DNA of 64,000 nt from Mycolicibacterium litorale (GTDB lineage: Bacteria; Actinomycetota; Actinomycetes; Mycobacteriales; Mycobacteriaceae), in contig NZ_AP022586.1 of the NCBI RefSeq assembly GCF_010731695.1, positions 5,394,001 through 5,458,000 on the forward strand, in the 5' to 3' direction. The translations under genes were made by a program, and so were the position numbers. The notes beneath the pieces are model-generated. The model did no database searches and was not told the DNA's origin. It saw nothing but the letters and a program-made list of their open reading frames with translations. Position 1 is the stretch's first letter. Each line of letters starts with the position of its first letter. Shown here one piece after another: positions 1-64,000 of this stretch.

Positions 1-545
1 GCGCACTCGGCCGCGCGCATCCCCCGGTCATCACGCCGTCGCTGCGGTTCATCGTCGGCTCCACGACCGAGGAGGCGGCACGAGCCGAGCGCGAGGCCTA
101 CCGGTACTTCAGCCCCGAATACCAAGCCGGGTGGCTGCTCGAGGTCGACGTCGACGTGGTCGGCGCCGACCTGGACGGTCCGGTGCCGGAGTCGGCCTTC
201 CCGAGTTCGACGCAGACCCATCAGACGGCGCTGGCCGGGTACCGCTTCCTCGCCACCGACGGCAACCCGACGGTCCGGGAGTTCCTCTACCGCACCGTCA
301 ACGGTTGGGGCGCGAGCATCGTCGGCACCCCCGAGCAGGTGGCCGACGAGATCGAGGAGTGGTTCACCACCGGCGCCGCCGACGGGTTCGTGCTCGGCGA
401 TTCGGGTCTGCCGGGCCAACTGGCGCTGTTCGTCGAGCAGGTCGTGCCGGTGCTGCGCAAACGCGGCCTGTTCCGCCACGAGTACACCGGCCGCACCCTG
501 CGCGACCACCTCGGCCTCCCGGTCCCCGAACGGCCGGCGCGATGA
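1..545 (+). CDS. LLM-class flavin-dependent monooxygenase, C-terminal part (NtaA/SnaA/DszA family)
   Basis: The gene enters from the left edge, so its start lies outside the window; the frame is open from base 3. About 180 C-terminal residues are visible. The part reading GTPEQVADEIEEWF, then DGFVLG, then VVPVLRKRGLFR and a closing LRDHLGLPVP is the typical tail of bacterial luciferase-like monooxygenases of the nitrilotriacetate/pristinamycin/dibenzothiophene-sulfone group. These use FMNH2 supplied by a separate reductase to cleave C-N or C-S bonds. Its TGA overlaps the ATG of the next gene by 4 bp, so the two monooxygenases are probably translated together. The substrate cannot be read from this fragment. 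Confidence 0.88.
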   Translation, partial: ALGRAHPPVITPSLRFIVGSTTEEAARAEREAYRYFSPEYQAGWLLEVDVDVVGADLDGPVPESAFPSSTQTHQTALAGYRFLATDGNPTVREFLYRTVNGWGASIVGTPEQVADEIEEWFTTGAADGFVLGDSGLPGQLALFVEQVVPVLRKRGLFRHEYTGRTLRDHLGLPVPERPAR

Positions 546-1933
546 GCGGCGTCGCGCCGTACGTTCTCTCGGCGTTCACGATGTCGACGGTGTCGCACGG
601 CAATGTCGGGCTGTGGCGCCATCCGCGGGACCGCACGGCCGAGTACACCGACCTGCGGTACTGGACGGAGCTGGCGGTCCTGCTCGACCGCGGCGGGTTC
701 GACCTGTTGTTCATCGCCGACGCGGTGGGACAGCTCGACGTGTTCGGCGGGGATGCCGCGGCCGCACTGGCGCACGGGGTGCAGACCCCGGTGACCGATC
801 CGCTGCTGGCAGTCTCCGCCATGGCGGCGTTCACCGAGCGGCTGGGGTTCGGTATCACGGTGTCGACCACCTACGAGAGTCCATACCTGCTGGCGCGCAA
901 GTTCAGCACACTCGATCACCTCACCGGCGGTCGCATCGGCTGGAACATCGTCACGTCACTGCTCGACAGCGCCGCGCGCAACATCCTGCGCCGCGACCGC
1001 CAGATCCCCCATGACGAGCGCTATGCGATGGCCGAGGAGTTCGTCGACGTCACCTACAAGCTGTGGGAAGGGTCGTGGGAAGCCGATGCCGTCGTGCGCG
1101 ACTGTGCTCGCGGCGTCTACACCGATCCGGCGCGGGTGCACCCGATCGCCCACGAGGGCCGCTATTTCAGCGTCCCGGGGGCCCATCTCGTCGAACCCTC
1201 ACCGCAGCGCACACCCGTGCTGTTCCAGGCCGGCACGTCGCCGGCAGGACGCGAATTCGCCGCGCGCAATGCCGAACTCGTCTTCGCCAGCGATCCACGA
1301 CCCGAGGTGCTGCGCGCCAACATCGACGACGTCCGGCGCCGGGCGGCGGCGCTGGGCCGGCGTCCCGACGCCATCAAGTTCCTCACCTCGGTCGAAATCG
1401 TCGTCGACAGCACCGATTCGGCGGCCCATGCCAAGGCCGGCGAGTTGGCCGCCCACCATGACCTCGAGGGCGGACTGGTGCTGTTGTCGGCGCTCAGCGG
1501 GGTCGACTGGTCGCGCTACGGGGTCGACCGACCGATCGAACAGTTCGACACCGACGCGAGCCGGTCCATCCTGGCGGCCGTCGACGACGCCGATCACCGG
1601 CACCGGTTGACGTTGCGCGACTACGTCGGCGGTCTTTGTGGTTTCGGTGGCGAGCTGTTCGTCGGCTCCGCCCGCACGGTCGCCGACGACCTGGACGCAT
1701 ACGCCGCTCGCACCGGGGTGGACGGGTTCAACATCGCCTACCACGTCACACCGGGCAGCTTCGCCGATGTGGCCGAGTACCTGATCCCCGAACTGCGCCG
1801 GCGGGGCAGAACGGGTCAGCACGCCGGGAACACGCTGCGCGAGCGGTTGTTCGCCGCGGATTCCCCTCTGCTTCCCGACGACCACCCCGGGGCGCGGTAT
1901 CGCCGAGAGAAAAGAATCGCGCCGATTCCATAG
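542..1933 (+). CDS. NtaA/SnaA/DszA-family FMN-dependent monooxygenase
   Basis: 463 residues, the usual length for the family. The ATG lies in an ATGA overlap with the upstream monooxygenase. Family landmarks are an early FTMSTVSHGNVGLWRHP segment, LARKFSTLDHLTGGRIGWNIVTS (residues about 118-142, flavin-site region), the VLFQAGTSPAGREFAARNAE segment (about 228-247) and a C-terminal GFNIAYHVTPGSF. Members oxidise organosulfur or amine substrates with reduced FMN. The reading frame is open upstream of this ATG to base 131, but there it overlaps the preceding gene and has no family similarity. The neighbours (second monooxygenase, permease, acetyltransferase, DszC-like enzyme) suggest scavenging of an S- or N-containing small molecule. 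Confidence 0.92.
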   Translation: MSGVAPYVLSAFTMSTVSHGNVGLWRHPRDRTAEYTDLRYWTELAVLLDRGGFDLLFIADAVGQLDVFGGDAAAALAHGVQTPVTDPLLAVSAMAAFTERLGFGITVSTTYESPYLLARKFSTLDHLTGGRIGWNIVTSLLDSAARNILRRDRQIPHDERYAMAEEFVDVTYKLWEGSWEADAVVRDCARGVYTDPARVHPIAHEGRYFSVPGAHLVEPSPQRTPVLFQAGTSPAGREFAARNAELVFASDPRPEVLRANIDDVRRRAAALGRRPDAIKFLTSVEIVVDSTDSAAHAKAGELAAHHDLEGGLVLLSALSGVDWSRYGVDRPIEQFDTDASRSILAAVDDADHRHRLTLRDYVGGLCGFGGELFVGSARTVADDLDAYAARTGVDGFNIAYHVTPGSFADVAEYLIPELRRRGRTGQHAGNTLRERLFAADSPLLPDDHPGARYRREKRIAPIP

Positions 1934-1992
1934 CTGACGCATCGCGCGGCACTCCGGCAGTGTCACCACTACATCAAAAACACGTTAATTGT

Positions 1993-2019
1993 CTGTGTGG
2001 CAACCACGTTGGCACACAG
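1993..2019. promoter_or_regulatory. Inverted repeat in the leader of the APC permease gene
   Basis: An 11-nt arm CTGTGTGGCAA and its partner TTGGCACACAG flank CCACG; 10 of 11 positions pair. It lies about 40 bp before the permease GTG in a 125-bp gap that separates the two monooxygenases from the permease, acetyltransferase and DszC-like genes. It could be a regulator operator or an RNA hairpin; no local regulator gene identifies it. Confidence 0.4.
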
Positions 2020-2058
2020 CACGGTACGCCACGCTTCGTGGACAGAAAGGCGGGCACG

Positions 2059-3564
2059 GTGACCGCAACAGCAGACGACCCGGCGGTGGAGGTGAACGGC
2101 CGCGCCCTGACCGCGGCCGAGACCACCGGTCTGGAACGCGAGGCGCTCGGCCCGTGGGGGGTGTTCGCCCAGGGGCTGGCCGCCGCCGCGCCGAGCGTGG
2201 CGGTCGCCGTGGTGCCGTTCTCGTTGTTCGTCGCCGCAGGCAAGGGCGCGGCCTGGGCGGCGGTCGTCGGTCTGGTCATCGTGGCGCTGATCGCCGTCAC
2301 GATCAGCTTCCAGGCCACGCGCACGGTGTCGTCGGGTTCGCTGGGCACCTACACCGGCAACGGTCTCGGACCCGGTTTCGCCTTCGTGGCGGGGCTGAGT
2401 CTGCTGTTCGGCTACATCGGCTTCGCCACCACCGGCACCCTCGGCGGCGTCCTGTACCTCGACGCGTTCCTCGAATCCATCGGGCTGGGCAGTCAGGCGG
2501 TGTGGTTCCGCCTGCTGCTCGTGGTCGTGGTCGTCGCGCTGGCCGTCTATCTGCCGTATCGCGGCGTGCTGGTGGCCGCGAAGTACGAGTTGGCCTTCGA
2601 GCTGATCGCGATCGCCGCGATCTCGGTGATCATCGTGGGGTCCTACGTCGCCTACGGCTTCCGGATCGACTGGGAGCAATGGGACTTCGGACATCTCGGG
2701 AACAGTGCGACGTTCATCGCCGCGGTCACCGCGGTGGGCTCCTACGCCGGCTTCGAGAGCGTCGCCTCGCTGGGCGCCGAGGCCAAGGACGCACACCGCA
2801 GCATCTCGCGCTCGCTGCTGCGGGTCGTCATCCTGATCGGCATCCTCTACATCTTCGCCACCTATCCGCAGATCCTGAACTTCGGCAGTGTGGACGGGGA
2901 CAAGGCGGTGCTGCCCCAGCTCGCCGACGCCGTCGGGGTCGGCTGGGTCAACCAGGTGGTGAGCGCAGCGGTGGCCGTCGCGTTCATCGTCTTCGTCACC
3001 GCGGTCACGACAGCGGCGGCGCGCTCGCTGTTCACCTTCGCGCACGAGGGCGCGCTACCCGCCGTCCTCGCCAAGGTCCATCCCACCTACCGGACACCGT
3101 GGGTCGGCGTGGCGTTCGTCGGCGCGCTGGCACTGGTGTTCTCCGCCGTGGCGACCTTCAGCTCCGCGGGTCGGCTGGTGTTCGAGGTGTACGGCGGCTA
3201 CCTGGCCAACTGGGGTTTCCTGATCAGCTATCTGCTCGTCGTGATCGCCACCCCGCTGTGGTTGCGAAAGATCAACGCGCTGACGCCTGTTCGGCTCACG
3301 GTGTCGGTGGCCGCAGCGCTCGGTCTGCTCTATGTGATCTTCAGTAACTTCTACCCCGTCCCCGAATATCCCTTCAACATCCTGCCGTTCGTGTTCTTCG
3401 GCTTCCTGCTCGCGGGCCTCGCGTGGTACGGATACCTCAAGCGGTCACGGCCCGAGATCGCCGGCCGGGTCGGCAGCATCCAGACCCTGTCGGAGGTCGA
3501 GCAGCAGCGACTGGCCGACGAAGGCATCCTCGACGTGCTGCGCGCCGCACCGGAGCATCGATGA
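2059..3564 (+). CDS. APC-family amino acid/amine permease
   Basis: 501 residues with about 12 hydrophobic segments, fitting the amino acid-polyamine-organocation (APC) superfamily. The early stretch LGPWGVFAQGLAAAAPSVAVAVVP is the characteristic first helix with its substrate-site break, and SYAGFESVASLGAEAKDAHRSISRS is the conserved loop after helix 6. I chose the GTG at 2059 because AGAAAGG lies about 8 nt upstream; a GTG at 2038 is in frame but lacks a ribosome site. The stop overlaps the acetyltransferase ATG by 4 bp. By context it probably imports the substrate of the flanking monooxygenases, perhaps a sulfur-containing amino acid; this is inference. Confidence 0.88.
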   Translation: MTATADDPAVEVNGRALTAAETTGLEREALGPWGVFAQGLAAAAPSVAVAVVPFSLFVAAGKGAAWAAVVGLVIVALIAVTISFQATRTVSSGSLGTYTGNGLGPGFAFVAGLSLLFGYIGFATTGTLGGVLYLDAFLESIGLGSQAVWFRLLLVVVVVALAVYLPYRGVLVAAKYELAFELIAIAAISVIIVGSYVAYGFRIDWEQWDFGHLGNSATFIAAVTAVGSYAGFESVASLGAEAKDAHRSISRSLLRVVILIGILYIFATYPQILNFGSVDGDKAVLPQLADAVGVGWVNQVVSAAVAVAFIVFVTAVTTAAARSLFTFAHEGALPAVLAKVHPTYRTPWVGVAFVGALALVFSAVATFSSAGRLVFEVYGGYLANWGFLISYLLVVIATPLWLRKINALTPVRLTVSVAAALGLLYVIFSNFYPVPEYPFNILPFVFFGFLLAGLAWYGYLKRSRPEIAGRVGSIQTLSEVEQQRLADEGILDVLRAAPEHR

Positions 3565-4556
3565 CCCTGGCAGACCACCCGATCGTCGGTGCCTGGTCGG
3601 TGACGCCGGTCACCACTCACCATCACGCCCCGATCGCCGACTTCCTGGCCACCACACCGGGTCTGGGTGGACGCAAGTTCGCCGCCGACTCGCGTGACGT
3701 CGCCGAGCAACTCGACGGCGCCTACCCCGACGCGACGGTCGTGGTCCGCGACACCGTCGGCCGGGTGCGGGGGTACGCGGCCCTGCATCCGCCCCACGGC
3801 ACCCAACCCGAGATCATCGCCGACTTCGTCTTCGACCCGGACAGCCCGCCCAACGTGATCGACGACATCGTCGCGGCCACGGTGCGCGGCTTCGCGGCGG
3901 TCGCGCGCGACATCGACGGTGCCTTTCTGCGCACCTTCATCAGCACCGATCAGCAACCGGTCATCGACGCGCTGATCCGCCACGGGGCGGTGCGGGAAGG
4001 GGAGTTCATCCGGACCCGCAAACCGTTGCACGGCGAGTCACGCGAGGCGCTCGCCACGGCGCACCTCGACGGCCTCACCGTGCTGGCGTGGTCGGAGGTG
4101 ATCGACCGAGGCCTCAGCGAGGAGGTCCGCCGACTGCAGTACGACACCTTCCTCGAGCACTTCGGGAACATGTCTAAGACGCCCGAGGCGTGGGAGCACC
4201 ACCTCCACAGCCGCGCGTTCACACCCGACTTCAGCGTCGCCGCAGTCGATCACAGCGGCGAGGTGGTCGGCTACGTTCTCGGCTCGACCTACACGTCGGG
4301 CACCGCGCAGAGCGAAGAGCGCAGCGCCCACACCGATTACATCGGCGTCCGCCGCGACCAGCGCCAGCGCGGTATCGCCGAACTGCTGCTGCGCAAGATC
4401 TGGCTCGCCGCGCTACGCCGCGGCCTGTCGCTGGCGTCACTGGGCACCGACATCCACAACCGCAGCAACGCCCACCTCCTGTACCGCAGGCTGGGCTACG
4501 TCACCGTCGAAGAGCAATTCGCCTATCGCATCGACACTTCCGAGGAGGCGGTGTGA
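3561..4556 (+). CDS. GNAT-family N-acetyltransferase (double-domain)
   Basis: 331 residues, about twice one GNAT domain. The C-terminal half (about 190-331) holds the acetyl-CoA motif RRDQRQRGIAELLL followed by NRSNAHLLYRRLGYV, typical of active GNAT domains. The N-terminal half shows a degenerate GNAT-like pattern with no clear pyrophosphate loop. The ATG overlaps the permease stop (ATGA), and the stop overlaps the GTG of the DszC-like gene, so three genes are translationally coupled. Bacillus subtilis pathways for S-substituted cysteines acetylate the amine before a monooxygenase acts, which would explain a GNAT here. The actual acceptor is unknown. Confidence 0.83.
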   Translation: MTLADHPIVGAWSVTPVTTHHHAPIADFLATTPGLGGRKFAADSRDVAEQLDGAYPDATVVVRDTVGRVRGYAALHPPHGTQPEIIADFVFDPDSPPNVIDDIVAATVRGFAAVARDIDGAFLRTFISTDQQPVIDALIRHGAVREGEFIRTRKPLHGESREALATAHLDGLTVLAWSEVIDRGLSEEVRRLQYDTFLEHFGNMSKTPEAWEHHLHSRAFTPDFSVAAVDHSGEVVGYVLGSTYTSGTAQSEERSAHTDYIGVRRDQRQRGIAELLLRKIWLAALRRGLSLASLGTDIHNRSNAHLLYRRLGYVTVEEQFAYRIDTSEEAV

Positions 4557-5788
4557 CCGACACCCGGTTCTACCTGCAAGCCCCGACCGCAGACCTCGAG
4601 CACCTCAGATCGGTGTTCGGCCCGGTCTTCGACCGCATCGCCGACGGTGCCCTCGATCGGGAGAGGCAGCGGGTGTTCCCGCACGAACAGGTCGGCTGGC
4701 TCAACGACGCCGGGTTCGGCACGCTGCGCATCCCGGCGACGCACGGCGGATTCGGCGCGTCGCTGGAACACACCTTCCTCCTCCTGGCCGACCTCGGCGC
4801 CGCCGACGCCAACGTCTCCCACATCTGGCGGAACCACCTGGCCTTCGTCGAAGACCGCCTCAACGCCCCGGTTTCGGAGACCAACGACATCTGGCTGAAG
4901 CGGTTCCTGGCCGGAGAATTCGTCGGCGGCGGCTGGACGGAAGCCAACAACCTCACGCTGGCCAACCTCGCCACCACGGTGGCGGCGGCCGACGGCCACT
5001 GGCTGGTCAGCGGAGAGAAGTACTACGCCACCGGCAGTCTCTACGCCGACTGGCTCGACGTCCTGGGCCGGGGCGACGACGGGGAACTGCTGACCGCGCT
5101 GGTGCGATCCCACGATCCGGGCGTCACCCTGATCGACGACTGGCGGGGATTCGGCCAGCGCACCACCGCCAGCGGATCGGCGCGTTACGACCGGGTGCGC
5201 GCCGAACGAGGCAACGTGTTCCCCGCCGCGGAGCGCTTCGGCTATCAAGCGCACTTCTATCAAATCGCGATGCTGGCGGTGCTGACGGGAATCACCCGGG
5301 CGGCGCTGCGCGACGGGTCACGCGCCCTGACGGCGCGGCGGCGGAACTACCCGCAGGGCCTGGCCGAGGTGCCGGCCGAGGACGGGCAGCTGTTGGCCGT
5401 CATCGGCGAGGTCTCGGCGGACGCTTTCGCCGCCGAGGCGGCACTGGCACGCAGTGCCCAGCGACTGGACCACATCGTCGCGGGCCGGCTGTCCGGCGAC
5501 GGCGACCACGAGCGGCAACGCCTCGTCGACGCGGAGGTGGCGGTCGCCCAGGCGCAGTTGGTGATCATCGCCGCCGCGCTGAACGCCACCACGACGATCT
5601 TCGACGCACTCGGCGCCTCCGGAGTGTCCGAAGAACTCGGGCTGGACCGGCACTGGCGCAATGCCCGCACGCTGGCGTCGCACAATCCACGGGTCTACAA
5701 GGCCCGCATCCTCGGCGACTGGTTCATCAACGGGAAGGATCCGGTCGCCGATCTGGCCACCCGCCACCGCGGCGGACAGGGCAACTGA
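4553..5788 (+). CDS. DszC/acyl-CoA-dehydrogenase-fold flavin-dependent monooxygenase
   Basis: 411 residues with the acyl-CoA dehydrogenase fold but monooxygenase-type signatures: HVSHIWRNHLAFVEDRL-like helix (reads ANVSHIWRNH, about 83-92), GGGWTEANN (about 123-131), VSGEKYYATGS (about 153-163) and a C-terminal HNPRVYKARILGDWFINGKDP-type tail (shown here only in part). Such DszC-like proteins oxidise sulfur or aromatic substrates with FMNH2 and O2. It starts with GTG in a GTGA overlap behind GAGGAGG. It ends 13 bp before a convergent ligase gene. With the two DszA-like enzymes it mirrors the pairing of oxygenase types in desulfurisation pathways, although a dszB-like gene is absent here. Confidence 0.82.
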   Translation: MTDTRFYLQAPTADLEHLRSVFGPVFDRIADGALDRERQRVFPHEQVGWLNDAGFGTLRIPATHGGFGASLEHTFLLLADLGAADANVSHIWRNHLAFVEDRLNAPVSETNDIWLKRFLAGEFVGGGWTEANNLTLANLATTVAAADGHWLVSGEKYYATGSLYADWLDVLGRGDDGELLTALVRSHDPGVTLIDDWRGFGQRTTASGSARYDRVRAERGNVFPAAERFGYQAHFYQIAMLAVLTGITRAALRDGSRALTARRRNYPQGLAEVPAEDGQLLAVIGEVSADAFAAEAALARSAQRLDHIVAGRLSGDGDHERQRLVDAEVAVAQAQLVIIAAALNATTTIFDALGASGVSEELGLDRHWRNARTLASHNPRVYKARILGDWFINGKDPVADLATRHRGGQGN

Positions 5789-5801
5789 CAGAGGGGTCGG
5801 C

Positions 5802-7262
5802 CTACCGCGTCAACTGCGCACGCAGCTCCCGCTTGAGCACCTTGCCGTAGCTGTTCTTCGGCAGCTCGTCGATGAACTCGTATCGTTTGGGTCGCTTGAA
5901 CCGGGCGATGCGGGTCAGCAGGTGCGCGTCGAGCTCCGTCGGATCCGCCGTGCCGACGATGAACGCGACGACGACCTCACCCCACTCCTCGTCGGGCGCA
6001 CCCACCACGCATGCTTCGGCGACGCCCGGATGCTCGATGAGCACCTCTTCGACCTCGCGCGGATAGATGTTGCTGCCGCCGCTGATCACCACGTCTTTCG
6101 ACCGGTCACGCAGCGTGAGGTAGCCGCGGTCGTCGAACGACCCCATGTCCCCGGTGTACAACCAGCCGCGCCGCAGCGTGGCCGCGGTCGCCTCGGGGTT
6201 GTTCCAGTACCCCGACATGACGACGTCTCCGCGGCACACGATTTCACCGATCTCGCCCGTCGCCGCCGGTGAACCGTCCTCGCGCACCACCGCCACGGCC
6301 ACCCCCGACCGGGCATAACCGACCGAACCGAGGACGGCGTCGTCGGCGTCGAGGTGGTCGGTCCGGCGCAGCCCGGTGATCGTCATCGGCGCCTCGCCCT
6401 GACCGTAGAGCTGGACGAACACCGGGCCGAACGCCGTCATCGCCTTCTTGAGCCTGTCGACGTACATCGGTCCGCCGCCGTAGACCACGGTGCGCAGGTG
6501 GCGCGGGCGGGGCCGGCCGGTCGCCACCAGACGCTGCACCATCGTCGGGGCGAGGAAGGCGCTGCACCCGGGGTGGTGCTCGCACAGGTCGAGGAACTCG
6601 TCCGGGTCGAAAGCGCCGGACTCGGGGATCACCTGCCGGGCGCCGCGCAGCACGTACGGCGGGATGTAGAGACCCGACCCGTGCGACATCGGCGCGCCGT
6701 GGACGAGGCTCGAATTCGCGTCGGGTGCATCAAAATCCGCGAGGTGGGCGACCGTCATCGCCATCAGGTTGCGATGCGACAGCATGGCGCCCTTGGAGCG
6801 GCCCGTGGTCCCGCTGGTGTAGAACAGCCACGCCAGCGCAGCCGGGTCGGTGTCCGGCGGGGTCACCGGATCGGCGTGGTGGCGCTGCGCATACGATTCG
6901 CCGCCGATCGTCTCGACGGGAACCCCGACGTCGAGTTGCGCGGCGATCTTCGGGGACGCGAAGACGTGCGCGGCACCGGAATCGGCGACGATGTCGGCCA
7001 TCTCCCGCGGATGCAGCTTGTAGTTGATCGGGACGTGGACGAACTCCGCCGCCCAGATGCCGAACATCAACTCGACGATCTCCGGCCGGTTCTCCGAGGC
7101 GACCGCGATCCGCGTCCCCGGCTCACCACGAAAGCTGCCGGCCAGCCGCAGCGCCCGTTCCCGGAGTTCGGCCCACGTACAAACCTGTTGCTCACCGTGA
7201 TACAGCGCACCCCACTCACCGAACCGGGCGGCGGCCTGGTCGAGCAGGGTGAACAGGGTCAT
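5802..7262 (-). CDS. AMP-binding acyl-CoA ligase (FadD-like) 1
   Basis: 486 residues. Adenylation motifs are clear: FYTSGTTGRSKG (about 150-161, P-loop), YGQGEAP, YTGDMGSFDDRGYLTLRDR (about 370-388) and the C-terminal catalytic lysine context PKNSYGKVLKREL. It forms acyl-adenylate and then acyl-CoA from a carboxylic acid. The ATG at 7262 is chosen because it overlaps the stop of the upstream SDR by 4 bp and starts the homologous MTLFTLLDQAAARF segment; the frame is open further upstream, but that lies inside the SDR. It is the last gene of a minus-strand operon led by the propeller protein and GntR regulator. Probable role: CoA activation of an acid from the island pathway. Confidence 0.92.
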   Translation of the reverse strand: MTLFTLLDQAAARFGEWGALYHGEQQVCTWAELRERALRLAGSFRGEPGTRIAVASENRPEIVELMFGIWAAEFVHVPINYKLHPREMADIVADSGAAHVFASPKIAAQLDVGVPVETIGGESYAQRHHADPVTPPDTDPAALAWLFYTSGTTGRSKGAMLSHRNLMAMTVAHLADFDAPDANSSLVHGAPMSHGSGLYIPPYVLRGARQVIPESGAFDPDEFLDLCEHHPGCSAFLAPTMVQRLVATGRPRPRHLRTVVYGGGPMYVDRLKKAMTAFGPVFVQLYGQGEAPMTITGLRRTDHLDADDAVLGSVGYARSGVAVAVVREDGSPAATGEIGEIVCRGDVVMSGYWNNPEATAATLRRGWLYTGDMGSFDDRGYLTLRDRSKDVVISGGSNIYPREVEEVLIEHPGVAEACVVGAPDEEWGEVVVAFIVGTADPTELDAHLLTRIARFKRPKRYEFIDELPKNSYGKVLKRELRAQLTR

Positions 7263-8032
7263 CTCGCCACCCACTCCGAGGACAGCGCGAAGTCCGAGAG
7301 GTACTTCGTCGAACTCCACCCGCCGTCGACGACGATCGTCTGCCCGTTGATGAAACTGCCGCCCTCGGAGCACAGGAATGCCACGGTCGCGGCGATGTCC
7401 TCGACCCGGCCCAACCGTTGATGCGGGGTCATCTCGGTGTTGATCTTGCGGAACCGCTCGTCTTCGAGGCGGTGGGCCACCATCGGTGTCAGCGTGACAC
7501 CGGGGGCGACGGCGTTGCAGCGGATGCCCTGCGGACCGTACTGGCATGCGATGTGGGTGGTCAGCGCCGTGAGCCCGCCTTTGGCCGCCGAATAGGCACC
7601 CCCGCGCAGGCCGCCGACGACCGCGAACGTCGACGTGACGTTGATGATGGCCGAGCCCGGGCCCATGTGCGGGATGACGTCGCGGGCCAACCGGAACGGG
7701 GCGCGCAGCATCAAACCCAGGAAGTGGTCCAGGGTTTCGTCGTCGGTCTCGTGCAACGGTTTCGGGCTGCCCACCCCGGCGTTGTTGACGAGGAAGTCGA
7801 CGTGGCCCCAGCGATCCACGGCGGCGGCCACCACCCGCTGCGGGCCGTCGTCGGCGGTCAGGTCGGCCGCGAGTGTCTCGATTCGGTCGGGGTCGCCGAC
7901 CGCGGCGCTCAATTCGGCGAGCCGGTCCTCGTCGCGGCCGGTGCCCAGCACCGCCATCCCGGCCTCGGCGAGCATGGTCGCGCAGCCGAATCCGATGCCG
8001 CTGCTGGCTCCGGTGACAATCGCGACCTGCAT
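7259..8032 (-). CDS. Short-chain dehydrogenase/reductase (classical SDR)
   Basis: 257 residues, the normal classical SDR length. It shows TGASSGIG at 7-14 for NAD(P) binding, NNAGVG (about 87-92), a catalytic Ser in NVTSTF and YSAAKGG (Tyr-x-x-x-Lys, about 150). Its stop overlaps the start of the downstream ligase, and its ATG lies 1 bp after the stop of the upstream ligase, so the three genes are one transcript. It presumably oxidises or reduces a hydroxy/keto intermediate, possibly a CoA ester, in the island pathway; the substrate is not readable. Confidence 0.92.
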   Translation of the reverse strand: MQVAIVTGASSGIGFGCATMLAEAGMAVLGTGRDEDRLAELSAAVGDPDRIETLAADLTADDGPQRVVAAAVDRWGHVDFLVNNAGVGSPKPLHETDDETLDHFLGLMLRAPFRLARDVIPHMGPGSAIINVTSTFAVVGGLRGGAYSAAKGGLTALTTHIACQYGPQGIRCNAVAPGVTLTPMVAHRLEDERFRKINTEMTPHQRLGRVEDIAATVAFLCSEGGSFINGQTIVVDGGWSSTKYLSDFALSSEWVAR

Positions 8033-8033
8033 C

Positions 8034-9569
8034 TCAGTCCACCTTCCGGTCCGTCAGCACCGCGCGGATCCGGTGCTTGAGCACTTTGCCTGCATCATTG
8101 CGCGGCAACGCATCCCAGATCGCCACCTGCTCCGGGATCTTGAACGTCGCGACGCCGCGGGCCCGCAGTACGCGGGCGAGGTCGCCCACGTCGGGGCCGG
8201 GCCGCTCTGTCGGCACGATCACCGCGCAGGCCCGTTCGCCTGTGCGTTCGTCGGGTAGGCCCACCACGGCGATCTCGGCGATGCCCGCCTCGCCGGCGAG
8301 CAGGTCCTCGATCTCCTTCGGGGAGATGTTCTCGCCGTTGCGGATGATGAGGTCCTTGGCGCGCCCGGTCACCACGAGGTGGTCCCCGTCCCACCGGCCC
8401 AGGTCACCGGTGCGGAAATAGCCGTCCGCGTCGAGGGATTCGCGTTCGTCCTCGGGGTGCAGGTAGCCGACGAGCATCTGCGGTCCGCGTGCGCGGATCT
8501 CCCCGTCGACCAGCCGGATGTCGGCGATGCCGGGTCTGCCGTCGGACTCCGCGGCGTGCTCGGCGTCGTCCAGGGCGCCGACCGTGGTCACCGGCACCTC
8601 CGTGGAACCGTAGACCCGGCTGACCGCTGCCCGTTCGAAGTAGTCCGTCGCGTGCCGGATCAACGACGGCGGCACGGATGCCCCGCCGCAGATGAACACC
8701 TTCAGGCTCGGCAACCGGGTGCCCGCCCGCTGCGCGGCCGCCAGCAGTTGTTCGAGGAACGGGGTGGCGCCCGCCATGTGCGTACAGTGCTCGGCGGTCA
8801 TCAGCGCGACGGCCTCGTCGGCGTCCCAGCGGTCCATCAGCACGGCGGTGGTCCCCAGCAGCAGCGGGCATTCGAACGCGTAGATCGACCCGCCGATGTG
8901 GGCGATCGGCGACGGCACCAGAAAAGTGTCACCGGGTTGCACCCGCCAGTGGTCGCGGAGCTGACAGATCAGCGCGTGTATCGAGTTGTGGCTGTGCAGA
9001 ACACCTTTCGGGCGACCGGTGGTGCCGGAGGTGTACATCACCATCCGCACCTCGTCGGCCCCCGGACTGTGCAGAGCGCACGGCGGCGGATCGTCGAACA
9101 GCGTCGCGTAGGGTGTGTGGCCGTTCGCCGCGCCACGCACCACCACCACCTCGGGCGGACGGTCGAGTGCGGTGGTGACCCGGTGCAGCATCGCGGCGTG
9201 ATCATGGTCGCGGAACCGGGCGGGCACGAAGATCATCCGGCTGTTCACGTCGTCGAGCAGAAACCGCAGTTCGTGATCGCGCATCGACGGCAGGATCGGG
9301 TTGACCACCATGCCCGCGAGCGCCGCCCCGAGGTAGACCACCGCGGCCTCATGCCAGTTCGGCAGCATGAACGACACGACACTGCCCGCCGGCATCCGCG
9401 CGGTCAGCGCCTGCGCCAGGACGGTGGCGCGCTCCAGCAGGGTCGCACAGCTCAGCCGGCAGGTCCCGTCGACGAGGACCACCCGGTCCGGTGTCTCCCG
9501 CGCGGCGTCGCGCAAGGTGTCGGCGAGGGTGTGGCGCACCCACAGGCCGCGGGCGTACGGGTCGGGCAC
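8034..9569 (-). CDS. AMP-binding acyl-CoA ligase (FadD-like) 2
   Basis: 511 residues, GTG start. Motifs in order: VMYTSGTTGRPKG (about 170-182), VYGSTEVP, YFRTGDLGRWDGDHLVVTGRAKD (about 386-408, shown by its TGD and R-x-K core) and a terminal LPRNDAGKVLKHRIR with the catalytic Lys. Only the order and spacing differ from ligase 1; overall identity appears modest, so the two may handle different intermediates. It is 3 bp downstream of the GntR regulator stop in the same operon. Confidence 0.92.
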   Translation of the reverse strand: MPDPYARGLWVRHTLADTLRDAARETPDRVVLVDGTCRLSCATLLERATVLAQALTARMPAGSVVSFMLPNWHEAAVVYLGAALAGMVVNPILPSMRDHELRFLLDDVNSRMIFVPARFRDHDHAAMLHRVTTALDRPPEVVVVRGAANGHTPYATLFDDPPPCALHSPGADEVRMVMYTSGTTGRPKGVLHSHNSIHALICQLRDHWRVQPGDTFLVPSPIAHIGGSIYAFECPLLLGTTAVLMDRWDADEAVALMTAEHCTHMAGATPFLEQLLAAAQRAGTRLPSLKVFICGGASVPPSLIRHATDYFERAAVSRVYGSTEVPVTTVGALDDAEHAAESDGRPGIADIRLVDGEIRARGPQMLVGYLHPEDERESLDADGYFRTGDLGRWDGDHLVVTGRAKDLIIRNGENISPKEIEDLLAGEAGIAEIAVVGLPDERTGERACAVIVPTERPGPDVGDLARVLRARGVATFKIPEQVAIWDALPRNDAGKVLKHRIRAVLTDRKVD

Positions 9570-9572
9570 CGC

Positions 9573-10310
9573 TCAGCCCTTGACGCGGCGCATCGTCATC
9601 GAGTGCCGGTAGCGCGCCGACGGATGGGTGTTGACGGTGACCTGCGCGACCTCACCGTCGGAGGTGATGTACGTGCGCTGCATCTGCAGGGCGGCCTCGC
9701 CTGCGTCGACGCCGAGCTTGCCGGCCAACTCGGCGTCGAGCACCACCGCGGCGATCTCCTGATGCACCTCGACGACGCTCACCCCGAACAGATCCTCGAT
9801 CAGCGGGAAGATCGGGCCGGTGTGGCGGGGCAGCAGCCGGCCGACCGCGGCGAACGCGCGGTTGATGTAGTACTCGGTGCGGCAGATCGGTGTGGACGTC
9901 GCGTCCGCCTGGCGGTAGCCCTGCACCGCAAGCCATTCCGAGCCGACGGCGAGGCGGGTCTTGGCGGCGAGCGCGGCATCGACGGTGACGGTGGTGTTCG
10001 ATTCGATCGTGAACTGCGCGCCGGCGGCGAAGGCCAGCAGATCGTCGATCGACATCACGTCCTGGGCGTAGGTGTTCCCCGCGGGCCGGGGCACGACCAG
10101 CGTTCCGGCCCGGGGACGCGACGTCACCAGGTTGTCCTCGCGCAGCCGGCGCAGCGCCTCGCGAATGGTGAAGCGGCTCACCTCGAACCGCTCGCACAGT
10201 TCGTGTTCGGTGGGCAGCTGCGAGCCGACCGGGTACACCCCGTCGACGATCTCCTTGCGCAGCGTCCGCGCCACCTGCAGGTAGCGGTGCTCGGGATGGG
10301 TGACGCTCAT
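9573..10310 (-). CDS. GntR-family transcriptional regulator, HutC subfamily
   Basis: 245 residues. The N-terminal winged helix (about 10-75) reads QVARTLRKEIVDGVYPVGSQ, then FEVSRFTIREALRRL and a wing with RPRAGT; the C-terminal part (about 95-240) has the UTRA effector fold pattern (YRQADATSTPICRTEYYIN; LAGKLGVDAGEAALQMQR). HutC-type regulators bind small ligands and usually repress their own operon. Its ATG overlaps the stop of the propeller gene by 4 bp. A TAGTCCAGACAA site in the promoter gap (11952-11963) has the GTC-nn-GAC core expected for this subfamily and is its likely operator. Confidence 0.92.
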   Translation of the reverse strand: MSVTHPEHRYLQVARTLRKEIVDGVYPVGSQLPTEHELCERFEVSRFTIREALRRLREDNLVTSRPRAGTLVVPRPAGNTYAQDVMSIDDLLAFAAGAQFTIESNTTVTVDAALAAKTRLAVGSEWLAVQGYRQADATSTPICRTEYYINRAFAAVGRLLPRHTGPIFPLIEDLFGVSVVEVHQEIAAVVLDAELAGKLGVDAGEAALQMQRTYITSDGEVAQVTVNTHPSARYRHSMTMRRVKG

Positions 10311-11926
10311 GCGCCCGCGGCGTCCCGGCGCAACGCCAGGACACTGCCGTCCCCGTCGGCGGAGACGTACAGCGAACCGTCCGGCCCCATGGTGATCCCC
10401 GCGAACGGCCCCTGGGGTCCGGAGAACGGTGGCATCCCGCGCAGCGGTTTGGGGTGTACGCCCGGCGGTGGGCCGACGGGTAGTCCGGAGGCGATCGTCT
10501 GGCGGACGCCGCTGTTCATGTCGACGGCGACCACCTCCTTCGCGCCGGCGTCGACGACGTAGAGCACGCCGTCGGAGACCAGCAGGCCCTGCGGCCGCTG
10601 CAGCCCGTCGGCGACGGTGACGGCGTGGCCGCCCGCCAGGCGCACCACCCGGCCCGCCCCTGACTCGGCGACCAGCGGGGCGCCGTCAGGGGCGATCGCC
10701 ACGCCCACGGGTTCGCGCAGATCCGACGCCACCACCTCCACTTTGCCGCCGTGCGCCGAGAGCACCCGCCCGGTGCCGAGTTCGGCGAAGACCACCGCGT
10801 CTCCGGGCGCGAGCGCGAGGCCGTAGAGCTGGTCGAAACCGTCGGCGAGCACGTCACTTTCCCCGGCCGCGGGCCGGTACCTGGTGACCTGTCCACCCGA
10901 GGTGGTGACGACGAACTCGCCGTCACCTGCGGCGGCCAGCCCGCGCAGGAAGCCGGGGTAGCCGGGGGTGAACAGCATGCCGACCGTCTGCAGCGACCCG
11001 TCGGCCTGCAGCGCGTAGAAGTAGGTGCCGTCGGCGACGTAGAGCCTGCCGTCGTCGCCGACCGCCAGATCCAACGGCCAGTTCAAGCCGCCGGCCAGGG
11101 TGGTGCGGGTGCCGCCGCCGGGCAGTATCTCGGTGATCTCGCCGGTGAAGTTGGACACGAACAACCGGTCGCCGACGAAGGTCAGGTTGTCCAGACCCGG
11201 ATTCAATTGCGCGAGTAGCGTTCTCTCGCCGGTGCGCGGGTCGATGCGCAACACCTGGCCGCTGGCCACCTGGGTGGAGACGATGTTGCCCTGCGGGTCG
11301 AACTTCACCGCGTCGGGCACCCCGAGGTCACCGGCGACACGCTGTGGCTCACCCCCGTCGGGGTCGATGCGCCAGATCTCGTTCGCGGTCATCAACGGGT
11401 AGTACAGGAATCCGTCCGGACCGACCTCCATCGCATTGGGCGACGGGAGATTCTCGGCGAGGACGCGCACGATGCCGCCGTGGTGGTCGAGTTCCATCAG
11501 CCGTCCGCCTTCGCGGCACTCACCGACGAACAGTCGGCCGTCGTGCACGGTGATGCCGTTGGCGCAGGGCAGGTCGTCGCGCAGGACGCGGGTGCCACCG
11601 CCCGTGTCGCGGACGCTGACCCGCCCGTCCATCACCTCGGTCGCGTACAGGGCGCCGTCCAGGCCGAAGGCCACGTCGTCGGGGGCGACGATGTCGCCAC
11701 CCCTGGGGCTGACCGTCTCCAGCGTCCCGCCGGCCAGGTCGAGTGCGCTGATCTGGCTACCGGTCACCTGGGCGACGTACACGCGGCCGTCGGGCCCGGT
11801 GCGCAGGCCGTTCGCGCCGAACAGCCTGCTGGGCGCGGTCAGCCGTTCGACGCGCCAGCCCTCGGCGACGACCGGATGCGCACCGGGGTAGCGGGTGGCC
11901 TGCAGCGACTCCGTCGACGACGTCAT
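10307..11926 (-). CDS. SMP-30/gluconolactonase/NHL-like beta-propeller protein
   Basis: 539 residues from the ATG at 11926 (a TTG at 11944 is an alternative). About a dozen repeats of the form L-x-x-G-L-x-x-P-x-x-(V/L)-A-x-x-x-D-G-x-L-Y-V run along the whole protein, for example around residues 40, 80, 155, 290, 400 and 440, enough for two six-bladed propellers. No signal peptide or membrane helix is seen, so it is probably cytosolic. Single-domain SMP-30 relatives are Ca2+-dependent lactonases. Being first in an operon that diverges from a Baeyer-Villiger monooxygenase operon, it is a candidate lactone hydrolase. Double length is unusual, and a non-catalytic role is possible. Confidence 0.78.
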   Translation of the reverse strand: MTSSTESLQATRYPGAHPVVAEGWRVERLTAPSRLFGANGLRTGPDGRVYVAQVTGSQISALDLAGGTLETVSPRGGDIVAPDDVAFGLDGALYATEVMDGRVSVRDTGGGTRVLRDDLPCANGITVHDGRLFVGECREGGRLMELDHHGGIVRVLAENLPSPNAMEVGPDGFLYYPLMTANEIWRIDPDGGEPQRVAGDLGVPDAVKFDPQGNIVSTQVASGQVLRIDPRTGERTLLAQLNPGLDNLTFVGDRLFVSNFTGEITEILPGGGTRTTLAGGLNWPLDLAVGDDGRLYVADGTYFYALQADGSLQTVGMLFTPGYPGFLRGLAAAGDGEFVVTTSGGQVTRYRPAAGESDVLADGFDQLYGLALAPGDAVVFAELGTGRVLSAHGGKVEVVASDLREPVGVAIAPDGAPLVAESGAGRVVRLAGGHAVTVADGLQRPQGLLVSDGVLYVVDAGAKEVVAVDMNSGVRQTIASGLPVGPPPGVHPKPLRGMPPFSGPQGPFAGITMGPDGSLYVSADGDGSVLALRRDAAGA

Positions 11927-11951
11927 GGCTGGCGACGTTATCAATCTCGAC

Positions 11952-11963
11952 TAGTCCAGACAA
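11952..11963 (-). promoter_or_regulatory. Candidate HutC/GntR operator before the propeller-GntR-ligase operon
   Basis: TAGTCCAGACAA contains the palindromic GTC-CA-GAC core with flanking T and A, close to the TGGTCTAGACCA-type sites of HutC-subfamily regulators. It is 26 bp upstream of the propeller start codon, where a -35 box would be expected for the minus-strand operon that encodes a HutC-type GntR. Confidence 0.45.
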
Positions 11964-11990
11964 TAGGCGCAGAGACCTCGCCGACGACCC

Positions 11991-12020
11991 TTGACGGCCC
12001 GATAAAGCCTGCGGAATAGT
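11991..12020 (+). promoter_or_regulatory. Probable promoter of the Rieske/BVMO operon
   Basis: TTGACG (11991-11996) and AATAGT (12015-12020) are separated by 18 bp, a reasonable -35/-10 pair. It would start transcription near 12027, inside the palindrome described next. Confidence 0.4.
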
Positions 12021-12041
12021 GTTCTGCAATATGCAGAGCAC
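12019..12041. promoter_or_regulatory. Near-perfect palindrome (operator) at the start of the catabolic operon
   Basis: Arms GTGTTCTGCA and TGCAGAGCAC flank ATA; 9 of 10 positions are symmetric. It overlaps the predicted transcription start and ends 3 bp before the first candidate ATG of the operon, which is where a repressor would block transcription. It differs from the GntR-type site at 11952, so a second regulator, not found in this window, probably binds it. Confidence 0.6.
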
Positions 12042-12044
12042 CGT

Positions 12045-12917
12045 ATGTCGTCCGGACAAATAAGCGTTCGGATGCAGGAATCCCTGGGCCTCACCGGCCG
12101 CGTCGTCGTCGTTTCGGGCGCCGGCGGCGGCGGCATCGGCACCACCGTCACCGAACGGGCGGCGGCTGCGGGGGCGACCGTCGTCGCCGTCAGCCGCAGG
12201 CAGGACAACCTCGACCAACACATCGGCCCGCTGATCGCCAAGGGGCTGTCGATCGTCACGGTGGCGGCCGACGCCTCCACCGACGAGGGCATCGCCCGCG
12301 TCCTGGACGAGGCCCGGCGCGCCGACGGCGACCTCTACGGTCTGGTCAACATCGCCGGCGGTGCGGCACCCGCGACGTGGATGCCGGCCACCCGCGTCAC
12401 CCGGGACGACTGGCGCGCGTTGTTCACCGCCAATCTCGAGACCGCCTTCTTCATGAGCCAGGCCGTCAGCCGGGAGTTGCGCGCCCAGGGCCGCAACGGC
12501 TCGATCGTCTCGGTGTCCTCGATCAGCGGGATGAACACCGCGCCGTTCCACATCGCCTACGGCACGGCCAAAGCGGCGGTGGTCGCGATGACCCGCACCA
12601 TGGCCGTCGAACTGGCGCTCGACGGCATCCGCGTCAACGCGGTCGCCCCCGGCGTCACCGAGACCGCCGCCTCGGCCACCTACGTCGACGAGGACCCCGA
12701 ACGGGACCGCACCGCGATCGCGATGGGCCGCCGCGGCACACCCGCCGAACAGGCCAACGCGATCCTGTTCCTGCTCTCGGACTTGTCGAGCTACATCACC
12801 GGTCAGACCCTGCTGGTCGACGGCGGCCTCGACCTCAAGTGGACGCACCTGGGCGCCGACAACACGTCGCTGTTCCTCAAGGACGAGAACTTCCGCTCCG
12901 CGATCAAGGAGATCTGA
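12045..12917 (+). CDS. Short-chain dehydrogenase/reductase, first gene of the catabolic operon
   Basis: 290 residues from the ATG at 12045. An in-frame ATG at 12072 (281 residues, starting MQESLGLTGRV) fits SDR relatives equally well and leaves room for a leader after the operator palindrome; neither start has a clear ribosome site. SDR motifs: SGAGGGGIGT (cofactor loop), NIAGGA, a Ser in VSSISG and the YGTAKAA active site. The stop TGA shares its last A with the ATG of the Rieske gene (TGATG). It likely oxidises an alcohol to a ketone ready for the oxygenases downstream, which is inference from gene order. Confidence 0.9.
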   Translation: MSSGQISVRMQESLGLTGRVVVVSGAGGGGIGTTVTERAAAAGATVVAVSRRQDNLDQHIGPLIAKGLSIVTVAADASTDEGIARVLDEARRADGDLYGLVNIAGGAAPATWMPATRVTRDDWRALFTANLETAFFMSQAVSRELRAQGRNGSIVSVSSISGMNTAPFHIAYGTAKAAVVAMTRTMAVELALDGIRVNAVAPGVTETAASATYVDEDPERDRTAIAMGRRGTPAEQANAILFLLSDLSSYITGQTLLVDGGLDLKWTHLGADNTSLFLKDENFRSAIKEI

Positions 12918-14281
12918 TGACCGATACCGAAATCGAAGTGGCCGAAGAGCTCTCGGAGCCGATGACCATCGGGGTGGAGGCCTACATCTCCGAGGCGTAC
13001 GCCCGCGCCGAGCGCGACAGGCTGTGGCGCAAGGTCTGGCAACAGATCGGCCGGGTCGAGGAACTGCCGGAGGTCGGCAGCTACCTGACCTACGACATCC
13101 TCGACGACTCGATCATCGTGGTGCGGACCGGGCCGAACGAGTTCGCGGCCCACCACAACGTGTGCATGCACCGGGGCCGGCGGCTGATCGACGTTCCCGA
13201 GGGCGCCAAGAACGCCCGCGGACGCGCACGCAAATCGTTCGTGTGCGGATTCCACGGCTGGACCTACGGCCTGGACGGAACCTGCACCCACATTCGCGAG
13301 CAGGACGACTGGCAGGGCAAGCTCACCCCGCGCAACACCCATCTGGCGCCGGTGCAGGTCGACACGTGGGGCGGCTGGCTGTTCGTCAACATGGATCCCG
13401 ACTGTGAACCGTTGGCGGACTACCTGTTTCCCGCGGCCAAGATCCTCGACCCGTTCGGGCTGGAGAACATGCGCTACAAGTGGCGCAAATGGCTGAACTT
13501 CGACTGCAACTGGAAGGTCGCGCTCGAAGCCTTCAACGAGACCTACCACGTGTTCACCACCCACCCGGAGTTCAACAAGTTCGGCGAGTTCAAGGGCTGG
13601 GCCAAAGCGCAGGGCCGACACAGCAACATCGGTTACGACGCGCCAAAAGGCATGGACGAGACCAAGTCCAAGATCCGCCTCGGCACCGGCGATGACCCCC
13701 GGGTCTCCACCGCGGAGATGCAGATGTACACCTGGGAGCAGACCAACGCGACCACCACCGAGACGCTGGTGAACGCGGCCAAACGCCTCGTCGACGAGTT
13801 GCCCGAGGGCACCCCCGCCGACAAGGTACTGCAGCACTGGCTGGCCTCGGCCCGGCGCGACGACGAGGCGCGGGGGGTCATCTGGCCGACCATCCCGGCC
13901 GACATCCTCGGGCAGAGCGGCACCGCGTGGCAGCTCTTCCCGAACTTCCAGATCGGTCAAGGCCTGACGAGCGCGCTGTGCTACAGCGCGCGGCCCGATC
14001 CGAGCTACGACCCGAACAAGTGCATCTTCGAGGTGGCGGTGTTCGAGCTCTACCCGAAAGGCCAAGAACCGGAGACCGAATGGGTGTACACCCCTAAGGA
14101 CTCCCCGAACTGGCTGTCGGTGCTGCCGCAGGACTTCTCCAACATGGCCGCGGTGCAGCAGGGCATGAAGTCCGCGGGATTCCCCGGCACCCTGCCCAAC
14201 CCCTACCGCGAACGCAGCACCGTCAACCTGCACCACCAACTGTCGAAGTACATGGGCACCGGCGAACCCCGACAACTGTGA
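12917..14281 (+). CDS. Rieske non-heme iron oxygenase, alpha subunit
   Basis: 454 residues. The [2Fe-2S] Rieske site is C83-x-H85 and C110-x-x-H113 (CMHRG and CGFHGW). The mononuclear iron site is seen in NETYHVFTTHPEF (H211 and H216), with a C-terminal Asp presumed. Length and layout match aromatic- or alicyclic-ring hydroxylating oxygenases. These need a ferredoxin/reductase; none is encoded nearby, so electrons must come from elsewhere. It is coupled to the preceding SDR. The last base pairs form the beginning of a hairpin element at 14280. Confidence 0.93.
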   Translation: MTDTEIEVAEELSEPMTIGVEAYISEAYARAERDRLWRKVWQQIGRVEELPEVGSYLTYDILDDSIIVVRTGPNEFAAHHNVCMHRGRRLIDVPEGAKNARGRARKSFVCGFHGWTYGLDGTCTHIREQDDWQGKLTPRNTHLAPVQVDTWGGWLFVNMDPDCEPLADYLFPAAKILDPFGLENMRYKWRKWLNFDCNWKVALEAFNETYHVFTTHPEFNKFGEFKGWAKAQGRHSNIGYDAPKGMDETKSKIRLGTGDDPRVSTAEMQMYTWEQTNATTTETLVNAAKRLVDELPEGTPADKVLQHWLASARRDDEARGVIWPTIPADILGQSGTAWQLFPNFQIGQGLTSALCYSARPDPSYDPNKCIFEVAVFELYPKGQEPETEWVYTPKDSPNWLSVLPQDFSNMAAVQQGMKSAGFPGTLPNPYRERSTVNLHHQLSKYMGTGEPRQL

Positions 14282-14328
14282 TTTCGGTGTAGTTCGTCGC
14301 GCTGGACGCAACCAAACACGCCGAAATC
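14280..14328. repeat. Intergenic hairpin element A
   Basis: Arm GATTTCGGTGT (beginning inside the TGA stop of the Rieske gene) pairs with ACGCCGAAATC at the other end, allowing one G-U type pair and a short bulge; the loop is about 20 nt. It is followed by the AAGGAGA ribosome site of the next gene. There is no T-run, so it is not a classic terminator. It resembles in size and position the elements at 16179, 18292, 26716 and 43211. Confidence 0.6.
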
Positions 14329-14345
14329 GCCCACGAAGGAGACAT

Positions 14346-16178
14346 ATGACCACCTGTGCCCCCACGGACACCCCGGACGACTTCGACATCGACGCATTGC
14401 GCGAGAAGTACGCACAGGAGCGCGCCAAACGGCTGCGCCCTGAAGGGTCCAAACAGTACGTCGAGCTGACCGACGAGTTCGCCGGCTACTACGAGAACGA
14501 CCCGTACACGCCGGTGCAGCCTCGCAATCCGATCCACGAGGACATCGACGTCGCGGTGCTGGGCGGCGGATTCGGCGGACTGCTGTCGGCGGCCCACCTG
14601 AAGAAGGCCGGCGTCGACGACGTGCGGATCATCGAACTGGGCGGCGACTTCGGCGGCGTCTGGTACTGGAATCGGTACCCGGGCATCCAGTGCGACAACG
14701 AATCCTATTGCTACATCCCGCTACTCGAAGAGCTGAACTTCATGCCGAGCAAGAAGTTCGCCGACGGTGCCGAGATCTACGAGCACTGCCGCAACATCGG
14801 CAAGCACTTCGGTCTCTACGACAAGGCGATCTTCTCCACCCAGGTGCGGGATCTGCGCTGGGACGACGAGATTCACCGGTGGCGGATCAGCACCAACCGC
14901 GACGACGACATCCGTGCCCGGTTCGTGGTGCTGGCCTCAGGCCCGTTCCACCGCCCCAAACTGCCTGGGATTCCGGGGATTCAGGACTTCAAGGGCCACG
15001 CCTTCCACTCGTCGCGCTGGGATTACGACTACACCGGCGGCGACACGAGCGGCAACCTGCACAAACTCGCCGACAAGAAGGTCGCCGTGATCGGCACCGG
15101 TGCCACGGCGATCCAGATCGTGCCGTTCTTGGCTCGCGACGCCGGACATCTGTACGTGTTCCAGCGCACCCCGTCGACCGTCGACGAACGCAACAACGCG
15201 CCCACCGATCCGGAATGGGTGAAGTCGCTGCAGCCGGGCTGGCAGAAGGAGCGGCAGCGCAACTTCCACGCGTGGACGTTCGAGGGAATGGCGCCGGGGC
15301 AGCCGGATCTGGTGTGCGACTTCTGGACCGAACTCGGCCGCAACACCGCCGCGCGCGTCATGGCGCTGGAGGACCCGGCGTCGCTGACCCCCGAACAGTT
15401 CATGGCGATCCGCGAGGAAGAGGACTACAAGCTGATGGAGCGGCTGCGCCGCCGCATCGACGCGCTCGTCGAGGATCCGCAGACCGCCGAGGCGCTCAAA
15501 CCGTACTACCGCTTCCTGTGCAAGCGGCCGCTGTCCAACGACGAATACCTGCCTGCGTTCAACCGGCCCAACGTCACGCTGGTCGACGTCTCCGATTCCC
15601 GCGGCGTCGAGAAGGTCACCGAGAACGGGCTGGTCGCCGGCGGCGTCGAGTACGAGGTGGACTGCATCATCTACGCCAGCGGCTTCGAGATCACCACCGA
15701 CATCAGCAGGCGGTACTCGATCGACGCCATCGAGGGCCGCGACGGCCTGTCGCTCTACGACTATTGGCGCGACGGGTACAAGACGCTGCACGGGATGACC
15801 AGCCGTGGCTTCCCGAACCAGTTCTTCACCGGGTTCACCCAGGTCGGCATCTCGGCGAACATCGCCGCGAACTACGAACTGCAGGGCGAGCACATCGCCT
15901 ACGTCATCGCCGAAGCGCTCTCGCGGGGCGCCGAAGTCGTCGAGCCGACGCAGGACGCGCAGGACGCCTGGTGCCGGACCGTCAAGGAGACGGCCGTGGA
16001 CAATTCGGCGTTCGACGCCTCCTGCACGCCCGGCTACTACAACAACGAAGGCGGTGGCGGCGGAGAGGGTCTGCGCTCACACCTCGGCGAACCGTACGGA
16101 CCCGGGTTCTACGCGTTCGGCGATCTGCTGGCGGGCTGGCGCGAGAAGGGCGATATGGATGGCCTTGTCCTCAGATAG
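14346..16178 (+). CDS. Baeyer-Villiger monooxygenase (class B flavoprotein)
   Basis: 610 residues with an AAGGAGA site 4-5 nt before ATG. It has two dinucleotide-binding loops, GGGFGG (73-78, FAD) and GTGATA (about 252, NADPH), and the Baeyer-Villiger fingerprint F-x-G-x-x-x-H-x-x-x-W-D (reads FKGHAFHSSRWD, about 217). The N-terminal extension of about 65 residues before the FAD loop is typical of cyclododecanone/cyclopentadecanone/steroid-type BVMOs. It inserts oxygen next to a ketone, giving an ester or lactone. In this operon it follows an SDR and a Rieske enzyme, so a ring ketone is a reasonable substrate class. Confidence 0.93.
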   Translation: MTTCAPTDTPDDFDIDALREKYAQERAKRLRPEGSKQYVELTDEFAGYYENDPYTPVQPRNPIHEDIDVAVLGGGFGGLLSAAHLKKAGVDDVRIIELGGDFGGVWYWNRYPGIQCDNESYCYIPLLEELNFMPSKKFADGAEIYEHCRNIGKHFGLYDKAIFSTQVRDLRWDDEIHRWRISTNRDDDIRARFVVLASGPFHRPKLPGIPGIQDFKGHAFHSSRWDYDYTGGDTSGNLHKLADKKVAVIGTGATAIQIVPFLARDAGHLYVFQRTPSTVDERNNAPTDPEWVKSLQPGWQKERQRNFHAWTFEGMAPGQPDLVCDFWTELGRNTAARVMALEDPASLTPEQFMAIREEEDYKLMERLRRRIDALVEDPQTAEALKPYYRFLCKRPLSNDEYLPAFNRPNVTLVDVSDSRGVEKVTENGLVAGGVEYEVDCIIYASGFEITTDISRRYSIDAIEGRDGLSLYDYWRDGYKTLHGMTSRGFPNQFFTGFTQVGISANIAANYELQGEHIAYVIAEALSRGAEVVEPTQDAQDAWCRTVKETAVDNSAFDASCTPGYYNNEGGGGGEGLRSHLGEPYGPGFYAFGDLLAGWREKGDMDGLVLR

Positions 16179-16242
16179 CGCCGAGCGCACGGTTGTTGGC
16201 GTCCCCACTCGGCATGTGCGTACACCAACCGTGCAGTCGGCG
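16179..16242. repeat. Intergenic hairpin element B (fills the whole gap)
   Basis: The element begins at the first base after the BVMO stop and ends one base before the next ATG. Outer arm CGCCGA...TCGGCG and inner arm GCACGGTTG...CAACCGTGC pair with only two mismatched positions between them; the loop is about 25 nt. The outer CGCCGAGC and inner ACGGTTG are shared with the element at 18292. It leaves no room for a normal ribosome site in front of the SDR. Confidence 0.75.
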
Positions 16243-16243
16243 C

Positions 16244-17161
16244 ATGAGTGAGCTCAGGTACGACGGCCGCGTCGCCGTCGTCACCGGCGGCGGGCGCGGC
16301 CTCGGCCGGGCGTACGCGCTGCTGCTCGCCTCACGCGGGGCGAAGGTGGTCGTGAACGATCTGGGCGGCAGTCTGACCGGCGACGGCCGCGACGCCGGCC
16401 CGGCGCAGGACGTCGTGTCCGAGATCGTCGCCGCGGGCGGTGCGGCGGTGGCGAGCACCGACTCGGTGGCCACCGCGGCCGGCGGCGCGGCGATCGTCGA
16501 CACCGCGCTCGACGCCTTCGGGCGCCTCGACATCCTCGTCCACAATGCGGGCAACGTGCGGCGCGGCGCGCTGCGGGAGATCAGCTACGAGGACTTCGAC
16601 GCGGTCCTCGACGTCCACCTGCGGGGCGCCTTCCACGTGGTGCGGCCGGCGTTTCCGGTGATGTGCGACGCCGGTTACGGCCGGATCGTGCTGACCTCGT
16701 CGATCGGTGGCCTCTACGGCAACCACGGCGTGGTCAACTACGCGGTCGCCAAGGCCGGGGTGATCGGGCTGTCGAATGTCGCCGCCCTCGAAGGAGCCGA
16801 GCACGGGGTGACGAGCAACGTCATCGTGCCCGCCGCGGTCACCCGGATGGCCGAGGGCATCGACACGTCGGCGTATCCGCCGATGGATCCGGAGCTGGTG
16901 GCGCCGACCGTCGGCTGGCTGGCCCACGAAACCTGTTCGGTGACAGGAGAGATGTTCATCGCGCTGGCCGGGCGGGTGGCGACGGCGGTGATCGCCGAGT
17001 CGCCGGGTGTGCACCGGCCGTCGTGGACCGTCGAGGACGTGGCCCACAACCTCGACGCCATCCGCGACCGATCGCAGCCCGTCGTCTTCCCGGTGGTGCC
17101 CGACGGACACAACGACCACATCCGTTACAGCTTCGCGATGACGGCGGTGAGCAGTGGTTAG
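16244..17161 (+). CDS. SDR, MFE-2-like (3R)-hydroxyacyl-CoA dehydrogenase type
   Basis: 305 residues. TGGGRGLGRAYALLLASRGAKVVVNDLG-type start (cofactor loop TGGGRGLG at about 13-20 followed by NDLGG) and YAVAKAG active site. The NDLGG motif and the extra 50-residue C-terminal part resemble the dehydrogenase unit of peroxisomal multifunctional enzyme 2, which acts on hydroxyacyl-CoA. It directly follows hairpin element B and its stop overlaps the GTG start of the CoA-transferase by 8 bp. Role by context: beta-oxidation-like dehydrogenation of the ring-opened intermediate. Confidence 0.9.
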   Translation: MSELRYDGRVAVVTGGGRGLGRAYALLLASRGAKVVVNDLGGSLTGDGRDAGPAQDVVSEIVAAGGAAVASTDSVATAAGGAAIVDTALDAFGRLDILVHNAGNVRRGALREISYEDFDAVLDVHLRGAFHVVRPAFPVMCDAGYGRIVLTSSIGGLYGNHGVVNYAVAKAGVIGLSNVAALEGAEHGVTSNVIVPAAVTRMAEGIDTSAYPPMDPELVAPTVGWLAHETCSVTGEMFIALAGRVATAVIAESPGVHRPSWTVEDVAHNLDAIRDRSQPVVFPVVPDGHNDHIRYSFAMTAVSSG

Positions 17162-18371
17162 CGGCCCGCTGGCAGGCGTCCGCGTCGTCGATCTGACCGC
17201 CATGGTCATGGGTCCCTACTGCACTCAGATCATGGCCGACATGGGAGCGGACGTCGTCAAGGTCGAGCCACCCGAAGGCGACAACACCCGGTTCATCTCG
17301 GTCGGACCCGCGCCGGGGATGAGCGGGGTGTTCGTCAACGTCAACCGCGGCAAGCGCAGCGTCGTGCTCGACCTGCGGACCGACGACGGCAAGGCGGCGC
17401 TGCGGGCACTGATCGCCGGCGCCGACGTCTTCATCCACTCGATGCGCGCCAAGGCGATCGCCAAACTCGGCTTCGCCTACGCCGATGTCGCGGCGCTGAA
17501 CCCGAACATCGTCTACACCAACTGCTACGGCTACGGGCACCGCGGTCCCGACCGCGATCTGCCCGCCTACGACGACACGATCCAGGCCGAATGCGGCATC
17601 CCCGCAGTGCAGGAACAGCTGACCGGCGAGGCGAACTACGTCGGAACCATCATGGCCGACAAGGTCGCCGGGCTCACCGCGCTGTACGCCACGATGATGG
17701 CGCTGTTCCACCGGGAGCGCACCGGTGAGGGCCAGGAGGTCGAGGTCGCGATGTTCGAGACGCTGGCCGCCTTCATGCTGGTCGAACATGCCAACGGCGC
17801 CATGTTCGACCCCCCGCTCGGGCCCGCGGTGTATCCGCGGACCGTGGCGCCCAACCGCAGGCCGTACGAGACCAAGGACGGCTACATCGCGGTGCTGATC
17901 TACAACGACAAGCACTGGAACGCGTTCGTCAACGCCGTCTCACCGGTGTGGAATGACGAGTTGTACGCCACGCTCGAGCGGCGGGCGAAACAGATCGACA
18001 CCGTCTACGGCCTCGTCGCCGAGACGCTCAAGGAGCGCACCACCGACGAGTGGCTGGCGTTGTTCCGGGAACTCGAGATCCCGGCCGCACCGATCCAGTC
18101 ACCCGACGCGCTGTTCGACCATCCGCACCTCAACGCGGTCGGGATGTTCGAAACCGTCGACTCCCCGCACGGCCCGGTGCGGTTCCCCGGTGTCCCCACC
18201 TGGTTCTCGAGCACCCCGGGACACGTCCACGGGCCAGCCCCGGAACTGGGCGCGGATACCGCGGCGGTGCTCAACGAACTCGGCCTGCCCCGCGCCGAGC
18301 CTACGGTTGATGACGGAAATCCGGCCGAACTGGTCAACAACCGTAGTGTCGGCGCCCAGGGGGCCGGATGA
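17154..18371 (+). CDS. Family III (CaiB/BaiF) CoA-transferase
   Basis: 405 residues, GTG start overlapping the SDR stop. Family pattern: GPLAGVRVVDLT (3-14), GPYCTQIMADMGADVVKVEPPEGD (about 21-44, by its ADMGADV-KVE core), NRGKRSVVLDLRT, a mid-protein GQEVEVAMFETL and a C-terminal LGADTAAVLNELGL. It moves CoA between acids, avoiding ATP cost. The family normally ends shortly after LNELGL; here about 25 more residues are encoded by palindromic element C (18292-18355), so the tail was probably added by the repeat. The stop overlaps the next ATG. Confidence 0.92.
   Translation: MVSGPLAGVRVVDLTAMVMGPYCTQIMADMGADVVKVEPPEGDNTRFISVGPAPGMSGVFVNVNRGKRSVVLDLRTDDGKAALRALIAGADVFIHSMRAKAIAKLGFAYADVAALNPNIVYTNCYGYGHRGPDRDLPAYDDTIQAECGIPAVQEQLTGEANYVGTIMADKVAGLTALYATMMALFHRERTGEGQEVEVAMFETLAAFMLVEHANGAMFDPPLGPAVYPRTVAPNRRPYETKDGYIAVLIYNDKHWNAFVNAVSPVWNDELYATLERRAKQIDTVYGLVAETLKERTTDEWLALFRELEIPAAPIQSPDALFDHPHLNAVGMFETVDSPHGPVRFPGVPTWFSSTPGHVHGPAPELGADTAAVLNELGLPRAEPTVDDGNPAELVNNRSVGAQGAG
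18292..18355. repeat. Hairpin element C inside the 3' end of the CoA-transferase gene
   Basis: Outer GCGCCGA / TCGGCGC and inner CTACGGTTGATGAC / GTCAACAACCGTAG arms pair with a two-base mismatch between them and one inner mismatch; the loop is 18 nt. Same outer CGCCGAGC and ACGGTTG core as element B, and same inner arm as element D at 26716. The element is read in frame as the C-terminal tail of the CoA-transferase. Confidence 0.78.
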
Positions 18372-19540
18372 GCCTCGACTTCGACATGGGCCCCGCCGCC
18401 GCACAGCTGCGCACCGACCTGCGGGCGCTGGTCAAAGAGCATGTCCCCGAACACTTCCTCGGCGCGTTCACCGACGACCCGGCCGATCTCGAGACCGCGC
18501 AACGGTTCTGCCGCCTGCTCGCGGAGCGCGAGTTGCTGTGCCTGGCGTGGCCGGCGGAGTTCGGCGGCGGGGGAGCGTCGATCTGGGAGCAGACCGTCGT
18601 CCGCGAAGAGATGTGGGCACACCACGAACCGCGCGGCGCCCAGTACATGGGCGTCAACTGGGTCGGGCCGATCATCATGCGCCACGGCACCGAAGATCAG
18701 CAGCGCAGGCATCTGCCGCCGATCGCGCGCGGTGAGGTGATCTGGTGCCAGGGGTTCTCCGAACCCGAGGCGGGGTCGGACCTGGCGTCGCTGCGCACCA
18801 CGGCGCGACGCGACGACGACGGTTGGCTGGTCAACGGGCAGAAGATCTGGACGTCCTACGCGACGATGGCGCAGTGGTGCTTCCTGCTGGCCCGCACGTC
18901 GAAGGTGGGATCGGAGGCAGCCCCGAAGAAACAGAACGGCCTGACGATCTTCCTGGTGCGGATGGACGATCCGGCGATCCAGGTCCGGCCGATCCGCACC
19001 ATGCTGGGCCCGCATCACCTCAACGAGGTGTTCTTCGACGATCTGCGGGTCACCGACGCCGACGTGCTCGGCACCGTCGACAACGGCTGGTCGATCGTGG
19101 GCGATGTGATGGCGTTCGAACGGGTGGGCATCGCCCGCTACGCGCGGTGCGAACGTCTTCTCGCCGCTGCGCCAACGGTTCTCGCGGACCGGTGGGACGA
19201 CCTGCCCGAGGAGTTGCGCGGCCGATGGGTGCGCATGCTCGCGCACTGCCGCCGGGCTCGCCTGATGGCCTACCGGGTGGTGTCGCTGCAGCACAGCGGT
19301 CGCATCCAGCCCGGGGACGCCGCCGCATACCGCATCGCGGTCACCAGACTGGACCAGGACAGCGCGGAGGTGCTGATGGACATCGCCGCCGAGGTGTCCC
19401 ACGACGCCCCCCGATCGGCGTGGTTTCTCGGCGAGGTCGAGGACCACTGGCGGTACTCGCAGGCCGCGACCGTGTCGTCGGGCAGCATCGAGATGCAGCG
19501 CATCCTGCTCTCGCGAGCCCTGCTGGCGGCGGCCCGATGA
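18368..19540 (+). CDS. Acyl-CoA dehydrogenase, large subunit of pair 1
   Basis: 390 residues. Typical segments: PAEFGGGGAS (about 58-67), GFSEPEAGSDLASLRTTARR (about 130-149, FAD/substrate loop core EPEAGSDL), VNGQKIWTS and a C-terminal SSGSIEMQRILLSR. In classical enzymes the catalytic Glu sits just before the G of the last motif; here that place is Ser, so the base must come from elsewhere, as in mycobacterial FadE heteromers. The gene is followed by a 4-bp overlap with a shorter ACAD, which suggests an alpha2beta2 enzyme. Confidence 0.9.
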   Translation: MSLDFDMGPAAAQLRTDLRALVKEHVPEHFLGAFTDDPADLETAQRFCRLLAERELLCLAWPAEFGGGGASIWEQTVVREEMWAHHEPRGAQYMGVNWVGPIIMRHGTEDQQRRHLPPIARGEVIWCQGFSEPEAGSDLASLRTTARRDDDGWLVNGQKIWTSYATMAQWCFLLARTSKVGSEAAPKKQNGLTIFLVRMDDPAIQVRPIRTMLGPHHLNEVFFDDLRVTDADVLGTVDNGWSIVGDVMAFERVGIARYARCERLLAAAPTVLADRWDDLPEELRGRWVRMLAHCRRARLMAYRVVSLQHSGRIQPGDAAAYRIAVTRLDQDSAEVLMDIAAEVSHDAPRSAWFLGEVEDHWRYSQAATVSSGSIEMQRILLSRALLAAAR

Positions 19541-20454
19541 TCCTCGATCTCGGCGACGACGCCGCAGAGTACGGGCGCCAGGCCCTGCGGGCGTTCGATG
19601 CCGCCGGCGGTGACCTGCTCGTGCAGCACGCGGAAGCCAAACCGGCGGAACGCGAATCGCTCGTCGGCCCGGTGCTGGCCGAACTCGGCGCCTGGGACCT
19701 CGACGTCCGCGCCGACGCCGAACAATTGGAGGCGGCCGCGGCGTTGTGCCGCAGCGCCGGCCACTGGGCGCTGCCGTACCCGGTCGCCGAACGGCTCGCC
19801 CGACCCGACGACCTCGACGCGGACGGGTTGCTCGTCGTCGCGGGCAGCCGCCCGGCCGGAACGCTGGCAGGCCTCGAATCCCGTTGGGCGGCAGTGGCAC
19901 TGAACGGGCACCGCAGTATGGTGACGGGGCAGGGTCCAGGCGGTCCGGCGTTCGTCACCGATGTGGAACTAGCCGCGGTCGACGACGCCGGGACGGAAGA
20001 CGTCGCGCTCGGGCTCACGCTGCCGTGCTGGACGCTGCTCGGTATGCTCGACCGGGCGATCGAGCTCACCACGGCACACGTCACGCTGCGCAAACAGTTC
20101 GGCCAGACGCTGTCGTCGTTCCAGGGCGTGCAGTTCCAGCTGACCGACGCGGAGGTCGAACGCAGCGGGGTCGACATCCTGGCGAAGTACGCGCTGTGGA
20201 GCATCGCCACCGGCCGCCCCGAAGCGCTCGACGATGCGCTGGCCCTCCGGATGGCGGTGATCGAGGCCGCCGACGTCGTGTTCCGCGTATGCCACCAGCT
20301 GCACGGCGCGGTCGGCTTCTGTGACGAGACGACACTGTCCTGGCTGTCACGCCACAGCCAACCGCTGCGCCGCCTGCCGCTCGGCCTGTCGGCCACCCGC
20401 GCGCAGCTCACGCGCAGCGCCGGCCCGCGGGGGCTGACGGGGCTGTACGCATGA
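19537..20454 (+). CDS. Acyl-CoA dehydrogenase-like small subunit of pair 1
   Basis: 305 residues, shorter than a free-standing ACAD (about 380). The C-terminal helical domain is recognisable: TLRKQFGQTLSSFQGVQFQLTD-type helix (core RKQFGQTLSSFQ, about 186-197) and CHQLHGAVGFCDETTLSWLSR. The N-terminal half is poorly conserved. A Glu in FCDETTL is a candidate catalytic base at the position used by small FadE subunits. Such short ACADs normally work only with the adjacent larger subunit. Starts in an ATGA overlap. Confidence 0.85.
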   Translation: MILDLGDDAAEYGRQALRAFDAAGGDLLVQHAEAKPAERESLVGPVLAELGAWDLDVRADAEQLEAAAALCRSAGHWALPYPVAERLARPDDLDADGLLVVAGSRPAGTLAGLESRWAAVALNGHRSMVTGQGPGGPAFVTDVELAAVDDAGTEDVALGLTLPCWTLLGMLDRAIELTTAHVTLRKQFGQTLSSFQGVQFQLTDAEVERSGVDILAKYALWSIATGRPEALDDALALRMAVIEAADVVFRVCHQLHGAVGFCDETTLSWLSRHSQPLRRLPLGLSATRAQLTRSAGPRGLTGLYA

Positions 20455-21386
20455 GGGTCCTCGTCATCGGTACCGGTTTCGGCAAGCACGCCGCCGCCCC
20501 GGCGTACGAGAGCGCCGGATTCGAGGTGGAGGTCGTCAGCCCCCGCGACGATGCCGCGATCCGGCGAGGCCTCGCATCGGGTATCGACCTGGTGTCGGTG
20601 CATTCGCCGCCCTTCCTGCACCTCGACCACGTCGCCGCCGCGCTCGACGCCGGGCATGCGGTGTTGTGCGACAAGCCGTTCGGCCGCACGGCCGACGAGG
20701 CCGAAGAGATGGTCGAACGCGCCCGCAACGCCGGTGTCCTGCACTTCCTCAACTTCGAGTTCCGGTGCCGTGAATCATGGGCGCGAGTCAAGGAACTCGC
20801 CGAAGCCGGGGCCATCGGCACCCTCACCCACCTGAGCTGGAATTGGTTCGGCAGCGGGCTGCGCGGGCGCCGGTTCGGGTGGATCAACGACGCGGATCTC
20901 GGTGGCGGCTGGATCGGCGCCTACGGCTCGCATCTGATCGACTACACCCGCTGGCTGTTGGGCGGCGAGATCGTCGACTGCGGTGGCGTCACCCGCATCG
21001 ACGAGCCGATCCATCCGGACGCCGACGGGGTGCTCAAGCAGGCCACCGCCGAAGACGCCTACGCCGCCTGGTTTCTGCTGGACAACGGCGCCACCGCGGC
21101 GCACGACACCGGATTCGCGACCGCGACGCCCACGACTCCGCGCGCGGTGCTGCTGGGCACCGACGGCTCGATCGAGCTGACCGCCGACACCAGGCTGGTG
21201 CTGCGCACCGCCGACGGTGATCCGCAGACCGTCGAATTCGACCGCCCCGGACGGCCCGACCCCGCGTTGACGACCTTCTTCACCCAGATCGCCGAGGCGC
21301 TGCGGACCGGCGCGCAGATCTCGCCGTCGTTCGACGACGGACTCGCCGTGGCGCGGGTGATGGAGCGACTGCGAGTGTCGACATGA
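20451..21386 (+). CDS. Gfo/Idh/MocA-family NAD(P)-dependent oxidoreductase
   Basis: 311 residues. Rossmann start VLVIGTGFGKHAAAPAYE (3-20), VHSPPFLHLDHVAAALDAGHAVLCDKPFG with the family's (E/D)KP motif at about 80, and WINDADLGGGWIGAYGSHLIDYTRWLLGG with the conserved (G/D)xxxH in the C-terminal domain (about 150-170). Members mostly act on sugars, inositols or cyclic alcohols, and some on biliverdin. It lies between two ACAD pairs with 4-bp overlaps on both sides, so it belongs to the pathway rather than being a passenger. A cyclic polyol- or enol-type intermediate is possible. Confidence 0.88.
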   Translation: MRVLVIGTGFGKHAAAPAYESAGFEVEVVSPRDDAAIRRGLASGIDLVSVHSPPFLHLDHVAAALDAGHAVLCDKPFGRTADEAEEMVERARNAGVLHFLNFEFRCRESWARVKELAEAGAIGTLTHLSWNWFGSGLRGRRFGWINDADLGGGWIGAYGSHLIDYTRWLLGGEIVDCGGVTRIDEPIHPDADGVLKQATAEDAYAAWFLLDNGATAAHDTGFATATPTTPRAVLLGTDGSIELTADTRLVLRTADGDPQTVEFDRPGRPDPALTTFFTQIAEALRTGAQISPSFDDGLAVARVMERLRVST

Positions 21387-22534
21387 GCGTCAAGGACTTT
21401 CGAAGCGAGGTGCGCGCCTGGTGCGCCGAGCACATCCCGGCCGACTGGCGACAGCGGCAGACCGGGGTGACCGACGAGGAGTTCGTCCGCTTCCAGAAGG
21501 CGTGGTTCGCCGAACTGCACAGCGCCGGCTACGCGGTCCCGCACTGGCCGGCCGAATGGGGTGGCGGGCTCTCGGTGGCCGAGCAGATCGTGCTGTACCA
21601 GGAGTTGGCGGCCCACGACGCGCCCCGGCTGGTGCTGGCGTTCGTCGGCATCCACCACGCCGCGTCGACGCTTTTGGTCGCGGGCACCGAAGACCAACGA
21701 CGCAGACACCTGCCCGCGATCCTGGACGGCGAGATCTGGGTGCAGGGATTCTCCGAACCCGAGGCGGGCTCCGATCTCGCGAGCCTGCGCACCACCGCCC
21801 GCCGCGACGGTGACACGTTCATCGTCAACGGCCAGAAGCTCTGGGCCAGCGGCGGTATGCACGCCGACTGGTGCCTGCTGCTGGCCCGCACGGACCCCGC
21901 GGCCCCCAAACGCAGAGGCATCTCCTACTTCCTGCTCGACATGACCACACCGGGTGTCGAGGTGCGGCCGATCCGCAACGCCGTCGGCGACTCCCACTTC
22001 TGCGAGATCTTCCTCAGCGACGTCGTGGTGCCTGCCGCCAACCTGGTCGGCGCCGAGAACACCGGCTGGCAGGTCGCGCAGGCCACCCTGGGCGCCGAAC
22101 GCGGCATGACGATGCTGGAGTTGGCCGAACGCCTCGCCAACGCGGGCTTCCGCCGACTGGTGCAGCACAGTCCGGTCGACGATCCGATCGTCGCCGATCG
22201 GTTGGCGCAGTTCGAATGTGAGATCACCGGGCTGCGCGGACTGTGCCGCAAGGTCGTCGAGAACACCGATCCCGGGCCCGCCGACGCCTCGATCGTCAAG
22301 CTCTACTACAGCGAGCTGTTGCAGCGGCTCACCGACTTCGCCGCCGAGACCGTTGGCCTCGTCACGCACACAGAGCTGTCGAAGCCGATGTCGAGCGGAT
22401 GGGAGTCCGGGTCCTGGTTGCTGGACTTCATCGGCTCCTGGGAATGGACGATCCCGGGCGGGTCCAGTGAGATCCAGCGCACCATCATCGGCGAACGCGG
22501 CCTCGGCCTGCCTCGGGAACCGAGCGCGGTGTGA
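21383..22534 (+). CDS. Acyl-CoA dehydrogenase, large subunit of pair 2
   Basis: 383 residues. Motifs: PAEWGGGLSVAEQIVLYQEL (about 54-73), QGFSEPEAGSDLASLRTTARR (same loop as pair 1), VNGQKLWASGG and PGGSSEIQRTIIGERGLGLP at the C-terminus. As in pair 1, the residue before the G of the last motif is not Glu (it is Gly), so the base is likely in the partner. It is closely related to the pair 1 large subunit, pointing to duplication. ATGA and GTGA overlaps connect it to its neighbours. Confidence 0.9.
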   Translation: MSVKDFRSEVRAWCAEHIPADWRQRQTGVTDEEFVRFQKAWFAELHSAGYAVPHWPAEWGGGLSVAEQIVLYQELAAHDAPRLVLAFVGIHHAASTLLVAGTEDQRRRHLPAILDGEIWVQGFSEPEAGSDLASLRTTARRDGDTFIVNGQKLWASGGMHADWCLLLARTDPAAPKRRGISYFLLDMTTPGVEVRPIRNAVGDSHFCEIFLSDVVVPAANLVGAENTGWQVAQATLGAERGMTMLELAERLANAGFRRLVQHSPVDDPIVADRLAQFECEITGLRGLCRKVVENTDPGPADASIVKLYYSELLQRLTDFAAETVGLVTHTELSKPMSSGWESGSWLLDFIGSWEWTIPGGSSEIQRTIIGERGLGLPREPSAV

Positions 22535-23517
22535 TGACCGGCTTCAGGGAATTCCACGACGAACTGCGTTCGGTGGCAGGCGATCTGCTGGCCAAGGACG
22601 GCGCGGTCGACTGGCCGGTGCTCGCCGGCGCCGGCTGGACCGGTCTCGAGGTGCCCGAACACCTCGGCGGCGCCGGGGCGACGTTCGCCGAGACCGCCGT
22701 GATCTGCGCCGAGATCGGCCGAGCCGCCGGTACCACCGACCACCTTGGCAGCGCGGTGCTCGCCGTCGGTGCGTTGAATCTCCTAACGCCCAGTCGGATT
22801 CGTGACGAGCTCCTGGCCGGCACCGCGGCGGGCACCGTCCGCAGCGCGGTCGTCATCGACGGGTTCTCGCACCAGGACGGGCGGGTGCGCGGGCGCGCCG
22901 AGTTCGTGCCCGACGCCGTAGGGGCCGACCGCCTGCTGCTGCTCGCCGGCGACGTCCTCGTCGAGGCGGTCCCCACCGTGACGCCGCAGCCGGTGCTCGA
23001 CGAGACGCGGCGGCTGGCCGTCGTCACCGCCGCCGGCGTCGAGGTCACCAACGTACTGCCGGTCGGCCCCCACGCCGCCCGGACGCTGCGGGACCGCGCC
23101 GCGGTCGCGATCGCCTGCGACAGCCTCGGACTCGCCGAGGCGATGCTGTCGGCGACCGTCGAGTACGCCAAGGTGCGCCACCAGTTCGGCAGGCCCATCG
23201 GATCGTTCCAGGCCGTCAAACACGCCTGCGCCGACATGCTGGTGCAGATCGAGGTGTGCCGCCAACTCGTCGAGGCGGCGGTCGACGCCGTCGCCACCGA
23301 CTCCGGTGACGTGACAACCGCTGCCGCCATGGCCAAATCGCACGTGTGCAGCGCCGCGGTCGGCATCGCCGGCAAGGCCATGCAGCTGCACGGCGGTATC
23401 GGATACACCTGGGAGAGCGGCATCCACGTGTATCTCAAACGGGCCGCGCTCAACCGCTCCATGTTCGGATCTCCTGCGGCACACCGCAGACAACTCGCTC
23501 GACGCTATGGGAACTAA
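22531..23517 (+). CDS. Acyl-CoA dehydrogenase small subunit of pair 2
   Basis: 328 residues from the GTG at 22531 (an ATG three bases later is equivalent). The C-terminal domain is well preserved: YAKVRHQFGRPIGSFQAVKH (about 211-230) and LHGGIGYTWESGIHVYLKRA (about 288-307), with a Glu in TWES at the place of the catalytic base of small FadE subunits. The N-terminal domain is short and low in conserved motifs. It completes a second putative heterotetramer. The gene ends 13 bp before the TPP enzyme start. Confidence 0.88.
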   Translation: MMTGFREFHDELRSVAGDLLAKDGAVDWPVLAGAGWTGLEVPEHLGGAGATFAETAVICAEIGRAAGTTDHLGSAVLAVGALNLLTPSRIRDELLAGTAAGTVRSAVVIDGFSHQDGRVRGRAEFVPDAVGADRLLLLAGDVLVEAVPTVTPQPVLDETRRLAVVTAAGVEVTNVLPVGPHAARTLRDRAAVAIACDSLGLAEAMLSATVEYAKVRHQFGRPIGSFQAVKHACADMLVQIEVCRQLVEAAVDAVATDSGDVTTAAAMAKSHVCSAAVGIAGKAMQLHGGIGYTWESGIHVYLKRAALNRSMFGSPAAHRRQLARRYGN

Positions 23518-23530
23518 GGAGAGTCTCGCT

Positions 23531-25246
23531 ATGGGTGTCCCCGTCTACAAACGCATCCTCGACCTGTTCGAAGCCGAGGGCGTCAACACGCTGTTCGGCA
23601 TCCCCGACCCGAACTTCGTGCACATGTTCACCGAAGCCGACGCCCGCGGCTGGTCGGTGGTGGCGCCGCACCATGAGCTGAGCGCCGGCTTCATGGCAGA
23701 GGCGGCGTCGCGAATGACCGGCAAGCCGGGGTTGTGCATCGGCACGCTGGGGCCGGGTGTCGCGAACATCGCCGGTGCGATGATGTGCGCGCTGGTGGAG
23801 AACTCGCCGGTGATCTTTCTCGGCGGTCAGCGCGCCCGCATCACCGAGCGGCGGGTGCGCCGCGGACGCATCCAATTCGTCCAACAGGAGGGGCTTTTCG
23901 CGCCATCGGTCAAGTACAGCAGCTCGATCGAGTATGCCGACCAGACCGACGAGATCATCCGCGAGGCGATCCGCCGCTCGATGTCGGGAACCCCGGGACC
24001 CAGCTACATCGAGTTCCCGTCGCACGTCATCCTCGAAGAACTCGACGTGCCGGACCCGTTGCCACCCAATCGCTATCGGCTCGTCAACCAGGGGGCGGGG
24101 GAGCGGGAGGTCGCCGAGGCGGTCGAACTGATCCGCGCGGCGACGAACCCGATCCTGCTGGTGGGTCACGGCGTGCACACCTCACGCACGCAGGAGCAGG
24201 TCAGGGAGCTCGCCGAACTCATGGCCTGCCCGGTGATCCAGACCTCCGGCGGCACCTCCTACATCCCCGGTCTCGAGGACCGCACGTTCCCGTACCTGTT
24301 CTCGCCGGCAGCCAACGAGGCCGTCGAACAGTCCGATCTGTGCGTGGCGCTGGGGACCGAGCTCGGCGAGCCCATGCACTACGGCCGCACCCAGCACTGG
24401 GCGGGTAACGACGCCAACCGCAAATGGGTGTACGTCGAGCAGGATCCCGCCGCGATCGGCGTCAACCGGCAGTTCGACGTGCCGCTGGTCGGCGACCTGC
24501 GCGGGGTGGTGCCGCAGCTGGTCGCGGCGTTGCGCGACACCCCGCGCAGCGCGTCGCCGAACCTGGCCTCCCTGATCGAGGCCGACGCCACCGAGATCGC
24601 GAGGGTGGCCGACGAGGCCCCGGCCGGTCGCACCCCGGTGCACCCCGCCCGGTTCGTCGTCGAGGCGACCAAGGCGTTCAACGAGTACGCCGAGGACGGC
24701 ATCATGGTCCGCGACGGCGGCGCCACCGTGATCTTCCAGTGGACCTATTCACAGGCCAAACCGCGCGACGTGATCTGGAATCAGAACTTCGGCCACCTCG
24801 GCACCGGTCTGCCGTACGCGGTCGGCGCGTCGGTCGCCGAGGGACGCAAGCGGCCGGTGATGCTGCTGACCAGCGATTCGGCGTTCCTGTTCCACATCGC
24901 CGAACTGGAGACCGCCGCCCGCGAAGGGCTGCCGCTGGTGTGCGTGGTCGGTGTCGATCACCAGTGGGGTCTCGAAGTCGGCGTCTACAAGCGGACTTTC
25001 GAGCAGCCGTCACCCCAACCCGGGGTGCACTGGAGCAAAGAGGTCCGGATGGACAAGGTCGCCGAGGGCTTCGGCTGTCACGGCGAGTACGTCGAGAAGG
25101 AGGACGAGATCGGTCCGGCCATCCAGCGCGCCTACGCCAGCGGCAAGACCGCCGTCGTCCACGTCTGCATCGACCCGAAGGCGAACTCCGAGGAGATGCC
25201 GAAGTACGACCGATTCCGCACCTGGTACGCCGAAGGCACCCAGTAG
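23531..25246 (+). CDS. Thiamine diphosphate-dependent enzyme (acetolactate synthase/2-hydroxyacyl-CoA lyase-like)
   Basis: 571 residues; ATG at 23531 chosen because AAGGAGAG lies 7 nt upstream (an ATG 8 codons earlier overlaps the previous gene). Three-domain TPP layout: N-terminal Pyr domain with catalytic Glu in PHHELSAGFM (about 50), central domain with LLVGHGVHTS, and C-terminal PP domain. The normally conserved GDG...N metal motif reads TSDSAFLF...VGVDHQWG, so Gly residues are changed to Ser and Asn to Asp, while the Mg-binding Asp remains. The family includes synthases, lyases and decarboxylases. Followed by an aldehyde dehydrogenase, a carbon-chain cleavage releasing an aldehyde is plausible. 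Confidence 0.85.
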   Translation: MGVPVYKRILDLFEAEGVNTLFGIPDPNFVHMFTEADARGWSVVAPHHELSAGFMAEAASRMTGKPGLCIGTLGPGVANIAGAMMCALVENSPVIFLGGQRARITERRVRRGRIQFVQQEGLFAPSVKYSSSIEYADQTDEIIREAIRRSMSGTPGPSYIEFPSHVILEELDVPDPLPPNRYRLVNQGAGEREVAEAVELIRAATNPILLVGHGVHTSRTQEQVRELAELMACPVIQTSGGTSYIPGLEDRTFPYLFSPAANEAVEQSDLCVALGTELGEPMHYGRTQHWAGNDANRKWVYVEQDPAAIGVNRQFDVPLVGDLRGVVPQLVAALRDTPRSASPNLASLIEADATEIARVADEAPAGRTPVHPARFVVEATKAFNEYAEDGIMVRDGGATVIFQWTYSQAKPRDVIWNQNFGHLGTGLPYAVGASVAEGRKRPVMLLTSDSAFLFHIAELETAAREGLPLVCVVGVDHQWGLEVGVYKRTFEQPSPQPGVHWSKEVRMDKVAEGFGCHGEYVEKEDEIGPAIQRAYASGKTAVVHVCIDPKANSEEMPKYDRFRTWYAEGTQ

Positions 25247-25273
25247 CGGCGCGAACTAAGAGAGAGTGGGCTC

Positions 25274-26707
25274 ATGCGTGAGTATCTGAAGTTCTACATC
25301 GACGGCCAGTGGGTCGAGCCGCTGCGTCCGAACACCCTCGAGGTCGACAACCCGACCACCGAAGAGGTCTCCGGCAAGATCGCGCTGGGCTCCTCGGCCG
25401 ATGTCGATCTGGCGGTCAGCGCGGCCCGGCGCGCGTTCGCGACCTGGTCGCAGTCCACCCGCGAGGAGCGGCTCGACCTGCTGCAGGCCATCCTGGCCGA
25501 GTACCAGAAGCGGGCAGGTGACCTCGCCGACGCGGTGAACGAGGAGATGGGCGCGCCGGCGTCGCTGGCATCGGGTCCGCAGGTGAACCTGGGGTTGGGA
25601 CACCTGATGACGGCCATCGACGTGCTGAAGAATTACGAGTTCGAGGAGCAGCACGGGTCCACGCTGGTGGTGAAGGAACCGGTCGGCGTCTGCGGGCTGA
25701 TCACCCCGTGGAACTGGCCGATCAACCAGATCGCGTGCAAGGTGTACCCGGCGCTGGCCACCGGGTGCACGATGGTGCTCAAACCGTCGGAGGTCGCCCC
25801 GTACTCGGCGCAGATCTTCACCGAGATCATCGACGCCGCAGGCGTTCCCGCGGGCGTGTACAACCTGGTCTACGGCGACGGACCCGGCGTCGGCGCACCG
25901 CTGTCCAGCCACCCCGACGTCGACATGGTGTCGTTCACCGGTTCGACACGCGCCGGGATCGAGGTCGCGCGCAACGCGGCGCCGACCGTCAAGCGGGTGA
26001 CGCAGGAACTCGGCGGGAAGAGTCCCAACATCGTGCTCGACGACGAGGACTTCGCCAAGAGCGTGGCCGCCGGAGTCAGCGTGATGATGATGAACAGCGG
26101 TCAGAGCTGTAATGCGCCGTCGCGCATGCTGGTGCCGAACTCACGGATGGACGAGGCCATCGAGATCGCCAAGCAGACCGCCGGTGCGGTCAAGGTCGGC
26201 GACCCGAGCGACAAGACCGCGATCGGCCCGGTGGCGTCCAAGGCCCAGTTCGACAAGATCCAGGGCCTGATCCAGAAAGGGATCGACGAGGGGGCGACGG
26301 TCGCGATCGGCGGCCCCGGGCGCCCCGACGGTCTCGAGAAGGGTTACTACGTCAAGCCGACGGTGTTCGCACATGTCAGAAACGACATGACGATCGCGCG
26401 TGAGGAGATCTTCGGGCCGGTGCTGTGCATCCTCGGGTACGACGATCTCGACGAGGCGATCGAGATCGCCAACGACACCGAGTACGGGTTGGCGGGCTAC
26501 GTGTCGGCGGCCGACCTGGACACGGCCCGTCAGGTGGCGCGCCGGATCCGCGCGGGTTCGGTGGCGATCAACCACGGCTTCGACATGGGCGCCCCGTTCG
26601 GCGGCTACAAGCGCAGCGGCAACGGCCGCGAGTGGGGTCAGTTCGCGTTCGACGAGTTCCTCGAGATCAAGGCCGCGCTCGGCTACGCGCCCGAGACCTC
26701 TGCCTGA
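25274..26707 (+). CDS. NAD(P)-dependent aldehyde dehydrogenase
   Basis: 477 residues, normal ALDH length. Catalytic Cys in NSGQSCNAPSR (about 279), catalytic Glu in TQELGGKSPN (about 245), cofactor loop FTGSTRAG (about 222) and TPWNWPINQ (about 144). It converts an aldehyde to the acid. The purine-rich stretch before ATG (AAGAGAGAG) provides the ribosome site. Placed immediately after the TPP enzyme it is the obvious acceptor of an aldehyde product. The stop is followed within 9 bp by hairpin element D. Confidence 0.94.
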   Translation: MREYLKFYIDGQWVEPLRPNTLEVDNPTTEEVSGKIALGSSADVDLAVSAARRAFATWSQSTREERLDLLQAILAEYQKRAGDLADAVNEEMGAPASLASGPQVNLGLGHLMTAIDVLKNYEFEEQHGSTLVVKEPVGVCGLITPWNWPINQIACKVYPALATGCTMVLKPSEVAPYSAQIFTEIIDAAGVPAGVYNLVYGDGPGVGAPLSSHPDVDMVSFTGSTRAGIEVARNAAPTVKRVTQELGGKSPNIVLDDEDFAKSVAAGVSVMMMNSGQSCNAPSRMLVPNSRMDEAIEIAKQTAGAVKVGDPSDKTAIGPVASKAQFDKIQGLIQKGIDEGATVAIGGPGRPDGLEKGYYVKPTVFAHVRNDMTIAREEIFGPVLCILGYDDLDEAIEIANDTEYGLAGYVSAADLDTARQVARRIRAGSVAINHGFDMGAPFGGYKRSGNGREWGQFAFDEFLEIKAALGYAPETSA

Positions 26708-26715
26708 CTGACGCG

Positions 26716-26774
26716 GCGAAACTACGGTTGTTGACGGATTTCCGCGGATTCGGAGTCAACAACCGTAGTCTCGC
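26716..26774. repeat. Intergenic hairpin element D (perfect 15-bp inner arms)
   Basis: ACTACGGTTGTTGAC and GTCAACAACCGTAGT are perfect inverted copies, extended by GCGA / TCGC beyond one mismatch; the loop is 19 nt. It occupies the gap between the aldehyde dehydrogenase stop and the amidohydrolase ATG. The inner arm is the same as in element C apart from one base. Confidence 0.8.
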
Positions 26775-26778
26775 GCTC

Positions 26779-27675
26779 ATGGCGACCGGACGATACGAAT
26801 ACGGCATCGATTTCGCCCACGTCGACGCGGTCGACTTCCACACCCATGTCGAGGTCGACGGCCACGGCCACCGCGCCTACGACGATGCGCTGGTCGAGGC
26901 GACCGCCGCGTACTTCAGGCTGGAGGCCGGCGCACTGTCGAGCGTCGACGCGCTGGCCGATCAGTACCGGCGCCACAACACCGCCGCGGTGGTGTTCACG
27001 ATCGACGCCCGCACCGCGATGCGCCACGTCCCGAACTCGATCGAAGACCTCATCGCCGGCGCGGTGCGCAACAACGACGTGCTGATCCCGTTCGGCAGTG
27101 TCGACCCGTGGCACGAACGGCGTGCCGTGCACCGGGTGCACGAACTGGTGCGCGACTACGGCGTCAAGGGTTTCAAGTTCCATCCGAGCATGCAGGCCTT
27201 CGAGCCCAACGACCGCCGCTTCTATCCGATCTACGAGGCGATCGCCGGTGCCGGAGTGCCCGCGCTGTTCCACACGGGGCAGACAGGGATGGGGGCCGGG
27301 CTGCCCGGCGGGCACGGCATCAAACTGCGGTACTCCGACCCGATGCTGCTCGACGACGTGGCGGCCGACTTCCCTGAGCTGACGATCGTGATGGCCCACC
27401 CCGCGGTGCCGTGGGTGGACGCGCAGATCTCGATCGCCTCGCACAAGGCCAACGTCTTCATCGACCTGTCGGGCTGGAGCCCCAAGTACTTCCCGCCGCA
27501 GCTGGTCGCCGCGATCGGTCGGCAACTACGCACGAAGGTGCTGTTCGGCACCGATTACCCGTACATCCAGCTCGACCGGTGGCGGCGCGACTTCGACGCA
27601 CTCGGGGTGGACCCCGCGGTGCGCCGCCTCGTGTTCAAGGACAACGCGCTGCGGGTGCTCGGCCTGACCGGCTAG
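26779..27675 (+). CDS. Amidohydrolase family 2 (ACMSD-like) hydrolase/decarboxylase
   Basis: 298 residues. Metal-binding pattern of amidohydrolase-2 proteins: VDFHTHVE (about 18-25, H-x-H), FKFHPSMQAF (about 132), LFHTG (about 163), MAHPAVPW (about 205) and FGTDYPYIQ with the metal Asp (about 257). The family contains nonoxidative decarboxylases (ACMSD, gamma-resorcylate decarboxylase) and C-C or ester hydrolases. It is the last gene of the catabolic operon, separated from the aldehyde dehydrogenase by hairpin D, so its expression may differ. A decarboxylation or hydrolysis of a ring-fission acid is likely. Confidence 0.85.
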   Translation: MATGRYEYGIDFAHVDAVDFHTHVEVDGHGHRAYDDALVEATAAYFRLEAGALSSVDALADQYRRHNTAAVVFTIDARTAMRHVPNSIEDLIAGAVRNNDVLIPFGSVDPWHERRAVHRVHELVRDYGVKGFKFHPSMQAFEPNDRRFYPIYEAIAGAGVPALFHTGQTGMGAGLPGGHGIKLRYSDPMLLDDVAADFPELTIVMAHPAVPWVDAQISIASHKANVFIDLSGWSPKYFPPQLVAAIGRQLRTKVLFGTDYPYIQLDRWRRDFDALGVDPAVRRLVFKDNALRVLGLTG

Positions 27676-27684
27676 CCGCGAATC

Positions 27685-27714
27685 TTGACTCTCTCCCGCG
27701 GCGTCCCCTACTGT
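27685..27714 (+). promoter_or_regulatory. Promoter of the rhamnose operon
   Basis: TTGACT (27685-27690) and TACTGT (27709-27714) are spaced by 18 bp. Transcription would begin near 27721, just before the LacI-type operator. Confidence 0.55.
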
Positions 27715-27729
27715 GAGCGCAGTCACGTG

Positions 27730-27743
27730 TTGAAACGTTTCAA
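27730..27743. promoter_or_regulatory. LacI-family operator
   Basis: TTGAAACGTTTCAA is a perfect 14-bp palindrome with the central CG typical of LacI-family sites. It lies just downstream of the predicted transcription start and 16 bp before the rhaM ATG. The LacI-type gene at 34081 in the same operon is the likely repressor, with rhamnose or a derivative as inducer. Confidence 0.8.
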
Positions 27744-27759
27744 ATCACGAGGGAGTGTC

Positions 27760-28083
27760 ATGGCGGAGACGACCGAGCGCGTCTGCTTCCTGCTCCAGCT
27801 CAAGCGTGACCGCATCGACGACTACCTCGCCGCGCACGAGCACGTGTGGCCGGAGATGCTGGAAGCCCTGCGCCAGGCCGGATGGCGCAACTACTCGCTG
27901 TTCCTGCGCGCCGAGGACGGTCTGGTGGTCGGCTACTTCGAAACCGACGATCACGCCGCCGCCACCGCGGCCATGGCCGCCACCGAGGTCAACGACCGGT
28001 GGCAGGCGACCATGGCCGACTACTTCGACAGCAGACCGGATCACGCGATGCGTGTGCTGCCGTCGTACTTCCACCTACCCTGA
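27760..28083 (+). CDS. rhaM: L-rhamnose mutarotase
   Basis: 107 residues, the usual RhaM length (about 104). The family signature is present: FLLQLKRDRIDDYLAAHEHVWPEML with the active-site His in the AHEHVWPEM helix (26-33), NYSLFLR and VGYFET. The enzyme interconverts alpha and beta anomers of L-rhamnose so that the isomerase receives the right form. First gene of the operon, with GAGGGAG before ATG. Its presence with RhaI identifies the sugar as rhamnose or a close relative. Confidence 0.93.
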   Translation: MAETTERVCFLLQLKRDRIDDYLAAHEHVWPEMLEALRQAGWRNYSLFLRAEDGLVVGYFETDDHAAATAAMAATEVNDRWQATMADYFDSRPDHAMRVLPSYFHLP

Positions 28084-28103
28084 ACAAGAGACCGAGGACT
28101 GCC

Positions 28104-29423
28104 GTGAAAGTAGGAGCGCGCTCCACCACAGGCTGGAAGGCGACGATCTCCGTCGCGATGTCGAACTACATCGAGGCAGGGTCGATCATCGCGATCGCCA
28201 CCAGCCTGGGTTTCTGGCAGGCCGAATTCGGCATCAGCAACTTCGGTGTCGGTCTGCTTGCGGCATTGAGCGCCAACGCCTTCGGCGCCGCGATCGGTGC
28301 GATCCTGGGCGGCCCGCTGTGTGACCGGTTCGGACGCAAGGCGATCTACACCTACGATCTGCTGGTCTACATGGCCGGTGTGCTGGTGGCCGCATGCGCG
28401 GTGAACTTCACCATGCTGCTGATCGCGTTCATCGTCACCGGCATCGCCGTCGGTGCCGGGGTGCCCGCCTCGTGGACCTACATCGCCGAGCAGGCGCCGT
28501 CGGTGCAGCGGGCCAAACACGTCGGCACCGCGCAGCTGGCATGGTCGACCGGGCCGCTGATCGGGTTCGCGCTCGCCGCCGCGCTCGCCCCGCTCGGACT
28601 GCTCGGCTCGCGGTTGATCTTCGCCCACCTGTTCGTGGTCGCGGCGATCGTGTGGTGGGTGCGGCAGGGCCTCGAGGAATCGCAGATCTGGCAGGACGAG
28701 GGCAAACACGAGTCGGCGCAGGTCGCCTCGGCCGTCGGAGTCCGCGGCCTGCGCGGACTGTTCTCGCGCAGGGTCAACATCACCGCGTTGCTCTTCCTCG
28801 GCGGCATCTACCTGTTCTGGAACACCGTCGCCGGACAGGCCGGCATCTTCATGCCGCGGGTGTACGACACCGCCGGGCTGCACAGCGCCGTTCAGCAGAA
28901 CCTGCTGCAGGTGCTGGTCTGGGGCTGCACGGTGGCCGCCACGTACTTCGGATTCATGGGGCTCGCCGACCGGATGTCGCAGCGGCTGCTCTACGTCATC
29001 GGTGCGGCGCTCGGCATCGTCGGGTGGATCGTGCTGGTCGCGTTCACCGACAACGGCGTCCCGACCATGCTGATCTTCGCGGTGCTCTGGGGTGTCTCCA
29101 GCGGTATCGGCGCGCAGGCCTTCTACAGCCTGTGGACCAGTGAACTGTTCGCCACGCCGTACCGCGCCAGCGCGCAGGGCGTGATGTTCTTCGTGGTGCG
29201 GACCGCCACCGGCCTGCTGTCCTACTTCTTCCCGACAATGCTCGCCGTCACCGGGCTCACCGGAGTGGGTCTGCTGCTCGTCGGCCTGCTCACCGTCGCC
29301 CTGGTCATCGGTGCGGTGTGGGCGCCGCAGACCCGGGGTAAGACCCTCAAACAGATCGAAGCCGAACGCTACGGCGCACCCGTGGCACCGGGTGCCGTCG
29401 AGAAAGCAGCTGTCACACCATGA
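28104..29423 (+). CDS. MFS transporter, sugar-porter-like (probable L-rhamnose permease)
   Basis: 439 residues from GTG at 28104, with about 12 membrane segments. The loop after helix 2 reads GGPLCDRFGRKAIY, the MFS signature. WTYIAEQAPSVQRAKHVG in the first half and LWTSELFATPYRASAQG in the second match sugar-porter motifs P-E-x-x-P-x-x-x-R. Lying between the mutarotase and isomerase genes it is most likely the sugar importer. The stop overlaps the rhaI ATG by 4 bp. Confidence 0.87.
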   Translation: MKVGARSTTGWKATISVAMSNYIEAGSIIAIATSLGFWQAEFGISNFGVGLLAALSANAFGAAIGAILGGPLCDRFGRKAIYTYDLLVYMAGVLVAACAVNFTMLLIAFIVTGIAVGAGVPASWTYIAEQAPSVQRAKHVGTAQLAWSTGPLIGFALAAALAPLGLLGSRLIFAHLFVVAAIVWWVRQGLEESQIWQDEGKHESAQVASAVGVRGLRGLFSRRVNITALLFLGGIYLFWNTVAGQAGIFMPRVYDTAGLHSAVQQNLLQVLVWGCTVAATYFGFMGLADRMSQRLLYVIGAALGIVGWIVLVAFTDNGVPTMLIFAVLWGVSSGIGAQAFYSLWTSELFATPYRASAQGVMFFVVRTATGLLSYFFPTMLAVTGLTGVGLLLVGLLTVALVIGAVWAPQTRGKTLKQIEAERYGAPVAPGAVEKAAVTP

Positions 29424-30568
29424 ATCCGATATTGGACAACCTCGAGATCGAACTGCCGTCATGGGCGTTCGGCAACTCGGGCACCCGGTTCAAGGTCTTC
29501 GGGACCCCGGGCACCGCGCGCACCGTGCAGGAGAAGATCGCCGACGCCGCGATGGTGCACAAGATGACCGGCCTGGCGCCGAGGGTCGCCCTGCACATCC
29601 CGTGGGACACCGTCGACGATTACGCCGCGCTGTCGGCGTACGCCCACGAGCACGGGGTGGAGCTGGGCACGATCAACTCCAACACCTTCCAGGACGACGA
29701 CTACAAGTTCGGCAGCCTGACCCATACCGACAAGGCGGTGCGGCAGAAGGCGATCGACCACCACCTGCACTGCATCGAGGTGATGAACGAGACCGGGTCG
29801 CGCGACCTCAAGGTGTGGCTGGCCGACGGCACCAACTATCCCGGCCAGGGCGACATCCGGGGCCGCCAGGACCGGCTGGCCGAATCGCTGGCCGCGATCT
29901 ACCAGCACATCGGCCCGCAGCAGCGAATGGTGTTGGAGTACAAATTCTTCGAACCGGCGATGTACATGACCGACGTGCCGGACTGGGGAACGTCCTATGC
30001 GCACGTGAGCGCGCTGGGGGAGCGGGCCATGGTCTGCCTGGACACCGGCCACCACGCGCCGGGCACCAACATCGAGTTCATCGTGGCGCAGCTGCTGCGG
30101 CTGGGCCGGCTCGGTTCGTTCGACTTCAACTCACGGTTCTACGCCGACGACGACCTCATCGTGGGTGCGGCCGACCCGTTCCAATTGTTCCGCATCATGT
30201 TCGAGGTGGTGCGGGGCGGCGGGCTCGATGCGAACTCCGGTGTGGCGCTGATGCTCGACCAGTGTCACAACATCGAAGCGAAGATCCCCGGCCAGATCCG
30301 GTCGGTGCTCAACGTGCTCGAGATGACCGCGCGGGCCCTGCTCGTCGACACCGATGCGCTGGCCGCGGCGCAGGAGGCCTCCGATGTGTTGGGCGCCAAC
30401 GCGATCTTCATGGACGCGTTCTACACCGACGTGCGGCCGCAGCTCGCGCAGTGGCGCACGGAGCGGGGACTGCCCGCCGACCCGATGACGGCGTTCGCCG
30501 AGTCGGGCTACCAGGACACCATCAACGCCGCCCGCGTCGGCGGCACACAATCGAGTTGGGGAGCATAG
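29420..30568 (+). CDS. rhaI: L-rhamnose isomerase (RhaI type)
   Basis: 382 residues. It has the TIM-barrel isomerase pattern of the RhaI group found in Pseudomonas stutzeri and actinobacteria rather than E. coli RhaA: VALHIPWDTVDDY (about 55), VWLADGTNYPGQGD (about 132), VLEYKFFEPAMY (about 174, metal Glu), CLDTGHHAPGTN (about 211, metal Asp/His) and FDFNSRFYADDDL (about 235). It converts L-rhamnose to L-rhamnulose. ATGA overlap with the transporter gene. Confidence 0.92.
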   Translation: MNPILDNLEIELPSWAFGNSGTRFKVFGTPGTARTVQEKIADAAMVHKMTGLAPRVALHIPWDTVDDYAALSAYAHEHGVELGTINSNTFQDDDYKFGSLTHTDKAVRQKAIDHHLHCIEVMNETGSRDLKVWLADGTNYPGQGDIRGRQDRLAESLAAIYQHIGPQQRMVLEYKFFEPAMYMTDVPDWGTSYAHVSALGERAMVCLDTGHHAPGTNIEFIVAQLLRLGRLGSFDFNSRFYADDDLIVGAADPFQLFRIMFEVVRGGGLDANSGVALMLDQCHNIEAKIPGQIRSVLNVLEMTARALLVDTDALAAAQEASDVLGANAIFMDAFYTDVRPQLAQWRTERGLPADPMTAFAESGYQDTINAARVGGTQSSWGA

Positions 30569-30571
30569 ATC

Positions 30572-32617
30572 GTGAACACCACCGTGACCGAACTGATCGA
30601 GCGCTCCAACCGGCTGGGCGCCGACCCGAAGAACACGAACTATGCCGGCGGCAACACCTCCGCCAAGGGCACCGAGACCGACCCCGTCACCGGTGATCCG
30701 GTGGAGTTGTTGTGGGTCAAGGGCTCCGGCGGCGACCTCGGCACGCTGACCGAGAAGGGCCTGGCCGTGCTGCGGCTGGACCGGATGCGCGCGCTCGTCG
30801 ACGTGTACCCCGGCGTCGAGCGCGAGGACGAGATGGTCGCGGCGTTCGACTACTGCCTGCACGGCCGCGGTGGCGCCGCGCCGTCGATCGACACCGCCAT
30901 GCACGGTCTGGTCGACGCCGCCCACGTCGACCACCTCCACCCCGATTCGGGCATCGCGATCGCGACCGCCGCCGACGGCGAGGCGCTGACCAAGCAGATC
31001 TTCGGCGACCGGGTGGTGTGGGTGCCGTGGCGGCGCCCCGGTTTCCAGCTGGGACTCGACATCGCCGAGATCAAACGGTCCAACCCGCAGGCCATCGGCA
31101 CCATCCTCGGCGGGCACGGCATCACCGCGTGGGGTGACACGTCGGCGCAGGCCGAGGCGCACTCGCTGGAAATCATCGAGACGGCCGAACGTTACATCGC
31201 CGAACACGGCCGCAGCGCCCCGTTCGGCGCACCGCTGGACGGCTACGGTGCCCTGCCCGACCCGCAGCGCCGGACCAGGGCCGCCGCACTCGCCCCGTTC
31301 CTGCGTGGCCTGGTGTCCACGCACAAACCCCAGGTCGGCCACTTCACCGACGATCCGCGGGTGCTCGAATTCCTCGCCGGCAGTGAGCATTCGCGACTCG
31401 CCGCCCTCGGCACCAGCTGCCCCGACCACTTCCTGCGCACCAAGGTCAAACCGCTGGTGCTCGACCTGCCCGCCGACGCGTCGATCGACGACGCGAAAGC
31501 CCGGCTGGCCGAACTGCACGACGCCTACCGCGCCGACTACCGGGCGTACTACGAGCGGCACGCCACCGCCGACAGCCCGGCGATGCGCGGTGCCGACCCG
31601 GCGATCGTGCTGATCCCCGGCGTCGGGATGTTCAGCTACGGCAAGGACAAGCAGACCGCGCGGGTGGCCGGCGAGTTCTACCTCAACGCGATCAACGTCA
31701 TGCGTGGTGCCGAGGCGATTTCCACCTATGCGCCGATCGACGAGGCCGAGAAGTTCCGCATCGAGTACTGGGCACTCGAAGAGGCAAAACTGCAGCGCAT
31801 GCCCAAACCCAAACCGCTGGCCACCCGCATCGCGCTGGTGACCGGTGCGGCATCGGGCATCGGCAAGGCGATCGCGACGCGGCTGGCCGCCGAAGGTGCC
31901 TGCGTGGTGATCGCCGACCTGGACGCCGAGAAGGCTGAGGCCGCCGCATCCGAGATAAGCCAAGAGATCGGGAACACCGATGTGGCCGTGGGTATCGCCG
32001 CCGACGTCACCGACGAGGCGGCGGTTCAGGCCGCGATCGACGCCACCGTCCTGGCCTTCGGCGGCATCGACATCCTGGTGAACAACGCCGGGCTGTCCCT
32101 GTCGAAGTCGCTGCTGGAAACCACCGCCGACGACTGGGATCTGCAGCACAACGTGATGGCCCGCGGATCGTTCCTCGTGTCGAAGGCCGCGGCGAAGGCG
32201 CTGATCGACCAGGGCCTCGGCGGCGACATCATCTACATCTCGTCGAAGAACTCGGTGTTCGCCGGCCCGAACAACATCGCGTACTCGGCGACCAAGGCCG
32301 ATCAGGCCCACCAGGTCCGATTGCTCGCCGCCGAACTCGGCGAACACGGCGTCAAGGTCAACGGCATCAACCCCGACGGCGTGGTCCGCGGATCGGGCAT
32401 CTTCGCCGGCGGCTGGGGTGCGAAACGTGCCGCGGTCTACGGCGTTCCGGAAGAGGAACTCGGCAAGTACTACGCGCAGCGCACATTGCTCAAGCGGGAG
32501 GTGCTGCCGGAGAACGTCGCCAACGCCGCGTTCGCGCTGTGCACCTCGGATTTCTCGCACACCACCGGGTTGCATGTGCCGGTCGACGCGGGCGTCGCGG
32601 CGGCGTTTCTGCGATGA
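30572..32617 (+). CDS. Bifunctional rhamnulose-1-phosphate aldolase / lactaldehyde dehydrogenase
   Basis: 681 residues, GTG start. The N-terminal class II aldolase domain (about 1-400) has the zinc site HVDHLHPDSG (H118, H121, H123) and a further LGGHGITAWGD. The C-terminal SDR domain (about 415-681) has TGAASGIG and YSATKADQA. This fusion (called RhaD or RhaEW in the literature) splits rhamnulose-1-phosphate into DHAP and L-lactaldehyde, then oxidises lactaldehyde to L-lactate. That product matches the lutCBA genes at 35086-37908. Length and domain order agree with the family. Confidence 0.93.
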   Translation: MNTTVTELIERSNRLGADPKNTNYAGGNTSAKGTETDPVTGDPVELLWVKGSGGDLGTLTEKGLAVLRLDRMRALVDVYPGVEREDEMVAAFDYCLHGRGGAAPSIDTAMHGLVDAAHVDHLHPDSGIAIATAADGEALTKQIFGDRVVWVPWRRPGFQLGLDIAEIKRSNPQAIGTILGGHGITAWGDTSAQAEAHSLEIIETAERYIAEHGRSAPFGAPLDGYGALPDPQRRTRAAALAPFLRGLVSTHKPQVGHFTDDPRVLEFLAGSEHSRLAALGTSCPDHFLRTKVKPLVLDLPADASIDDAKARLAELHDAYRADYRAYYERHATADSPAMRGADPAIVLIPGVGMFSYGKDKQTARVAGEFYLNAINVMRGAEAISTYAPIDEAEKFRIEYWALEEAKLQRMPKPKPLATRIALVTGAASGIGKAIATRLAAEGACVVIADLDAEKAEAAASEISQEIGNTDVAVGIAADVTDEAAVQAAIDATVLAFGGIDILVNNAGLSLSKSLLETTADDWDLQHNVMARGSFLVSKAAAKALIDQGLGGDIIYISSKNSVFAGPNNIAYSATKADQAHQVRLLAAELGEHGVKVNGINPDGVVRGSGIFAGGWGAKRAAVYGVPEEELGKYYAQRTLLKREVLPENVANAAFALCTSDFSHTTGLHVPVDAGVAAAFLR

Positions 32618-32645
32618 GCGCTCGCGCGAAGAGCCGAGAGCCGCG

Positions 32646-34084
32646 ATGAGTCAAGTCGCCGCGGTGGACCTCGGCGCCACCAGCGGCCGGGTCATGCTCG
32701 CCGACATCGGGCCCGACCACCTCGACATGGCCGCGGTCGCCCGCTTTCCCAACGATCCGGTACGGGTGTGGAACGGCAGCCGCAACGCACTGCACTGGGA
32801 CATCACCGGCCTCTACAGCCAGGTCTGCCGCGGGCTGACGGCCGCTGCCAGGGCGGCCGACGAGCTGGCCGGCATCGGCGTCGACTCGTGGGCGGTGGAC
32901 TACGGGCTGCTGCGTGACGGCCGGCTGCTCGGCACCCCGCACCACTACCGCGACGACCGCACGGCCACCGGCGTGGACCTGGTGCACGCCGTGGTCGAGC
33001 CCGAGAAGCTGTACCGCCGCAACGGGATCCAGTTCCTGCCGTTCAACACCGTCTACCAGCTGGCCGTTGAGCGCGCCGACGGGCTGCTCGACTCGGCGGA
33101 CACGGTGCTGCTGGTGCCCGACCTGATCAGCTACTGGCTGACCGGCCGCGCCGCCGCTGAGCGGACCAACGTCTCGACCACCGGACTGCTCGGCCTCGAC
33201 GGTGACTGGGACACCGCGCTGATGCATCGGATCGGTCTGCGTCCCAGCCTCTTTCGTGATCTCGTCGAGCCGGGCAGCGTGCTCGGAGCGGTGCAGCCCG
33301 ACATCGCCGCGTCGCTCGGCATTCCCGGCGACGTCCGGGTGGCGTCGGTCGGCTCCCACGACACCGCGTCGGCGGTCGCGGCGGTCCCGATGCGGCCCGA
33401 CCGGTCGGCCTACATCTCCTGCGGCACCTGGGGCCTGGTCGGCGTCGAACTGCCGGCGCCGGTCGTCACCGACGAGAGCCGCTCGGCCAACTTCACCAAC
33501 GAGATCGGCGTCGAGGGGCGAGTGCGGTTCCTGCGCAACGTCATGGGCACCTGGCTGCTGTCGGAGACGGTGCGCCAGTACGAACGCGACGGGCGCCCGC
33601 CGATCTCGCCGTGCTGCTCGATCAGGCCGCCGCGGCGTCCGCGCCCGTGGAGGTGTTCGACACCGACGACCCGCGCTTCCTGCCGCCCGGAGACATGCCC
33701 GCCCGGATCGCATCGTGGTATCGCGAACGCGGTCTGACCGCGCCGGACGGACCGGCCGAGACCGTGCGCGCCATCGTGGAGAGCCTGGCCGCCGCGTTCG
33801 CCGCCGCGGTCGCCACGGCCGCCCGGCTCTCCGGTGTCGACGTCACGACCGTGCACATGGTCGGCGGGGGTTGCCGCAACACGCTGCTGTGCCAGTTGAC
33901 CGCCGACCGGCTGGGCAGACCGCTGCTGGCCGGCCCCGTGGAGGCCACCGCACTGGGCAACGTGCTGCTCACCGCACGCGCCACCGGACTGGTCGACGGC
34001 GACCTAGAAGCCCTGCGCGCACTGGTCGCCGACCGGTTCCCCGCGACCCGCTACGTCCCGTCTGGTGCAATGGTGTCGTGGTGA
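32646..34084 (+). pseudogene. rhaB: Rhamnulokinase, interrupted by a frameshift near 33590-33605
   Basis: The frame beginning at ATG 32646 encodes the FGGY-kinase N-terminus: AAVDLGATSGRVM (5-17), GVDSWAVDYGLL (about 78), a GSHDTASAVAAVP loop and SCGTWGLVGVE. Near 33600 the protein similarity moves to another frame (position class of 33611), where LLDQAAAASAPVEVFDTDDPRFLPPGDMPARI-type sequence and VHMVGGGCRNTLLCQLTADRLGRP continue to the stop at 34084. One extra C in the C-rich run at 33594-33601 would restore one reading frame of about 480 residues, the usual length. Either a real mutation or a base-calling error in a homopolymer. All catalytic regions are otherwise intact. Confidence 0.88.
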
Positions 34085-35076
34085 GCATGCGGGAGGTGGC
34101 CGCTGCGGCGGCTGTCTCCGTCGGCACGGTGTCCAACGTGCTGAACTCACCCGGCAAGGTCGCCCCCGCCACGGTCGCGCGGGTGCACGCCGCGATCGCG
34201 GAGTTGGGGTTCGTCCGCAACGACGCCGCCCGCCAACTCAAGGCCGGCCGGTCACGCAGCGTCGGGCTGGTGGTGCTCGACGTCGGCAACCCCTTCTTCA
34301 CCGACATCGCCCGCGCCGCCGAACACCGCGCCGCCGAACACAATCTGACTCTGCTGCTCGGCACCTCCGACGACGACCCCCGCCGCGAGCGGGCCTATCT
34401 CGACGCATTCGACGAACAACGGGTCTTCGGGCTGCTGGTCTCACCGATCGGCGACGACCTCGACCGGTTGGCGGCCTCGCGGCAGCGCGGCACCCCGGTG
34501 GTACTGGTCGACCGCGACGGCAGTGGCACGCCGTTCGATTCGGTGGCCGTCGACGACGTGGCGGGCGCGCGCCTGGCCGTCGACCACCTGTGCGCCGCCG
34601 GCCGCAGGCGCATCGCGTTCGTCAGCGGCCCCACCGAACTGCGGCAGGTGCGCGACCGACTGCGGGGCGCCCGGGAGGCGGTCGCCGACGTGACCGGCGC
34701 CACGCTGGAGGTCGTCGACACCCCGGCGCTCACCGTGCTCGAAGGCCGCGCCGCCGGTGAGCGATTGCGGGCCCGGCCGTCAGGGAAGCGCCCCGACGCC
34801 GTCTTCTGCGCCAACGACCTGCTCGCCATCGGGGTGCTGCAGGCGCTGGCGCTGATGGGTGACATCCGCGTACCCGACGACATCGCGCTGGTCGGCTACG
34901 ACGACATCGACTTCGCCCGTTCGGCCGTGGTGCCGTTGACATCCGTGCGCCAGCCGACGCGGGCCATCGGGACGACGGCGGTGGACCTGCTGATGGCCGC
35001 CGCCGAGGAGGGTTCCGGGCACCGGGCCGAACACATCGTGTTCCAGCCCGAACTGGTGACGCGCGATTCGGCCTGA
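34081..35076 (+). CDS. LacI-family transcriptional regulator of the rhamnose operon
   Basis: 331 residues from GTG 34081, in a GTGA overlap with rhaB (an ATG two codons later is also possible). The DNA-binding domain reads MREVAAAAAVSVGTVSNVLN (about 3-22), and hinge residues follow before LVVLDVGNPFFTDIARAAE. The periplasmic-binding-like effector domain includes FCANDLLAIGVLQAL and VGYDDIDFA. It is the obvious binder of the palindrome at 27730. It ends 9 bp before the convergent lutC gene. Confidence 0.92.
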   Translation: MSMREVAAAAAVSVGTVSNVLNSPGKVAPATVARVHAAIAELGFVRNDAARQLKAGRSRSVGLVVLDVGNPFFTDIARAAEHRAAEHNLTLLLGTSDDDPRRERAYLDAFDEQRVFGLLVSPIGDDLDRLAASRQRGTPVVLVDRDGSGTPFDSVAVDDVAGARLAVDHLCAAGRRRIAFVSGPTELRQVRDRLRGAREAVADVTGATLEVVDTPALTVLEGRAAGERLRARPSGKRPDAVFCANDLLAIGVLQALALMGDIRVPDDIALVGYDDIDFARSAVVPLTSVRQPTRAIGTTAVDLLMAAAEEGSGHRAEHIVFQPELVTRDSA

Positions 35077-35085
35077 GGATTCCAC

Positions 35086-35700
35086 TCAGCCGTCGACGAT
35101 CAGCACATCCAGCGTGCGCGGACCGTGCACACCCTCGACGCGGTTGAGTTCGATGTCGCTGGTGGCACTGGGCCCCGAAATGAACGTCAACGGCCGCAAC
35201 GGATCCAGCACCGCGAACGCCTGCGGCACGGTGTCGACGATCTGGCCGGTGAACACCACGCAGATGTGGTGGTCGGGAATCAGCGTCAGCGCCCGCCGGC
35301 CCTGCGCGGCGCCCGCGTCGAGCACGATGGTTCCCGTCGCGGCGATCCCGACCGCACATCCGGTCACCACGGCGTCGACGCCGTCGAGGTCGGCGTTCGA
35401 CAGCGCCGGGGTGTCGCGCAGCACGTCGAGGCCCTCGATCCAGGCGTCGGGTACGTCGGCGGGGACCGCGACGCGACCACCGGGCGGCATCAGGGAGGCG
35501 ACCGTCGCCGTCACCGCTCGGGTCTCGAGGTGGTGCACCCGCGCCCGGTACTCGCCGACCGTCTCCGCGAAGCGGGCCGCGTCGCCGCGGCCCTCCAGCG
35601 GTGTGCGGTCGTAGTCACGGCGAACCGTCACCGGGGCGGCCGGCGCCTCGGCGAGCGCACGGCGGATACGGCTCAACACAACCGCTTTCGCGTCATCCAC
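35086..35700 (-). CDS. lutC: Lactate utilization protein C (LUD domain)
   Basis: 204 residues, the normal LutC length. The LUD-domain pattern is present: VVTGCAVGIAATGTIVLDAG (about 115-134), RALTLIPDHHICVV and TFISGPSATSDIELNRVEGVHGPR, in which the SATSDIE and GVHGP motifs are diagnostic. Part of the LutABC complex that oxidises L-lactate to pyruvate. Overlaps lutB by 8 bp. Here it would use the lactate produced from rhamnose. Confidence 0.94.
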   Translation of the reverse strand: MDDAKAVVLSRIRRALAEAPAAPVTVRRDYDRTPLEGRGDAARFAETVGEYRARVHHLETRAVTATVASLMPPGGRVAVPADVPDAWIEGLDVLRDTPALSNADLDGVDAVVTGCAVGIAATGTIVLDAGAAQGRRALTLIPDHHICVVFTGQIVDTVPQAFAVLDPLRPLTFISGPSATSDIELNRVEGVHGPRTLDVLIVDG

Positions 35701-37156
35701 GGGTTCGGCTCCACCACTGCCGGAACGTCTCGGCCGGCGGTTCGGGCATGTCGCGGCTGCCGGTCCACTTCGAACCCGGCCACGGCAGCATCGTGATCCG
35801 GTGGTCGGCGTTGGCGGCTACCCGCCCGAGCGCGAGCGCCTTCTCGGCCAGCCCGAACCGGCGCGGTGAGGCCATCGCCCACGCCGCGGCCTTCATCGCG
35901 ACGTCCTGCCCGCCGGGCAGCCCGCCGCGCGCCCCTCTTTCCTGATCCACCTGCTTCGCGCGCAGATGCACGAGGATCGACGGGATGTCGATGCGGACCG
36001 GGCACGCGTCGAAACAGGCGCCGCACAGCGAGGACGCGTACGGCAGCGAGGCGTTGGGGTCGTCATGGCCGTCGGTCCCGGTGAGCTGCGGGGACAGGAT
36101 CGCCCCGATGGGGCCGGGATAGACCGAGCCGTAGGCGTGTCCGCCGGTGCGTTCGTAGACGGGACACACGTTGAGGCAGGCGCTGCACCGGATGCAGTGC
36201 AGCGCAGCGCGGCCCACCTCGTCGGCGAGGACACCGGTGCGGCCGTTGTCGAGCAGCACCAGGTGGAACTCCTGCGGGCCGTCGCCGTCGTGCACGCCGG
36301 TCCACATCGACGTGTAGGGGTTCATCCGCTCAGCGGTCGAGGATCGCGGCAGCAGCTGCATGAACACCTCGAGGTCGGCGAAGCGCGGCACGACCTTCTC
36401 GATGCCCATCACGGTGATCAGGGTCTGCGGCAGCGTCAGGCACATCCGCCCGTTGCCCTCGGATTCGACCACCGCGAGCGATCCGGTCTCGGCCACACCG
36501 AAATTCGCACCGCTGACCGCGACCTTCGCCGACAGGAATTTGCGGCGCAGATGCGCGCGGGCCGCCATGGCGAGGACGCGCGGTTCGTCGGTCACGTCCG
36601 CGGCGCCCGGCATCTCGCGCCGGAAGATCTCCCGGATCTCGGCGCGGTTGCGGTGGATCGCCGGCACCAGGATGTGGCTCGGCTTGTCGTGTCCGAGTTG
36701 GACGATCAACTCGGCGAGGTCCGTCTCGGTGGCCGCGATGCCGACGGACTCGAGGTACTCGTTGAGCCCGATCTCCTGGGTGGCCATGGATTTGACCTTG
36801 ACCACCTCGTCGGCGCCCGCGGCGCGGATCAATCCGGCGACGATACGGTTGGCCTCGTCCGCGTCGCGGGCCCAGTGCACCACCCCACCGCGGGCGGTCA
36901 CGTTGCGCTCGAGCTCCTCGAGCAGTTCGGGGAGCCGCGCCAGCACATCCTGTTTGAGCGCGCTGCCCGCCGCGCGCAGTTCCTCCCAATCGGCGCATTC
37001 GCTCACCGCGTTGAGGCGTTTGGCGCGGATTGTGCGGGTCGCGTGGCCGACGTTGCGCCGCATCTGGGTGTCTCGCAACGTCTTACGGGCAGCGCGGGGA
37101 AACGACTCGTCGCCGCGCAGGTTGCCGGTGCCGGGTGTGCCCAGGAACGTGCTCAC
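35693..37156 (-). CDS. lutB: Lactate utilization iron-sulfur protein B
   Basis: 487 residues, GTG start. N-terminal LUD domain (about 60-290) with KSMATQEIGLN and SGANFGVAETGSLAVVESEGN, then two [4Fe-4S] sites: CIRCSACLNVCPVYE (about 325) and CGACFDACPVRID (about 375), and a DUF3390-like C-terminus with SKWTGSRDMPEPP. It transfers electrons from lactate oxidation. Its stop-start overlaps join it with lutA (ATGA) and lutC. Confidence 0.95.
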   Translation of the reverse strand: MSTFLGTPGTGNLRGDESFPRAARKTLRDTQMRRNVGHATRTIRAKRLNAVSECADWEELRAAGSALKQDVLARLPELLEELERNVTARGGVVHWARDADEANRIVAGLIRAAGADEVVKVKSMATQEIGLNEYLESVGIAATETDLAELIVQLGHDKPSHILVPAIHRNRAEIREIFRREMPGAADVTDEPRVLAMAARAHLRRKFLSAKVAVSGANFGVAETGSLAVVESEGNGRMCLTLPQTLITVMGIEKVVPRFADLEVFMQLLPRSSTAERMNPYTSMWTGVHDGDGPQEFHLVLLDNGRTGVLADEVGRAALHCIRCSACLNVCPVYERTGGHAYGSVYPGPIGAILSPQLTGTDGHDDPNASLPYASSLCGACFDACPVRIDIPSILVHLRAKQVDQERGARGGLPGGQDVAMKAAAWAMASPRRFGLAEKALALGRVAANADHRITMLPWPGSKWTGSRDMPEPPAETFRQWWSRTRG

Positions 37157-37908
37157 CGCGCACCCGCGACCGCGTCGTCGGTGGATGCCAAGATCTCGGC
37201 GAGGTGCACGGTGCGGACCCCGGACCGGATGCGGCTCAGCCCCCCGCCGATGTGCATCAGGCAGGATGAATCGCCGGCGCTGCAGATCTCCGCGCCCGAC
37301 TCCATCACGTGGGCCATCTTGTCGGCCAGCATGGCCGTCGAGGTGTCGGCGTTCTTCAGCGCGAACGTACCGCCGAATCCGCAGCAGGATTCCGCGTCGG
37401 GCAGGTCGAGCAGCGTCAGGCCCCGCACGTGGCGCAGCAGTTCCAGCGGTTTGTCGCCCACCCGCAGCATCCGCAGTGAATGGCAGGTGGGGTGGTAGGT
37501 AACCCGGTGCGGGTAGTAGGCGCCGACGTCGCGCACGTCCAGCACGTCGACCAGGAACTCGGACAGCTCGTAGGTACGCGCCGCGACGGCCTCGGCGCGT
37601 GCGGCCAACCGCTCGTCACCGGCCCTGCGGGCGACCATCGCGTGCTGGTGGCGCACCGAACCGACGCAGGAACCCGACGGTGCGACGGCCGCATCGCATC
37701 CGGCGGCCTCGAACACCTCGACGTGGTGGCGCACCAGGGCCGTCGCCTCGTCGAGATAGCCGGTGTTGACGTGCATCTGACCACAGCACGTCTGCTTCTC
37801 GGGAAAGACCACGTCGTGGCCGAGCCGTTCGAGCAGGCGCACGGTGGCGATGGCGGCCTGCGGGAACATGGCGTCGGCCAGGCAGGTCGCGAACAAGGCG
37901 ATGCGCAT
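37153..37908 (-). CDS. lutA: Lactate utilization protein A (CCG-domain subunit)
   Basis: 251 residues from ATG 37908. Two cysteine-rich CCG domains are visible: QTCCGQMHVNTG (about 43) and ESCCGFGGTFALKN (about 170), with paired upstream Cys in ATCLAD and TYHPTCH and the C-terminal GDSSCLMHIGG. These bind a noncubane Fe-S cluster. An upstream extension to 38004 is open but runs through the operator, so it is not coding. First gene of the minus-strand lut operon. Confidence 0.94.
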   Translation of the reverse strand: MRIALFATCLADAMFPQAAIATVRLLERLGHDVVFPEKQTCCGQMHVNTGYLDEATALVRHHVEVFEAAGCDAAVAPSGSCVGSVRHQHAMVARRAGDERLAARAEAVAARTYELSEFLVDVLDVRDVGAYYPHRVTYHPTCHSLRMLRVGDKPLELLRHVRGLTLLDLPDAESCCGFGGTFALKNADTSTAMLADKMAHVMESGAEICSAGDSSCLMHIGGGLSRIRSGVRTVHLAEILASTDDAVAGAR

Positions 37909-37930
37909 GGCACTCCGGGGGCTGGTCGGT

Positions 37931-37967
37931 GTGGTCAGACCACAGTACGTCACTGTGGTCTGACCAC
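37931..37967. promoter_or_regulatory. Double operator between lutA and the FadR-type regulator
   Basis: Two palindromes, GTGGTCAGACCAC (37931-37943) and GTGGTCTGACCAC (37955-37967), are centred 24 bp apart. Together they form a larger perfect inverted repeat with 16-bp arms around ACGTC. TGGTC-n-GACCA is the form bound by FadR-subfamily GntR proteins such as lactate regulators. Placement between divergent genes lets one protein control both. Confidence 0.88.
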
Positions 37968-37982
37968 ACCAGCCCGGCTCGC

Positions 37983-37988
37983 TACTCT
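37983..37988 (+). promoter_or_regulatory. -10 box of a leaderless gntR promoter
   Basis: TACTCT is followed by exactly 6 nt and then the ATG at 37995, the mycobacterial arrangement for leaderless mRNA. The second operator lies where the -35 region would be, so the regulator would repress itself. Confidence 0.55.
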
Positions 37989-37994
37989 CGAGGC

Positions 37995-38684
37995 ATGCGC
38001 GCACACGAGCTCGTCCTGCACCGCATCGAGAGGGACCTGGCCGAGGGCGTGCTGGCCGTCGGCGACCGGTTGCCGGGGGAACGGGTACTGGCCGGAGATC
38101 TGGCGGTCAGCCGCTCCTCGGTGCGCGAGGCCATCCGCGTCCTCGAGGCGATGGGCGTGGTGCGCACGGCGGTCGGATCGGGGCCCGAGGCCGGGGCGAT
38201 CGTCGTCGCCGACCCGATCAGCTCCATCGGCGCCGCGCTGCGCCTGCACACGGCGACCAAGCACCTGCCCATCGCCGACCTGGTCGAGACCCGGATCCTG
38301 TTGGAGAGCTGGGCTTTACGCGAAGCCGCCGACCGCAGACCACGGCCGGATCTGACGGCCGTCGACGGATGCCTGGACGCGATGGACGACGCCACGCTGG
38401 GCCCCGAGCAGTTCCTGCGCCTGGACGCGGCCTTCCACGTCGCGATGTCCGAGCTCGCCGGCAACGTCGTCGTGGCGGCGATGATGGCCGCGCTGCGGGA
38501 TTCGATCCACGGCTACGTGCTGGCCGGGGTGCCGCTGCTCGACGACTGGCCGGCAGTCGCGGCGACGCTGCGCCGCGAGCACCGCGCGATCGTGGCCGCG
38601 GTCCGCCGCGGCCACGGCATCAGGGCCGGCGAGCTGGTGTGCGCCCACATCCGCGGCTACGTGGACCTGATCACGCCGACCTGA
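37995..38684 (+). CDS. GntR-family regulator, FadR subfamily (lactate-responsive, LldR/LutR-like)
   Basis: 229 residues from ATG 37995; an open extension upstream covers the operators and is rejected. N-terminal winged helix: HRIERDLAEGVLAVGDRLPGERVLAG and VSRSSVREAIRVLEAMGVV (about 35-60). The C-terminal helical FCD domain has ETRILLESWALREAADR, FHVAMSELAGN and EHRAIVAAVRRG with the metal-ligand pattern. By position and operators it controls lutABC and itself, probably in response to lactate. Confidence 0.92.
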   Translation: MRAHELVLHRIERDLAEGVLAVGDRLPGERVLAGDLAVSRSSVREAIRVLEAMGVVRTAVGSGPEAGAIVVADPISSIGAALRLHTATKHLPIADLVETRILLESWALREAADRRPRPDLTAVDGCLDAMDDATLGPEQFLRLDAAFHVAMSELAGNVVVAAMMAALRDSIHGYVLAGVPLLDDWPAVAATLRREHRAIVAAVRRGHGIRAGELVCAHIRGYVDLITPT

Positions 38685-38755
38685 CCGTCTCGCGATGAGT
38701 TCTGCGGACCACCGTGGTCTCTACCGGTGACCGCATCAGCGAGAAGGAGACTCAC

Positions 38756-39529
38756 GTGCCTGTTCGTGCCGACGCCCCGTTGGGCGCCCCCACCTGGATC
38801 GACCTGTCAACCTCCGATATGGACCGCGCACAGCGGTTCTACGGGGCGGTGTTCGGCTGGACATTCGCCGGCGCGGGCCCCGACTACGGCGGCTACGTCA
38901 TCGCGTCGAGGGACGGCCGTCCGGTCGCCGGGCTGATGCCCAAGCACCCCGACTACGACGGGCCCGACGGCTGGATCACCTACCTGCACACCGCCGACAT
39001 CGACGCGACCCTGGCCGCGGCCACCGAGGCGGGCGGTACCGCCTGCGGCGGCGTCATGGACATCCCGGCCAAGGGGCGCATGGCGCTGCTCACCGACCCG
39101 GCCGCCGGTTTCCTCGGCCTGTGGCAGCCCGGCGGCCACCGCGGCTTCGAACTGTTCGGCGAACACGGCGCACCGGCCTACCACCAGCTCACCACCCGCG
39201 ACTACGGCGCGGCGCTCGACTTCTACCGGCGGGTGTTCGGGTGGGAGTGCGAGACGGTCTCCGACACCGACGAATTCCGTTATGCCACCGCCATGTTCGA
39301 CGGTGACGCGCTGGTCGGGGTGATGGACGGCGGGCAGTACCTCGGCGAGGACGCGCCGTCGGACTGGACCGTGTTCCTCGGCAGCGACGACGTCGACAAG
39401 ACGATCGAACTGATCGTCGACCACGGCGGGGCCGTGGTGCGCCCGGCCGAGGACACCCCGTACGGGCGGCTGGCGGCGGTGGCCGACCCGACGGGTGCGG
39501 GTTTCAACCTCACGTCGCTGCCGGGCTGA
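38756..39529 (+). CDS. VOC-family protein with two glyoxalase-like domains (CFP32/TB27.3-like)
   Basis: 257 residues; GTG 38756 follows AAGGAG at a good distance. Domain 1 (about 10-120) begins PTWIDLSTSDMDRAQRFYGAVFGW; domain 2 (about 135-257) begins YHQLTTRDYGAALDFYRRVFGWECE. Each ends in a TDPAG / ADPTGAGFNL-type strand. Mycobacterial members such as Rv0577 are secreted or cell-associated and were linked to methylglyoxal handling and antigenicity; no signal peptide is seen here. No operon link to neighbours. Confidence 0.88.
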   Translation: MPVRADAPLGAPTWIDLSTSDMDRAQRFYGAVFGWTFAGAGPDYGGYVIASRDGRPVAGLMPKHPDYDGPDGWITYLHTADIDATLAAATEAGGTACGGVMDIPAKGRMALLTDPAAGFLGLWQPGGHRGFELFGEHGAPAYHQLTTRDYGAALDFYRRVFGWECETVSDTDEFRYATAMFDGDALVGVMDGGQYLGEDAPSDWTVFLGSDDVDKTIELIVDHGGAVVRPAEDTPYGRLAAVADPTGAGFNLTSLPG

Positions 39530-39549
39530 CGTACCGGGAAGATGGGGTC

Positions 39550-40275
39550 ATGCCGACCCCACCCGTCTACGTCCAGGCCTGCCTCAACGGTGCCCGCACC
39601 CCCGATGCGCACCCCGGACTGCCCGTCACGCCCGAGCAGTTGGCGGCGGCTGCCGTCGCCGCCCACCGAGCCGGGGCGCAGTCGGTGCATCTGCATCCGA
39701 AGGGCGCCGACGGCGCCGATTCGCTGGACCCCGAGGTGGTCGGGGCGGCGGTGGCCGCGGTCCGCCACGCCGTACCCGGCCTGCCCCTCGGGGTGACGAC
39801 CGGGTTCTGGGCCTTGCCCGACGCGCAGCGCAGACACCGTGCGGTGGACAGCTGGTCGGTGCTTCCCGACTTCGCCTCGCTCAACTGGCACGAGCCGGGA
39901 TCGCCGGAGCTGGCCGAGCTGCTGCTGAGCAAGGGCCTCGGTGTCGAGGCGGGGCTCTTCCACGCCGAGGCCGCCGAGTCGTGGGCGGCCTCGGAGGTGG
40001 CGCCGCACTGCCTGCGGGTGATGATCGAACTGCAGCCCGACGAGGACACGTCGACCGCCGACGCGCTGCTCGACATCGTGCGCTCCGCCGGGTCACCCGC
40101 GCCGGTCCTGCTGCACGGCCTGGACGAAAGCTGTTGGCCGCTGCTGGAACACGCCGGGCTGCGCCGGCTGCAGACCCGCATCGGCCTGGAGGACACGCTG
40201 CTGCTACCCGACGGATCGCCCGCCCCGGACAACGCCGCGCTGGTGGCGGCCGCGGTCGACCTGCTCAGTCGCTGA
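39550..40275 (+). CDS. BKACE (DUF849, beta-keto acid cleavage)-family protein, short form
   Basis: 241 residues, shorter than typical BKACE enzymes (about 270-310). N-terminal VQACLNGARTPDAHPGLPVTPEQLAAAAVAAHRAGAQSVHLHPK, with the Zn-binding H-x-H in VHLHPKG (about 47-49), is characteristic. LGVTTGFWAL and a LLHG barrel strand follow. Family members cleave beta-keto acids with acetyl-CoA. Only the N-terminal metal motif is strongly conserved, so substrate prediction is weak. It converges on, and overlaps by 11 bp, the cupin gene. Confidence 0.82.
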   Translation: MPTPPVYVQACLNGARTPDAHPGLPVTPEQLAAAAVAAHRAGAQSVHLHPKGADGADSLDPEVVGAAVAAVRHAVPGLPLGVTTGFWALPDAQRRHRAVDSWSVLPDFASLNWHEPGSPELAELLLSKGLGVEAGLFHAEAAESWAASEVAPHCLRVMIELQPDEDTSTADALLDIVRSAGSPAPVLLHGLDESCWPLLEHAGLRRLQTRIGLEDTLLLPDGSPAPDNAALVAAAVDLLSR

Positions 40276-40711
40276 CGGCGCCCAGCTCGAAGTCGGCGAA
40301 GTCGAAACCGGGCACCACCACACAACTGACCAGGCTGGGCTCGTCGTCGCGCGGGCGGGCGCGCTGCCAGTGCCGCGGCGGCACGATCAGCTGGGGGCTC
40401 TCGCCGGCGTCGACGTCGGAGCCGAGCAGATACGTTGTCGCCGAATCGTGTTCGGGCCCCATCTCGAGCAGCAGGGGACTGCCGCGGTGGAACAGCCACA
40501 GTTCGGCGCTGCGCACGGTGTGCCACGCCGACTGCTGACCGGGCATCAACAGGAACAGGATCGCGGTGCCCGCGCTGCGCGGACCCGTGTAGTCGGGAGG
40601 CAGGGCGGACTGGGTGACCGTCAGATCGCTGCGCCACGTCTCCCGGTACCAGCCGCCCTCCGGGTGGGGCGACAGGTCGAGTCGCTGCGCCCACGCCGGG
40701 AGATCGCTCAT
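40265..40711 (-). CDS. DUF985 cupin protein
   Basis: 148 residues from ATG 40711 (a GTG at 40738 would add nine residues that relatives lack). Starts LPAWAQRLDLSPHPEGGWYRETWRSD, the DUF985 signature, followed by ILFLLMPGQQSAWHTVRSAELWLFHRGSPLLLEM, the first cupin motif with a HTVxSxExWxxxxG pattern, and VPPRHWQRARP for the second. A small cupin of unknown substrate, sometimes annotated as an epimerase or sugar-binding protein. Divergent from the membrane protein at 40806. Confidence 0.88.
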   Translation of the reverse strand: MSDLPAWAQRLDLSPHPEGGWYRETWRSDLTVTQSALPPDYTGPRSAGTAILFLLMPGQQSAWHTVRSAELWLFHRGSPLLLEMGPEHDSATTYLLGSDVDAGESPQLIVPPRHWQRARPRDDEPSLVSCVVVPGFDFADFELGAVSD

Positions 40712-40793
40712 CGCATGCACCGCCTTGGTCGAGGTCACCTCAGCGTAGAGATCATCGGGCAGGTGGTCGACGCCGACGCGCGAGCCCGCACGC

Positions 40794-40799
40794 TAGTCT
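40794..40799 (+). promoter_or_regulatory. -10 box of a leaderless promoter
   Basis: TAGTCT, then 6 nt, then ATG 40806. Same spacing as at the gntR gene; no ribosome site is seen before this ATG. Confidence 0.45.
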
Positions 40800-40805
40800 C
40801 ATCGC

Positions 40806-41225
40806 ATGCTGCGTCCCGGGTGGCTGGTCGCGTTCTGTGCGGCGGTGCTGGCCGTGAGTGCGTGGCTGCCGTGGTTGACCACGACCGCCGACGGCGGCGG
40901 ACGGGCCAGCGCGATCGGCGGGACGGCGGGCAGTCTGGTGCTCCCGCCCCGGTTCGGCGCCGGACAGCTGATCGTGCTACTGGCGTCCGTGCTGGTGGTC
41001 GCGGGCGCAATGGCTGCGCGCGGGCTGTCGGAACGCGCGGCTTCCGTTGCCGCGGTGGCGGTTTCGCTGCTGATCGTGGGGATGACGGTGTGGTATCACC
41101 GCATCAACGTGCACGAGCCGGTGCAAGCCGGTTACGGACTGTACGTCGGCGGCGGCGTGGCGCTGGCCGCCGTGCTGTGCTCGGTGTGGTCGCTGATCGC
41201 GGCGATGAACCGCCGGCCCCGCTGA
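40806..41225 (+). CDS. Small membrane protein, four predicted helices
   Basis: 139 residues with hydrophobic segments at about 5-24, 53-71, 79-95 and 108-130 and a basic end (NRRPR). The first helix is followed by SAWLPWLTT, a pattern common in mycobacterial small membrane proteins of unknown function. Start placed at 40806 because of the leaderless promoter and the immediate basic-hydrophobic N-terminus. Transcription probably ends at the hairpin at 41231. Function unknown. Confidence 0.75.
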   Translation: MLRPGWLVAFCAAVLAVSAWLPWLTTTADGGGRASAIGGTAGSLVLPPRFGAGQLIVLLASVLVVAGAMAARGLSERAASVAAVAVSLLIVGMTVWYHRINVHEPVQAGYGLYVGGGVALAAVLCSVWSLIAAMNRRPR

Positions 41226-41230
41226 AACGG

Positions 41231-41270
41231 CGAGGCCGCGGGTGGATCGGATGATCCGCCCGCAGCCTCG
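41231..41270. terminator. Bidirectional terminator-like hairpin
   Basis: 18-nt arms from CGAGGC to GGATC and their complement (41253-41270) pair at 16 positions plus a G-U pair, around a 4-nt loop. It lies between the ends of the convergent membrane protein and hsp20 genes. There is no strong T-run, as usual in high-GC actinobacteria. Confidence 0.75.
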
Positions 41271-41289
41271 ATGGGGAAGCCGCCCGCCG

Positions 41290-41739
41290 CTACTCGGCGT
41301 CGACGGTCGTGGGTTGGATGGACTTCTGGCCGCCGCCATGGGCGACGTCGATCTTGCGAGGCTTGGCGCGTTCGGCCATCGGGATGGTGACGGTGAGCAC
41401 GCCGTTCTCGTAGGTCGCCGAGATCGCCGCCGCATCGACGCCCTCACCCAGCGACAGCTGCCGCCGGTAGGTGCCGAAGAACCGTTCGCTGGCGAGCCAT
41501 TGCACGGAGTCCTCGGATCGGGCGGTGCGGTGCGCCGAGATGGTGAGCGTGCCGTTGTCGACGTTGACGTCGACCGAGCCGGGGTCGACGCCGGGGAGGT
41601 CGGCGGTCAGCACGTAGTGGTCGTCGATCTTGCAGAGGTCCATCGGCATGAACCGGGGAGTGCGATTTGATCCGGTCTGGCTGTTCAGCAAACCCCGGGT
41701 CCAGGTGTCTAGGTCACTGAACGGATCAAAGCGAAGCAC
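41290..41739 (-). CDS. Small heat shock protein, Hsp20/alpha-crystallin family (Hsp18-like)
   Basis: 149 residues, GTG start with AGGAGG 8-9 nt upstream. The alpha-crystallin domain spans about 35-135: MPMDLCKIDDHYVLTADLPGVDPGSVDVNVDNGTLTI-like beginning (core ADLPGV), SERFFGTYRRQLSL and ENGVLTVTIPMAE, which ends with the dimer-binding strand. It binds unfolding proteins without ATP. A CIRCE element upstream points to HrcA repression released by heat. Not linked to neighbouring genes. Confidence 0.95.
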   Translation of the reverse strand: MLRFDPFSDLDTWTRGLLNSQTGSNRTPRFMPMDLCKIDDHYVLTADLPGVDPGSVDVNVDNGTLTISAHRTARSEDSVQWLASERFFGTYRRQLSLGEGVDAAAISATYENGVLTVTIPMAERAKPRKIDVAHGGGQKSIQPTTVDAE

Positions 41740-41810
41740 AGCAATTCACCTCCTCGTCGATCCAGAGCCCGCCACCCTGACGGGCGACCAAATCACTGTG
41801 CGCCCTTAGA

Positions 41811-41837
41811 TTAGCACTCGGCACAGGAGAGTGCTAG
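41811..41837. promoter_or_regulatory. CIRCE element (HrcA operator) upstream of hsp20
   Basis: TTAGCACTC, a 9-nt spacer and GAGTGCTAG match the CIRCE consensus in 17 of 18 arm positions, with exact spacing. On the minus strand it is about 70 bp before the hsp20 start and adjacent to a possible -10 TAATCT. Confidence 0.93.
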
Positions 41838-42218
41838 AGCCGTTGACGAGAAATTTCGGAGATCTTTCCCTGGTCAGGGGGGCCATGGCCGAATTGCTTC
41901 AGCCGTCGTGGTCAGAGGTGGAAGCTCCGCGCCGAGGGGCGAGAGCGGCCGAGCCGTATGCCTGCGCCGCCCGGGTGGGGTCGGCGCGACACTGTTCGAG
42001 GGGCCTGGATTCCGGCTCCGTCTCAGCAACGACGGCATTCGCATCGAACCGTTGTCCGATCCGTATGCGGGCGGCCCCGCCGGCTCTTGGTCTGAACCGA
42101 CGAGACCTCGGCGAGTGTGGTGGTCGACCGCCACATTCGCCTCAGCGCTCCATTCCCGCCACACGAGATCACAAACGTTCCGTGTGTGCGTTCCACCGAC
42201 ATCGGGAAGACTGCAGCC
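41838..42218. other. 381-bp stretch without a convincing gene
   Basis: Upstream of the GAF-ANTAR gene. Overlapping open frames exist on the plus strand, but none has a ribosome site or recognisable domain. One frame (about 41908-42222) contains a short hydrophobic/polar alternation (TLFEGPGFRLRLSNDGI) that could be a decayed coding remnant. TTGACG at 41842-41847 could be a -35 box. Composition is somewhat less GC-rich than the neighbours. Confidence 0.4.
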
Positions 42219-42902
42219 ATGACGGAGCCCCAGACGCGCGACCTCGCCATGCGTATGGCGGAGTTGGCGCGGTCACTCGCTTTGCCGCGCGACCTCGACG
42301 AGATCCTGTCGGGTGTCACGGCCACGGCCAAGGAAGTGATCCCGGGGGTCGACGCCGCGGGCATCCTGCTCGTCGGCAAGGGCGGCGAGTTCGAGTCGGT
42401 CGCCCAGATCACCGATATCCCGCACCAACTCGACGAGCTGCAGATGAAATTCGGTGAGGGGCCGTGCGTGCAGGCGGCACTCGAGGACGTCGTGGTGCGC
42501 ACCGACGACTTCCGCGAGGAAGGCCGATGGCCGAAGTACGCACCGGCGTGCATTGAACTCGGGGTGCTCAGCAGTCTGTCGTTCAAGCTCTACACCGCTG
42601 AGCGCACGGCGGGTGCGCTGAACCTGTTCGGGTTCCACCCCAACGTCTGGGACGGGGACGCCGAGACCACCGGGGCGATACTGGCCGCGCACGCCGCTGC
42701 CGCGGTGCTGGCGCACCGCCACGGTGAGCAGCTGAAGTCGGCGCTGTCCACCCGTGACCGCATCGGTCAGGCCAAGGGCATCATCATGGAGCGCTACAAG
42801 GTCGACGACGTGCAGGCGTTCGAGATGATGCGCCGACTCTCGCAGGACAGCAACAAGAAGCTGACCGAGATCGCGCAGCAGGTGATCGACACCCGCGACT
42901 GA
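42219..42902 (+). CDS. GAF-ANTAR regulatory protein
   Basis: 227 residues; ATG 42219 follows GGGAAGA. The GAF domain (about 20-160) shows DAAGILLVGKGGEFESVAQ, LDELQMKFGEGPCVQAA (common in mycobacterial GAF-ANTAR proteins) and LSSLSFKLYT. The ANTAR domain (about 170-225) reads ALSTRDRIGQAKGIIMERY then AFEMMRRLSQDSNKKLTEIAQQVI. ANTAR domains bind paired RNA hairpins and act as antiterminators; the GAF domain likely senses a signal. The targets are not visible here. It stands alone, with the following gene on the other strand sharing only its end. Confidence 0.93.
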   Translation: MTEPQTRDLAMRMAELARSLALPRDLDEILSGVTATAKEVIPGVDAAGILLVGKGGEFESVAQITDIPHQLDELQMKFGEGPCVQAALEDVVVRTDDFREEGRWPKYAPACIELGVLSSLSFKLYTAERTAGALNLFGFHPNVWDGDAETTGAILAAHAAAAVLAHRHGEQLKSALSTRDRIGQAKGIIMERYKVDDVQAFEMMRRLSQDSNKKLTEIAQQVIDTRD

Positions 42903-43136
42903 TCAGTGGTGGTGGCCGTGCTTCCAGTGGCCGTTGCCCCGGCCACGCGGCCCGTCGTCGTACCAGTCGACCCAGCCCGGAGTGTCGACGCAGGCGTAGG
43001 CGAACCCGTACGGGCCGCTGACGCACACGTCCGGTCCGGCCGACGCGGGTGCTGCGCTCGCGAGTGCGACGCCGACGGGCAGGGCCGCCGCGCCAAGGGT
43101 CAGTGCCACGGTCTTACGCATTCTCGATCGGATCAC
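42903..43136 (-). CDS. Small secreted protein with His-rich tail
   Basis: 77 residues from GTG 43136, or 72 from ATG 43121. A signal peptide is clear: basic RKTV, hydrophobic ALTLGAAALPVGVALA, cleavage after APASA. The mature part is about 43 residues with two Cys (DVCVSGPYGFAYACVD, probably one disulfide), a WVDWYDD patch and a His-rich end GHWKHGHHH that could bind metal. TAAGAT lies 6 nt before the GTG, supporting a leaderless start there. Function unknown. Confidence 0.78.
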   Translation of the reverse strand: MIRSRMRKTVALTLGAAALPVGVALASAAPASAGPDVCVSGPYGFAYACVDTPGWVDWYDDGPRGRGNGHWKHGHHH

Positions 43137-43210
43137 ATCATTATCTTAGTGGAGCTATCGAACAGCGAACAAGCCTGTCGCCCTGACGGATTCGTCAATA
43201 GCCTGCCGGT

Positions 43211-43272
43211 CGCCGAGACTGCTGTCAGATCGCGGATCCGCCGGCAAACGCGATCTGGCAGCAGTCTCGGCG
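43211..43272. repeat. Intergenic hairpin element E (24-nt arms)
   Basis: CGCCGAGACTGCTG and the following CAGATCGCG on the left pair with CGCGATCTG and CAGCAGTCTCGGCG on the right; 23 of 24 positions match. The loop is 14 nt. The outer CGCCGAG is shared with elements B and C. It lies in the gap between the secreted-protein gene and tRNA-Arg, about 25 bp beyond the tRNA 3' end, so it may terminate the tRNA transcript. Confidence 0.85.
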
Positions 43273-43295
43273 CCGACGCAATACACAACGAAGAG

Positions 43296-43368
43296 TGCCC
43301 CCGGCAGGATTCGAACCTGCGACACCGGCTTTAGGAGAGCCGTGCTCTATCCCCTGAGCTACGGGGGC
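43296..43368 (-). tRNA. tRNA-Arg (anticodon CCU)
   Basis: 73 nt on the minus strand. The acceptor stem GCCCCCG pairs with CGGGGGC, the discriminator is A, and the 3' CCA is not encoded. The D-arm contains AGCTCAGGGGATAGAGC. The anticodon stem CGGCT/AGCCG closes a 7-nt loop CTCCTAA, giving CCU. The T-arm has GGTTCGAATCC. All arms are intact. Confidence 0.97.
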
Positions 43369-43401
43369 GGCCGTGGCAGTTTACCGCCCCGCCGCCGGCG
43401 G

Positions 43402-44226
43402 TCACCGCAGCTGCGCGATCACCTTCGCGAACGCCTCGGCGTGCGGCGCCTGCACGATGACGTAGGAGATGCCGTAGCGGTCCCGGTAGTCGCGCAGCCG
43501 GTCGGCCATGTCGTGCGCCGTCCCGGACAGCACGCCGGGATGGCGGAGCAACTGCTCGTCGGAGAGCGCGGGCAGGAAGCGGCGCGGGATGGTCAGGTCG
43601 GGGCGGCCCGAATCGTCCATCGGCATCGCGGTGATCGCGACATTGAGCTCCAGCGCGTCGAACCGCTCACCGGCCGCCGCCCGGACGAACGCGATGCGCT
43701 CGGCCAGCGGATCGTCGTCGCCCTCGGCCGCCCGGTCACCGCCCGTCAGCCCGATGATGTCGGCGTGGCGGGCCGCCACGGTCAGCAGGCGGTCACCGTT
43801 GCCCGCGATCAGGATCGGTACGTCCGCCAGATGCTCGGCGAAGTATGCGGTCACGTGCTCGAGATACTCGACCCGCCGGCGCGCCGTCGGGAACGGCAGC
43901 TCGGCGGCCTCGAACTCCTTGCGTACGTAGCCGGCGCCCAGGCCGAGCTCGAACCGGCCGGCCGACAGGTCGCGCAGCGCCGCGACATCCCGCGCCAGCA
44001 GCGCCGCCCGGTAGAAGCCCGCGTTCAGGACGAACGTCCCCAGGTGCAGTGTCGTCGTGGCGGCGGCCGCCGCGGTGAGAACCGGGAACGGCGCCGGCGC
44101 GCCGAGGTGATCCGGGACGTGGAGCACGTCGAAGCCCCGGTCCTCTGCGCGCCGCGCCGCGTCCTGCACGTCCGCCAGCGATGCCGCCGCGTGCAGCCCG
44201 ACTCCGAACCGGAAATCCGCAACCAT
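43402..44226 (-). CDS. LLM-class F420-dependent oxidoreductase-like protein
   Basis: 274 residues. FRFGVGLHAAASLADVQDAARRAEDRGFDVLHVPDHLGAPAP (start, core RGFDVLHVPDH), HLGTFVLNAGFYRAALLARDVAALRDLSAGRFELGLGAGYV (core LGLGAGY at about 93) and PILIAGNGDRLLTVAARHADIIGL are the family pattern. Many mycobacterial members of this TIM-barrel group use F420 rather than FMN, but cofactor choice cannot be settled from motifs. Substrate unknown. It stands alone between tRNA-Arg and the YbdK gene. Confidence 0.87.
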   Translation of the reverse strand: MVADFRFGVGLHAAASLADVQDAARRAEDRGFDVLHVPDHLGAPAPFPVLTAAAAATTTLHLGTFVLNAGFYRAALLARDVAALRDLSAGRFELGLGAGYVRKEFEAAELPFPTARRRVEYLEHVTAYFAEHLADVPILIAGNGDRLLTVAARHADIIGLTGGDRAAEGDDDPLAERIAFVRAAAGERFDALELNVAITAMPMDDSGRPDLTIPRRFLPALSDEQLLRHPGVLSGTAHDMADRLRDYRDRYGISYVIVQAPHAEAFAKVIAQLR

Positions 44227-44338
44227 TCCCGGATCCTATGCGCGCCGGAGAAATTGGATGTTTGATCGGGGCAGCCAGTGGTTACTAATGATCCGCACAC
44301 TTCGCGTCACCGCGGAGACAGCCACAAAGCCACACCCA

Positions 44339-44376
44339 GATCCGGCCCGTCGTGAGTACGCCCGACGGGCCGGATC
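44339..44376. promoter_or_regulatory. Perfect 14-bp hairpin in front of the YbdK-type ligase gene
   Basis: GATCCGGCCCGTCG and CGACGGGCCGGATC are exact inverted copies around a 10-nt loop. The hairpin ends 11 nt before the AAGGA site and 20 nt before the ATG at 44396. It is too close to the ribosome site to be a neutral terminator of an upstream gene and could act on translation or transcription of the ligase gene. Confidence 0.8.
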
Positions 44377-44395
44377 AATGTCTCGAGAAGGAACC

Positions 44396-45505
44396 ATGGC
44401 CGCCCACCCCACCGTCGGAGTCGAAGAGGAGTTCCTGCTCGTCGACCCCGACTCCGGCGCACCGATCGCCCGCAGCCGCGCGGTCGCCGAGCGCGCCGAC
44501 GAGCTCGGCGTCGACCTGCAGCTCGAGCTGACGTCGTGCCAGGTCGAGACGGCGACCGAGGTGGCGGGCAGCATGGCCGACGTCCGTGCGCAGCTGACGC
44601 ACCTGCGGTCGACGGCGGCGCGCGCGGCCGCGGACAGCGGTGCCCGGTTGCTCGCTGTCGCCGTGCCCCCGACCGTGCCGCACGAGTTCCCGGTGACCGA
44701 CAGCCCCCGCTACCACCGCATCGCCGACCGGTTCGGGATGCTGGCCCGCGAACAGGGCATCTGCGGTGCGCATGTGCACGTCGCGGTGCCGACGAGGGAG
44801 GCCGCGATCCGGGTGAGCAACCGGCTGCGCCCCTGGCTGCCCGTGCTGCTGGCGCTGACGGCCAATTCCGCGATCTACCGCAACGCCGACAGCGGATACG
44901 CCAGCTGGCGCCGGATGCTGTGGGCGCGCTGGCCCAGTGCCGGTCCGCCACCGCACTTCGACTCCGTCGACGAATACGACGCGATGGTGCGGATGCTGCT
45001 GCAGTCCGGGGCCATGCTCGACGAAGGCCAGGTCTACTGGGACGTCCGCCCGTCGGCGAACTTTCCGACGATCGAGGTGCGCGTCGCCGACGTGCCCGCC
45101 ACCGTCGCCGACACCGTGCTGTTCGCGGCGCTGGTGCGGGGCGCCGTGATGACCGTGCTCGAAGACGAACGCAACGGCGCCGGCGTACCCCGCATCTCGG
45201 CGCACGCGCTCGACGCCGCGTACTGGCGGTCGGCCCGCGACGGGCTGGACGGCACGGCGATCGACCTGCCCGACTCGCACGCCGCGGTCCCCGCACGGCA
45301 GCTGCTCGCCGGCCTCGTCGACCGCATCTCCCCGGCGCTCGCCGCGGTCGGTGATCTCGACCTGGTCCGCGACGAGCTGGCGCGCCTCGACGAGCAGGGC
45401 AACGGCGCCATGCGTCAGCGCGCTGCGTGGCAACGGCGCGAAGACATCGCCGACGTCATCGACGCGGTCGCCGACGCGACGCTGGCCGGACTAGCTCAGC
45501 GGTAG
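44396..45505 (+). CDS. Carboxylate-amine ligase, YbdK/GCS2 family (Rv0433-like)
   Basis: 369 residues from ATG 44396 (an ATG at 44378 would add six residues). The GCS2 pattern is clear: [17 protein letters not shown] (metal-binding Glu cluster), [23 protein letters not shown] and [20 protein letters not shown]. Members are glutamate-cysteine ligase-like ATP-dependent enzymes; the E. coli relative has weak activity and the natural substrates in mycobacteria are uncertain. It overlaps the convergent rskA gene end by 15 bp. Similar to M. tuberculosis Rv0433 in length and motifs. Confidence 0.9.
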
Positions 45506-46213
45506 CTCGGCGAAAGCCGGGGACGTGGGCCGCTGCGATCCGCCAGGCGGTTCGACCGTGAACGCCAGCGTCTGCGACGCGCCGAGGTCGGACAGCACGG
45601 CGGTGGTCGACGGCGAGACCGCCGTGGCGTCCATCGTGCCCGCCGAATGCGGCCCGTCCGAGCCGACCAGCCACATCTGATAAACGGTGCCCGGCTTCGG
45701 CGGTGGCACGTCGTTCATCACCAGCACGCCGGCGTCGCGCTCCTTGGAGAAGACCACCGTGGCGGTGCCGCCGCCTGGGATCGCGCCGGACACGGTCTGC
45801 ACGTCGGGCGCCGCGAACACCTGATCGGCCGTCGTCGGGGTGACCGCGGGCCGCAGCGCCAGCCCCACGCCGAGCGCGCCGAGGCCGACCACCGCGATCG
45901 CTGCTGCCGCCAGCACGGCGGTGCGCCAGCGGGACGCCGACCGCGGCCGGCGAGGCAGCTCCCGCACCGGATCGGCGGCTACCGCGGCGAGCAGGCTGTC
46001 GCGGAGGTGAGGCGGCGGTTCGGCCGCCGTCGACGCCGACACCAGCGCCATCGTCTCCCGCACCGAGCGCACCTCGTCGGTGAAGGCGTCCGCCAGGTCG
46101 GGCGGTGCGGTGCTCAGCCACCGCTCGATGTCGTCGCGCTCGTCGGTGGACACCGCGTGCAGCGCATACGGCGTCGCCAGGTCGAGGAGGTCGGTGTTCA
46201 TCGGCTCGGTCAT
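45491..46213 (-). CDS. rskA: Anti-sigma-K factor RskA
   Basis: 240 residues. The cytoplasmic N-terminal part has [25 protein letters not shown] and the conserved [28 protein letters not shown]. One membrane helix lies at about 95-117 ([22 protein letters not shown]). The extracytoplasmic part carries a RskA C-terminal domain with [19 protein letters not shown]. It holds SigK inactive until regulated proteolysis. The ATG overlaps the sigK stop by 4 bp. Some mycobacteria carry inactivating RskA changes; none is obvious here. Confidence 0.95.
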
Positions 46214-46791
46214 GAGATGCCCAGACAGGTCTTGAGGCCGCGGATGCCGTCGCGCATCCGAGATTTGATGGTCGCGAGGTTGGCCGACAGGCGTTCGGAC
46301 ACCTGGACGTAGGTCAGCCCCTCGTAATACGCCAGTCGGATCGCCTCGCGCTGCAGATCGCTCAGCGAGCCCATGCAGTCGACGACGCGGCGGCGCTCGT
46401 CGAGCAGGATCACCGAATCCGCGACATGGTCGACGGGCGGGTCGACGGTCGCCGCCCCGTAGCGCGACTCCCGCTGCGATGCGGCCTCCTCCGAGCGCAC
46501 CCGGTCGACGGCGCGGCGGTGCGCCAAGGTCAACAGCCAGGCCATCGGGGAGCCGGCCGCGGGGTCGTAGCTGCCCGCCGACCGCCACACCTGCAGGTAG
46601 ATGTCCTGGGTCGTCTCTTCGCTGTAGCCGGGGTCGCGCAGGACCCGGGTGACCATCCCGTACACGCGCGCCCTGGTCCGGTCGTAGAGGGCGGCGAACG
46701 CGTCGACGTCCCGCTGGGCCACCTGCCGTAACAGTTCGTCGAGGTCAGTGGTCACGAACGGTAGCCTAACCGGCCCTGCCAAGGCGGTCAT
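46210..46791 (-). CDS. sigK: ECF sigma factor SigK
   Basis: 193 residues from ATG 46791. Region 2: [41 protein letters not shown] (core [15 protein letters not shown]), region 4: [45 protein letters not shown] (core [11 protein letters not shown]). [13 protein letters not shown] between them is very close to M. tuberculosis SigK. A GTG at 46755, 7 nt behind TAGGCT, could be a second leaderless start giving 181 residues; longer frames to 46839 are unlikely. SigK drives its own locus and the mpt70/mpt83 genes in tuberculosis-complex species. Confidence 0.95.
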
Positions 46792-46867
46792 CGGTATGGC
46801 CGCCACCGGATGCGGCGGCCGGAAGGACCTGTCGCGCAACCGGTTCGAATGACCCTCGTGGCTTTGC

Positions 46868-47671
46868 TCATATATGCGCCACGCTCGCGGTCCGCTTTTC
46901 GGGCGCTCCGGCGGCCACCCGAGGGATCACCGGGACCCGGCGGGCCCGCAGGATCAGGCCCTGGACCCGCAGGCTCAGCGCACCCATCTGCGGGGCGAGT
47001 GGTTTGGTGACCTGTAGCCGCAGCACCTGCGCCAGCGTCGCGGGTCGGCGGGTGCCGCGCAGCGTGCCGACGATCGCCGGCTGATTGTCGCGGTGCAGGG
47101 AGATCGTCACGTCGAGTTCGGCGTCGGGCCGGGGCGCCCGCACCAGGTAGTACCCGTCGATGCCGTTGAACGGCGAGGTGTGGAACCGCTTGCGGACCAT
47201 GGCGGGGTTCGGGCCGTCCGGCGGGATCACGTAGGCGTGCCATTCGCCGTGGGTGTTGTGGACCTCGGCGATCACGTGGCGCAGCACGCCGTGGGCGTCG
47301 TGGCACCAGTACAGGGTCAGCGGGTTGAACGCGTAGCCGAGCACCCGGGGCTGCAGCAGTGCGGTGACGCGGCCGCCGCCGAGGTCGATGCCGCGGGCGG
47401 CGAGGAACGCGTCGACCCGCGCGCGCAACGTGTCGCCCGCGACGCCGTGGAAGTGGTCGCCTGCGTCGAAACGGGCGAACGGACGGGCCCAGCCGGGCAG
47501 CCGGGGCAGCGCGTCGAGGTCGACGTACCAGCTGTAGCTGTTGAGCTCGAAGTAGTGGTGCACGGGCGCGCGGCGCAGGTGCGTGACGCGGGTCCGGTAC
47601 AGCGCAGGCGTCGTCTCGACGGGGCCTGCGACCCCCGCGACCGCTGCGTCGAAGGCAGTTTTCGGTTCCAC
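46868..47671 (-). CDS. DUF1365 protein (Rv0448c-like), first gene of the sigK operon
   Basis: About 267 residues from GTG 47671. An ATG at 47680 is in frame but overlaps the predicted -10 box, so the GTG, exactly 7 nt after that box, is preferred as a leaderless start. DUF1365 features: ALYRTRVTHLRRAPVHHYFELNSYSWYVDLDALPRLP, QPRVLGYAFNPLTLYWCHD and EVHNTHGEWHAYVIPPDG, then FHTSPFNGIDGYY. Relatives are encoded with cyclopropane-synthase-like and lipid oxidoreductase genes, so lipid modification is likely. In M. tuberculosis two genes separate this one from sigK; here only 76 bp do. Confidence 0.87.
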   Translation of the reverse strand: MEPKTAFDAAVAGVAGPVETTPALYRTRVTHLRRAPVHHYFELNSYSWYVDLDALPRLPGWARPFARFDAGDHFHGVAGDTLRARVDAFLAARGIDLGGGRVTALLQPRVLGYAFNPLTLYWCHDAHGVLRHVIAEVHNTHGEWHAYVIPPDGPNPAMVRKRFHTSPFNGIDGYYLVRAPRPDAELDVTISLHRDNQPAIVGTLRGTRRPATLAQVLRLQVTKPLAPQMGALSLRVQGLILRARRVPVIPRVAAGAPEKRTASVAHI

Positions 47672-47678
47672 AATCGTC

Positions 47679-47705
47679 ATTCGGAGCCGACTGCCCGATG
47701 GATGG
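47679..47705 (-). promoter_or_regulatory. SigK-type promoter
   Basis: On the minus strand, CCATCC (47705-47700) and CCGAAT (47684-47679) match the -35 and -10 sequences described for SigK promoters in M. tuberculosis; the spacer is 15 bp, slightly short. It precedes the DUF1365-sigK-rskA operon, which fits autoregulation. Confidence 0.72.
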
Positions 47706-47720
47706 TTATAGTTCCCGACC

Positions 47721-49367
47721 GTGGCAGCGACGGTATTCCGCAACGGGACCATCTGGACCGGCACGTCCGAACCCCTCGCCGATGCGCTGCTGGTGGTCGA
47801 CGGTGCCGTCGCCGCGGTGGGCGACGAGGCGACGGCGCGACCGGCCGACGAGGAGGTGGACCTCGACGGCGGCTTCCTCATGCCCTCGTTCGGTGACGGG
47901 CACGCGCACCCGCTGTACGGCGGCCTGGAGGAGGTGGGTCCACTGGTCCGCGGCTGCGGGTCGGTGGACGAGATCGTCGAGGCGGTGCGCGGCTACGCCG
48001 ACCGGCACCCCGAGGCCGAGTGGATCGTCGGCGCCTCGTACGACGGCAGCCTCGCCCCGGGCGGACTGTTCGACGCGCGCTGGCTCGACGCCGCGGTGCC
48101 CGACCGCCCGGTCGTGCTGCGGGCATGGGACTACCACACGGTGTGGTGCAACTCGGTCGCCCTGCAACGCGCCGGCATCACCGCCGACACCCCCGACCCG
48201 GTGCTCGGGGAGATCCCGCACCGCGAGGACGGGTCGGTGCTCGGCACCCTGCGCGAGTGGGGAGCCGTCGACCTCGTGACCGCGGTCATGCCGGAACGCG
48301 ACGAGGACGTCCGGGTGTCGGCGCTGGGCACCGCGGCCGACTACTACCTCGCCCGCGGCGTCACCTGGGTGCAGGACGCCTGGGTGGAACCCGCCGACGT
48401 GGACACCTACCTCGCCGCCGCCCGCCGCGACGCCCTGCGGATGCGGTTCAACCTCGCGCTCTACGCCGATCCGCGCCACTTCGAGACCCAGCTGTCGCAG
48501 TTCGCCGAGTCCCGTCGACGCGTCGACGAACTGGACGCGCCGCTGTTGACGGCGCAGACCGTGAAGTTCTTCGCCGACGGGGTGGTGGAGAACGAGACGG
48601 GTGCGCTGCTGGCGCCGTACTGCTCCGGGCTCCATGACCATTCCAGGGGGCAGGAGCGCAGCGACCCGGGGGATAAGCGGGGCATGCAGGTGTGGGAGGG
48701 CGACTCGCTGGCCGAATCCGTGCGCCGGGTCGACGAACTCGGCTTCCAGATCCACATCCACGCGATCGGGGACGCCGCGGTCCGTCAGGCCCTCGACGCC
48801 GTCGAGCACGCGATCACGGTCAACGGCCCGCGGGACCGCAGGCCCGTCATCGCCCACGCCCAGCTCGTCGACGACGCCGACATCGACCGGTTCGCGCGCC
48901 TCGGCGTGATCGCCAACATGCAGCCGCTGTGGGCGCAGCTCGATCCGCTGATGACCGTGCTGACGGTGCCGCGGCTCGGCCCCGAACGCTCCGACCGGCA
49001 GTACCGGATGCGCACCCTCGACGAGGCGGGCGTGCTGGCGTTCGGTTCGGACTGGCCGGTGTCCTCGGGCGCCCCGCTCGACGGGATCGCCGTCGCGGCG
49101 TCGCGGCGCACGGTCGACGGCACCCCCGAGGGCGGCTGGACACCGGAGGAGATCGTCCCGGTCGAGCGGGCCATGCGCGCCTACACCACGGGGGTGGCAC
49201 GTCAGGCGTTCGCCGAACAGCGGTGGGGCCGGCTCGCTCCGGGCGCCAGCGCGGACCTGGTCTGGCTGAGCGCCGACCCGCGATCCACTCCCGCGCTGGA
49301 GATTCCGGCGATCGAGGTGCGCGGAACCTGTCTGAGGGGCAAGCTCGTAGGGCCGTCGGCCCGCTGA
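47721..49367 (+). CDS. Amidohydrolase, YtcJ-like (amidohydrolase 3 family)
   Basis: 548 residues, GTG start; TATAGT at 47707-47712 is a probable -10 box 8 nt upstream. Motifs: GGFLMPSFGDGHAHPLYGG (about 51-69, H-x-H metal site), TVKFFADGVVENETG (about 280, Lys/metal region), IHIHAIGDAA (about 352), IAHAQLVD (about 380) and FGSDWPVSSGAPLDG (about 443, metal Asp). YtcJ-like enzymes hydrolyse exocyclic amides or N-substituted formamides, often of unknown substrates. The permease 11 bp downstream (operon with AAGGGAG before its ATG) probably imports the substrate. No signal peptide. Confidence 0.9.
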   Translation: MAATVFRNGTIWTGTSEPLADALLVVDGAVAAVGDEATARPADEEVDLDGGFLMPSFGDGHAHPLYGGLEEVGPLVRGCGSVDEIVEAVRGYADRHPEAEWIVGASYDGSLAPGGLFDARWLDAAVPDRPVVLRAWDYHTVWCNSVALQRAGITADTPDPVLGEIPHREDGSVLGTLREWGAVDLVTAVMPERDEDVRVSALGTAADYYLARGVTWVQDAWVEPADVDTYLAAARRDALRMRFNLALYADPRHFETQLSQFAESRRRVDELDAPLLTAQTVKFFADGVVENETGALLAPYCSGLHDHSRGQERSDPGDKRGMQVWEGDSLAESVRRVDELGFQIHIHAIGDAAVRQALDAVEHAITVNGPRDRRPVIAHAQLVDDADIDRFARLGVIANMQPLWAQLDPLMTVLTVPRLGPERSDRQYRMRTLDEAGVLAFGSDWPVSSGAPLDGIAVAASRRTVDGTPEGGWTPEEIVPVERAMRAYTTGVARQAFAEQRWGRLAPGASADLVWLSADPRSTPALEIPAIEVRGTCLRGKLVGPSAR

Positions 49368-49378
49368 AGGGAGTTTCC

Positions 49379-50755
49379 ATGTCATCGACCACGCCGCTGG
49401 ACCCACCGGTGGGGGAGGGCGAGGGACAGCTGCGGCGCGTCCTCGGGGTGCCCTCGCTGGTGCTGTTCGGGCTCGTCTACATGGTGCCGCTCACCGTGTT
49501 CACCACGTACGGCATCGTTACCGTCGAGTCCGGCGGGCGCGTCCCGCTGGCCTACGTGGTGACGCTGGTCGCGATGATCTTCACCGCCCGGTCGTACGCG
49601 CGCATGGCCGGGGCGTTCCCGGTCGCCGGATCGGCATACGCCTACACGCAGAGGACCTTCGGCGCACCGATCGGCTTCCTGGCCGGATGGTCGCTGCTGC
49701 TGGACTACCTGTTTCTGCCGATGCTCAACTACCTCGTCATCGGCCTCTACCTCAACGAGGCGGTGCCCGCGATCCCGCAGTGGGCGATCGTGGTGGTCAC
49801 CATCGCGATTGTCACCGTGCTCAACATCGTCGGGATCGTGTCGGTGGCGCGGGCCAACATGCTGATCATCGGGATCCAGGCGGTGTTCATCGTGGTGTTC
49901 ATCGCGATGACGATCGCCACCCTCTCCGGATCGGGCACCGTGGACGTGATGGCGCCGTTCCGCGGTGACGGCAGCGCGGGCGGGATGGGTCCGGTGTTGG
50001 CCGGCGCGGCGATCCTGTGCCTGTCGTTCCTCGGATTCGACGCCGTCTCAACGCTTTCCGAGGAGGCCCGCGACGCCCGGCGCGACGTGCCGAAGGCGAT
50101 CATGCTGGCCACCGTCATCTGCGGTGTGCTGTTCATCATCCTGTCGTACGCATCGCAGGTGGTGTTCCCGTCCAACGCCTTCGAGAACGTGGACACCGGT
50201 TCGGTGGACGTCATGACCGCGGCAGGCGGCGCTTTCCTGTCGGCGTTCTTCACCGCCGCTTACGTCGCCGGGGCGCTGGGTTCGGCGCTCACCTCACAGG
50301 CGTCGGTGGCGCGCATCGTGTACGCGATGGGTCGCGACGGGGTGCTGCCCCGCAAGGTGTTCGGGCACGTGTCGGTGAAGTTCGGCACGCCGACGTGGGC
50401 CATCCTCGTCATCTCGGTCATCTCGCTGCTGGCACTGGTCATCGACCTGGCGATCCTCGCCTCGGTGGTGAGCTTCGGTGCGCTGGTGGCGTTCTCGGCG
50501 GTCAACCTGACGGTGATCAAGCACTACTTCATCGACGTGCGCGAGAAGAACGTAGTCAACAACCTGGTGCTGCCGCTGATCGGTTTCGCGCTGACGGTGT
50601 GGCTGTGGACCAGCCTCTCGGGCGAATCGCTGACCATCGGATTGATCTGGCTGGCAGCCGGATTCGTGTGGCTGCTGGTCGTCACCCGTGGCTTCAGCCG
50701 TCCGACCCCGGTCCTGGACCTCGAGGAGTTGCCGGCTCAGAAGGTCGGGCAATAG
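49379..50755 (+). CDS. APC-family permease paired with the amidohydrolase
   Basis: 458 residues with about 12 membrane segments. Start LRRVLGVPSLVLFGLVYMVPLTVFTTYGIV (helix 1), ARSYARMAGAFPVAGSAYAYTQRTFG (helix 2-3 region) and LSFLGFDAVSTLSEEARDARRDVPKAI (conserved loop after helix 6) are typical of the amino acid/amine group including PuuP-like and YhdG-like proteins. Ribosome site AAGGGAG precedes the ATG. The 3' end overlaps the convergent serine hydrolase by 19 bp. Likely substrate: an amide or amine for the preceding enzyme. Confidence 0.9.
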   Translation: MSSTTPLDPPVGEGEGQLRRVLGVPSLVLFGLVYMVPLTVFTTYGIVTVESGGRVPLAYVVTLVAMIFTARSYARMAGAFPVAGSAYAYTQRTFGAPIGFLAGWSLLLDYLFLPMLNYLVIGLYLNEAVPAIPQWAIVVVTIAIVTVLNIVGIVSVARANMLIIGIQAVFIVVFIAMTIATLSGSGTVDVMAPFRGDGSAGGMGPVLAGAAILCLSFLGFDAVSTLSEEARDARRDVPKAIMLATVICGVLFIILSYASQVVFPSNAFENVDTGSVDVMTAAGGAFLSAFFTAAYVAGALGSALTSQASVARIVYAMGRDGVLPRKVFGHVSVKFGTPTWAILVISVISLLALVIDLAILASVVSFGALVAFSAVNLTVIKHYFIDVREKNVVNNLVLPLIGFALTVWLWTSLSGESLTIGLIWLAAGFVWLLVVTRGFSRPTPVLDLEELPAQKVGQ

Positions 50756-51828
50756 AGCGCCTCGGCCACCTGCACAACGGGTTCGTCGAGGGTGGACTCC
50801 GGCGGTCCCTCCTGCGTGACGGTGACCGAAAGCGCCGCACCGTCAAGCGGTTTCACCATCAAGCTGTGGAAACCGGGGATGTCCCCGCCGTGGCCCCACA
50901 CCGTCACCCCGCAGCTCAGCCTGATGCTGCCCAGGCCGAGGCCGTAGCGGAACGACGGGTCGCTGGGCGACTGGGCTACGGTGTCCATCATCTCGCGCAG
51001 CTGCGCCGGCGCGACGACACGGCCGGCGAGCAGTGCGGTGATGAACGCCGACATGTCCTCGTTGGTCGAGACCAGTGCGCCGCTCATGCCCGCTGCCGAG
51101 GCGTTGAACGCGGTGACGTCGGTTCGCCTGCCGTCGACGAGTTCGTAGCCGCGGGTGAAGGGCGCGCGCAGACCGGTGTCGCCGGGTGCGGGGAAATACG
51201 TGTCGCGCAACCCGAGCGGGTCGATGATGCGCCGGGTGATCTCCTCGGCGGCGGGTGCGCCGGTGACCGCCTCGATCAGCATCCCGGCGATCACGTAGTT
51301 GGTGTTGGTGTACTTCATCGCCGTCCCGGCCGGGAATTGCCCGGGCTTCGCCAGCGCCATGTCGAGTTGTTGATCGGCGGTCACCGGACCGGCCGGCACG
51401 GGAGCTCTCGGGTCGGCGTACTCGGGCAAGCCGCTCTGGTGGCGGAGGAGTTGGCGGACGGTGACGGCCTCACCGGTGAATCCGTCGCCGCGGATGCGCC
51501 CGGGTAGGTACCTCTCGACGGGAGCGTCGAGGTCGATCCGGCCTTCGGTGACCAACTGCAGGACGGTGGCGGCGACGAAGGGTTTGGTGATGCTGGCGGC
51601 GCGGACGTGGGTGTCGGGCGCGAACCCGGACCGGGCGGCGACGTCGGAGTAGCCCGCCGCGTACCGCGCGAGTGCGGCGCCGTCGCGCACGACCGCGACA
51701 CCGCCCGGCAGCTCGGCGGCGGTGACTTCGCGGGTCAGTGCCTGTTCGACGGCCGGCGGCACCGCCGACGCCGCAGGGGCGGTCAGGGCGAACAGCGCGA
51801 GGATCGAGGCGGTGACGACAAGGCGCAT
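50737..51828 (-). CDS. Secreted serine hydrolase, beta-lactamase/D-Ala-D-Ala carboxypeptidase fold
   Basis: 363 residues from ATG 51828, which shares bases with the TGA of the upstream gene (TGATG), so this start is preferred over one at 51849. Signal peptide: MRLVVTASILALFALTAPAASA. Catalytic motifs: S-x-x-K in AASITKPF (about 83), Y-x-N in MKYTNTNY (about 175), and H-x-G-like GHGGDIPG near the end. The family includes penicillin-binding and esterase-like enzymes of the cell envelope. Translationally coupled to the gamma-glutamyl enzyme gene. Confidence 0.92.
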   Translation of the reverse strand: MRLVVTASILALFALTAPAASAVPPAVEQALTREVTAAELPGGVAVVRDGAALARYAAGYSDVAARSGFAPDTHVRAASITKPFVAATVLQLVTEGRIDLDAPVERYLPGRIRGDGFTGEAVTVRQLLRHQSGLPEYADPRAPVPAGPVTADQQLDMALAKPGQFPAGTAMKYTNTNYVIAGMLIEAVTGAPAAEEITRRIIDPLGLRDTYFPAPGDTGLRAPFTRGYELVDGRRTDVTAFNASAAGMSGALVSTNEDMSAFITALLAGRVVAPAQLREMMDTVAQSPSDPSFRYGLGLGSIRLSCGVTVWGHGGDIPGFHSLMVKPLDGAALSVTVTQEGPPESTLDEPVVQVAEALYCPTF

Positions 51829-52904
51829 CAGGCCGACGGTAGTGGCCATGTGCGGGCGGCCGCCACCAGGTTCTGCACGAGCGCGGACGTTGCCGGGGAC
51901 AGGTTGTCGTCACCGGGCAGCGGGCTGCGCGGGCTCAGACCGCGCACCCGCGAACTCAGCTCGAGTTGGGTTCCGCGGCCGCGCATCCGGTTGACCGGAT
52001 TGTCGGGATGCAGACCGCGCAGTTCCGGCGGGATGTCGTCGAGGTCGGTGATGACCCGGTATCCGGGGATGTCGACGCAGCCGGCCAGATGGGCGGCCAA
52101 CGACCGGTTGCGCCCGCCCGCCAGCAGTTCGGTGCTGCGTCCGATCCGGCCGTATCCATGCAGTGAGACCGCCACGTCCACATGGTCGAGGAACGCCGCG
52201 AGCCGCGCCGACTCGGCGGCCAGGTAGCGAGCGGACGGCAGGTGGTGGGGGTACTGGTCGGGGTGGCGGACCACGTACACCGACGCGCCGGCCGCGTCGG
52301 CGGCGCGCTCGGCGATCACATCCGTCATCTGCTCGAGCCCGCCGCCGTGGATGGCGAGGAACCCGAACCGCGAACGCAGCACGCTGTGTTCGTGCACCGC
52401 GGGATCGGCGAGCAACTCCGAAAGCGTCTGTGGCCCCTCGGTTTCGGAGTGCGGCGGGCGGTGCGGCCAGTGCATAGGATCCCAGCGCCGGAGGAACTCG
52501 ATCCAGCGGTGCGGCAGGCCGTGGTGCAGTGCGCCGTCGATGATGCGTTCGAGATAGCCCGGTCGCGGCGGGCCCGGTTCGATGCGGTGGTCGATGTAGA
52601 CCCACGCCGGCGCCGGACCGTCGTCGGTCTGCACGGTCAGCCGGTCGCGGCGGTAGCGCACCGGGACCCCCTCGGCGCTGTCGAGCGTCGCGAGGTCGTG
52701 GTCGGACACCTGCCACAACACCCCGTGCACCTGCGCGCCCGGCACCGGTTCGAGGGTGGCCACGCCGCGTTCGTTGATCAGCCAGTCGTGGTCGGCGAGG
52801 GTGGCCGGACGCGGGTCGGCGGCGTCGGGGCAGCGCTGCGCCATCTGCTGCACGCACAGGTTGGATCCGTACGCGAAGTAGGCGTGTCGACCGGTGTGCG
52901 GCAT
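51828..52904 (-). CDS. Fusion of gamma-glutamylcyclotransferase-like and poly-gamma-glutamate hydrolase-like domains
   Basis: 358 residues. N-terminal domain (about 1-145): FAYGSNLC (9-16) is the AIG2/GGCT glycine loop, and TLDSAEGVPVRYRRDRLTV carries the expected acidic catalytic residue (Glu in SAEGVP). C-terminal domain (about 160-358): FGFLAIHGGGLEQMTDVIAER has the H-x-x-x-E-type zinc motif (HGGGLE) of phage/bacterial poly-gamma-glutamate hydrolases, with a second His in VSLHGYGR. Both halves act on gamma-glutamyl bonds in their families. No signal peptide. Starts directly after the mntH stop and ends coupled to the serine hydrolase. Confidence 0.83.
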   Translation of the reverse strand: MPHTGRHAYFAYGSNLCVQQMAQRCPDAADPRPATLADHDWLINERGVATLEPVPGAQVHGVLWQVSDHDLATLDSAEGVPVRYRRDRLTVQTDDGPAPAWVYIDHRIEPGPPRPGYLERIIDGALHHGLPHRWIEFLRRWDPMHWPHRPPHSETEGPQTLSELLADPAVHEHSVLRSRFGFLAIHGGGLEQMTDVIAERAADAAGASVYVVRHPDQYPHHLPSARYLAAESARLAAFLDHVDVAVSLHGYGRIGRSTELLAGGRNRSLAAHLAGCVDIPGYRVITDLDDIPPELRGLHPDNPVNRMRGRGTQLELSSRVRGLSPRSPLPGDDNLSPATSALVQNLVAAARTWPLPSA

Positions 52905-54134
52905 TCAGCCTGTCACGGTCAGATAGATCAGCACCACGTTCAGAAGACTAATCAAACCCGCGACGACCCAGCCCAGCGCGGTGGTGACGCGATGGTTGAC
53001 GTCGCCGCCCATCAGGGTGCGGTCACCGGTCAGCCGGATCAGCGGGATGAGCGCGAACGGGATACCGAAGGACAGCACCACCTGGGAGAGCACCAGCGCG
53101 CGCGTCGGATCGACGCCGACGGCGAGGATCACCAGAGCGGGCACCAGGGTGACGAGGCGGCGCACCAGCAGGGGATAGGTGCGGCGCAGCAGGCCACCCA
53201 TGATCATCGCGCCGGCGTACGCGCCCACCGATGTCGAGGCCAGGCCGGAGGCCAGCAGGCCGATCGCGAAGCACAGCGCGACGGCCGGCCCCAGCGTCTG
53301 CTCCACCGCGGCGTGCGCGCCTTCGAGGGTGTCGGTGTCGGCCATGCCCTGCAGATTCGTCGCCGCGACGAGCAGCATCGACAGGTTGACCGCGCCGGCG
53401 ATCAGCATCGCCAGCCCCACGTCGATGCGGGTGGCCTTGAGCAGGCGGCGCCGTCTGGGTCCGGCGTCGGGGTGGCCGTGACGGTCTCGGGCCAGCCCCG
53501 AGTGCAGGTAGACCGCGTGTGGCATCACCGTCGCACCGAGCATGGCCGTCGCCAGCAGGACGCTCTCGGCGCCCTCGAACCGCGGCAGGAGGCCGCCCGC
53601 CACGTCAGCCGCGGAAGGGGGTTCGACGAACACACTCGTCAGGAAGCCGATCGCGATGATCAGCAGCAGCCCGCTGATCACCCGCTCGAAGTGCCGCTGC
53701 CCGCGGCGGTTCTGCACGGCGAGCAGGACGAGGGACACCGCACCCGTGATCACCCCGCCGAGCACCAACGGCAGGTCGAACAGCAGGTACAGCGCGATCG
53801 CCCCGCCGACGACCTCGGCGAGGTCGGTGGCCATGGCGACCATCTCGGCCTGCAGCCAGTAGGCGATCCGCGTGGGTGTGCGGGTGCGGTCGGCGACGGA
53901 CTCGGGCAGCGAGCGGCCGGTGACCAGGCCCAGTTTCGCGGACAGGTACTGCACCAGGCCGGCCATGACGTTGGCCAGCACGATGACCCAGACGAGCAGG
54001 AACCCGAATTCGGCGCCGGCGCTGACGTTGGCCGCGACGTTGCCGGGGTCCACATAGGCGATGGCGGCGACGAACGCCGGCCCCAGCAGCAGCCACGTCG
54101 GCCGCGTGCGTCGTTCCTCGATGTCCGGCAGCAC
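52905..54134 (-). CDS. mntH: Mn2+/divalent metal transporter MntH (NRAMP)
   Basis: 409 residues from GTG 54134, chosen because AAGGAAAAG lies upstream and the protein then begins VLPDIEERRTRPTWLLLGPAFVAAIAYVDPGNVAANVSAG; the longer frame to 54275 is poor. NRAMP metal motifs: DPGN (about 33-36, helix 1) and MPHAVYLHSG (about 205-214, helix 6). About 11 membrane helices. It imports Mn2+ (and Fe2+) with protons. A DtxR-family half-site lies before it at 54173. It corresponds to Rv0924c in M. tuberculosis. Confidence 0.93.
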   Translation of the reverse strand: MLPDIEERRTRPTWLLLGPAFVAAIAYVDPGNVAANVSAGAEFGFLLVWVIVLANVMAGLVQYLSAKLGLVTGRSLPESVADRTRTPTRIAYWLQAEMVAMATDLAEVVGGAIALYLLFDLPLVLGGVITGAVSLVLLAVQNRRGQRHFERVISGLLLIIAIGFLTSVFVEPPSAADVAGGLLPRFEGAESVLLATAMLGATVMPHAVYLHSGLARDRHGHPDAGPRRRRLLKATRIDVGLAMLIAGAVNLSMLLVAATNLQGMADTDTLEGAHAAVEQTLGPAVALCFAIGLLASGLASTSVGAYAGAMIMGGLLRRTYPLLVRRLVTLVPALVILAVGVDPTRALVLSQVVLSFGIPFALIPLIRLTGDRTLMGGDVNHRVTTALGWVVAGLISLLNVVLIYLTVTG

Positions 54135-54172
54135 CCGGGCTTTTCCTTCCTGCGGAGCAGCGAATAGAAAAG

Positions 54173-54191
54173 TTAGGTTAGCCGAAATCTT
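54173..54191 (-). promoter_or_regulatory. Candidate MntR/IdeR (DtxR-family) box before mntH
   Basis: TTAGGTTAGCC matches the left part of the DtxR-family iron/manganese box (TTAGGTTAGSCTAACCTAA); the right part is degenerate (about 14 of 19 positions overall). It is 39 bp upstream of the mntH start codon on the minus strand. Manganese-dependent repression by MntR is the simplest reading. Confidence 0.5.
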
Positions 54192-54226
54192 CGGTCGAGG
54201 CGACGGCGGGCCGCGTCGATCGCGGT

Positions 54227-54448
54227 TCAGATGCCGATGAGCAGTCCGCCGTAGCCCCACCCGCCGAAGGGCCAACCGACGTTGGTCTCCGGCGGCGAGG
54301 TGACGATCGCGGTGCTGCCACCGGTCTCACACTGGGTCGTGCGCGGGCCGGTGTTCACGCATTCGGGCGCCGCCGCGGCGGCGGGCGCCAGCACGATAGC
54401 CGCTGCGAGCGCGGAAAGCGTTGTAGCCGTGAATGATCCGATATGCAT
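54227..54448 (-). CDS. Small secreted protein 1 of a three-gene paralogous set
   Basis: 73 residues, ATG with GAGGAGG upstream. Signal peptide MHIGSFTATTLSALAAAIVLAPAAAAA, then a mature part of about 46 residues with two Cys (PECVNTGPRTTQCETGG), a IVTSPPETN turn and a Trp/Gly-rich end GWPFGGWGYGG. It shares the C-x(8-13)-Q-C, TSP and W-x-(G/Y) end pattern with the next two genes, which points to tandem duplication. Function unknown; probably one disulfide. Confidence 0.83.
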   Translation of the reverse strand: MHIGSFTATTLSALAAAIVLAPAAAAAPECVNTGPRTTQCETGGSTAIVTSPPETNVGWPFGGWGYGGLLIGI

Positions 54449-54475
54449 CGGGACCTCCTCGGACGGCCGGGTGGT

Positions 54476-54721
54476 CTACCAGCCCATGACCAGCGCGGGG
54501 CCGTAGTAGTAATCGTTCCAGGGGTACAGGTAGTTCGTCTGCCCGGGGGAGGTGACGATCTGCGTGTTACCCGGGCTGCTGCACTGGGTGGTGGACCCGC
54601 CGATTCCGTTCTGCCCGGTGGTCACACAGTTCGGCTGAGCACCGGCGTTGGGCGCCAGCAGGATCGCTGCGCCGATGCCGGCCGCGACGGCCACGGGTGC
54701 GAGGCCGATGATCTTGTTCAC
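54476..54721 (-). CDS. Small secreted protein 2 of the set
   Basis: 81 residues, GTG start after AAGGA. Signal peptide to about GAQ (residue 29). Mature part: NCVTTGQNGIGGSTTQCSSPGNTQIVTSPGQTN-type Cys-Cys segment (core QCSSPGN) and a YLYPWNDYYYGPALVMGW end. The PW-x(4)-YGPA motif is nearly the same as in protein 3. Confidence 0.85.
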   Translation of the reverse strand: MNKIIGLAPVAVAAGIGAAILLAPNAGAQPNCVTTGQNGIGGSTTQCSSPGNTQIVTSPGQTNYLYPWNDYYYGPALVMGW

Positions 54722-54730
54722 GTGGTCCTT

Positions 54731-55006
54731 CTATCCCCAGTCCACGACCGTGGCGGGACCGTAGTACGGATCCCCCCACGGATACAGGAAGGTGCTCTGG
54801 TTGTGGATGTCCTTTGGCTGCGTGGCGAATTGGGTGTCCCACGGCGGGCAGGTCGACCCCTGGCCCAGGGCGTTGGGCGCCACGTTGAGGCACTTGCCGT
54901 CATCGTCGCCGCTCGGCTGGGCGATGGCGACCGGTGCGGCGAGGATGGCACCGACAGCGCCGGCCGCGACGGCGAATGGGGTGAGGTAGCGCAGAGAGGT
55001 CCGCAT
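54731..55006 (-). CDS. Small secreted protein 3 of the set
   Basis: 91 residues from ATG 55006, with GAAGGA 8 nt upstream (a TTG at 55021 would give six more residues but spoils the signal peptide). Signal peptide ends near AIAQ (about residue 30). Mature part has two Cys (KCLNVAPNALGQGSTCPPWDTQ), an acidic SGDDDGK insert and the end FLYPWGDPYYGPATVVDWG. First of the three genes in transcription order. Confidence 0.83.
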   Translation of the reverse strand: MRTSLRYLTPFAVAAGAVGAILAAPVAIAQPSGDDDGKCLNVAPNALGQGSTCPPWDTQFATQPKDIHNQSTFLYPWGDPYYGPATVVDWG

Positions 55007-55032
55007 AGCCACGTCCTTCAATCGGGTGTCCG

Positions 55033-56109
55033 CTAACCAGGAGCGTACAGCCCTTTCCCAGTCAAGAGGGGCAAGTCGAGAGTCGTTCGTATCCCCGGTT
55101 CGGCGGCGACCACCGCGGGGATCGCGTTGACGATGCGCGCGGCCGTCGCGACGAGGCCGGCGCGGTTGTGGTCACCGTTCGGGCTGCTCTGGCAGAGATC
55201 GAGGGCGTAGGTCGGCTCGCCGGTGATCTCGACCCGGTAGGAACCGCCGGGCTGGGCGGGCTGCGGCCAGCCCGGGCAGAGGTCTTCCCGCAACCGGGTG
55301 ACGTGTTCGAGCACCACGGCGGGCTTACCGCCCAGCATTCCGCGCACCTCGAATCGCAGTGCGGCAGCGGTGCCTTCGGTGATGTGCCCGGAGGCGATCT
55401 CGAAATCCTCGGGTGCGGGCTCGCGCACGTAGGTCTCGGTCACCTCGTCGAGTTCGATGCCCAGCCCGGCGGCGAGCTGGCGCACCACCGAACCCCATGC
55501 CAGGCTCAGCACGCCGGGCTGCAACAGCATCGGGAGGTCGTCGAGCGGCTTGCCGAAACCCATGACGTCGAACATGACGGTCGGGCTGTCGTAGGTGGCG
55601 TAGTCGACGATCTCCATGCACCGGATCTGTTCGATGCGCTGACACGTGCCGGCAAGGGCAAACGGCAGCAGGTCGTTGGCAAAGCCCGGGTCGATGCCGC
55701 CGACGAAGAGGCTGGAGCCGCCGGTGCGGGTCGCCTCCTCGATCGGGGCGATCAGCTCATGGGGCAGCACCTGCCACGGGTACTGGAGGAAGACCGGCCC
55801 GCTGCCGACCATGTTGACCCCGGCCGCCAGGATGCGCCGGTAATCCTCGAGCGCCTCGGGCAGCCGGTTGTCGGCCATGGCCGTGTAGACCGCGCAGTCC
55901 GGGCCGGTGGCCAACACCGCGTCGAGGTCGTTCGTGGCGGTGATGCCGGTCGGCTCGGACAGCCCGACGAGTTCGGCGGCGTCCTTGCCCGCCTTCGCGG
56001 CCGAGGACACCCAGAGGCCGGTCAGCTCGAACTGCGGGTCGGTGATGAGCTGGGTGAGCGCATGAGCGCCCACGTTGCCCGTGCCGATCTGCGCGACGCG
56101 AATCGCCAT
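55033..56109 (-). CDS. Dihydrodipicolinate-reductase-like NAD(P)-dependent oxidoreductase (Rv0926c-like)
   Basis: 358 residues. VAQIGTGNVGAHALTQLI (5-22) is the Rossmann loop; LVGLSEPTGITATNDLDAVLA and GVNMVGSGPVFLQYPW follow. FVGGIDPGFANDLLPFAL (about 135) is characteristic of the amine-dehydrogenase-like group related to 2,4-diaminopentanoate dehydrogenase. The C-terminal half lacks DapB-type catalytic residues. It lies 16 bp after the SDR stop, so the two form an operon. M. tuberculosis keeps the same pair (Rv0926c-Rv0927c). Substrate unknown. Confidence 0.87.
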   Translation of the reverse strand: MAIRVAQIGTGNVGAHALTQLITDPQFELTGLWVSSAAKAGKDAAELVGLSEPTGITATNDLDAVLATGPDCAVYTAMADNRLPEALEDYRRILAAGVNMVGSGPVFLQYPWQVLPHELIAPIEEATRTGGSSLFVGGIDPGFANDLLPFALAGTCQRIEQIRCMEIVDYATYDSPTVMFDVMGFGKPLDDLPMLLQPGVLSLAWGSVVRQLAAGLGIELDEVTETYVREPAPEDFEIASGHITEGTAAALRFEVRGMLGGKPAVVLEHVTRLREDLCPGWPQPAQPGGSYRVEITGEPTYALDLCQSSPNGDHNRAGLVATAARIVNAIPAVVAAEPGIRTTLDLPLLTGKGLYAPG

Positions 56110-56125
56110 GGTTCTCCTAGGGGTC

Positions 56126-56917
56126 CTACAGGTCCGGGAAGGGCATGTCGAGGTTCGGGAACGTCAGCCCGCCGTCGACTTCGAGGGTCTTGCCGGTGAG
56201 ATAGCTGCCGGCCGGGGACGCGAGGTACACCGCGGCGGCCGCGATGTCCTCCGGCTCACCCAGCCGACGCATCGGGGTGGCCTTCTCCATCGGTCCGCGC
56301 AGGTCGTCGTTGCTCGCCACGATGTCGAGCGCGGAGGTGAGGATGGAGCCGGGCGCGATCGCGTTGACCCGGATCCGCGGGCACAGGTCGAGCGCGGCGA
56401 GCCGGGTGTAGTGGGCGAGGGCCGCTTTCGCCGTGCCGTACGCGGCGAAGCCCCGCCCGGCGACCCGGCCCATCGTCGAGGTGATGTTGATGACGCTGCC
56501 GCCGCCGGAGTGCTCGAGCATCAGCGGTACGGCCGCGGTCGTCAGCGCATGGGCGGTGGCGACGTTGAACGTGAACGCGTCGCGGAGGTCCTTCGCCGAG
56601 GTGTCGGTCAACGCCGCGGGCATCGTGCCGCCGACGTTGTTGACGACGATGTCTAGTTTCCCGAACGCTTCCACCGCCGCGGGAGCGAGCTGCGCCGTCG
56701 ACTCCGGGTGCGCGAGGTCGGCGACGACGATGTGCGCCCGCCGGCCGGTGGCGCGGATCTGCTCGGCGACCTCCTCGAGTTGTGACTCGGTTCGGGCCGC
56801 GATCACCACGTCCGCACCGGCTTCCGCGAAGGCCAGCGCCATGGCGGCGCCCAGTCCGCGGCCCGCCCCGGTCACCGTCGCAACCTGTCCGTCGAGCCGG
56901 AATCTGTCGAGGATCAC
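56126..56917 (-). CDS. Short-chain dehydrogenase (Rv0927c-like)
   Basis: 263 residues. [35 protein letters not shown] (core TGAGRGLG at about 16-23), [39 protein letters not shown] with YxxxK, and the end [19 protein letters not shown], which is shared almost exactly with M. tuberculosis Rv0927c as I recall it. A perfect KstR-type box lies 64 bp upstream, so cholesterol- or acyl-CoA-linked control is possible. Operon partner: the Rv0926c-like gene. Confidence 0.92.
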
Positions 56918-56980
56918 CGTCTGCCTCCCTTTCGCCGCGCGTCACGGTAGCAGCGTCGGGGAGCGGTGGTGGCCGCTTTC

Positions 56981-56994
56981 TGGAACACGTTCTA
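56981..56994 (-). promoter_or_regulatory. KstR-type operator
   Basis: Read on the minus strand, TAGAACGTGTTCCA fits T-nn-AAC-nn-GTT-nn-A, the KstR consensus, at every fixed position. It precedes the SDR/Rv0926c-like operon. Confidence 0.68.
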
Positions 56995-57032
56995 ATTCGG
57001 GGCGGATTTCCGCCACCGCGTTGGTCGACGGT

Positions 57033-57998
57033 TCAGGACTTCTTCGACGCGGCCTTCTTCGCGGGCGCCTTCTTGGCCGCGGTCTTCTTGGCGGGGGCCT
57101 TCTTCGCCGCCGATTTCTTGGCGGGCGCCTTCTTCGCCGGCTTGTCATCCTCGTCGTCCGAGTCGTCGTCGGAGCCATCGGCGTCGCCGGAGCGGGAGCC
57201 GCCGCCCGAGCGCCGCGCCTTCACGCTGGCCTCCAGCTTCGCCAGCAGATCCGACACGTCCTCGGTCTCGTCGAGTTCGGTCGGCTGCTCCTCGACGGCG
57301 AACGCCTCGCCGCCCTCCAGCTTGGCCTCCACCAGTTCGCGCAGCTGATCCTGGTAGTCGTCGTGGTAGCGGTCGGGGTTGAAGTCGTCGGTCATCGACT
57401 CGACCACCTGCCCGGCCATCTTCAGCTCGGCCGGTTTGATCTCGACTTCCTTGTCCAGCACCGGGAAGTCGGGATCGCGGATCTCGTCGGGCCACAGCAG
57501 CGTGTGGATCATCATCACGTCGCGCTTGCTGAAGTCCTTGACGCGCAACGCGGCCAACCGGGTCTTGTTGCGCAACGCGAAGTGCACGATCGCGACCCGA
57601 TCCGTCTCCGACAGTGTCTTGGCAAGCAGCACATACGATTTCGACGACTTGCCGTCGGGTTCGAGGAAGTAACTGCGGTCGTACATCAGCGGGTCGAGAT
57701 CGCCGGCCGGAACGAATTCGAGCACCTCGATCTCACGGCTGCGTTCCTCGGGCAGCGTGGCGATGTCCTCGTCGGTGATCAGCACCATCTGACCGTCGTC
57801 GGATTCGAAGGCCTTGGCGATGTCGCGGAACTCCACGACCTCACCGCACACCTCGCAGACCCGCTTGTACCGGATCCGGCCGTTGTCCTTCGCGTGGACC
57901 TGGTGGAACTTGATGTCGTGGTCCTCGGTCGCGCTGTAGACCTTGACCGGTACGTTCACCAGGCCGAAGGCGATCGAACCCTTCCAGATGGATCGCAT
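57033..57998 (-). CDS. ku: Non-homologous end-joining protein Ku
   Basis: 321 residues from ATG 57998. MRSIWKGSIAFGLVNVPVKVYSATEDHDIKFHQVHAKD is the unmistakable bacterial Ku N-terminus (core IWKGSIAFGLVNVPVK). The core domain runs to about residue 255. It is followed by an acidic Asp-rich linker (about 275-285) and a lysine-rich tail of repeated PAKKA units (about 288-321), as in M. smegmatis and relatives. Ku dimers encircle DNA ends and recruit LigD; ligD is not in this window. The tail likely adds DNA binding. Confidence 0.97.
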   Translation of the reverse strand: MRSIWKGSIAFGLVNVPVKVYSATEDHDIKFHQVHAKDNGRIRYKRVCEVCGEVVEFRDIAKAFESDDGQMVLITDEDIATLPEERSREIEVLEFVPAGDLDPLMYDRSYFLEPDGKSSKSYVLLAKTLSETDRVAIVHFALRNKTRLAALRVKDFSKRDVMMIHTLLWPDEIRDPDFPVLDKEVEIKPAELKMAGQVVESMTDDFNPDRYHDDYQDQLRELVEAKLEGGEAFAVEEQPTELDETEDVSDLLAKLEASVKARRSGGGSRSGDADGSDDDSDDEDDKPAKKAPAKKSAAKKAPAKKTAAKKAPAKKAASKKS

Positions 57999-58037
57999 AC
58001 GCCCAGTATGGCCCACATCATCGGCGGCGACGGTCGA

Positions 58038-58973
58038 TCAGGGTCGCGGGTCGCGCGCCGCCGCGTCGCGGGTCGCCCGGTCCGGGAGGTCCGCACCCGG
58101 GCGGGTGACCGTCAACGCCGAGGACAGCGCGGCGGTCTGCAGGACGTCGTGCAGCGTGTCGAGCCGAATTCCGCGCAGTTCGGGGCGTTTGTCCGCGCCC
58201 AGCAGACCGTGGCTCCACAGCGCATCGATCAGTCCCGTCATGAACGCGTCACCGGCGCCGACGGTGTCGACGACCTCGACGGGAAGCGCGGCCACGCGTA
58301 CCGAACCCGCCGCGCACACCGCGAAGGAACCCTGACCGCCTTCGGTGACCGCGACGATCGAGGGGCCGAGGTCCAGCCACGAGCGAGCGATCTGCTTCGG
58401 CGTCCGGTGCGGATCGATCCACCGCAGGTCCTCGTCGCTGGCCTTGATGACGTCGGCGCGCTCGATGAGGCGGTCGATCCGGTGGCGCGCGGCGTCCGCG
58501 TCGTCGATGAGCGCCGCGCGGATGTTCGGGTCGAAGGTGATGGTCGCCGACAGGTGGTACGCGTCGAGCAGCGCCGCGGTCGCACGGCAGCCGGGCTCGA
58601 GCACGGTGGCGATCGACCCGGTGTGGGCGATCAGCGGTGCCGCGGCCTCGGGGGTGCCCGCGAGCTCCCACTCGATGTCGAACTCGTAGCGCGCCGCACC
58701 GGCATCGTCGAGCGTGGCCCGGGCCGTCGGGGTACGCGCCGCGCCGGTGCTCCCGGCCACGAGTTGCACGCCGGAGTCGTGGAGGTATTCGACGATGCGC
58801 CGGCCGCGGGCGTCGTCGCCGATGTGGGTGAGGAAGTCGACGCCGCGTCCGAGTCGGCCCAACCCGACCGCGACGTTGAGCGGGCTGCCGCCGACGTGTT
58901 CACCGGTCACCTCGCCGTTGCGTTCCACGATGTCGATGAGCGCCTCGCCGATCACCAGCGCGCGGGGGCTCAT
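58038..58973 (-). CDS. PfkB-family carbohydrate kinase (probable fructokinase)
   Basis: 311 residues. GEALIDIVERNGEVTGEHVGGSPLNVAVGLGRLG (core GGSPLNVA, about 29-36, first PfkB signature), ITFDPNIRAAL, and the ATP-site DTVGAGDAFMTGLIDAL (about 245) with the catalytic Asp. The stop-start overlap (ATGA) with the mannitol dehydrogenase suggests phosphorylation of the fructose made from mannitol. Substrate is inferred from context. Confidence 0.9.
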   Translation of the reverse strand: MSPRALVIGEALIDIVERNGEVTGEHVGGSPLNVAVGLGRLGRGVDFLTHIGDDARGRRIVEYLHDSGVQLVAGSTGAARTPTARATLDDAGAARYEFDIEWELAGTPEAAAPLIAHTGSIATVLEPGCRATAALLDAYHLSATITFDPNIRAALIDDADAARHRIDRLIERADVIKASDEDLRWIDPHRTPKQIARSWLDLGPSIVAVTEGGQGSFAVCAAGSVRVAALPVEVVDTVGAGDAFMTGLIDALWSHGLLGADKRPELRGIRLDTLHDVLQTAALSSALTVTRPGADLPDRATRDAAARDPRP

Positions 58974-60388
58974 GACGGTTTCACCAGCGCTTCGAGTGTG
59001 GCGCGGGCCCCGTCGCGGTGCAACGACTCCAACGTCGCCACGTACTCGTCGACGAACCGCTTCTCGTCGACGAGATCGCCGAACACCGAACGGTTCTCGA
59101 TGAAGGCGGTGGGATTGTGGCGTTGGGCGCGGGCCAGCGGAACGAGCGTGTCCGCCAATGAGTCCTGGACGTCGATGGCCTGCCCCTCCTCGTCGACACC
59201 CTCGGCGTAGCGTGCCCAGCTGGCGACGACCGCGGCGGACAGTTGGACCGGCCCTCCGGTCCTGAGGTTTTCGCGGATGACCGGCAGCAGCCACAGGCGG
59301 ATCCGGTCCGACGAGCCGAAGCACAAACGGGCGATCGTGTCGCGGACCCCCGGATTGGCGAAGCGTTCGATCAGTGTCTGCTTGTAGTCCGGCAGGTCGA
59401 TACCCGGCACCGGCTTGAGTGTCGGCGTGCCTTCCTCGTCCATGTAGCGGCGCACGAACTCGGCGAGCAGCGGATCGCTCGCGGCATCGTGCACCAAGCG
59501 ATAGCCGGCGAGGTAGGCGAAGTAACACAGTGCCTGATGCCCGGCGTTGAGCAGGCGCAGTTTCATCAGCTCATACGGGGTGACGTCGTCGACCAGCAGC
59601 ACGCCTGCCTCCTCGAACGGCGGACGCCCGTCGGTGAACGTGTCCTCCAGTACCCAGGAGGTGAACGGTTCGGCCACCACCGGCCAGGCGTCGTCGATGC
59701 CGAATTCGTCTCGCACGGTGGCGATCACGTCCGGTGTGGTGACCGGCGTGATGCGATCGACCATCGAGTTCGGGAAGCGGGTGTCGGCCTCGATCCACTC
59801 GGAGAGACCCGGATGGGTGCGGTCGGCGTAGGCCGTGAACGCAGCACGCGCGACTTCACCGTTGCCTTGCACGTTGTCGCACGACACGATCGTCGGCGAG
59901 GTGACACCGCGGTCGCGCCGGCGGGCCAGGGCCTCGGTCACCAGTCCGAAGACGTTGACCGAGCCGACCGGGACCCTGTCGACGTCGTAACCGCCCTCAG
60001 TGATGGTCAGCGAGATGATTCGGGTGCTCGGCGCCGCGAGCAGCTCGATGACGCCCTCGGGATCGTCTGGGGCGTAACGGTAGTCGACGATCGACCCGAT
60101 GACCCGAGCGTCGCGGGTGCCGTCGGGATTCTCCAGCAGCAGCGTGTAGAGGCCGTCCTGGCTGCCGAGCGCATCGGCCATCCTGCGGTCGCCGGGCAGT
60201 ACGCCCACCCCGCAGATGCCCCAGTCGGAGGCGAGGCCCATCTCCAACAGCTTGTCGACGTACATGGCCTGGTGTGCCCGGTGAAACCCGCCGACGCCGA
60301 AGTGCACGATGCCGACGGCGACGTCGCCGCGCGCGTAAGTCGGTTTGGCGATGGGGATGTCGGGCAGGGTCGACTTGTCCAGCTTCAT
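58970..60388 (-). CDS. Mannitol/polyol 2-dehydrogenase (long-chain mannitol dehydrogenase family)
   Basis: 472 residues from ATG 60388. VGIVHFGVGGFHRAHQAMYVDKLL (core GVGGFHRAHQA, about 29-39), ITEGGYDVD, VSCDNVQGNGE and the catalytic K-x(4)-N-x-x-H in KLRLLNAGHQALCYF (about 285-299). These zinc-independent enzymes oxidise D-mannitol to D-fructose with NAD. First gene of the minus-strand polyol operon. It diverges from the SorC regulator, with two operator copies between them. Confidence 0.93.
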   Translation of the reverse strand: MKLDKSTLPDIPIAKPTYARGDVAVGIVHFGVGGFHRAHQAMYVDKLLEMGLASDWGICGVGVLPGDRRMADALGSQDGLYTLLLENPDGTRDARVIGSIVDYRYAPDDPEGVIELLAAPSTRIISLTITEGGYDVDRVPVGSVNVFGLVTEALARRRDRGVTSPTIVSCDNVQGNGEVARAAFTAYADRTHPGLSEWIEADTRFPNSMVDRITPVTTPDVIATVRDEFGIDDAWPVVAEPFTSWVLEDTFTDGRPPFEEAGVLLVDDVTPYELMKLRLLNAGHQALCYFAYLAGYRLVHDAASDPLLAEFVRRYMDEEGTPTLKPVPGIDLPDYKQTLIERFANPGVRDTIARLCFGSSDRIRLWLLPVIRENLRTGGPVQLSAAVVASWARYAEGVDEEGQAIDVQDSLADTLVPLARAQRHNPTAFIENRSVFGDLVDEKRFVDEYVATLESLHRDGARATLEALVKPS

Positions 60389-60461
60389 CACATCGTCACC
60401 ATCGTCTCTGAAGGTATCGCGCTCGAAAGTGTTGTCTGGGTCACACTCGCATGTTAGCTTG

Positions 60462-60497
60462 GTGAGCATCTACTCGCACCAGTGAGCATCTGCTCAC
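60462..60497. promoter_or_regulatory. Tandem operators of the polyol locus
   Basis: GTGAGCATCTACTCGCAC (60462-60479) and GTGAGCATCTGCTCAC (60482-60497) start 20 bp apart, two DNA turns. The second is a perfect palindrome (GTGAGCA-TC-TGCTCAC). TAACAT on the minus strand at 60456-60451 is a possible -10 box for the dehydrogenase operon. The SorC-family protein encoded at 60525 is the likely binder. Confidence 0.72.
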
Positions 60498-60524
60498 CGT
60501 TGTTCACGGAGAGGTGGGAAGCGC

Positions 60525-61544
60525 GTGGCGACTCCGACGTCGGCTCCCGCGGCGAACGGCCAGGTGCCCCAGCGCTCCCCGGAAGATCTGCGGCTGGCGC
60601 TGCGCGCGGCCACGCTGTACTACCTCGACGGGCTGACGCAGGCCGAGATCGCGGCACGGCTGGGGGTGTCCCGGCCGACGGCGGGCCGGCTCGTCGCCCG
60701 GGCGAAGGCCCGCGGCCTGGTGCGCATCGACATCGTGGTGCCGCCCTATTTGCAGGACGATCTGCACGCCGACGAGGAACGCGAACTCGAAGCGCGGTTC
60801 GGCCTGACCGAGGTGGTGGTCGCGGGCCACGGCGTCGACATCGGCGCACCCGGGCGGCCCGCCGTGTTCGCCGACCTCGGCCGCGCGGCCGCGGCGTTGT
60901 TGATGCGCAGACTGGCACCCGACGACGTCCTGGGCTTCACCTGGGGTCCCGAGCAGGTGGCGGTGGCGACCGCGCTGACGCCGGGAACGGCGACGTGCCG
61001 CGCGGTGGTCCAACTCGACGGCGCGATGTCCAGTGCCGCCTACCAGACCGGTGTCGAACTGATCCTCAGCCGCTGCGCGGATGTGTTGCGGGCCACCACT
61101 ATTCGCCTGCCCGCGCCGCTGTACGCCGATCCGTCCACCGTCGCGTCCATGCGCAGCGATTCGGTCATCTCCCGCACGCTCGAAGCCGGGCGGCACGCCG
61201 ACGTGATGCTGTTCGGGGTCGGTGCCGTCTCCACGTCGACCACGCTGTTCGAGGGCAGCTACCTCGACACCCGGATGCTCGACGAGCAGATCGCCGCCGG
61301 CGCCGTGGGAGAGATCGGCGGCCGGTTCTTCGACGATCGCGGCCAACCCGTCGACACCGACCTGCAGCAGCGCGCGGTGTCGGTACCGCTCGAAGACATC
61401 CGGGCCTGCGAGAAATCGATCCTCATCGCCAGCGGCGCCGCCAAACACCGCGCCACGCTGGCCGCACTGCGCGGCGGGCTCGCCCGGCTACTGGTGTGCG
61501 ACATCGACTGCGCACGCTGGCTTCTCGACAATGAAAAGGGGTGA
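60525..61544 (+). CDS. SorC/DeoR-family transcriptional regulator of polyol use
   Basis: 339 residues, GTG start behind GGAGAGG. HTH at about 28-65: AATLYYLDGLTQAEIAARLGVSRPTAGRLVARAKARGLV (core QAEIAARLGVSRPTAGRL). The sugar-binding domain (about 75-335) has DVLGFTWGPEQVAVA, VVQLDGAMSS and FDDRGQPVDTDL. SorC proteins respond to phosphorylated sugars. It leads the ABC transporter genes, separated by only 3 bp, and faces the dehydrogenase operon. Confidence 0.93.
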   Translation: MATPTSAPAANGQVPQRSPEDLRLALRAATLYYLDGLTQAEIAARLGVSRPTAGRLVARAKARGLVRIDIVVPPYLQDDLHADEERELEARFGLTEVVVAGHGVDIGAPGRPAVFADLGRAAAALLMRRLAPDDVLGFTWGPEQVAVATALTPGTATCRAVVQLDGAMSSAAYQTGVELILSRCADVLRATTIRLPAPLYADPSTVASMRSDSVISRTLEAGRHADVMLFGVGAVSTSTTLFEGSYLDTRMLDEQIAAGAVGEIGGRFFDDRGQPVDTDLQQRAVSVPLEDIRACEKSILIASGAAKHRATLAALRGGLARLLVCDIDCARWLLDNEKG

Positions 61545-61547
61545 CGG

Positions 61548-62900
61548 ATGAAAGCGCGAACGCTGATGCGCCGGCTGGCAGGAGGTCTGGCCGCTGTCGG
61601 GCTGGTGTTCACCGCAGGCTGTGCGGGCGCCGGCACCCTGGGGGCGACCGATCAGACCGTGACCATCGCGATGGTCTCCAACTCCCAGATGACCGACGCC
61701 CGCGAACTGTCGTCGAAGTTCGAGGAGGCCAACCCCGACATCAAGCTGCGCTTCGTCACGCTGTCGGAAAACCAGGCCCGCGCGAAGATCACCGCCTCCA
61801 CGGCGATGGGCGGCGGCGAATTCGACGTCGTGATGATCAGCAACTACGAGACCCCGCAGTGGGCCGAGAACGGCTGGCTGGTCAACCTCTCCGACTACAC
61901 CCGCAAGACACCGGGTTACGACGAGAACGACTTCTTCCCGTCGCTGCGCGAATCGTTGTCCTACGACGGCGACATGTACGCGGTGCCGTTCTACGGTGAA
62001 TCGTCGTTCCTGATGTACCGCAAGGATCTCTTCGAGCAGGCCGGTATCACGATGCCCCGCACCCCCACCTGGCAGCAGGTCGCCGACGCGGCGGCCAAAC
62101 TGAACGGTCCCGACATGGTGGGCATCTGCCTGCGCGGCAAGCCCGGCTGGGGTGAGGTGCTGGCGCCGCTGGACACGGTCATCAACACCTTCGGCGGGCG
62201 CTGGTTCGACGAGAACTGGAACGCCCAGCTGACCAGCCCCGAGGTGCAGCGCGCCGTTCAGTTCTACGTCGACACCGTCACCAAGGTCGGTGAACCCGGC
62301 GCAGCGGCAAGCGGATTCAGCGAATGCGCGACACAGTTCGGGCAGGGCCGCACCGCGATGTGGTACGACGCGACGTCGGCGGTGTCGGTGCTCGAGGATC
62401 CCGAATCGTCCACGGTCGTCGGCAAGGTCGGTTACGCGATGGCGCCGATGGTGGAGAAGCCGAACCCCGGCTGGCTCTACACCTGGGCGCTGGGCATCCC
62501 GAAGAGCAGTGACAAGAAGGACTCCGCGTGGAAGTTCATCTCGTGGATGACCGACAAGAACTACATCCGGCTCGTCGGTGAGGAACTGGGATGGGCGCGG
62601 GTGCCGCCGGGCAGCCGGCTGTCCACCTACCAGATCCCCGAATACAAGGAGGCGTCGAAGGCGTTCGGGCAGGCCACACTCGACTCGATCGAGGGTGCCG
62701 ACCCGCTCAAGCCGACGGTGCAACCGGTGCCCTACACCGGCATCCAGTTCCTGGCGATCCCCGAGTTCCAGGATCTCGGCACCCGGGTCAGCCAGCAGAT
62801 CAGCGCAGCGATCGCCGGGCAGAAGACGGTGGCCGAGGCGCTCGAGCAGTCACAGCGGTACGCCGAGGTCGTCGGCCGGAGTTATCAGGAGCAGTCATGA
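61548..62900 (+). CDS. ABC transporter substrate-binding lipoprotein (sorbitol/mannitol type)
   Basis: 450 residues. Lipoprotein signal: LMRRLAGGLAAVGLVFTAGC, with the lipobox Cys at about 25. The mature protein is an extracellular solute-binding family 1 protein: TIAMVSNSQMTDARELSSKFEEANPDIKLRFV (core), AVPFYGESSFLMYRKDLFEQAGI and GRTAMWYDATSAVSVLED, with MAPMVEKPNPGWLYTWALGIPKSS. It resembles SmoE-type polyol binders. The stop overlaps the first permease gene by 4 bp. Confidence 0.92.
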   Translation: MKARTLMRRLAGGLAAVGLVFTAGCAGAGTLGATDQTVTIAMVSNSQMTDARELSSKFEEANPDIKLRFVTLSENQARAKITASTAMGGGEFDVVMISNYETPQWAENGWLVNLSDYTRKTPGYDENDFFPSLRESLSYDGDMYAVPFYGESSFLMYRKDLFEQAGITMPRTPTWQQVADAAAKLNGPDMVGICLRGKPGWGEVLAPLDTVINTFGGRWFDENWNAQLTSPEVQRAVQFYVDTVTKVGEPGAAASGFSECATQFGQGRTAMWYDATSAVSVLEDPESSTVVGKVGYAMAPMVEKPNPGWLYTWALGIPKSSDKKDSAWKFISWMTDKNYIRLVGEELGWARVPPGSRLSTYQIPEYKEASKAFGQATLDSIEGADPLKPTVQPVPYTGIQFLAIPEFQDLGTRVSQQISAAIAGQKTVAEALEQSQRYAEVVGRSYQEQS

Positions 62901-63850
62901 CCACAGTGGCGGCCGACGTGCGCGAGTCGGAGTCAGAACACGTCGCGCGGATCAAGCAGGCGCAGGATCGTGGCGTGTCCCGCGCCGAGGGCTGGCGGCG
63001 GCGGGGGCCGCTACTGCCCGCGCTGATCTTCATGATCCTGGTGACGCAGATCCCGTTCCTGTTCACGCTCTACTACTCGACGTTGTCGTGGAATCTGGTG
63101 CGGCCCGGCTCCAGTGAGTTCGTCGGGCTGCAGAACTATCTCGATGTCATCGCCGACGGCACCTTCTGGCAGGTGGCGATCAACACCGTCGTCATCATCG
63201 TCGCCACGGTGCTGATCTCGGTGGTGCTCGGCCTACTGCTGGCACTGCTGCTCGACCGCGCGTTCCTCGGCCGCGGCGTGGTGCGCACGCTGCTGATCAC
63301 GCCGTTCCTCGTCACTCCCGTTGCGGGGGCACTGATGTGGAAGACCGCCATGCTCGACCCCGTGTTCGGCATCGTGAACTGGATCCTGCCCGGCGAGGGC
63401 ATCGACTTCGTCAGCAGGTTCCCGCTGTCGTCGGTGATCCTCGCGCTGGTGTGGCAGTGGACGCCTTTCATGATGCTGCTGATCCTCGCCGGCCTCCAGT
63501 CGATGCCTCGCGACATCCTGGAGGCCGGTCGAGTCGACGGCGCGGGAGCGTTCCAACTCTTCCGCGAGTTGACGCTCCCGCACCTTCGGCGCTTCATCGA
63601 ACTGGGCACGGTGCTCGGCGCGATCTACCTCGTCAACACCTTCGACCAGATCTACATGATGACCCAGGGCGGGCCGGGTACCGCGAGTGCGAACCTGCCG
63701 TTCTACATCTATCAGCGCGCGTTCCTGGGCTTCGACATCGGCCAGGCCGCGGCGATGGGCGTGGTCGTCGTGATCTTCACGATGATCATCGCCAGCTTCG
63801 CGCTGCGGTTGATCTTCAAATCGTTCACCGGCAAGGAAGAGGCCGCCTGA
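62897..63850 (+). CDS. ABC transporter permease (SmoF/MalF type)
   Basis: 317 residues from ATG 62897, with about six membrane helices. The cytoplasmic coupling motif reads DILEAGRVDGAGAFQLFRELTLPHLRR (core EAGRVDGAGAFQLFRELTLP, about 212-231), the EAA loop that meets the ATPase. Begins after a 45-residue cytoplasmic N-terminus. Adjoins the second permease (stop and start share one base). Confidence 0.93.
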   Translation: MTTVAADVRESESEHVARIKQAQDRGVSRAEGWRRRGPLLPALIFMILVTQIPFLFTLYYSTLSWNLVRPGSSEFVGLQNYLDVIADGTFWQVAINTVVIIVATVLISVVLGLLLALLLDRAFLGRGVVRTLLITPFLVTPVAGALMWKTAMLDPVFGIVNWILPGEGIDFVSRFPLSSVILALVWQWTPFMMLLILAGLQSMPRDILEAGRVDGAGAFQLFRELTLPHLRRFIELGTVLGAIYLVNTFDQIYMMTQGGPGTASANLPFYIYQRAFLGFDIGQAAAMGVVVVIFTMIIASFALRLIFKSFTGKEEAA

Positions 63851-64000
63851 TGAGCACCACCACGACCACGGCTCCCGCCGCCGAGACAACCGCTCCCGCC
63901 GCCGCGGCGAAGCGCCGCAAGTTCGACCCGTGGGGCATCGTCGCCTGGCTCGTCGGGCTCGGGTTCTTCTTCCCGGTGTTCTGGATGGTGCTGACCGCGT
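63850..64000 (+). CDS. ABC transporter permease (SmoG/MalG type), N-terminal part
   Basis: About 50 residues before the right edge: a Thr/Ala/Pro-rich start (MSTTTTTAPAAETT), RRKFDPWGIVAWLVGLGFFFPVFWMVLTA with the first membrane helix. Position after the first permease and the helix pattern identify the second permease of a carbohydrate ABC transporter. The ATPase gene is expected beyond the window. Confidence 0.82.
   Translation, partial: MSTTTTTAPAAETTAPAAAAKRRKFDPWGIVAWLVGLGFFFPVFWMVLTA

Follow-up and report, generated by a model that had tools for sequence, protein, structure and literature searches.

A putative GntR-controlled catabolic gene cluster for a cyclic alcohol or ketone in Mycolicibacterium litorale

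In a 64,000-nt stretch of the Mycolicibacterium litorale genome (assembly GCF_010731695.1, contig NZ_AP022586.1, positions 5,394,001 to 5,458,000 of the forward strand; this whole stretch is referred to as the window, and its numbering is used below), the genes between positions 5802 and 27675 appear to form a single catabolic regulon under GntR control, directed at a cyclic and probably bulky alcohol or ketone that resembles a terpenoid or steroid. We give this reading a probability of about 0.6. In sequence comparisons, the two operons share operator-like sites, the core genes travel together, and some relatives carry hydratase and thiolase genes in their operons. According to a passage of PMC4498894, what Baeyer-Villiger monooxygenases (BVMOs) act on physiologically is widely unknown. 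The cluster places a BVMO in an apparent regulon with its own operator in 37 mycobacterial loci, with the core in rhodococci and on Sphingobium plasmids, and it delimits a set of genes with which the breakdown of ring-shaped natural products by soil bacteria can be tested.

Gene organization

Gene calling on the window yields exactly 18 genes (g6 to g23) in this interval, in agreement with the two divergent operons described in a first-pass annotation of the DNA. Five genes are on the minus strand (5802-11926) and thirteen are on the plus strand (12072-27675), and a 145-bp gap separates the two operons. The protein families named in that annotation are also present, with motifs checked for the Rieske, BVMO, ligase, aldehyde dehydrogenase and short-chain dehydrogenase/reductase (SDR) proteins, though its list omitted a Gfo/Idh/MocA oxidoreductase gene (g18, 20451-21386) that occurs in 8 of the 41 loci of a 41-locus comparison set. 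The last gene, g23 (26779-27675), encodes an Amidohydro_2 protein (PF04909) and remains 3' of g22 in two near relatives (82% and 84% in L118 and L120, respectively); whether it is part of the pathway is uncertain. The rhamnose genes farther along (27760-33737) were excluded from the cluster because they are absent from this position in the same two relatives, while g23 stays.

Operator-like sites and regulation

The regulatory gene g9 (9573-10310, minus strand) encodes a protein matching PF00392 and PF07702, with a GntR winged helix (75.9 bits) and a UTRA domain (59 bits) that both score over their cut-offs. Two 12-bp operator-like sites lie in the gap between the operons: site 1, TAGTCCAGACAA (11952-11963), is 26 bp before the g10 start, and site 2, TCGTCCGGACAA (12048-12059), ends 13 bp before the g11 start. 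The exact pattern TNGTCCRGACAA has two matches in the 5.58-Mb genome, both in this gap, and a control pattern likewise has two. Among alignable divergent gaps of mycobacteria (those of 35 of the 41 loci plus the window, with L031 left out), site 1 occurs in all 36 and site 2 in 35, and the spacing between them is 95-97 bp in 34 of 35. Columns conserved at 90% or more account for 22 of the 24 site columns versus 27 of the 121 other gap columns. Every examined locus that has g9 has a site (57 of 57, a count that leaves out L118 and L120), and in 55 of these it is next to the g10 start; in L080 the site precedes g9 itself, and in L031, where a gene-call error makes the g10 call overrun the site, both sites are present.

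In four other genomes in which the cluster is split, the sites stay with the genes, and rearranged clusters (L142; L143-L145 with L131, L132 and L135; the M. branderi plasmid) keep them. The M. branderi plasmid has four exact site places in 864 kb, all between 548 and 625 kb; when one mismatch is allowed there are 35 matches versus 17 for the control. The first-pass annotation treated the operons as one coherent unit, and the sites, found both in the gap and before the same genes where these are rearranged, favor that view and make it unlikely that the two operons respond to unrelated substrates. On this sequence evidence the divergent operons appear to form one system, and g9 is proposed to bind both sites. 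It would keep both promoters repressed and be freed from the two operators by the substrate or by an intermediate. The Rhodococcus and Sphingobium loci L048, L071 and L075 have no such site, which limits the proposed control to mycobacteria. As for a regulon outside the cluster, a looser pattern, TNGTCCRGACNA, has 10 matches at 8 places in the window strain's own genome versus 14 for the control; the 6 places outside the gap are taken as chance occurrences. A perfect site in Sphingobium RAC03 (L070:12314) and a near-match in L029 at 17571 are probably chance occurrences too.

Ring oxidation and lactone opening

The first steps of the proposed pathway would be carried out by products of the plus-strand operon. 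The SDR g11 (12072-12917; PF13561, 185.2 bits) may form a ring ketone; the YxxxK motif is found in all three SDRs of the cluster. The Rieske oxygenase alpha subunit g12 (12917-14281), which has a CxH-x24-CxxH motif at residue 83 and matches to PF00355 (53 bits) and PF00848 (61.2 bits) that both exceed the cut-off, would hydroxylate the skeleton. The type I BVMO g13 (14346-16178) has the FxGxxxHxxxWD fingerprint as FKGHAFHSSRWD at residue 215 and nucleotide-binding motifs at residues 73 (GGGFGG) and 250 (GTGATA), and would insert oxygen to give a lactone.

The candidate for opening the lactone is the beta-propeller protein g10 (10307-11926, minus strand), which the first-pass annotation had called lactonase-like and assigned to SMP-30-type lactone hydrolysis. 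The g10 protein passes the Pfam cut-offs for Vgb_lyase and SGL (54.5 versus 26.3 bits for the latter) and the curated cut-off of the ScyD/ScyE model NF033206 (136.8 versus 80 bits), which names a family and not a reaction. Since ScyD/ScyE is the only NCBIfam cut-off that it passes, the label lactonase is a guess. The predicted structure (mean pLDDT 89.5) is probably two propellers in tandem; residues 33-270 match single propellers, with lactonases and NHL propellers scoring alike and YWTD propellers matching too. For a possible catalytic metal site of the lactonase kind, the observation is confined to an alignment of 31 sequences, in which N39, D84, N123, N164 and D246 are invariant.

Carbon-carbon bond cleavage

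A thiamine diphosphate (ThDP)-dependent enzyme, g21 (23531-25246), would cleave a carbon-carbon bond beside a carbonyl, and the aldehyde released would be oxidized by the aldehyde dehydrogenase g22 (25274-26707; PF00171, 506 bits), which has the ELGGK and GQSC motifs. The g21 protein belongs to the acetolactate synthase/oxalyl-CoA decarboxylase superfamily and misses the cut-off of all 25 NCBIfam models listed (of 52 matched), including those for oxalyl-CoA decarboxylase and 2-hydroxyacyl-CoA lyase (TIGR03254, 191 versus 739; NF058623, 170 versus 600) and acetolactate synthase (PRK08322, 259 versus 509; TIGR00118, 230 versus 538). Its predicted structure is poor (mean pLDDT 57.8).

Related species seem to swap the ThDP enzyme and aldehyde dehydrogenase for one unrelated luciferase-like flavin monooxygenase, which would replace the g21/g22 part of the pathway. 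Among 62 loci, 38 have the ThDP gene and 24 have the luciferase-like gene, with none having both or neither. This count is of 62 rows (60 different) and excludes loci in which the Rieske and BVMO genes were not both called, second regions from a genome already counted, and L043, L045, L049, L071, L075 and L080; the ThDP gene was counted as present in L131, L132, L135, L117 and L119 because it was located at another place in their genomes. Where this gene is called absent, the absence refers to flanks of up to 10 kb at the named loci and to whole genomes only for the 301 family genomes, and L023, a 5-kb fragment, is uninformative on this point. The two types change 7 times on the Rieske tree and 4 times on the BVMO tree, with 4 and 3 supported independent pairs, respectively, so that a sign test cannot reach 0.05.

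The luciferase-like enzyme of L027 has as its nearest relatives alkanal monooxygenase alpha chains and one luciferase-like monooxygenase (104, 87 and 76 bits), and it is under the cut-offs for luciferase (97 versus 600) and the best-scoring model, TIGR03619 F420 (115.5 versus 166.9). The window genome has no copy of this gene at E <= 1e-120. An aldehyde dehydrogenase ortholog is absent in four of five luciferase-type genomes; the fifth, G291, has one at a distance of 400 kb. Such an aldehyde dehydrogenase also occurs in 16 genomes for which no BVMO ortholog is listed, so the gene is not pathway-specific.

From this pattern comes a narrower and more tentative proposal, to which we give somewhat less than even odds: the cluster would encode a pathway that is dedicated to bulky cyclic ketones and has spread horizontally, with two ways to cleave a carbon-carbon bond: the ThDP enzyme, usually together with the aldehyde dehydrogenase, or a single luciferase-like flavin monooxygenase. 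These two would have been repeatedly interchanged in mycobacteria. Repeated replacement of a ThDP enzyme by an unrelated flavin enzyme suggests a single chemical step that can be defined, and, if the proposal is true, an acyloin- or 2-oxo-type intermediate and new interchangeable chemistries become testable.

Metabolism of CoA thioesters

Two AMP-binding acyl-CoA ligases on the minus strand, g6 (5802-7262; PF00501, 235.9 bits) and g8 (8034-9569), and the class III CoA-transferase g15 (17154-18371, plus strand; PF02515, 380.9 bits) would form CoA thioesters. The TSGTTGxxK ligase motif is present, and g8 is closest to models for medium-chain and cyclohexanecarboxylate ligases, whose cut-offs it misses. 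Between the ligase genes is an SDR gene, g7 (7259-8032; PF13561, 204.5 bits). Beta-oxidation of these thioesters would draw on g14 and two heteromeric acyl-CoA dehydrogenases together with a hydratase and a thiolase. Adjacent large and small subunit genes, the gene-level mark of heteromeric acyl-CoA dehydrogenases, are seen in the putative pairs g16/g17 (18368-19540 and 19537-20454) and g19/g20 (21383-22534 and 22531-23517), in which the middle domain, Acyl-CoA_dh_M, is matched in g16 and g19 and unmatched in g17 and g20; the small subunit g20 is IpdE2-like (161.7 bits). The SDR g14 (16244-17161) is, judging by its closest solved relatives, a predicted (3R)-hydroxyacyl-CoA dehydrogenase of MFE-2 type by a wide margin (2et6, 333 bits; 3oml, 250; 1gz6, 226; a fourth MFE-2 protein, 223; next, 164), and it misses the cut-off of its nearest NCBIfam model, PRK07791 (233 versus 373).

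The acyl-CoA dehydrogenase module is found in only 15 loci of the 41-locus set, a set that includes some loci cut short, and is therefore not essential to the core. The first-pass annotation expected a hydratase, a thiolase and a ferredoxin or reductase to come from elsewhere. Two of these steps are found in related operons: 4 of the 15 loci with the module have an enoyl-CoA hydratase gene between the dehydrogenase pairs, and L144 has a thiolase gene 3' of the ThDP gene. The window strain is without the hydratase gene that its nearest relative (L009) has, and the closest relative in its genome is 46% identical. By profile matches, none of the 18 genes encodes a ferredoxin or reductase.

Distribution of the core genes

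The grouping goes beyond chance: g7 to g15 stand in order in 36 of 37 mycobacterial loci, the 37th being the L023 fragment, and the BVMO and ThDP genes tend to occur in the same genomes. The core consists of seven genes, encoding the propeller, SDR, Rieske oxygenase, BVMO, hydroxyacyl-CoA-dehydrogenase-like SDR, ThDP enzyme and aldehyde dehydrogenase, and it recurs as a unit in Rhodococcus (L048, L071) and Sphingobium V4 and on Rhodococcus and Sphingobium plasmids; the V4 copy of g11 is 72% identical. Across the 301 family genomes, at the thresholds used, BVMO and ThDP orthologs occur together in 48, the BVMO alone in 6 and the ThDP enzyme alone in 1. Of 35 genomes with a BVMO match in one comparison, the 23 with a match of at least 54% identity were kept and 12 weaker ones were dropped. 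BVMO homologs on plasmids of tomato-root Sphingobium strains were dropped as a lead because they are 45-50% identical and the two regions inspected have other neighbours. The titles and abstract openings listed in searches of an open-access library describe no Rieske-BVMO-ThDP-propeller cluster, and a search there by the strain name Rhodococcus USK13 found nothing on it.

Nature of the substrate

It is possible, though rather unlikely, that the cluster serves steroid catabolism as an accessory arm, handling a sterol variant or a side chain, and is not a separate terpenoid pathway. Mycobacteria are known for sterol degradation, and the IpdE2-like g20 and MFE-2-like g14 would fit such a role. 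A passage of PMC4052671 describes a Dietzia BVMO of the CPDMO group that oxidizes many ketones, attacks steroids at a lower rate and does not oxidize cyclopentadecanone. An accessory steroid arm, however, is at odds with operator-like sites that recur as exact matches nowhere else in the genome, with a seven-gene core that is kept together on plasmids of Sphingobium and Rhodococcus, and with the IpdE2 cut-off of 450 bits, which g20 misses.

About equally improbable is a smaller substrate, such as an alicyclic, macrocyclic or monoterpenoid ketone or a man-made alicyclic compound. The kinship of g8 with medium-chain and cyclohexanecarboxylate-CoA ligases would suit such a compound. BVMO kinship is a weak guide to substrate, as seen in the substrate range of the Dietzia enzyme (PMC4052671) and in PMC4498894, whose authors found no support for clustering of BVMOs by catalytic properties, with few physiological substrates known. 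Nevertheless, the best solved match of g13, 5mq6 (436.6 bits), scores far above the phenylacetone enzyme (265), OTEMO (229) and the cyclohexanone enzyme (224). The 5mq6 protein is the polycyclic ketone monooxygenase, and heteromeric dehydrogenase pairs have been described for substrates that contain rings, which also argues against a smaller ketone.

Biosynthesis of a pentalenolactone-like lactone natural product is very unlikely. It would account for the match of g13 to the (neo)pentalenolactone D synthase model PtlE (682 bits) and for a TauD protein beside the BVMO in L039 that weakly matches PtlD (80.4 bits), but the respective equivalog cut-offs of 1100 and 550 bits are both missed, no terpene cyclase, PKS or NRPS is among the 18 genes, and the ligases, CoA-transferase, dehydrogenases, hydratase and thiolase indicate breakdown. 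Least probable, by a small margin, is that two unrelated operons are neighbours by chance, as their divergence and the separation of g7-g9 from the Rieske-BVMO genes by ~80 kb in M. branderi might suggest, given that the sites are common to the arrangements seen in Mycobacterium and that g9 is in the same genome wherever they front these genes.

Comparison with known systems

A catabolic regulon for a bulky cyclic alcohol or ketone would resemble in outline camphor and other BVMO/lactone pathways for cyclic ketones, in which a ketone is converted to a lactone, an acid and a CoA ester, although we know of no camphor-type pathway with a Rieske enzyme, such a propeller or a ThDP/aldehyde dehydrogenase pair. 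The g13 protein is like PtlE/PntE and 5mq6, of the long type I BVMO group that includes CPDMO, in length, fingerprint and full-length match, but it falls under the 1100-bit PtlE cut-off, and its gene is in a CoA-linked catabolic cluster and not in one for terpene biosynthesis. Among ThDP enzymes that split carbon-carbon bonds, g21 shares superfamily and domain order with cyclohexane-1,2-dione hydrolase (122.6 bits) and with oxalyl-CoA decarboxylase and 2-hydroxyacyl-CoA lyase (177-182 bits), and a reconstructed acetolactate synthase scores slightly above these (192.5 bits). The enzyme that replaces it in relatives is kin to bacterial luciferase/alkanal monooxygenase and type II BVMOs.

Mycobacterial ring catabolism by way of CoA thioesters involves the KstR2 regulon, IpdE1/IpdE2 and FadE pairs. 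The cluster likewise has large/small dehydrogenase pairs, CoA ligases and a putative MFE-2-type hydroxyacyl-CoA dehydrogenase, but differs in having a GntR instead of a TetR regulator, entry through a Rieske oxygenase and a BVMO, and a ThDP enzyme.

Organization of the two operons

Codon-based gene calling placed 18 genes between 5802 and 27675, five leftward (g6 to g10) and 13 rightward (g11 to g23), as the first-pass annotation had described, and 9 of the 16 neighbouring pairs within the two operons overlap. The window is about 69% G+C, and the host genome is a single contig of 5.58 Mb. The nearest named counterpart of the BVMO (g13) belongs to Mycobacterium sp. IS-1496 (97% identical) and that of the propeller protein (g10) to a Mycolicibacterium litorale (90%).

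Pfam and NCBIfam agree with the enzyme families originally named apart from three corrections, to g10, g18 and g14. The 539-residue propeller had been called lactonase-like, and it does pass the Pfam SGL and Vgb_lyase models, but the sole NCBIfam model that it passes is ScyD/ScyE (136.8 bits against a cut-off of 80). Profile searches identify g18, not named before, as a Gfo/Idh/MocA oxidoreductase. Among solved proteins, those closest to the SDR g14 are MFE type 2 (3R)-hydroxyacyl-CoA dehydrogenases (333 to 223 bits; next 164), a kinship that would fit beta-oxidation better than a ring-alcohol step.

To the left, at 542-5788, genes for a luciferase-like monooxygenase, an amino-acid permease, a GNAT protein and an Acyl-CoA_dh_2 protein possibly form a separate unit. 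Between g23 and g34, at 27760-35076, lies an L-rhamnose-type operon (rhaM mutarotase, MFS transporter, isomerase-like TIM barrel, aldolase-SDR fusion, FGGY kinase and LacI regulator), which may be a strain-specific insertion since it is missing from that place in two related loci (L118 and L120).

Conservation of the cluster

A tblastn comparison covered 41 loci from other genomes, 37 of them mycobacterial; 36 of these 37 show g7 to g15 in the window's order, the exception (L023) being a 5-kb fragment. The dehydrogenase module g16-g20 is less constant, occurring in 15 of the 41 loci, where it adjoins the CoA-transferase gene g15, is inverted or (L048) sits past the core's opposite end. Gene g18 was found in 8 of the 41.

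The seven-gene core (g10-g14, g21 and g22) extends beyond mycobacteria and into a second phylum. Rhodococcus sp. HNM0563 (L048) and Rhodococcus sp. USK13 (L071, on a plasmid) have the order propeller-SDR-Rieske-BVMO-SDR-ThDP-aldehyde dehydrogenase. On a plasmid of Sphingobium sp. V4 typed as conjugative, the g11 SDR faces a BVMO-Rieske-ThDP-aldehyde dehydrogenase-propeller run, six genes being contiguous, and the g14-type SDR lies three genes further on, beyond a regulator-sized gene, a ligase gene and one encoding 382 residues. The seven core proteins are 54-72% identical to those of the window. Sphingobium RAC03 has the same run, with the 382-residue gene annotated as a MaoC dehydratase. At 23235-26246 of the RAC03 locus (L075), the aldehyde dehydrogenase and propeller genes are each in two frames; both are whole in V4 (L147). 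A TauD/TfdA-type dioxygenase gene lies directly 3' of the BVMO gene in four mycobacterial loci (L123, L039, L132 and L135) and in Novosphingobium (L043).

Among 301 family genomes, 49 carry the ThDP enzyme gene, 54 a BVMO ortholog and 48 both, for which Fisher values overstate independence because the genomes are related. Of the first 151 genomes, 20 have both genes, and in these every ThDP copy is on the same contig as a BVMO gene and at most 9.3 kb from its start; the two genes are unlinked in G187, G246 and G285. Genome G119 has two copies of each, every ThDP copy lying less than 5 kb from a BVMO gene and one having an internal stop.

The steps missing from the cluster had been expected to come from elsewhere. 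An enoyl-CoA hydratase gene lies between the dehydrogenase pairs in 4 of the 15 module-bearing loci (L009, L024, L040 and L048), and likewise in L144 and L145. In L144 the ThDP gene is followed by genes for a dehydrogenase, a CoA-transferase, a hydratase-like protein, a thiolase and a second dehydrogenase and by a TetR gene. The window strain's genome yielded no ortholog of this hydratase, the best relative (at 486157) being 46% identical, and profile searches of the 18 genes revealed neither a ferredoxin nor a reductase. In RAC03, a second Rieske locus includes a ferredoxin gene.

Operator-like sites and the GntR/UTRA regulator

The gap between g10 and g11 (11927-12071) contains two near-palindromes, TAGTCCAGACAA and TCGTCCGGACAA, with a spacing of 96 bp; the first lies 26 bp upstream of g10 and the second 13 bp upstream of g11. 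Counting the window, site 1 is present in 36 of 36 alignable mycobacterial gaps and site 2 in all of them but that of L035; the two are 95-97 bp apart in 34 of the 35 gaps that have both and 108 in the other. Columns at least 90% conserved make up 22 of 24 within the sites versus 27 of 121 elsewhere in the gap, some of the latter resembling, by eye, -35 and -10 elements. A close pattern occurs 67 times in 860,523 bases from the 41 loci (two in 31 loci, one in five, none in five). The exact pattern occurs twice in the window's own genome, both times in this gap; a control pattern likewise has two matches, which puts the chance expectation at about two, but hardly both within one 145-bp gap. With one mismatch allowed, the 64-kb window holds an unremarkable three matches versus 1.7 expected. 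The weight of these putative operators is in their conservation across gaps and not in rarity within the window.

Rearranged clusters keep the sites. G260 (L142) has two sites between g9-g10 and a g21-g22-g11-g12-g13-g14-g15 run. The cluster is split over two places in G187, G246 and G285: one (L143-L145) has g9-g10, one site and g15-g16-g17-g19-g20-g21, with a hydratase gene after g17 in two of three, and the other (L132, L135 and L131) has two sites followed by g11-g12-g13-g14-g22, with a TauD gene after g13 in two of three. The 864-kb M. branderi plasmid has four exact sites, all within 548-625 kb: one before a ThDP-aldehyde dehydrogenase-Rieske-BVMO-SDR-CoA-transferase run, one before a GntR-ligase-SDR run and two before a P450-TauD run; one mismatch raises the matches to 35, versus 17 for the control. 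The P450-TauD pair (L074, 11082-13352) may encode extra pathway enzymes, since two of the same sites precede it.

Among 70 loci, some from the same or near-identical genomes, all 57 with the regulator gene g9 have a site. Of the 13 lacking g9, four (L074, L131, L132 and L135) have sites, with g9 in another fetched locus of the same genome, and nine have neither. The site is by the g10 start in 55 of the 57; in L080 it precedes g9, and in L031 the g10 call overruns the sites. This co-occurrence, with the rearranged copies, ties g9 to its putative binding sites and both operons to what would be one control. The earlier treatment of the two operons as one system is favoured by the sites in their shared gap and by the same sites fronting the same genes where the cluster is rearranged.

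Alternation of the ThDP enzyme and a luciferase-like monooxygenase

The ThDP gene and a gene for a luciferase-like monooxygenase (LLM) are mutually exclusive. In 19 of 38 named tree loci the LLM gene lies between the Rieske and BVMO genes and the ThDP gene is absent from the locus, with the converse in the other 19; across all 62 rows compared, 24 have LLM and 38 ThDP, with both in none and neither in none. The minimum number of changes between the two states is seven on the Rieske tree and four on the BVMO tree, with four and three supported independent pairs, respectively, all opposite in state; both are quick trees with many weak branches. LLM occurs in 5 of the 301 family genomes, directly adjoining the BVMO gene in all five and accompanied by the ThDP gene in none. 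At the thresholds used, only one of the 54 BVMO genomes (G019) has neither; its contig ends there, and a partial ThDP gene is visible at the end (L069).

The aldehyde dehydrogenase ortholog is absent from four of the five LLM genomes. The nearest solved proteins to LLM are alkanal monooxygenase alpha chains, and alkanal monooxygenases convert aldehydes to acids; the top NCBIfam model is an F420-type family, with a score below cut-off. We infer that the ThDP enzyme and LLM could be two interchangeable routes to one C-C cleavage and oxidation.

Substrate and relation to known systems

The best solved match of the BVMO is 5mq6 (436.6 bits; next 265), which we take to be polycyclic ketone monooxygenase, and it scores 682 bits against the PtlE model, under the cut-off of 1100. 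Because of these matches, the large/small pairing of the dehydrogenases and the IpdE2-like g20, a bulky ring substrate is favoured. A firm call is withheld because the ligase g8 leans, in its model matches, toward medium-chain or cyclohexane-type acids, because BVMO kinship is a weak guide to substrate (PMC4498894) and because a Dietzia BVMO of the CPDMO group has a wide substrate scope (PMC4052671). The probability that the substrate is polycyclic and terpenoid- or steroid-like is put at a little over one half.

No published description of this gene system was found in the open-access literature searched, and it is apparently unreported so far; its proposal as a candidate undescribed pathway stands to that extent. 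The genes to be tested now form a bounded set. The system is a real, conserved catabolic one whose enzymes belong to known families, and one feature of its evolution is unusual.
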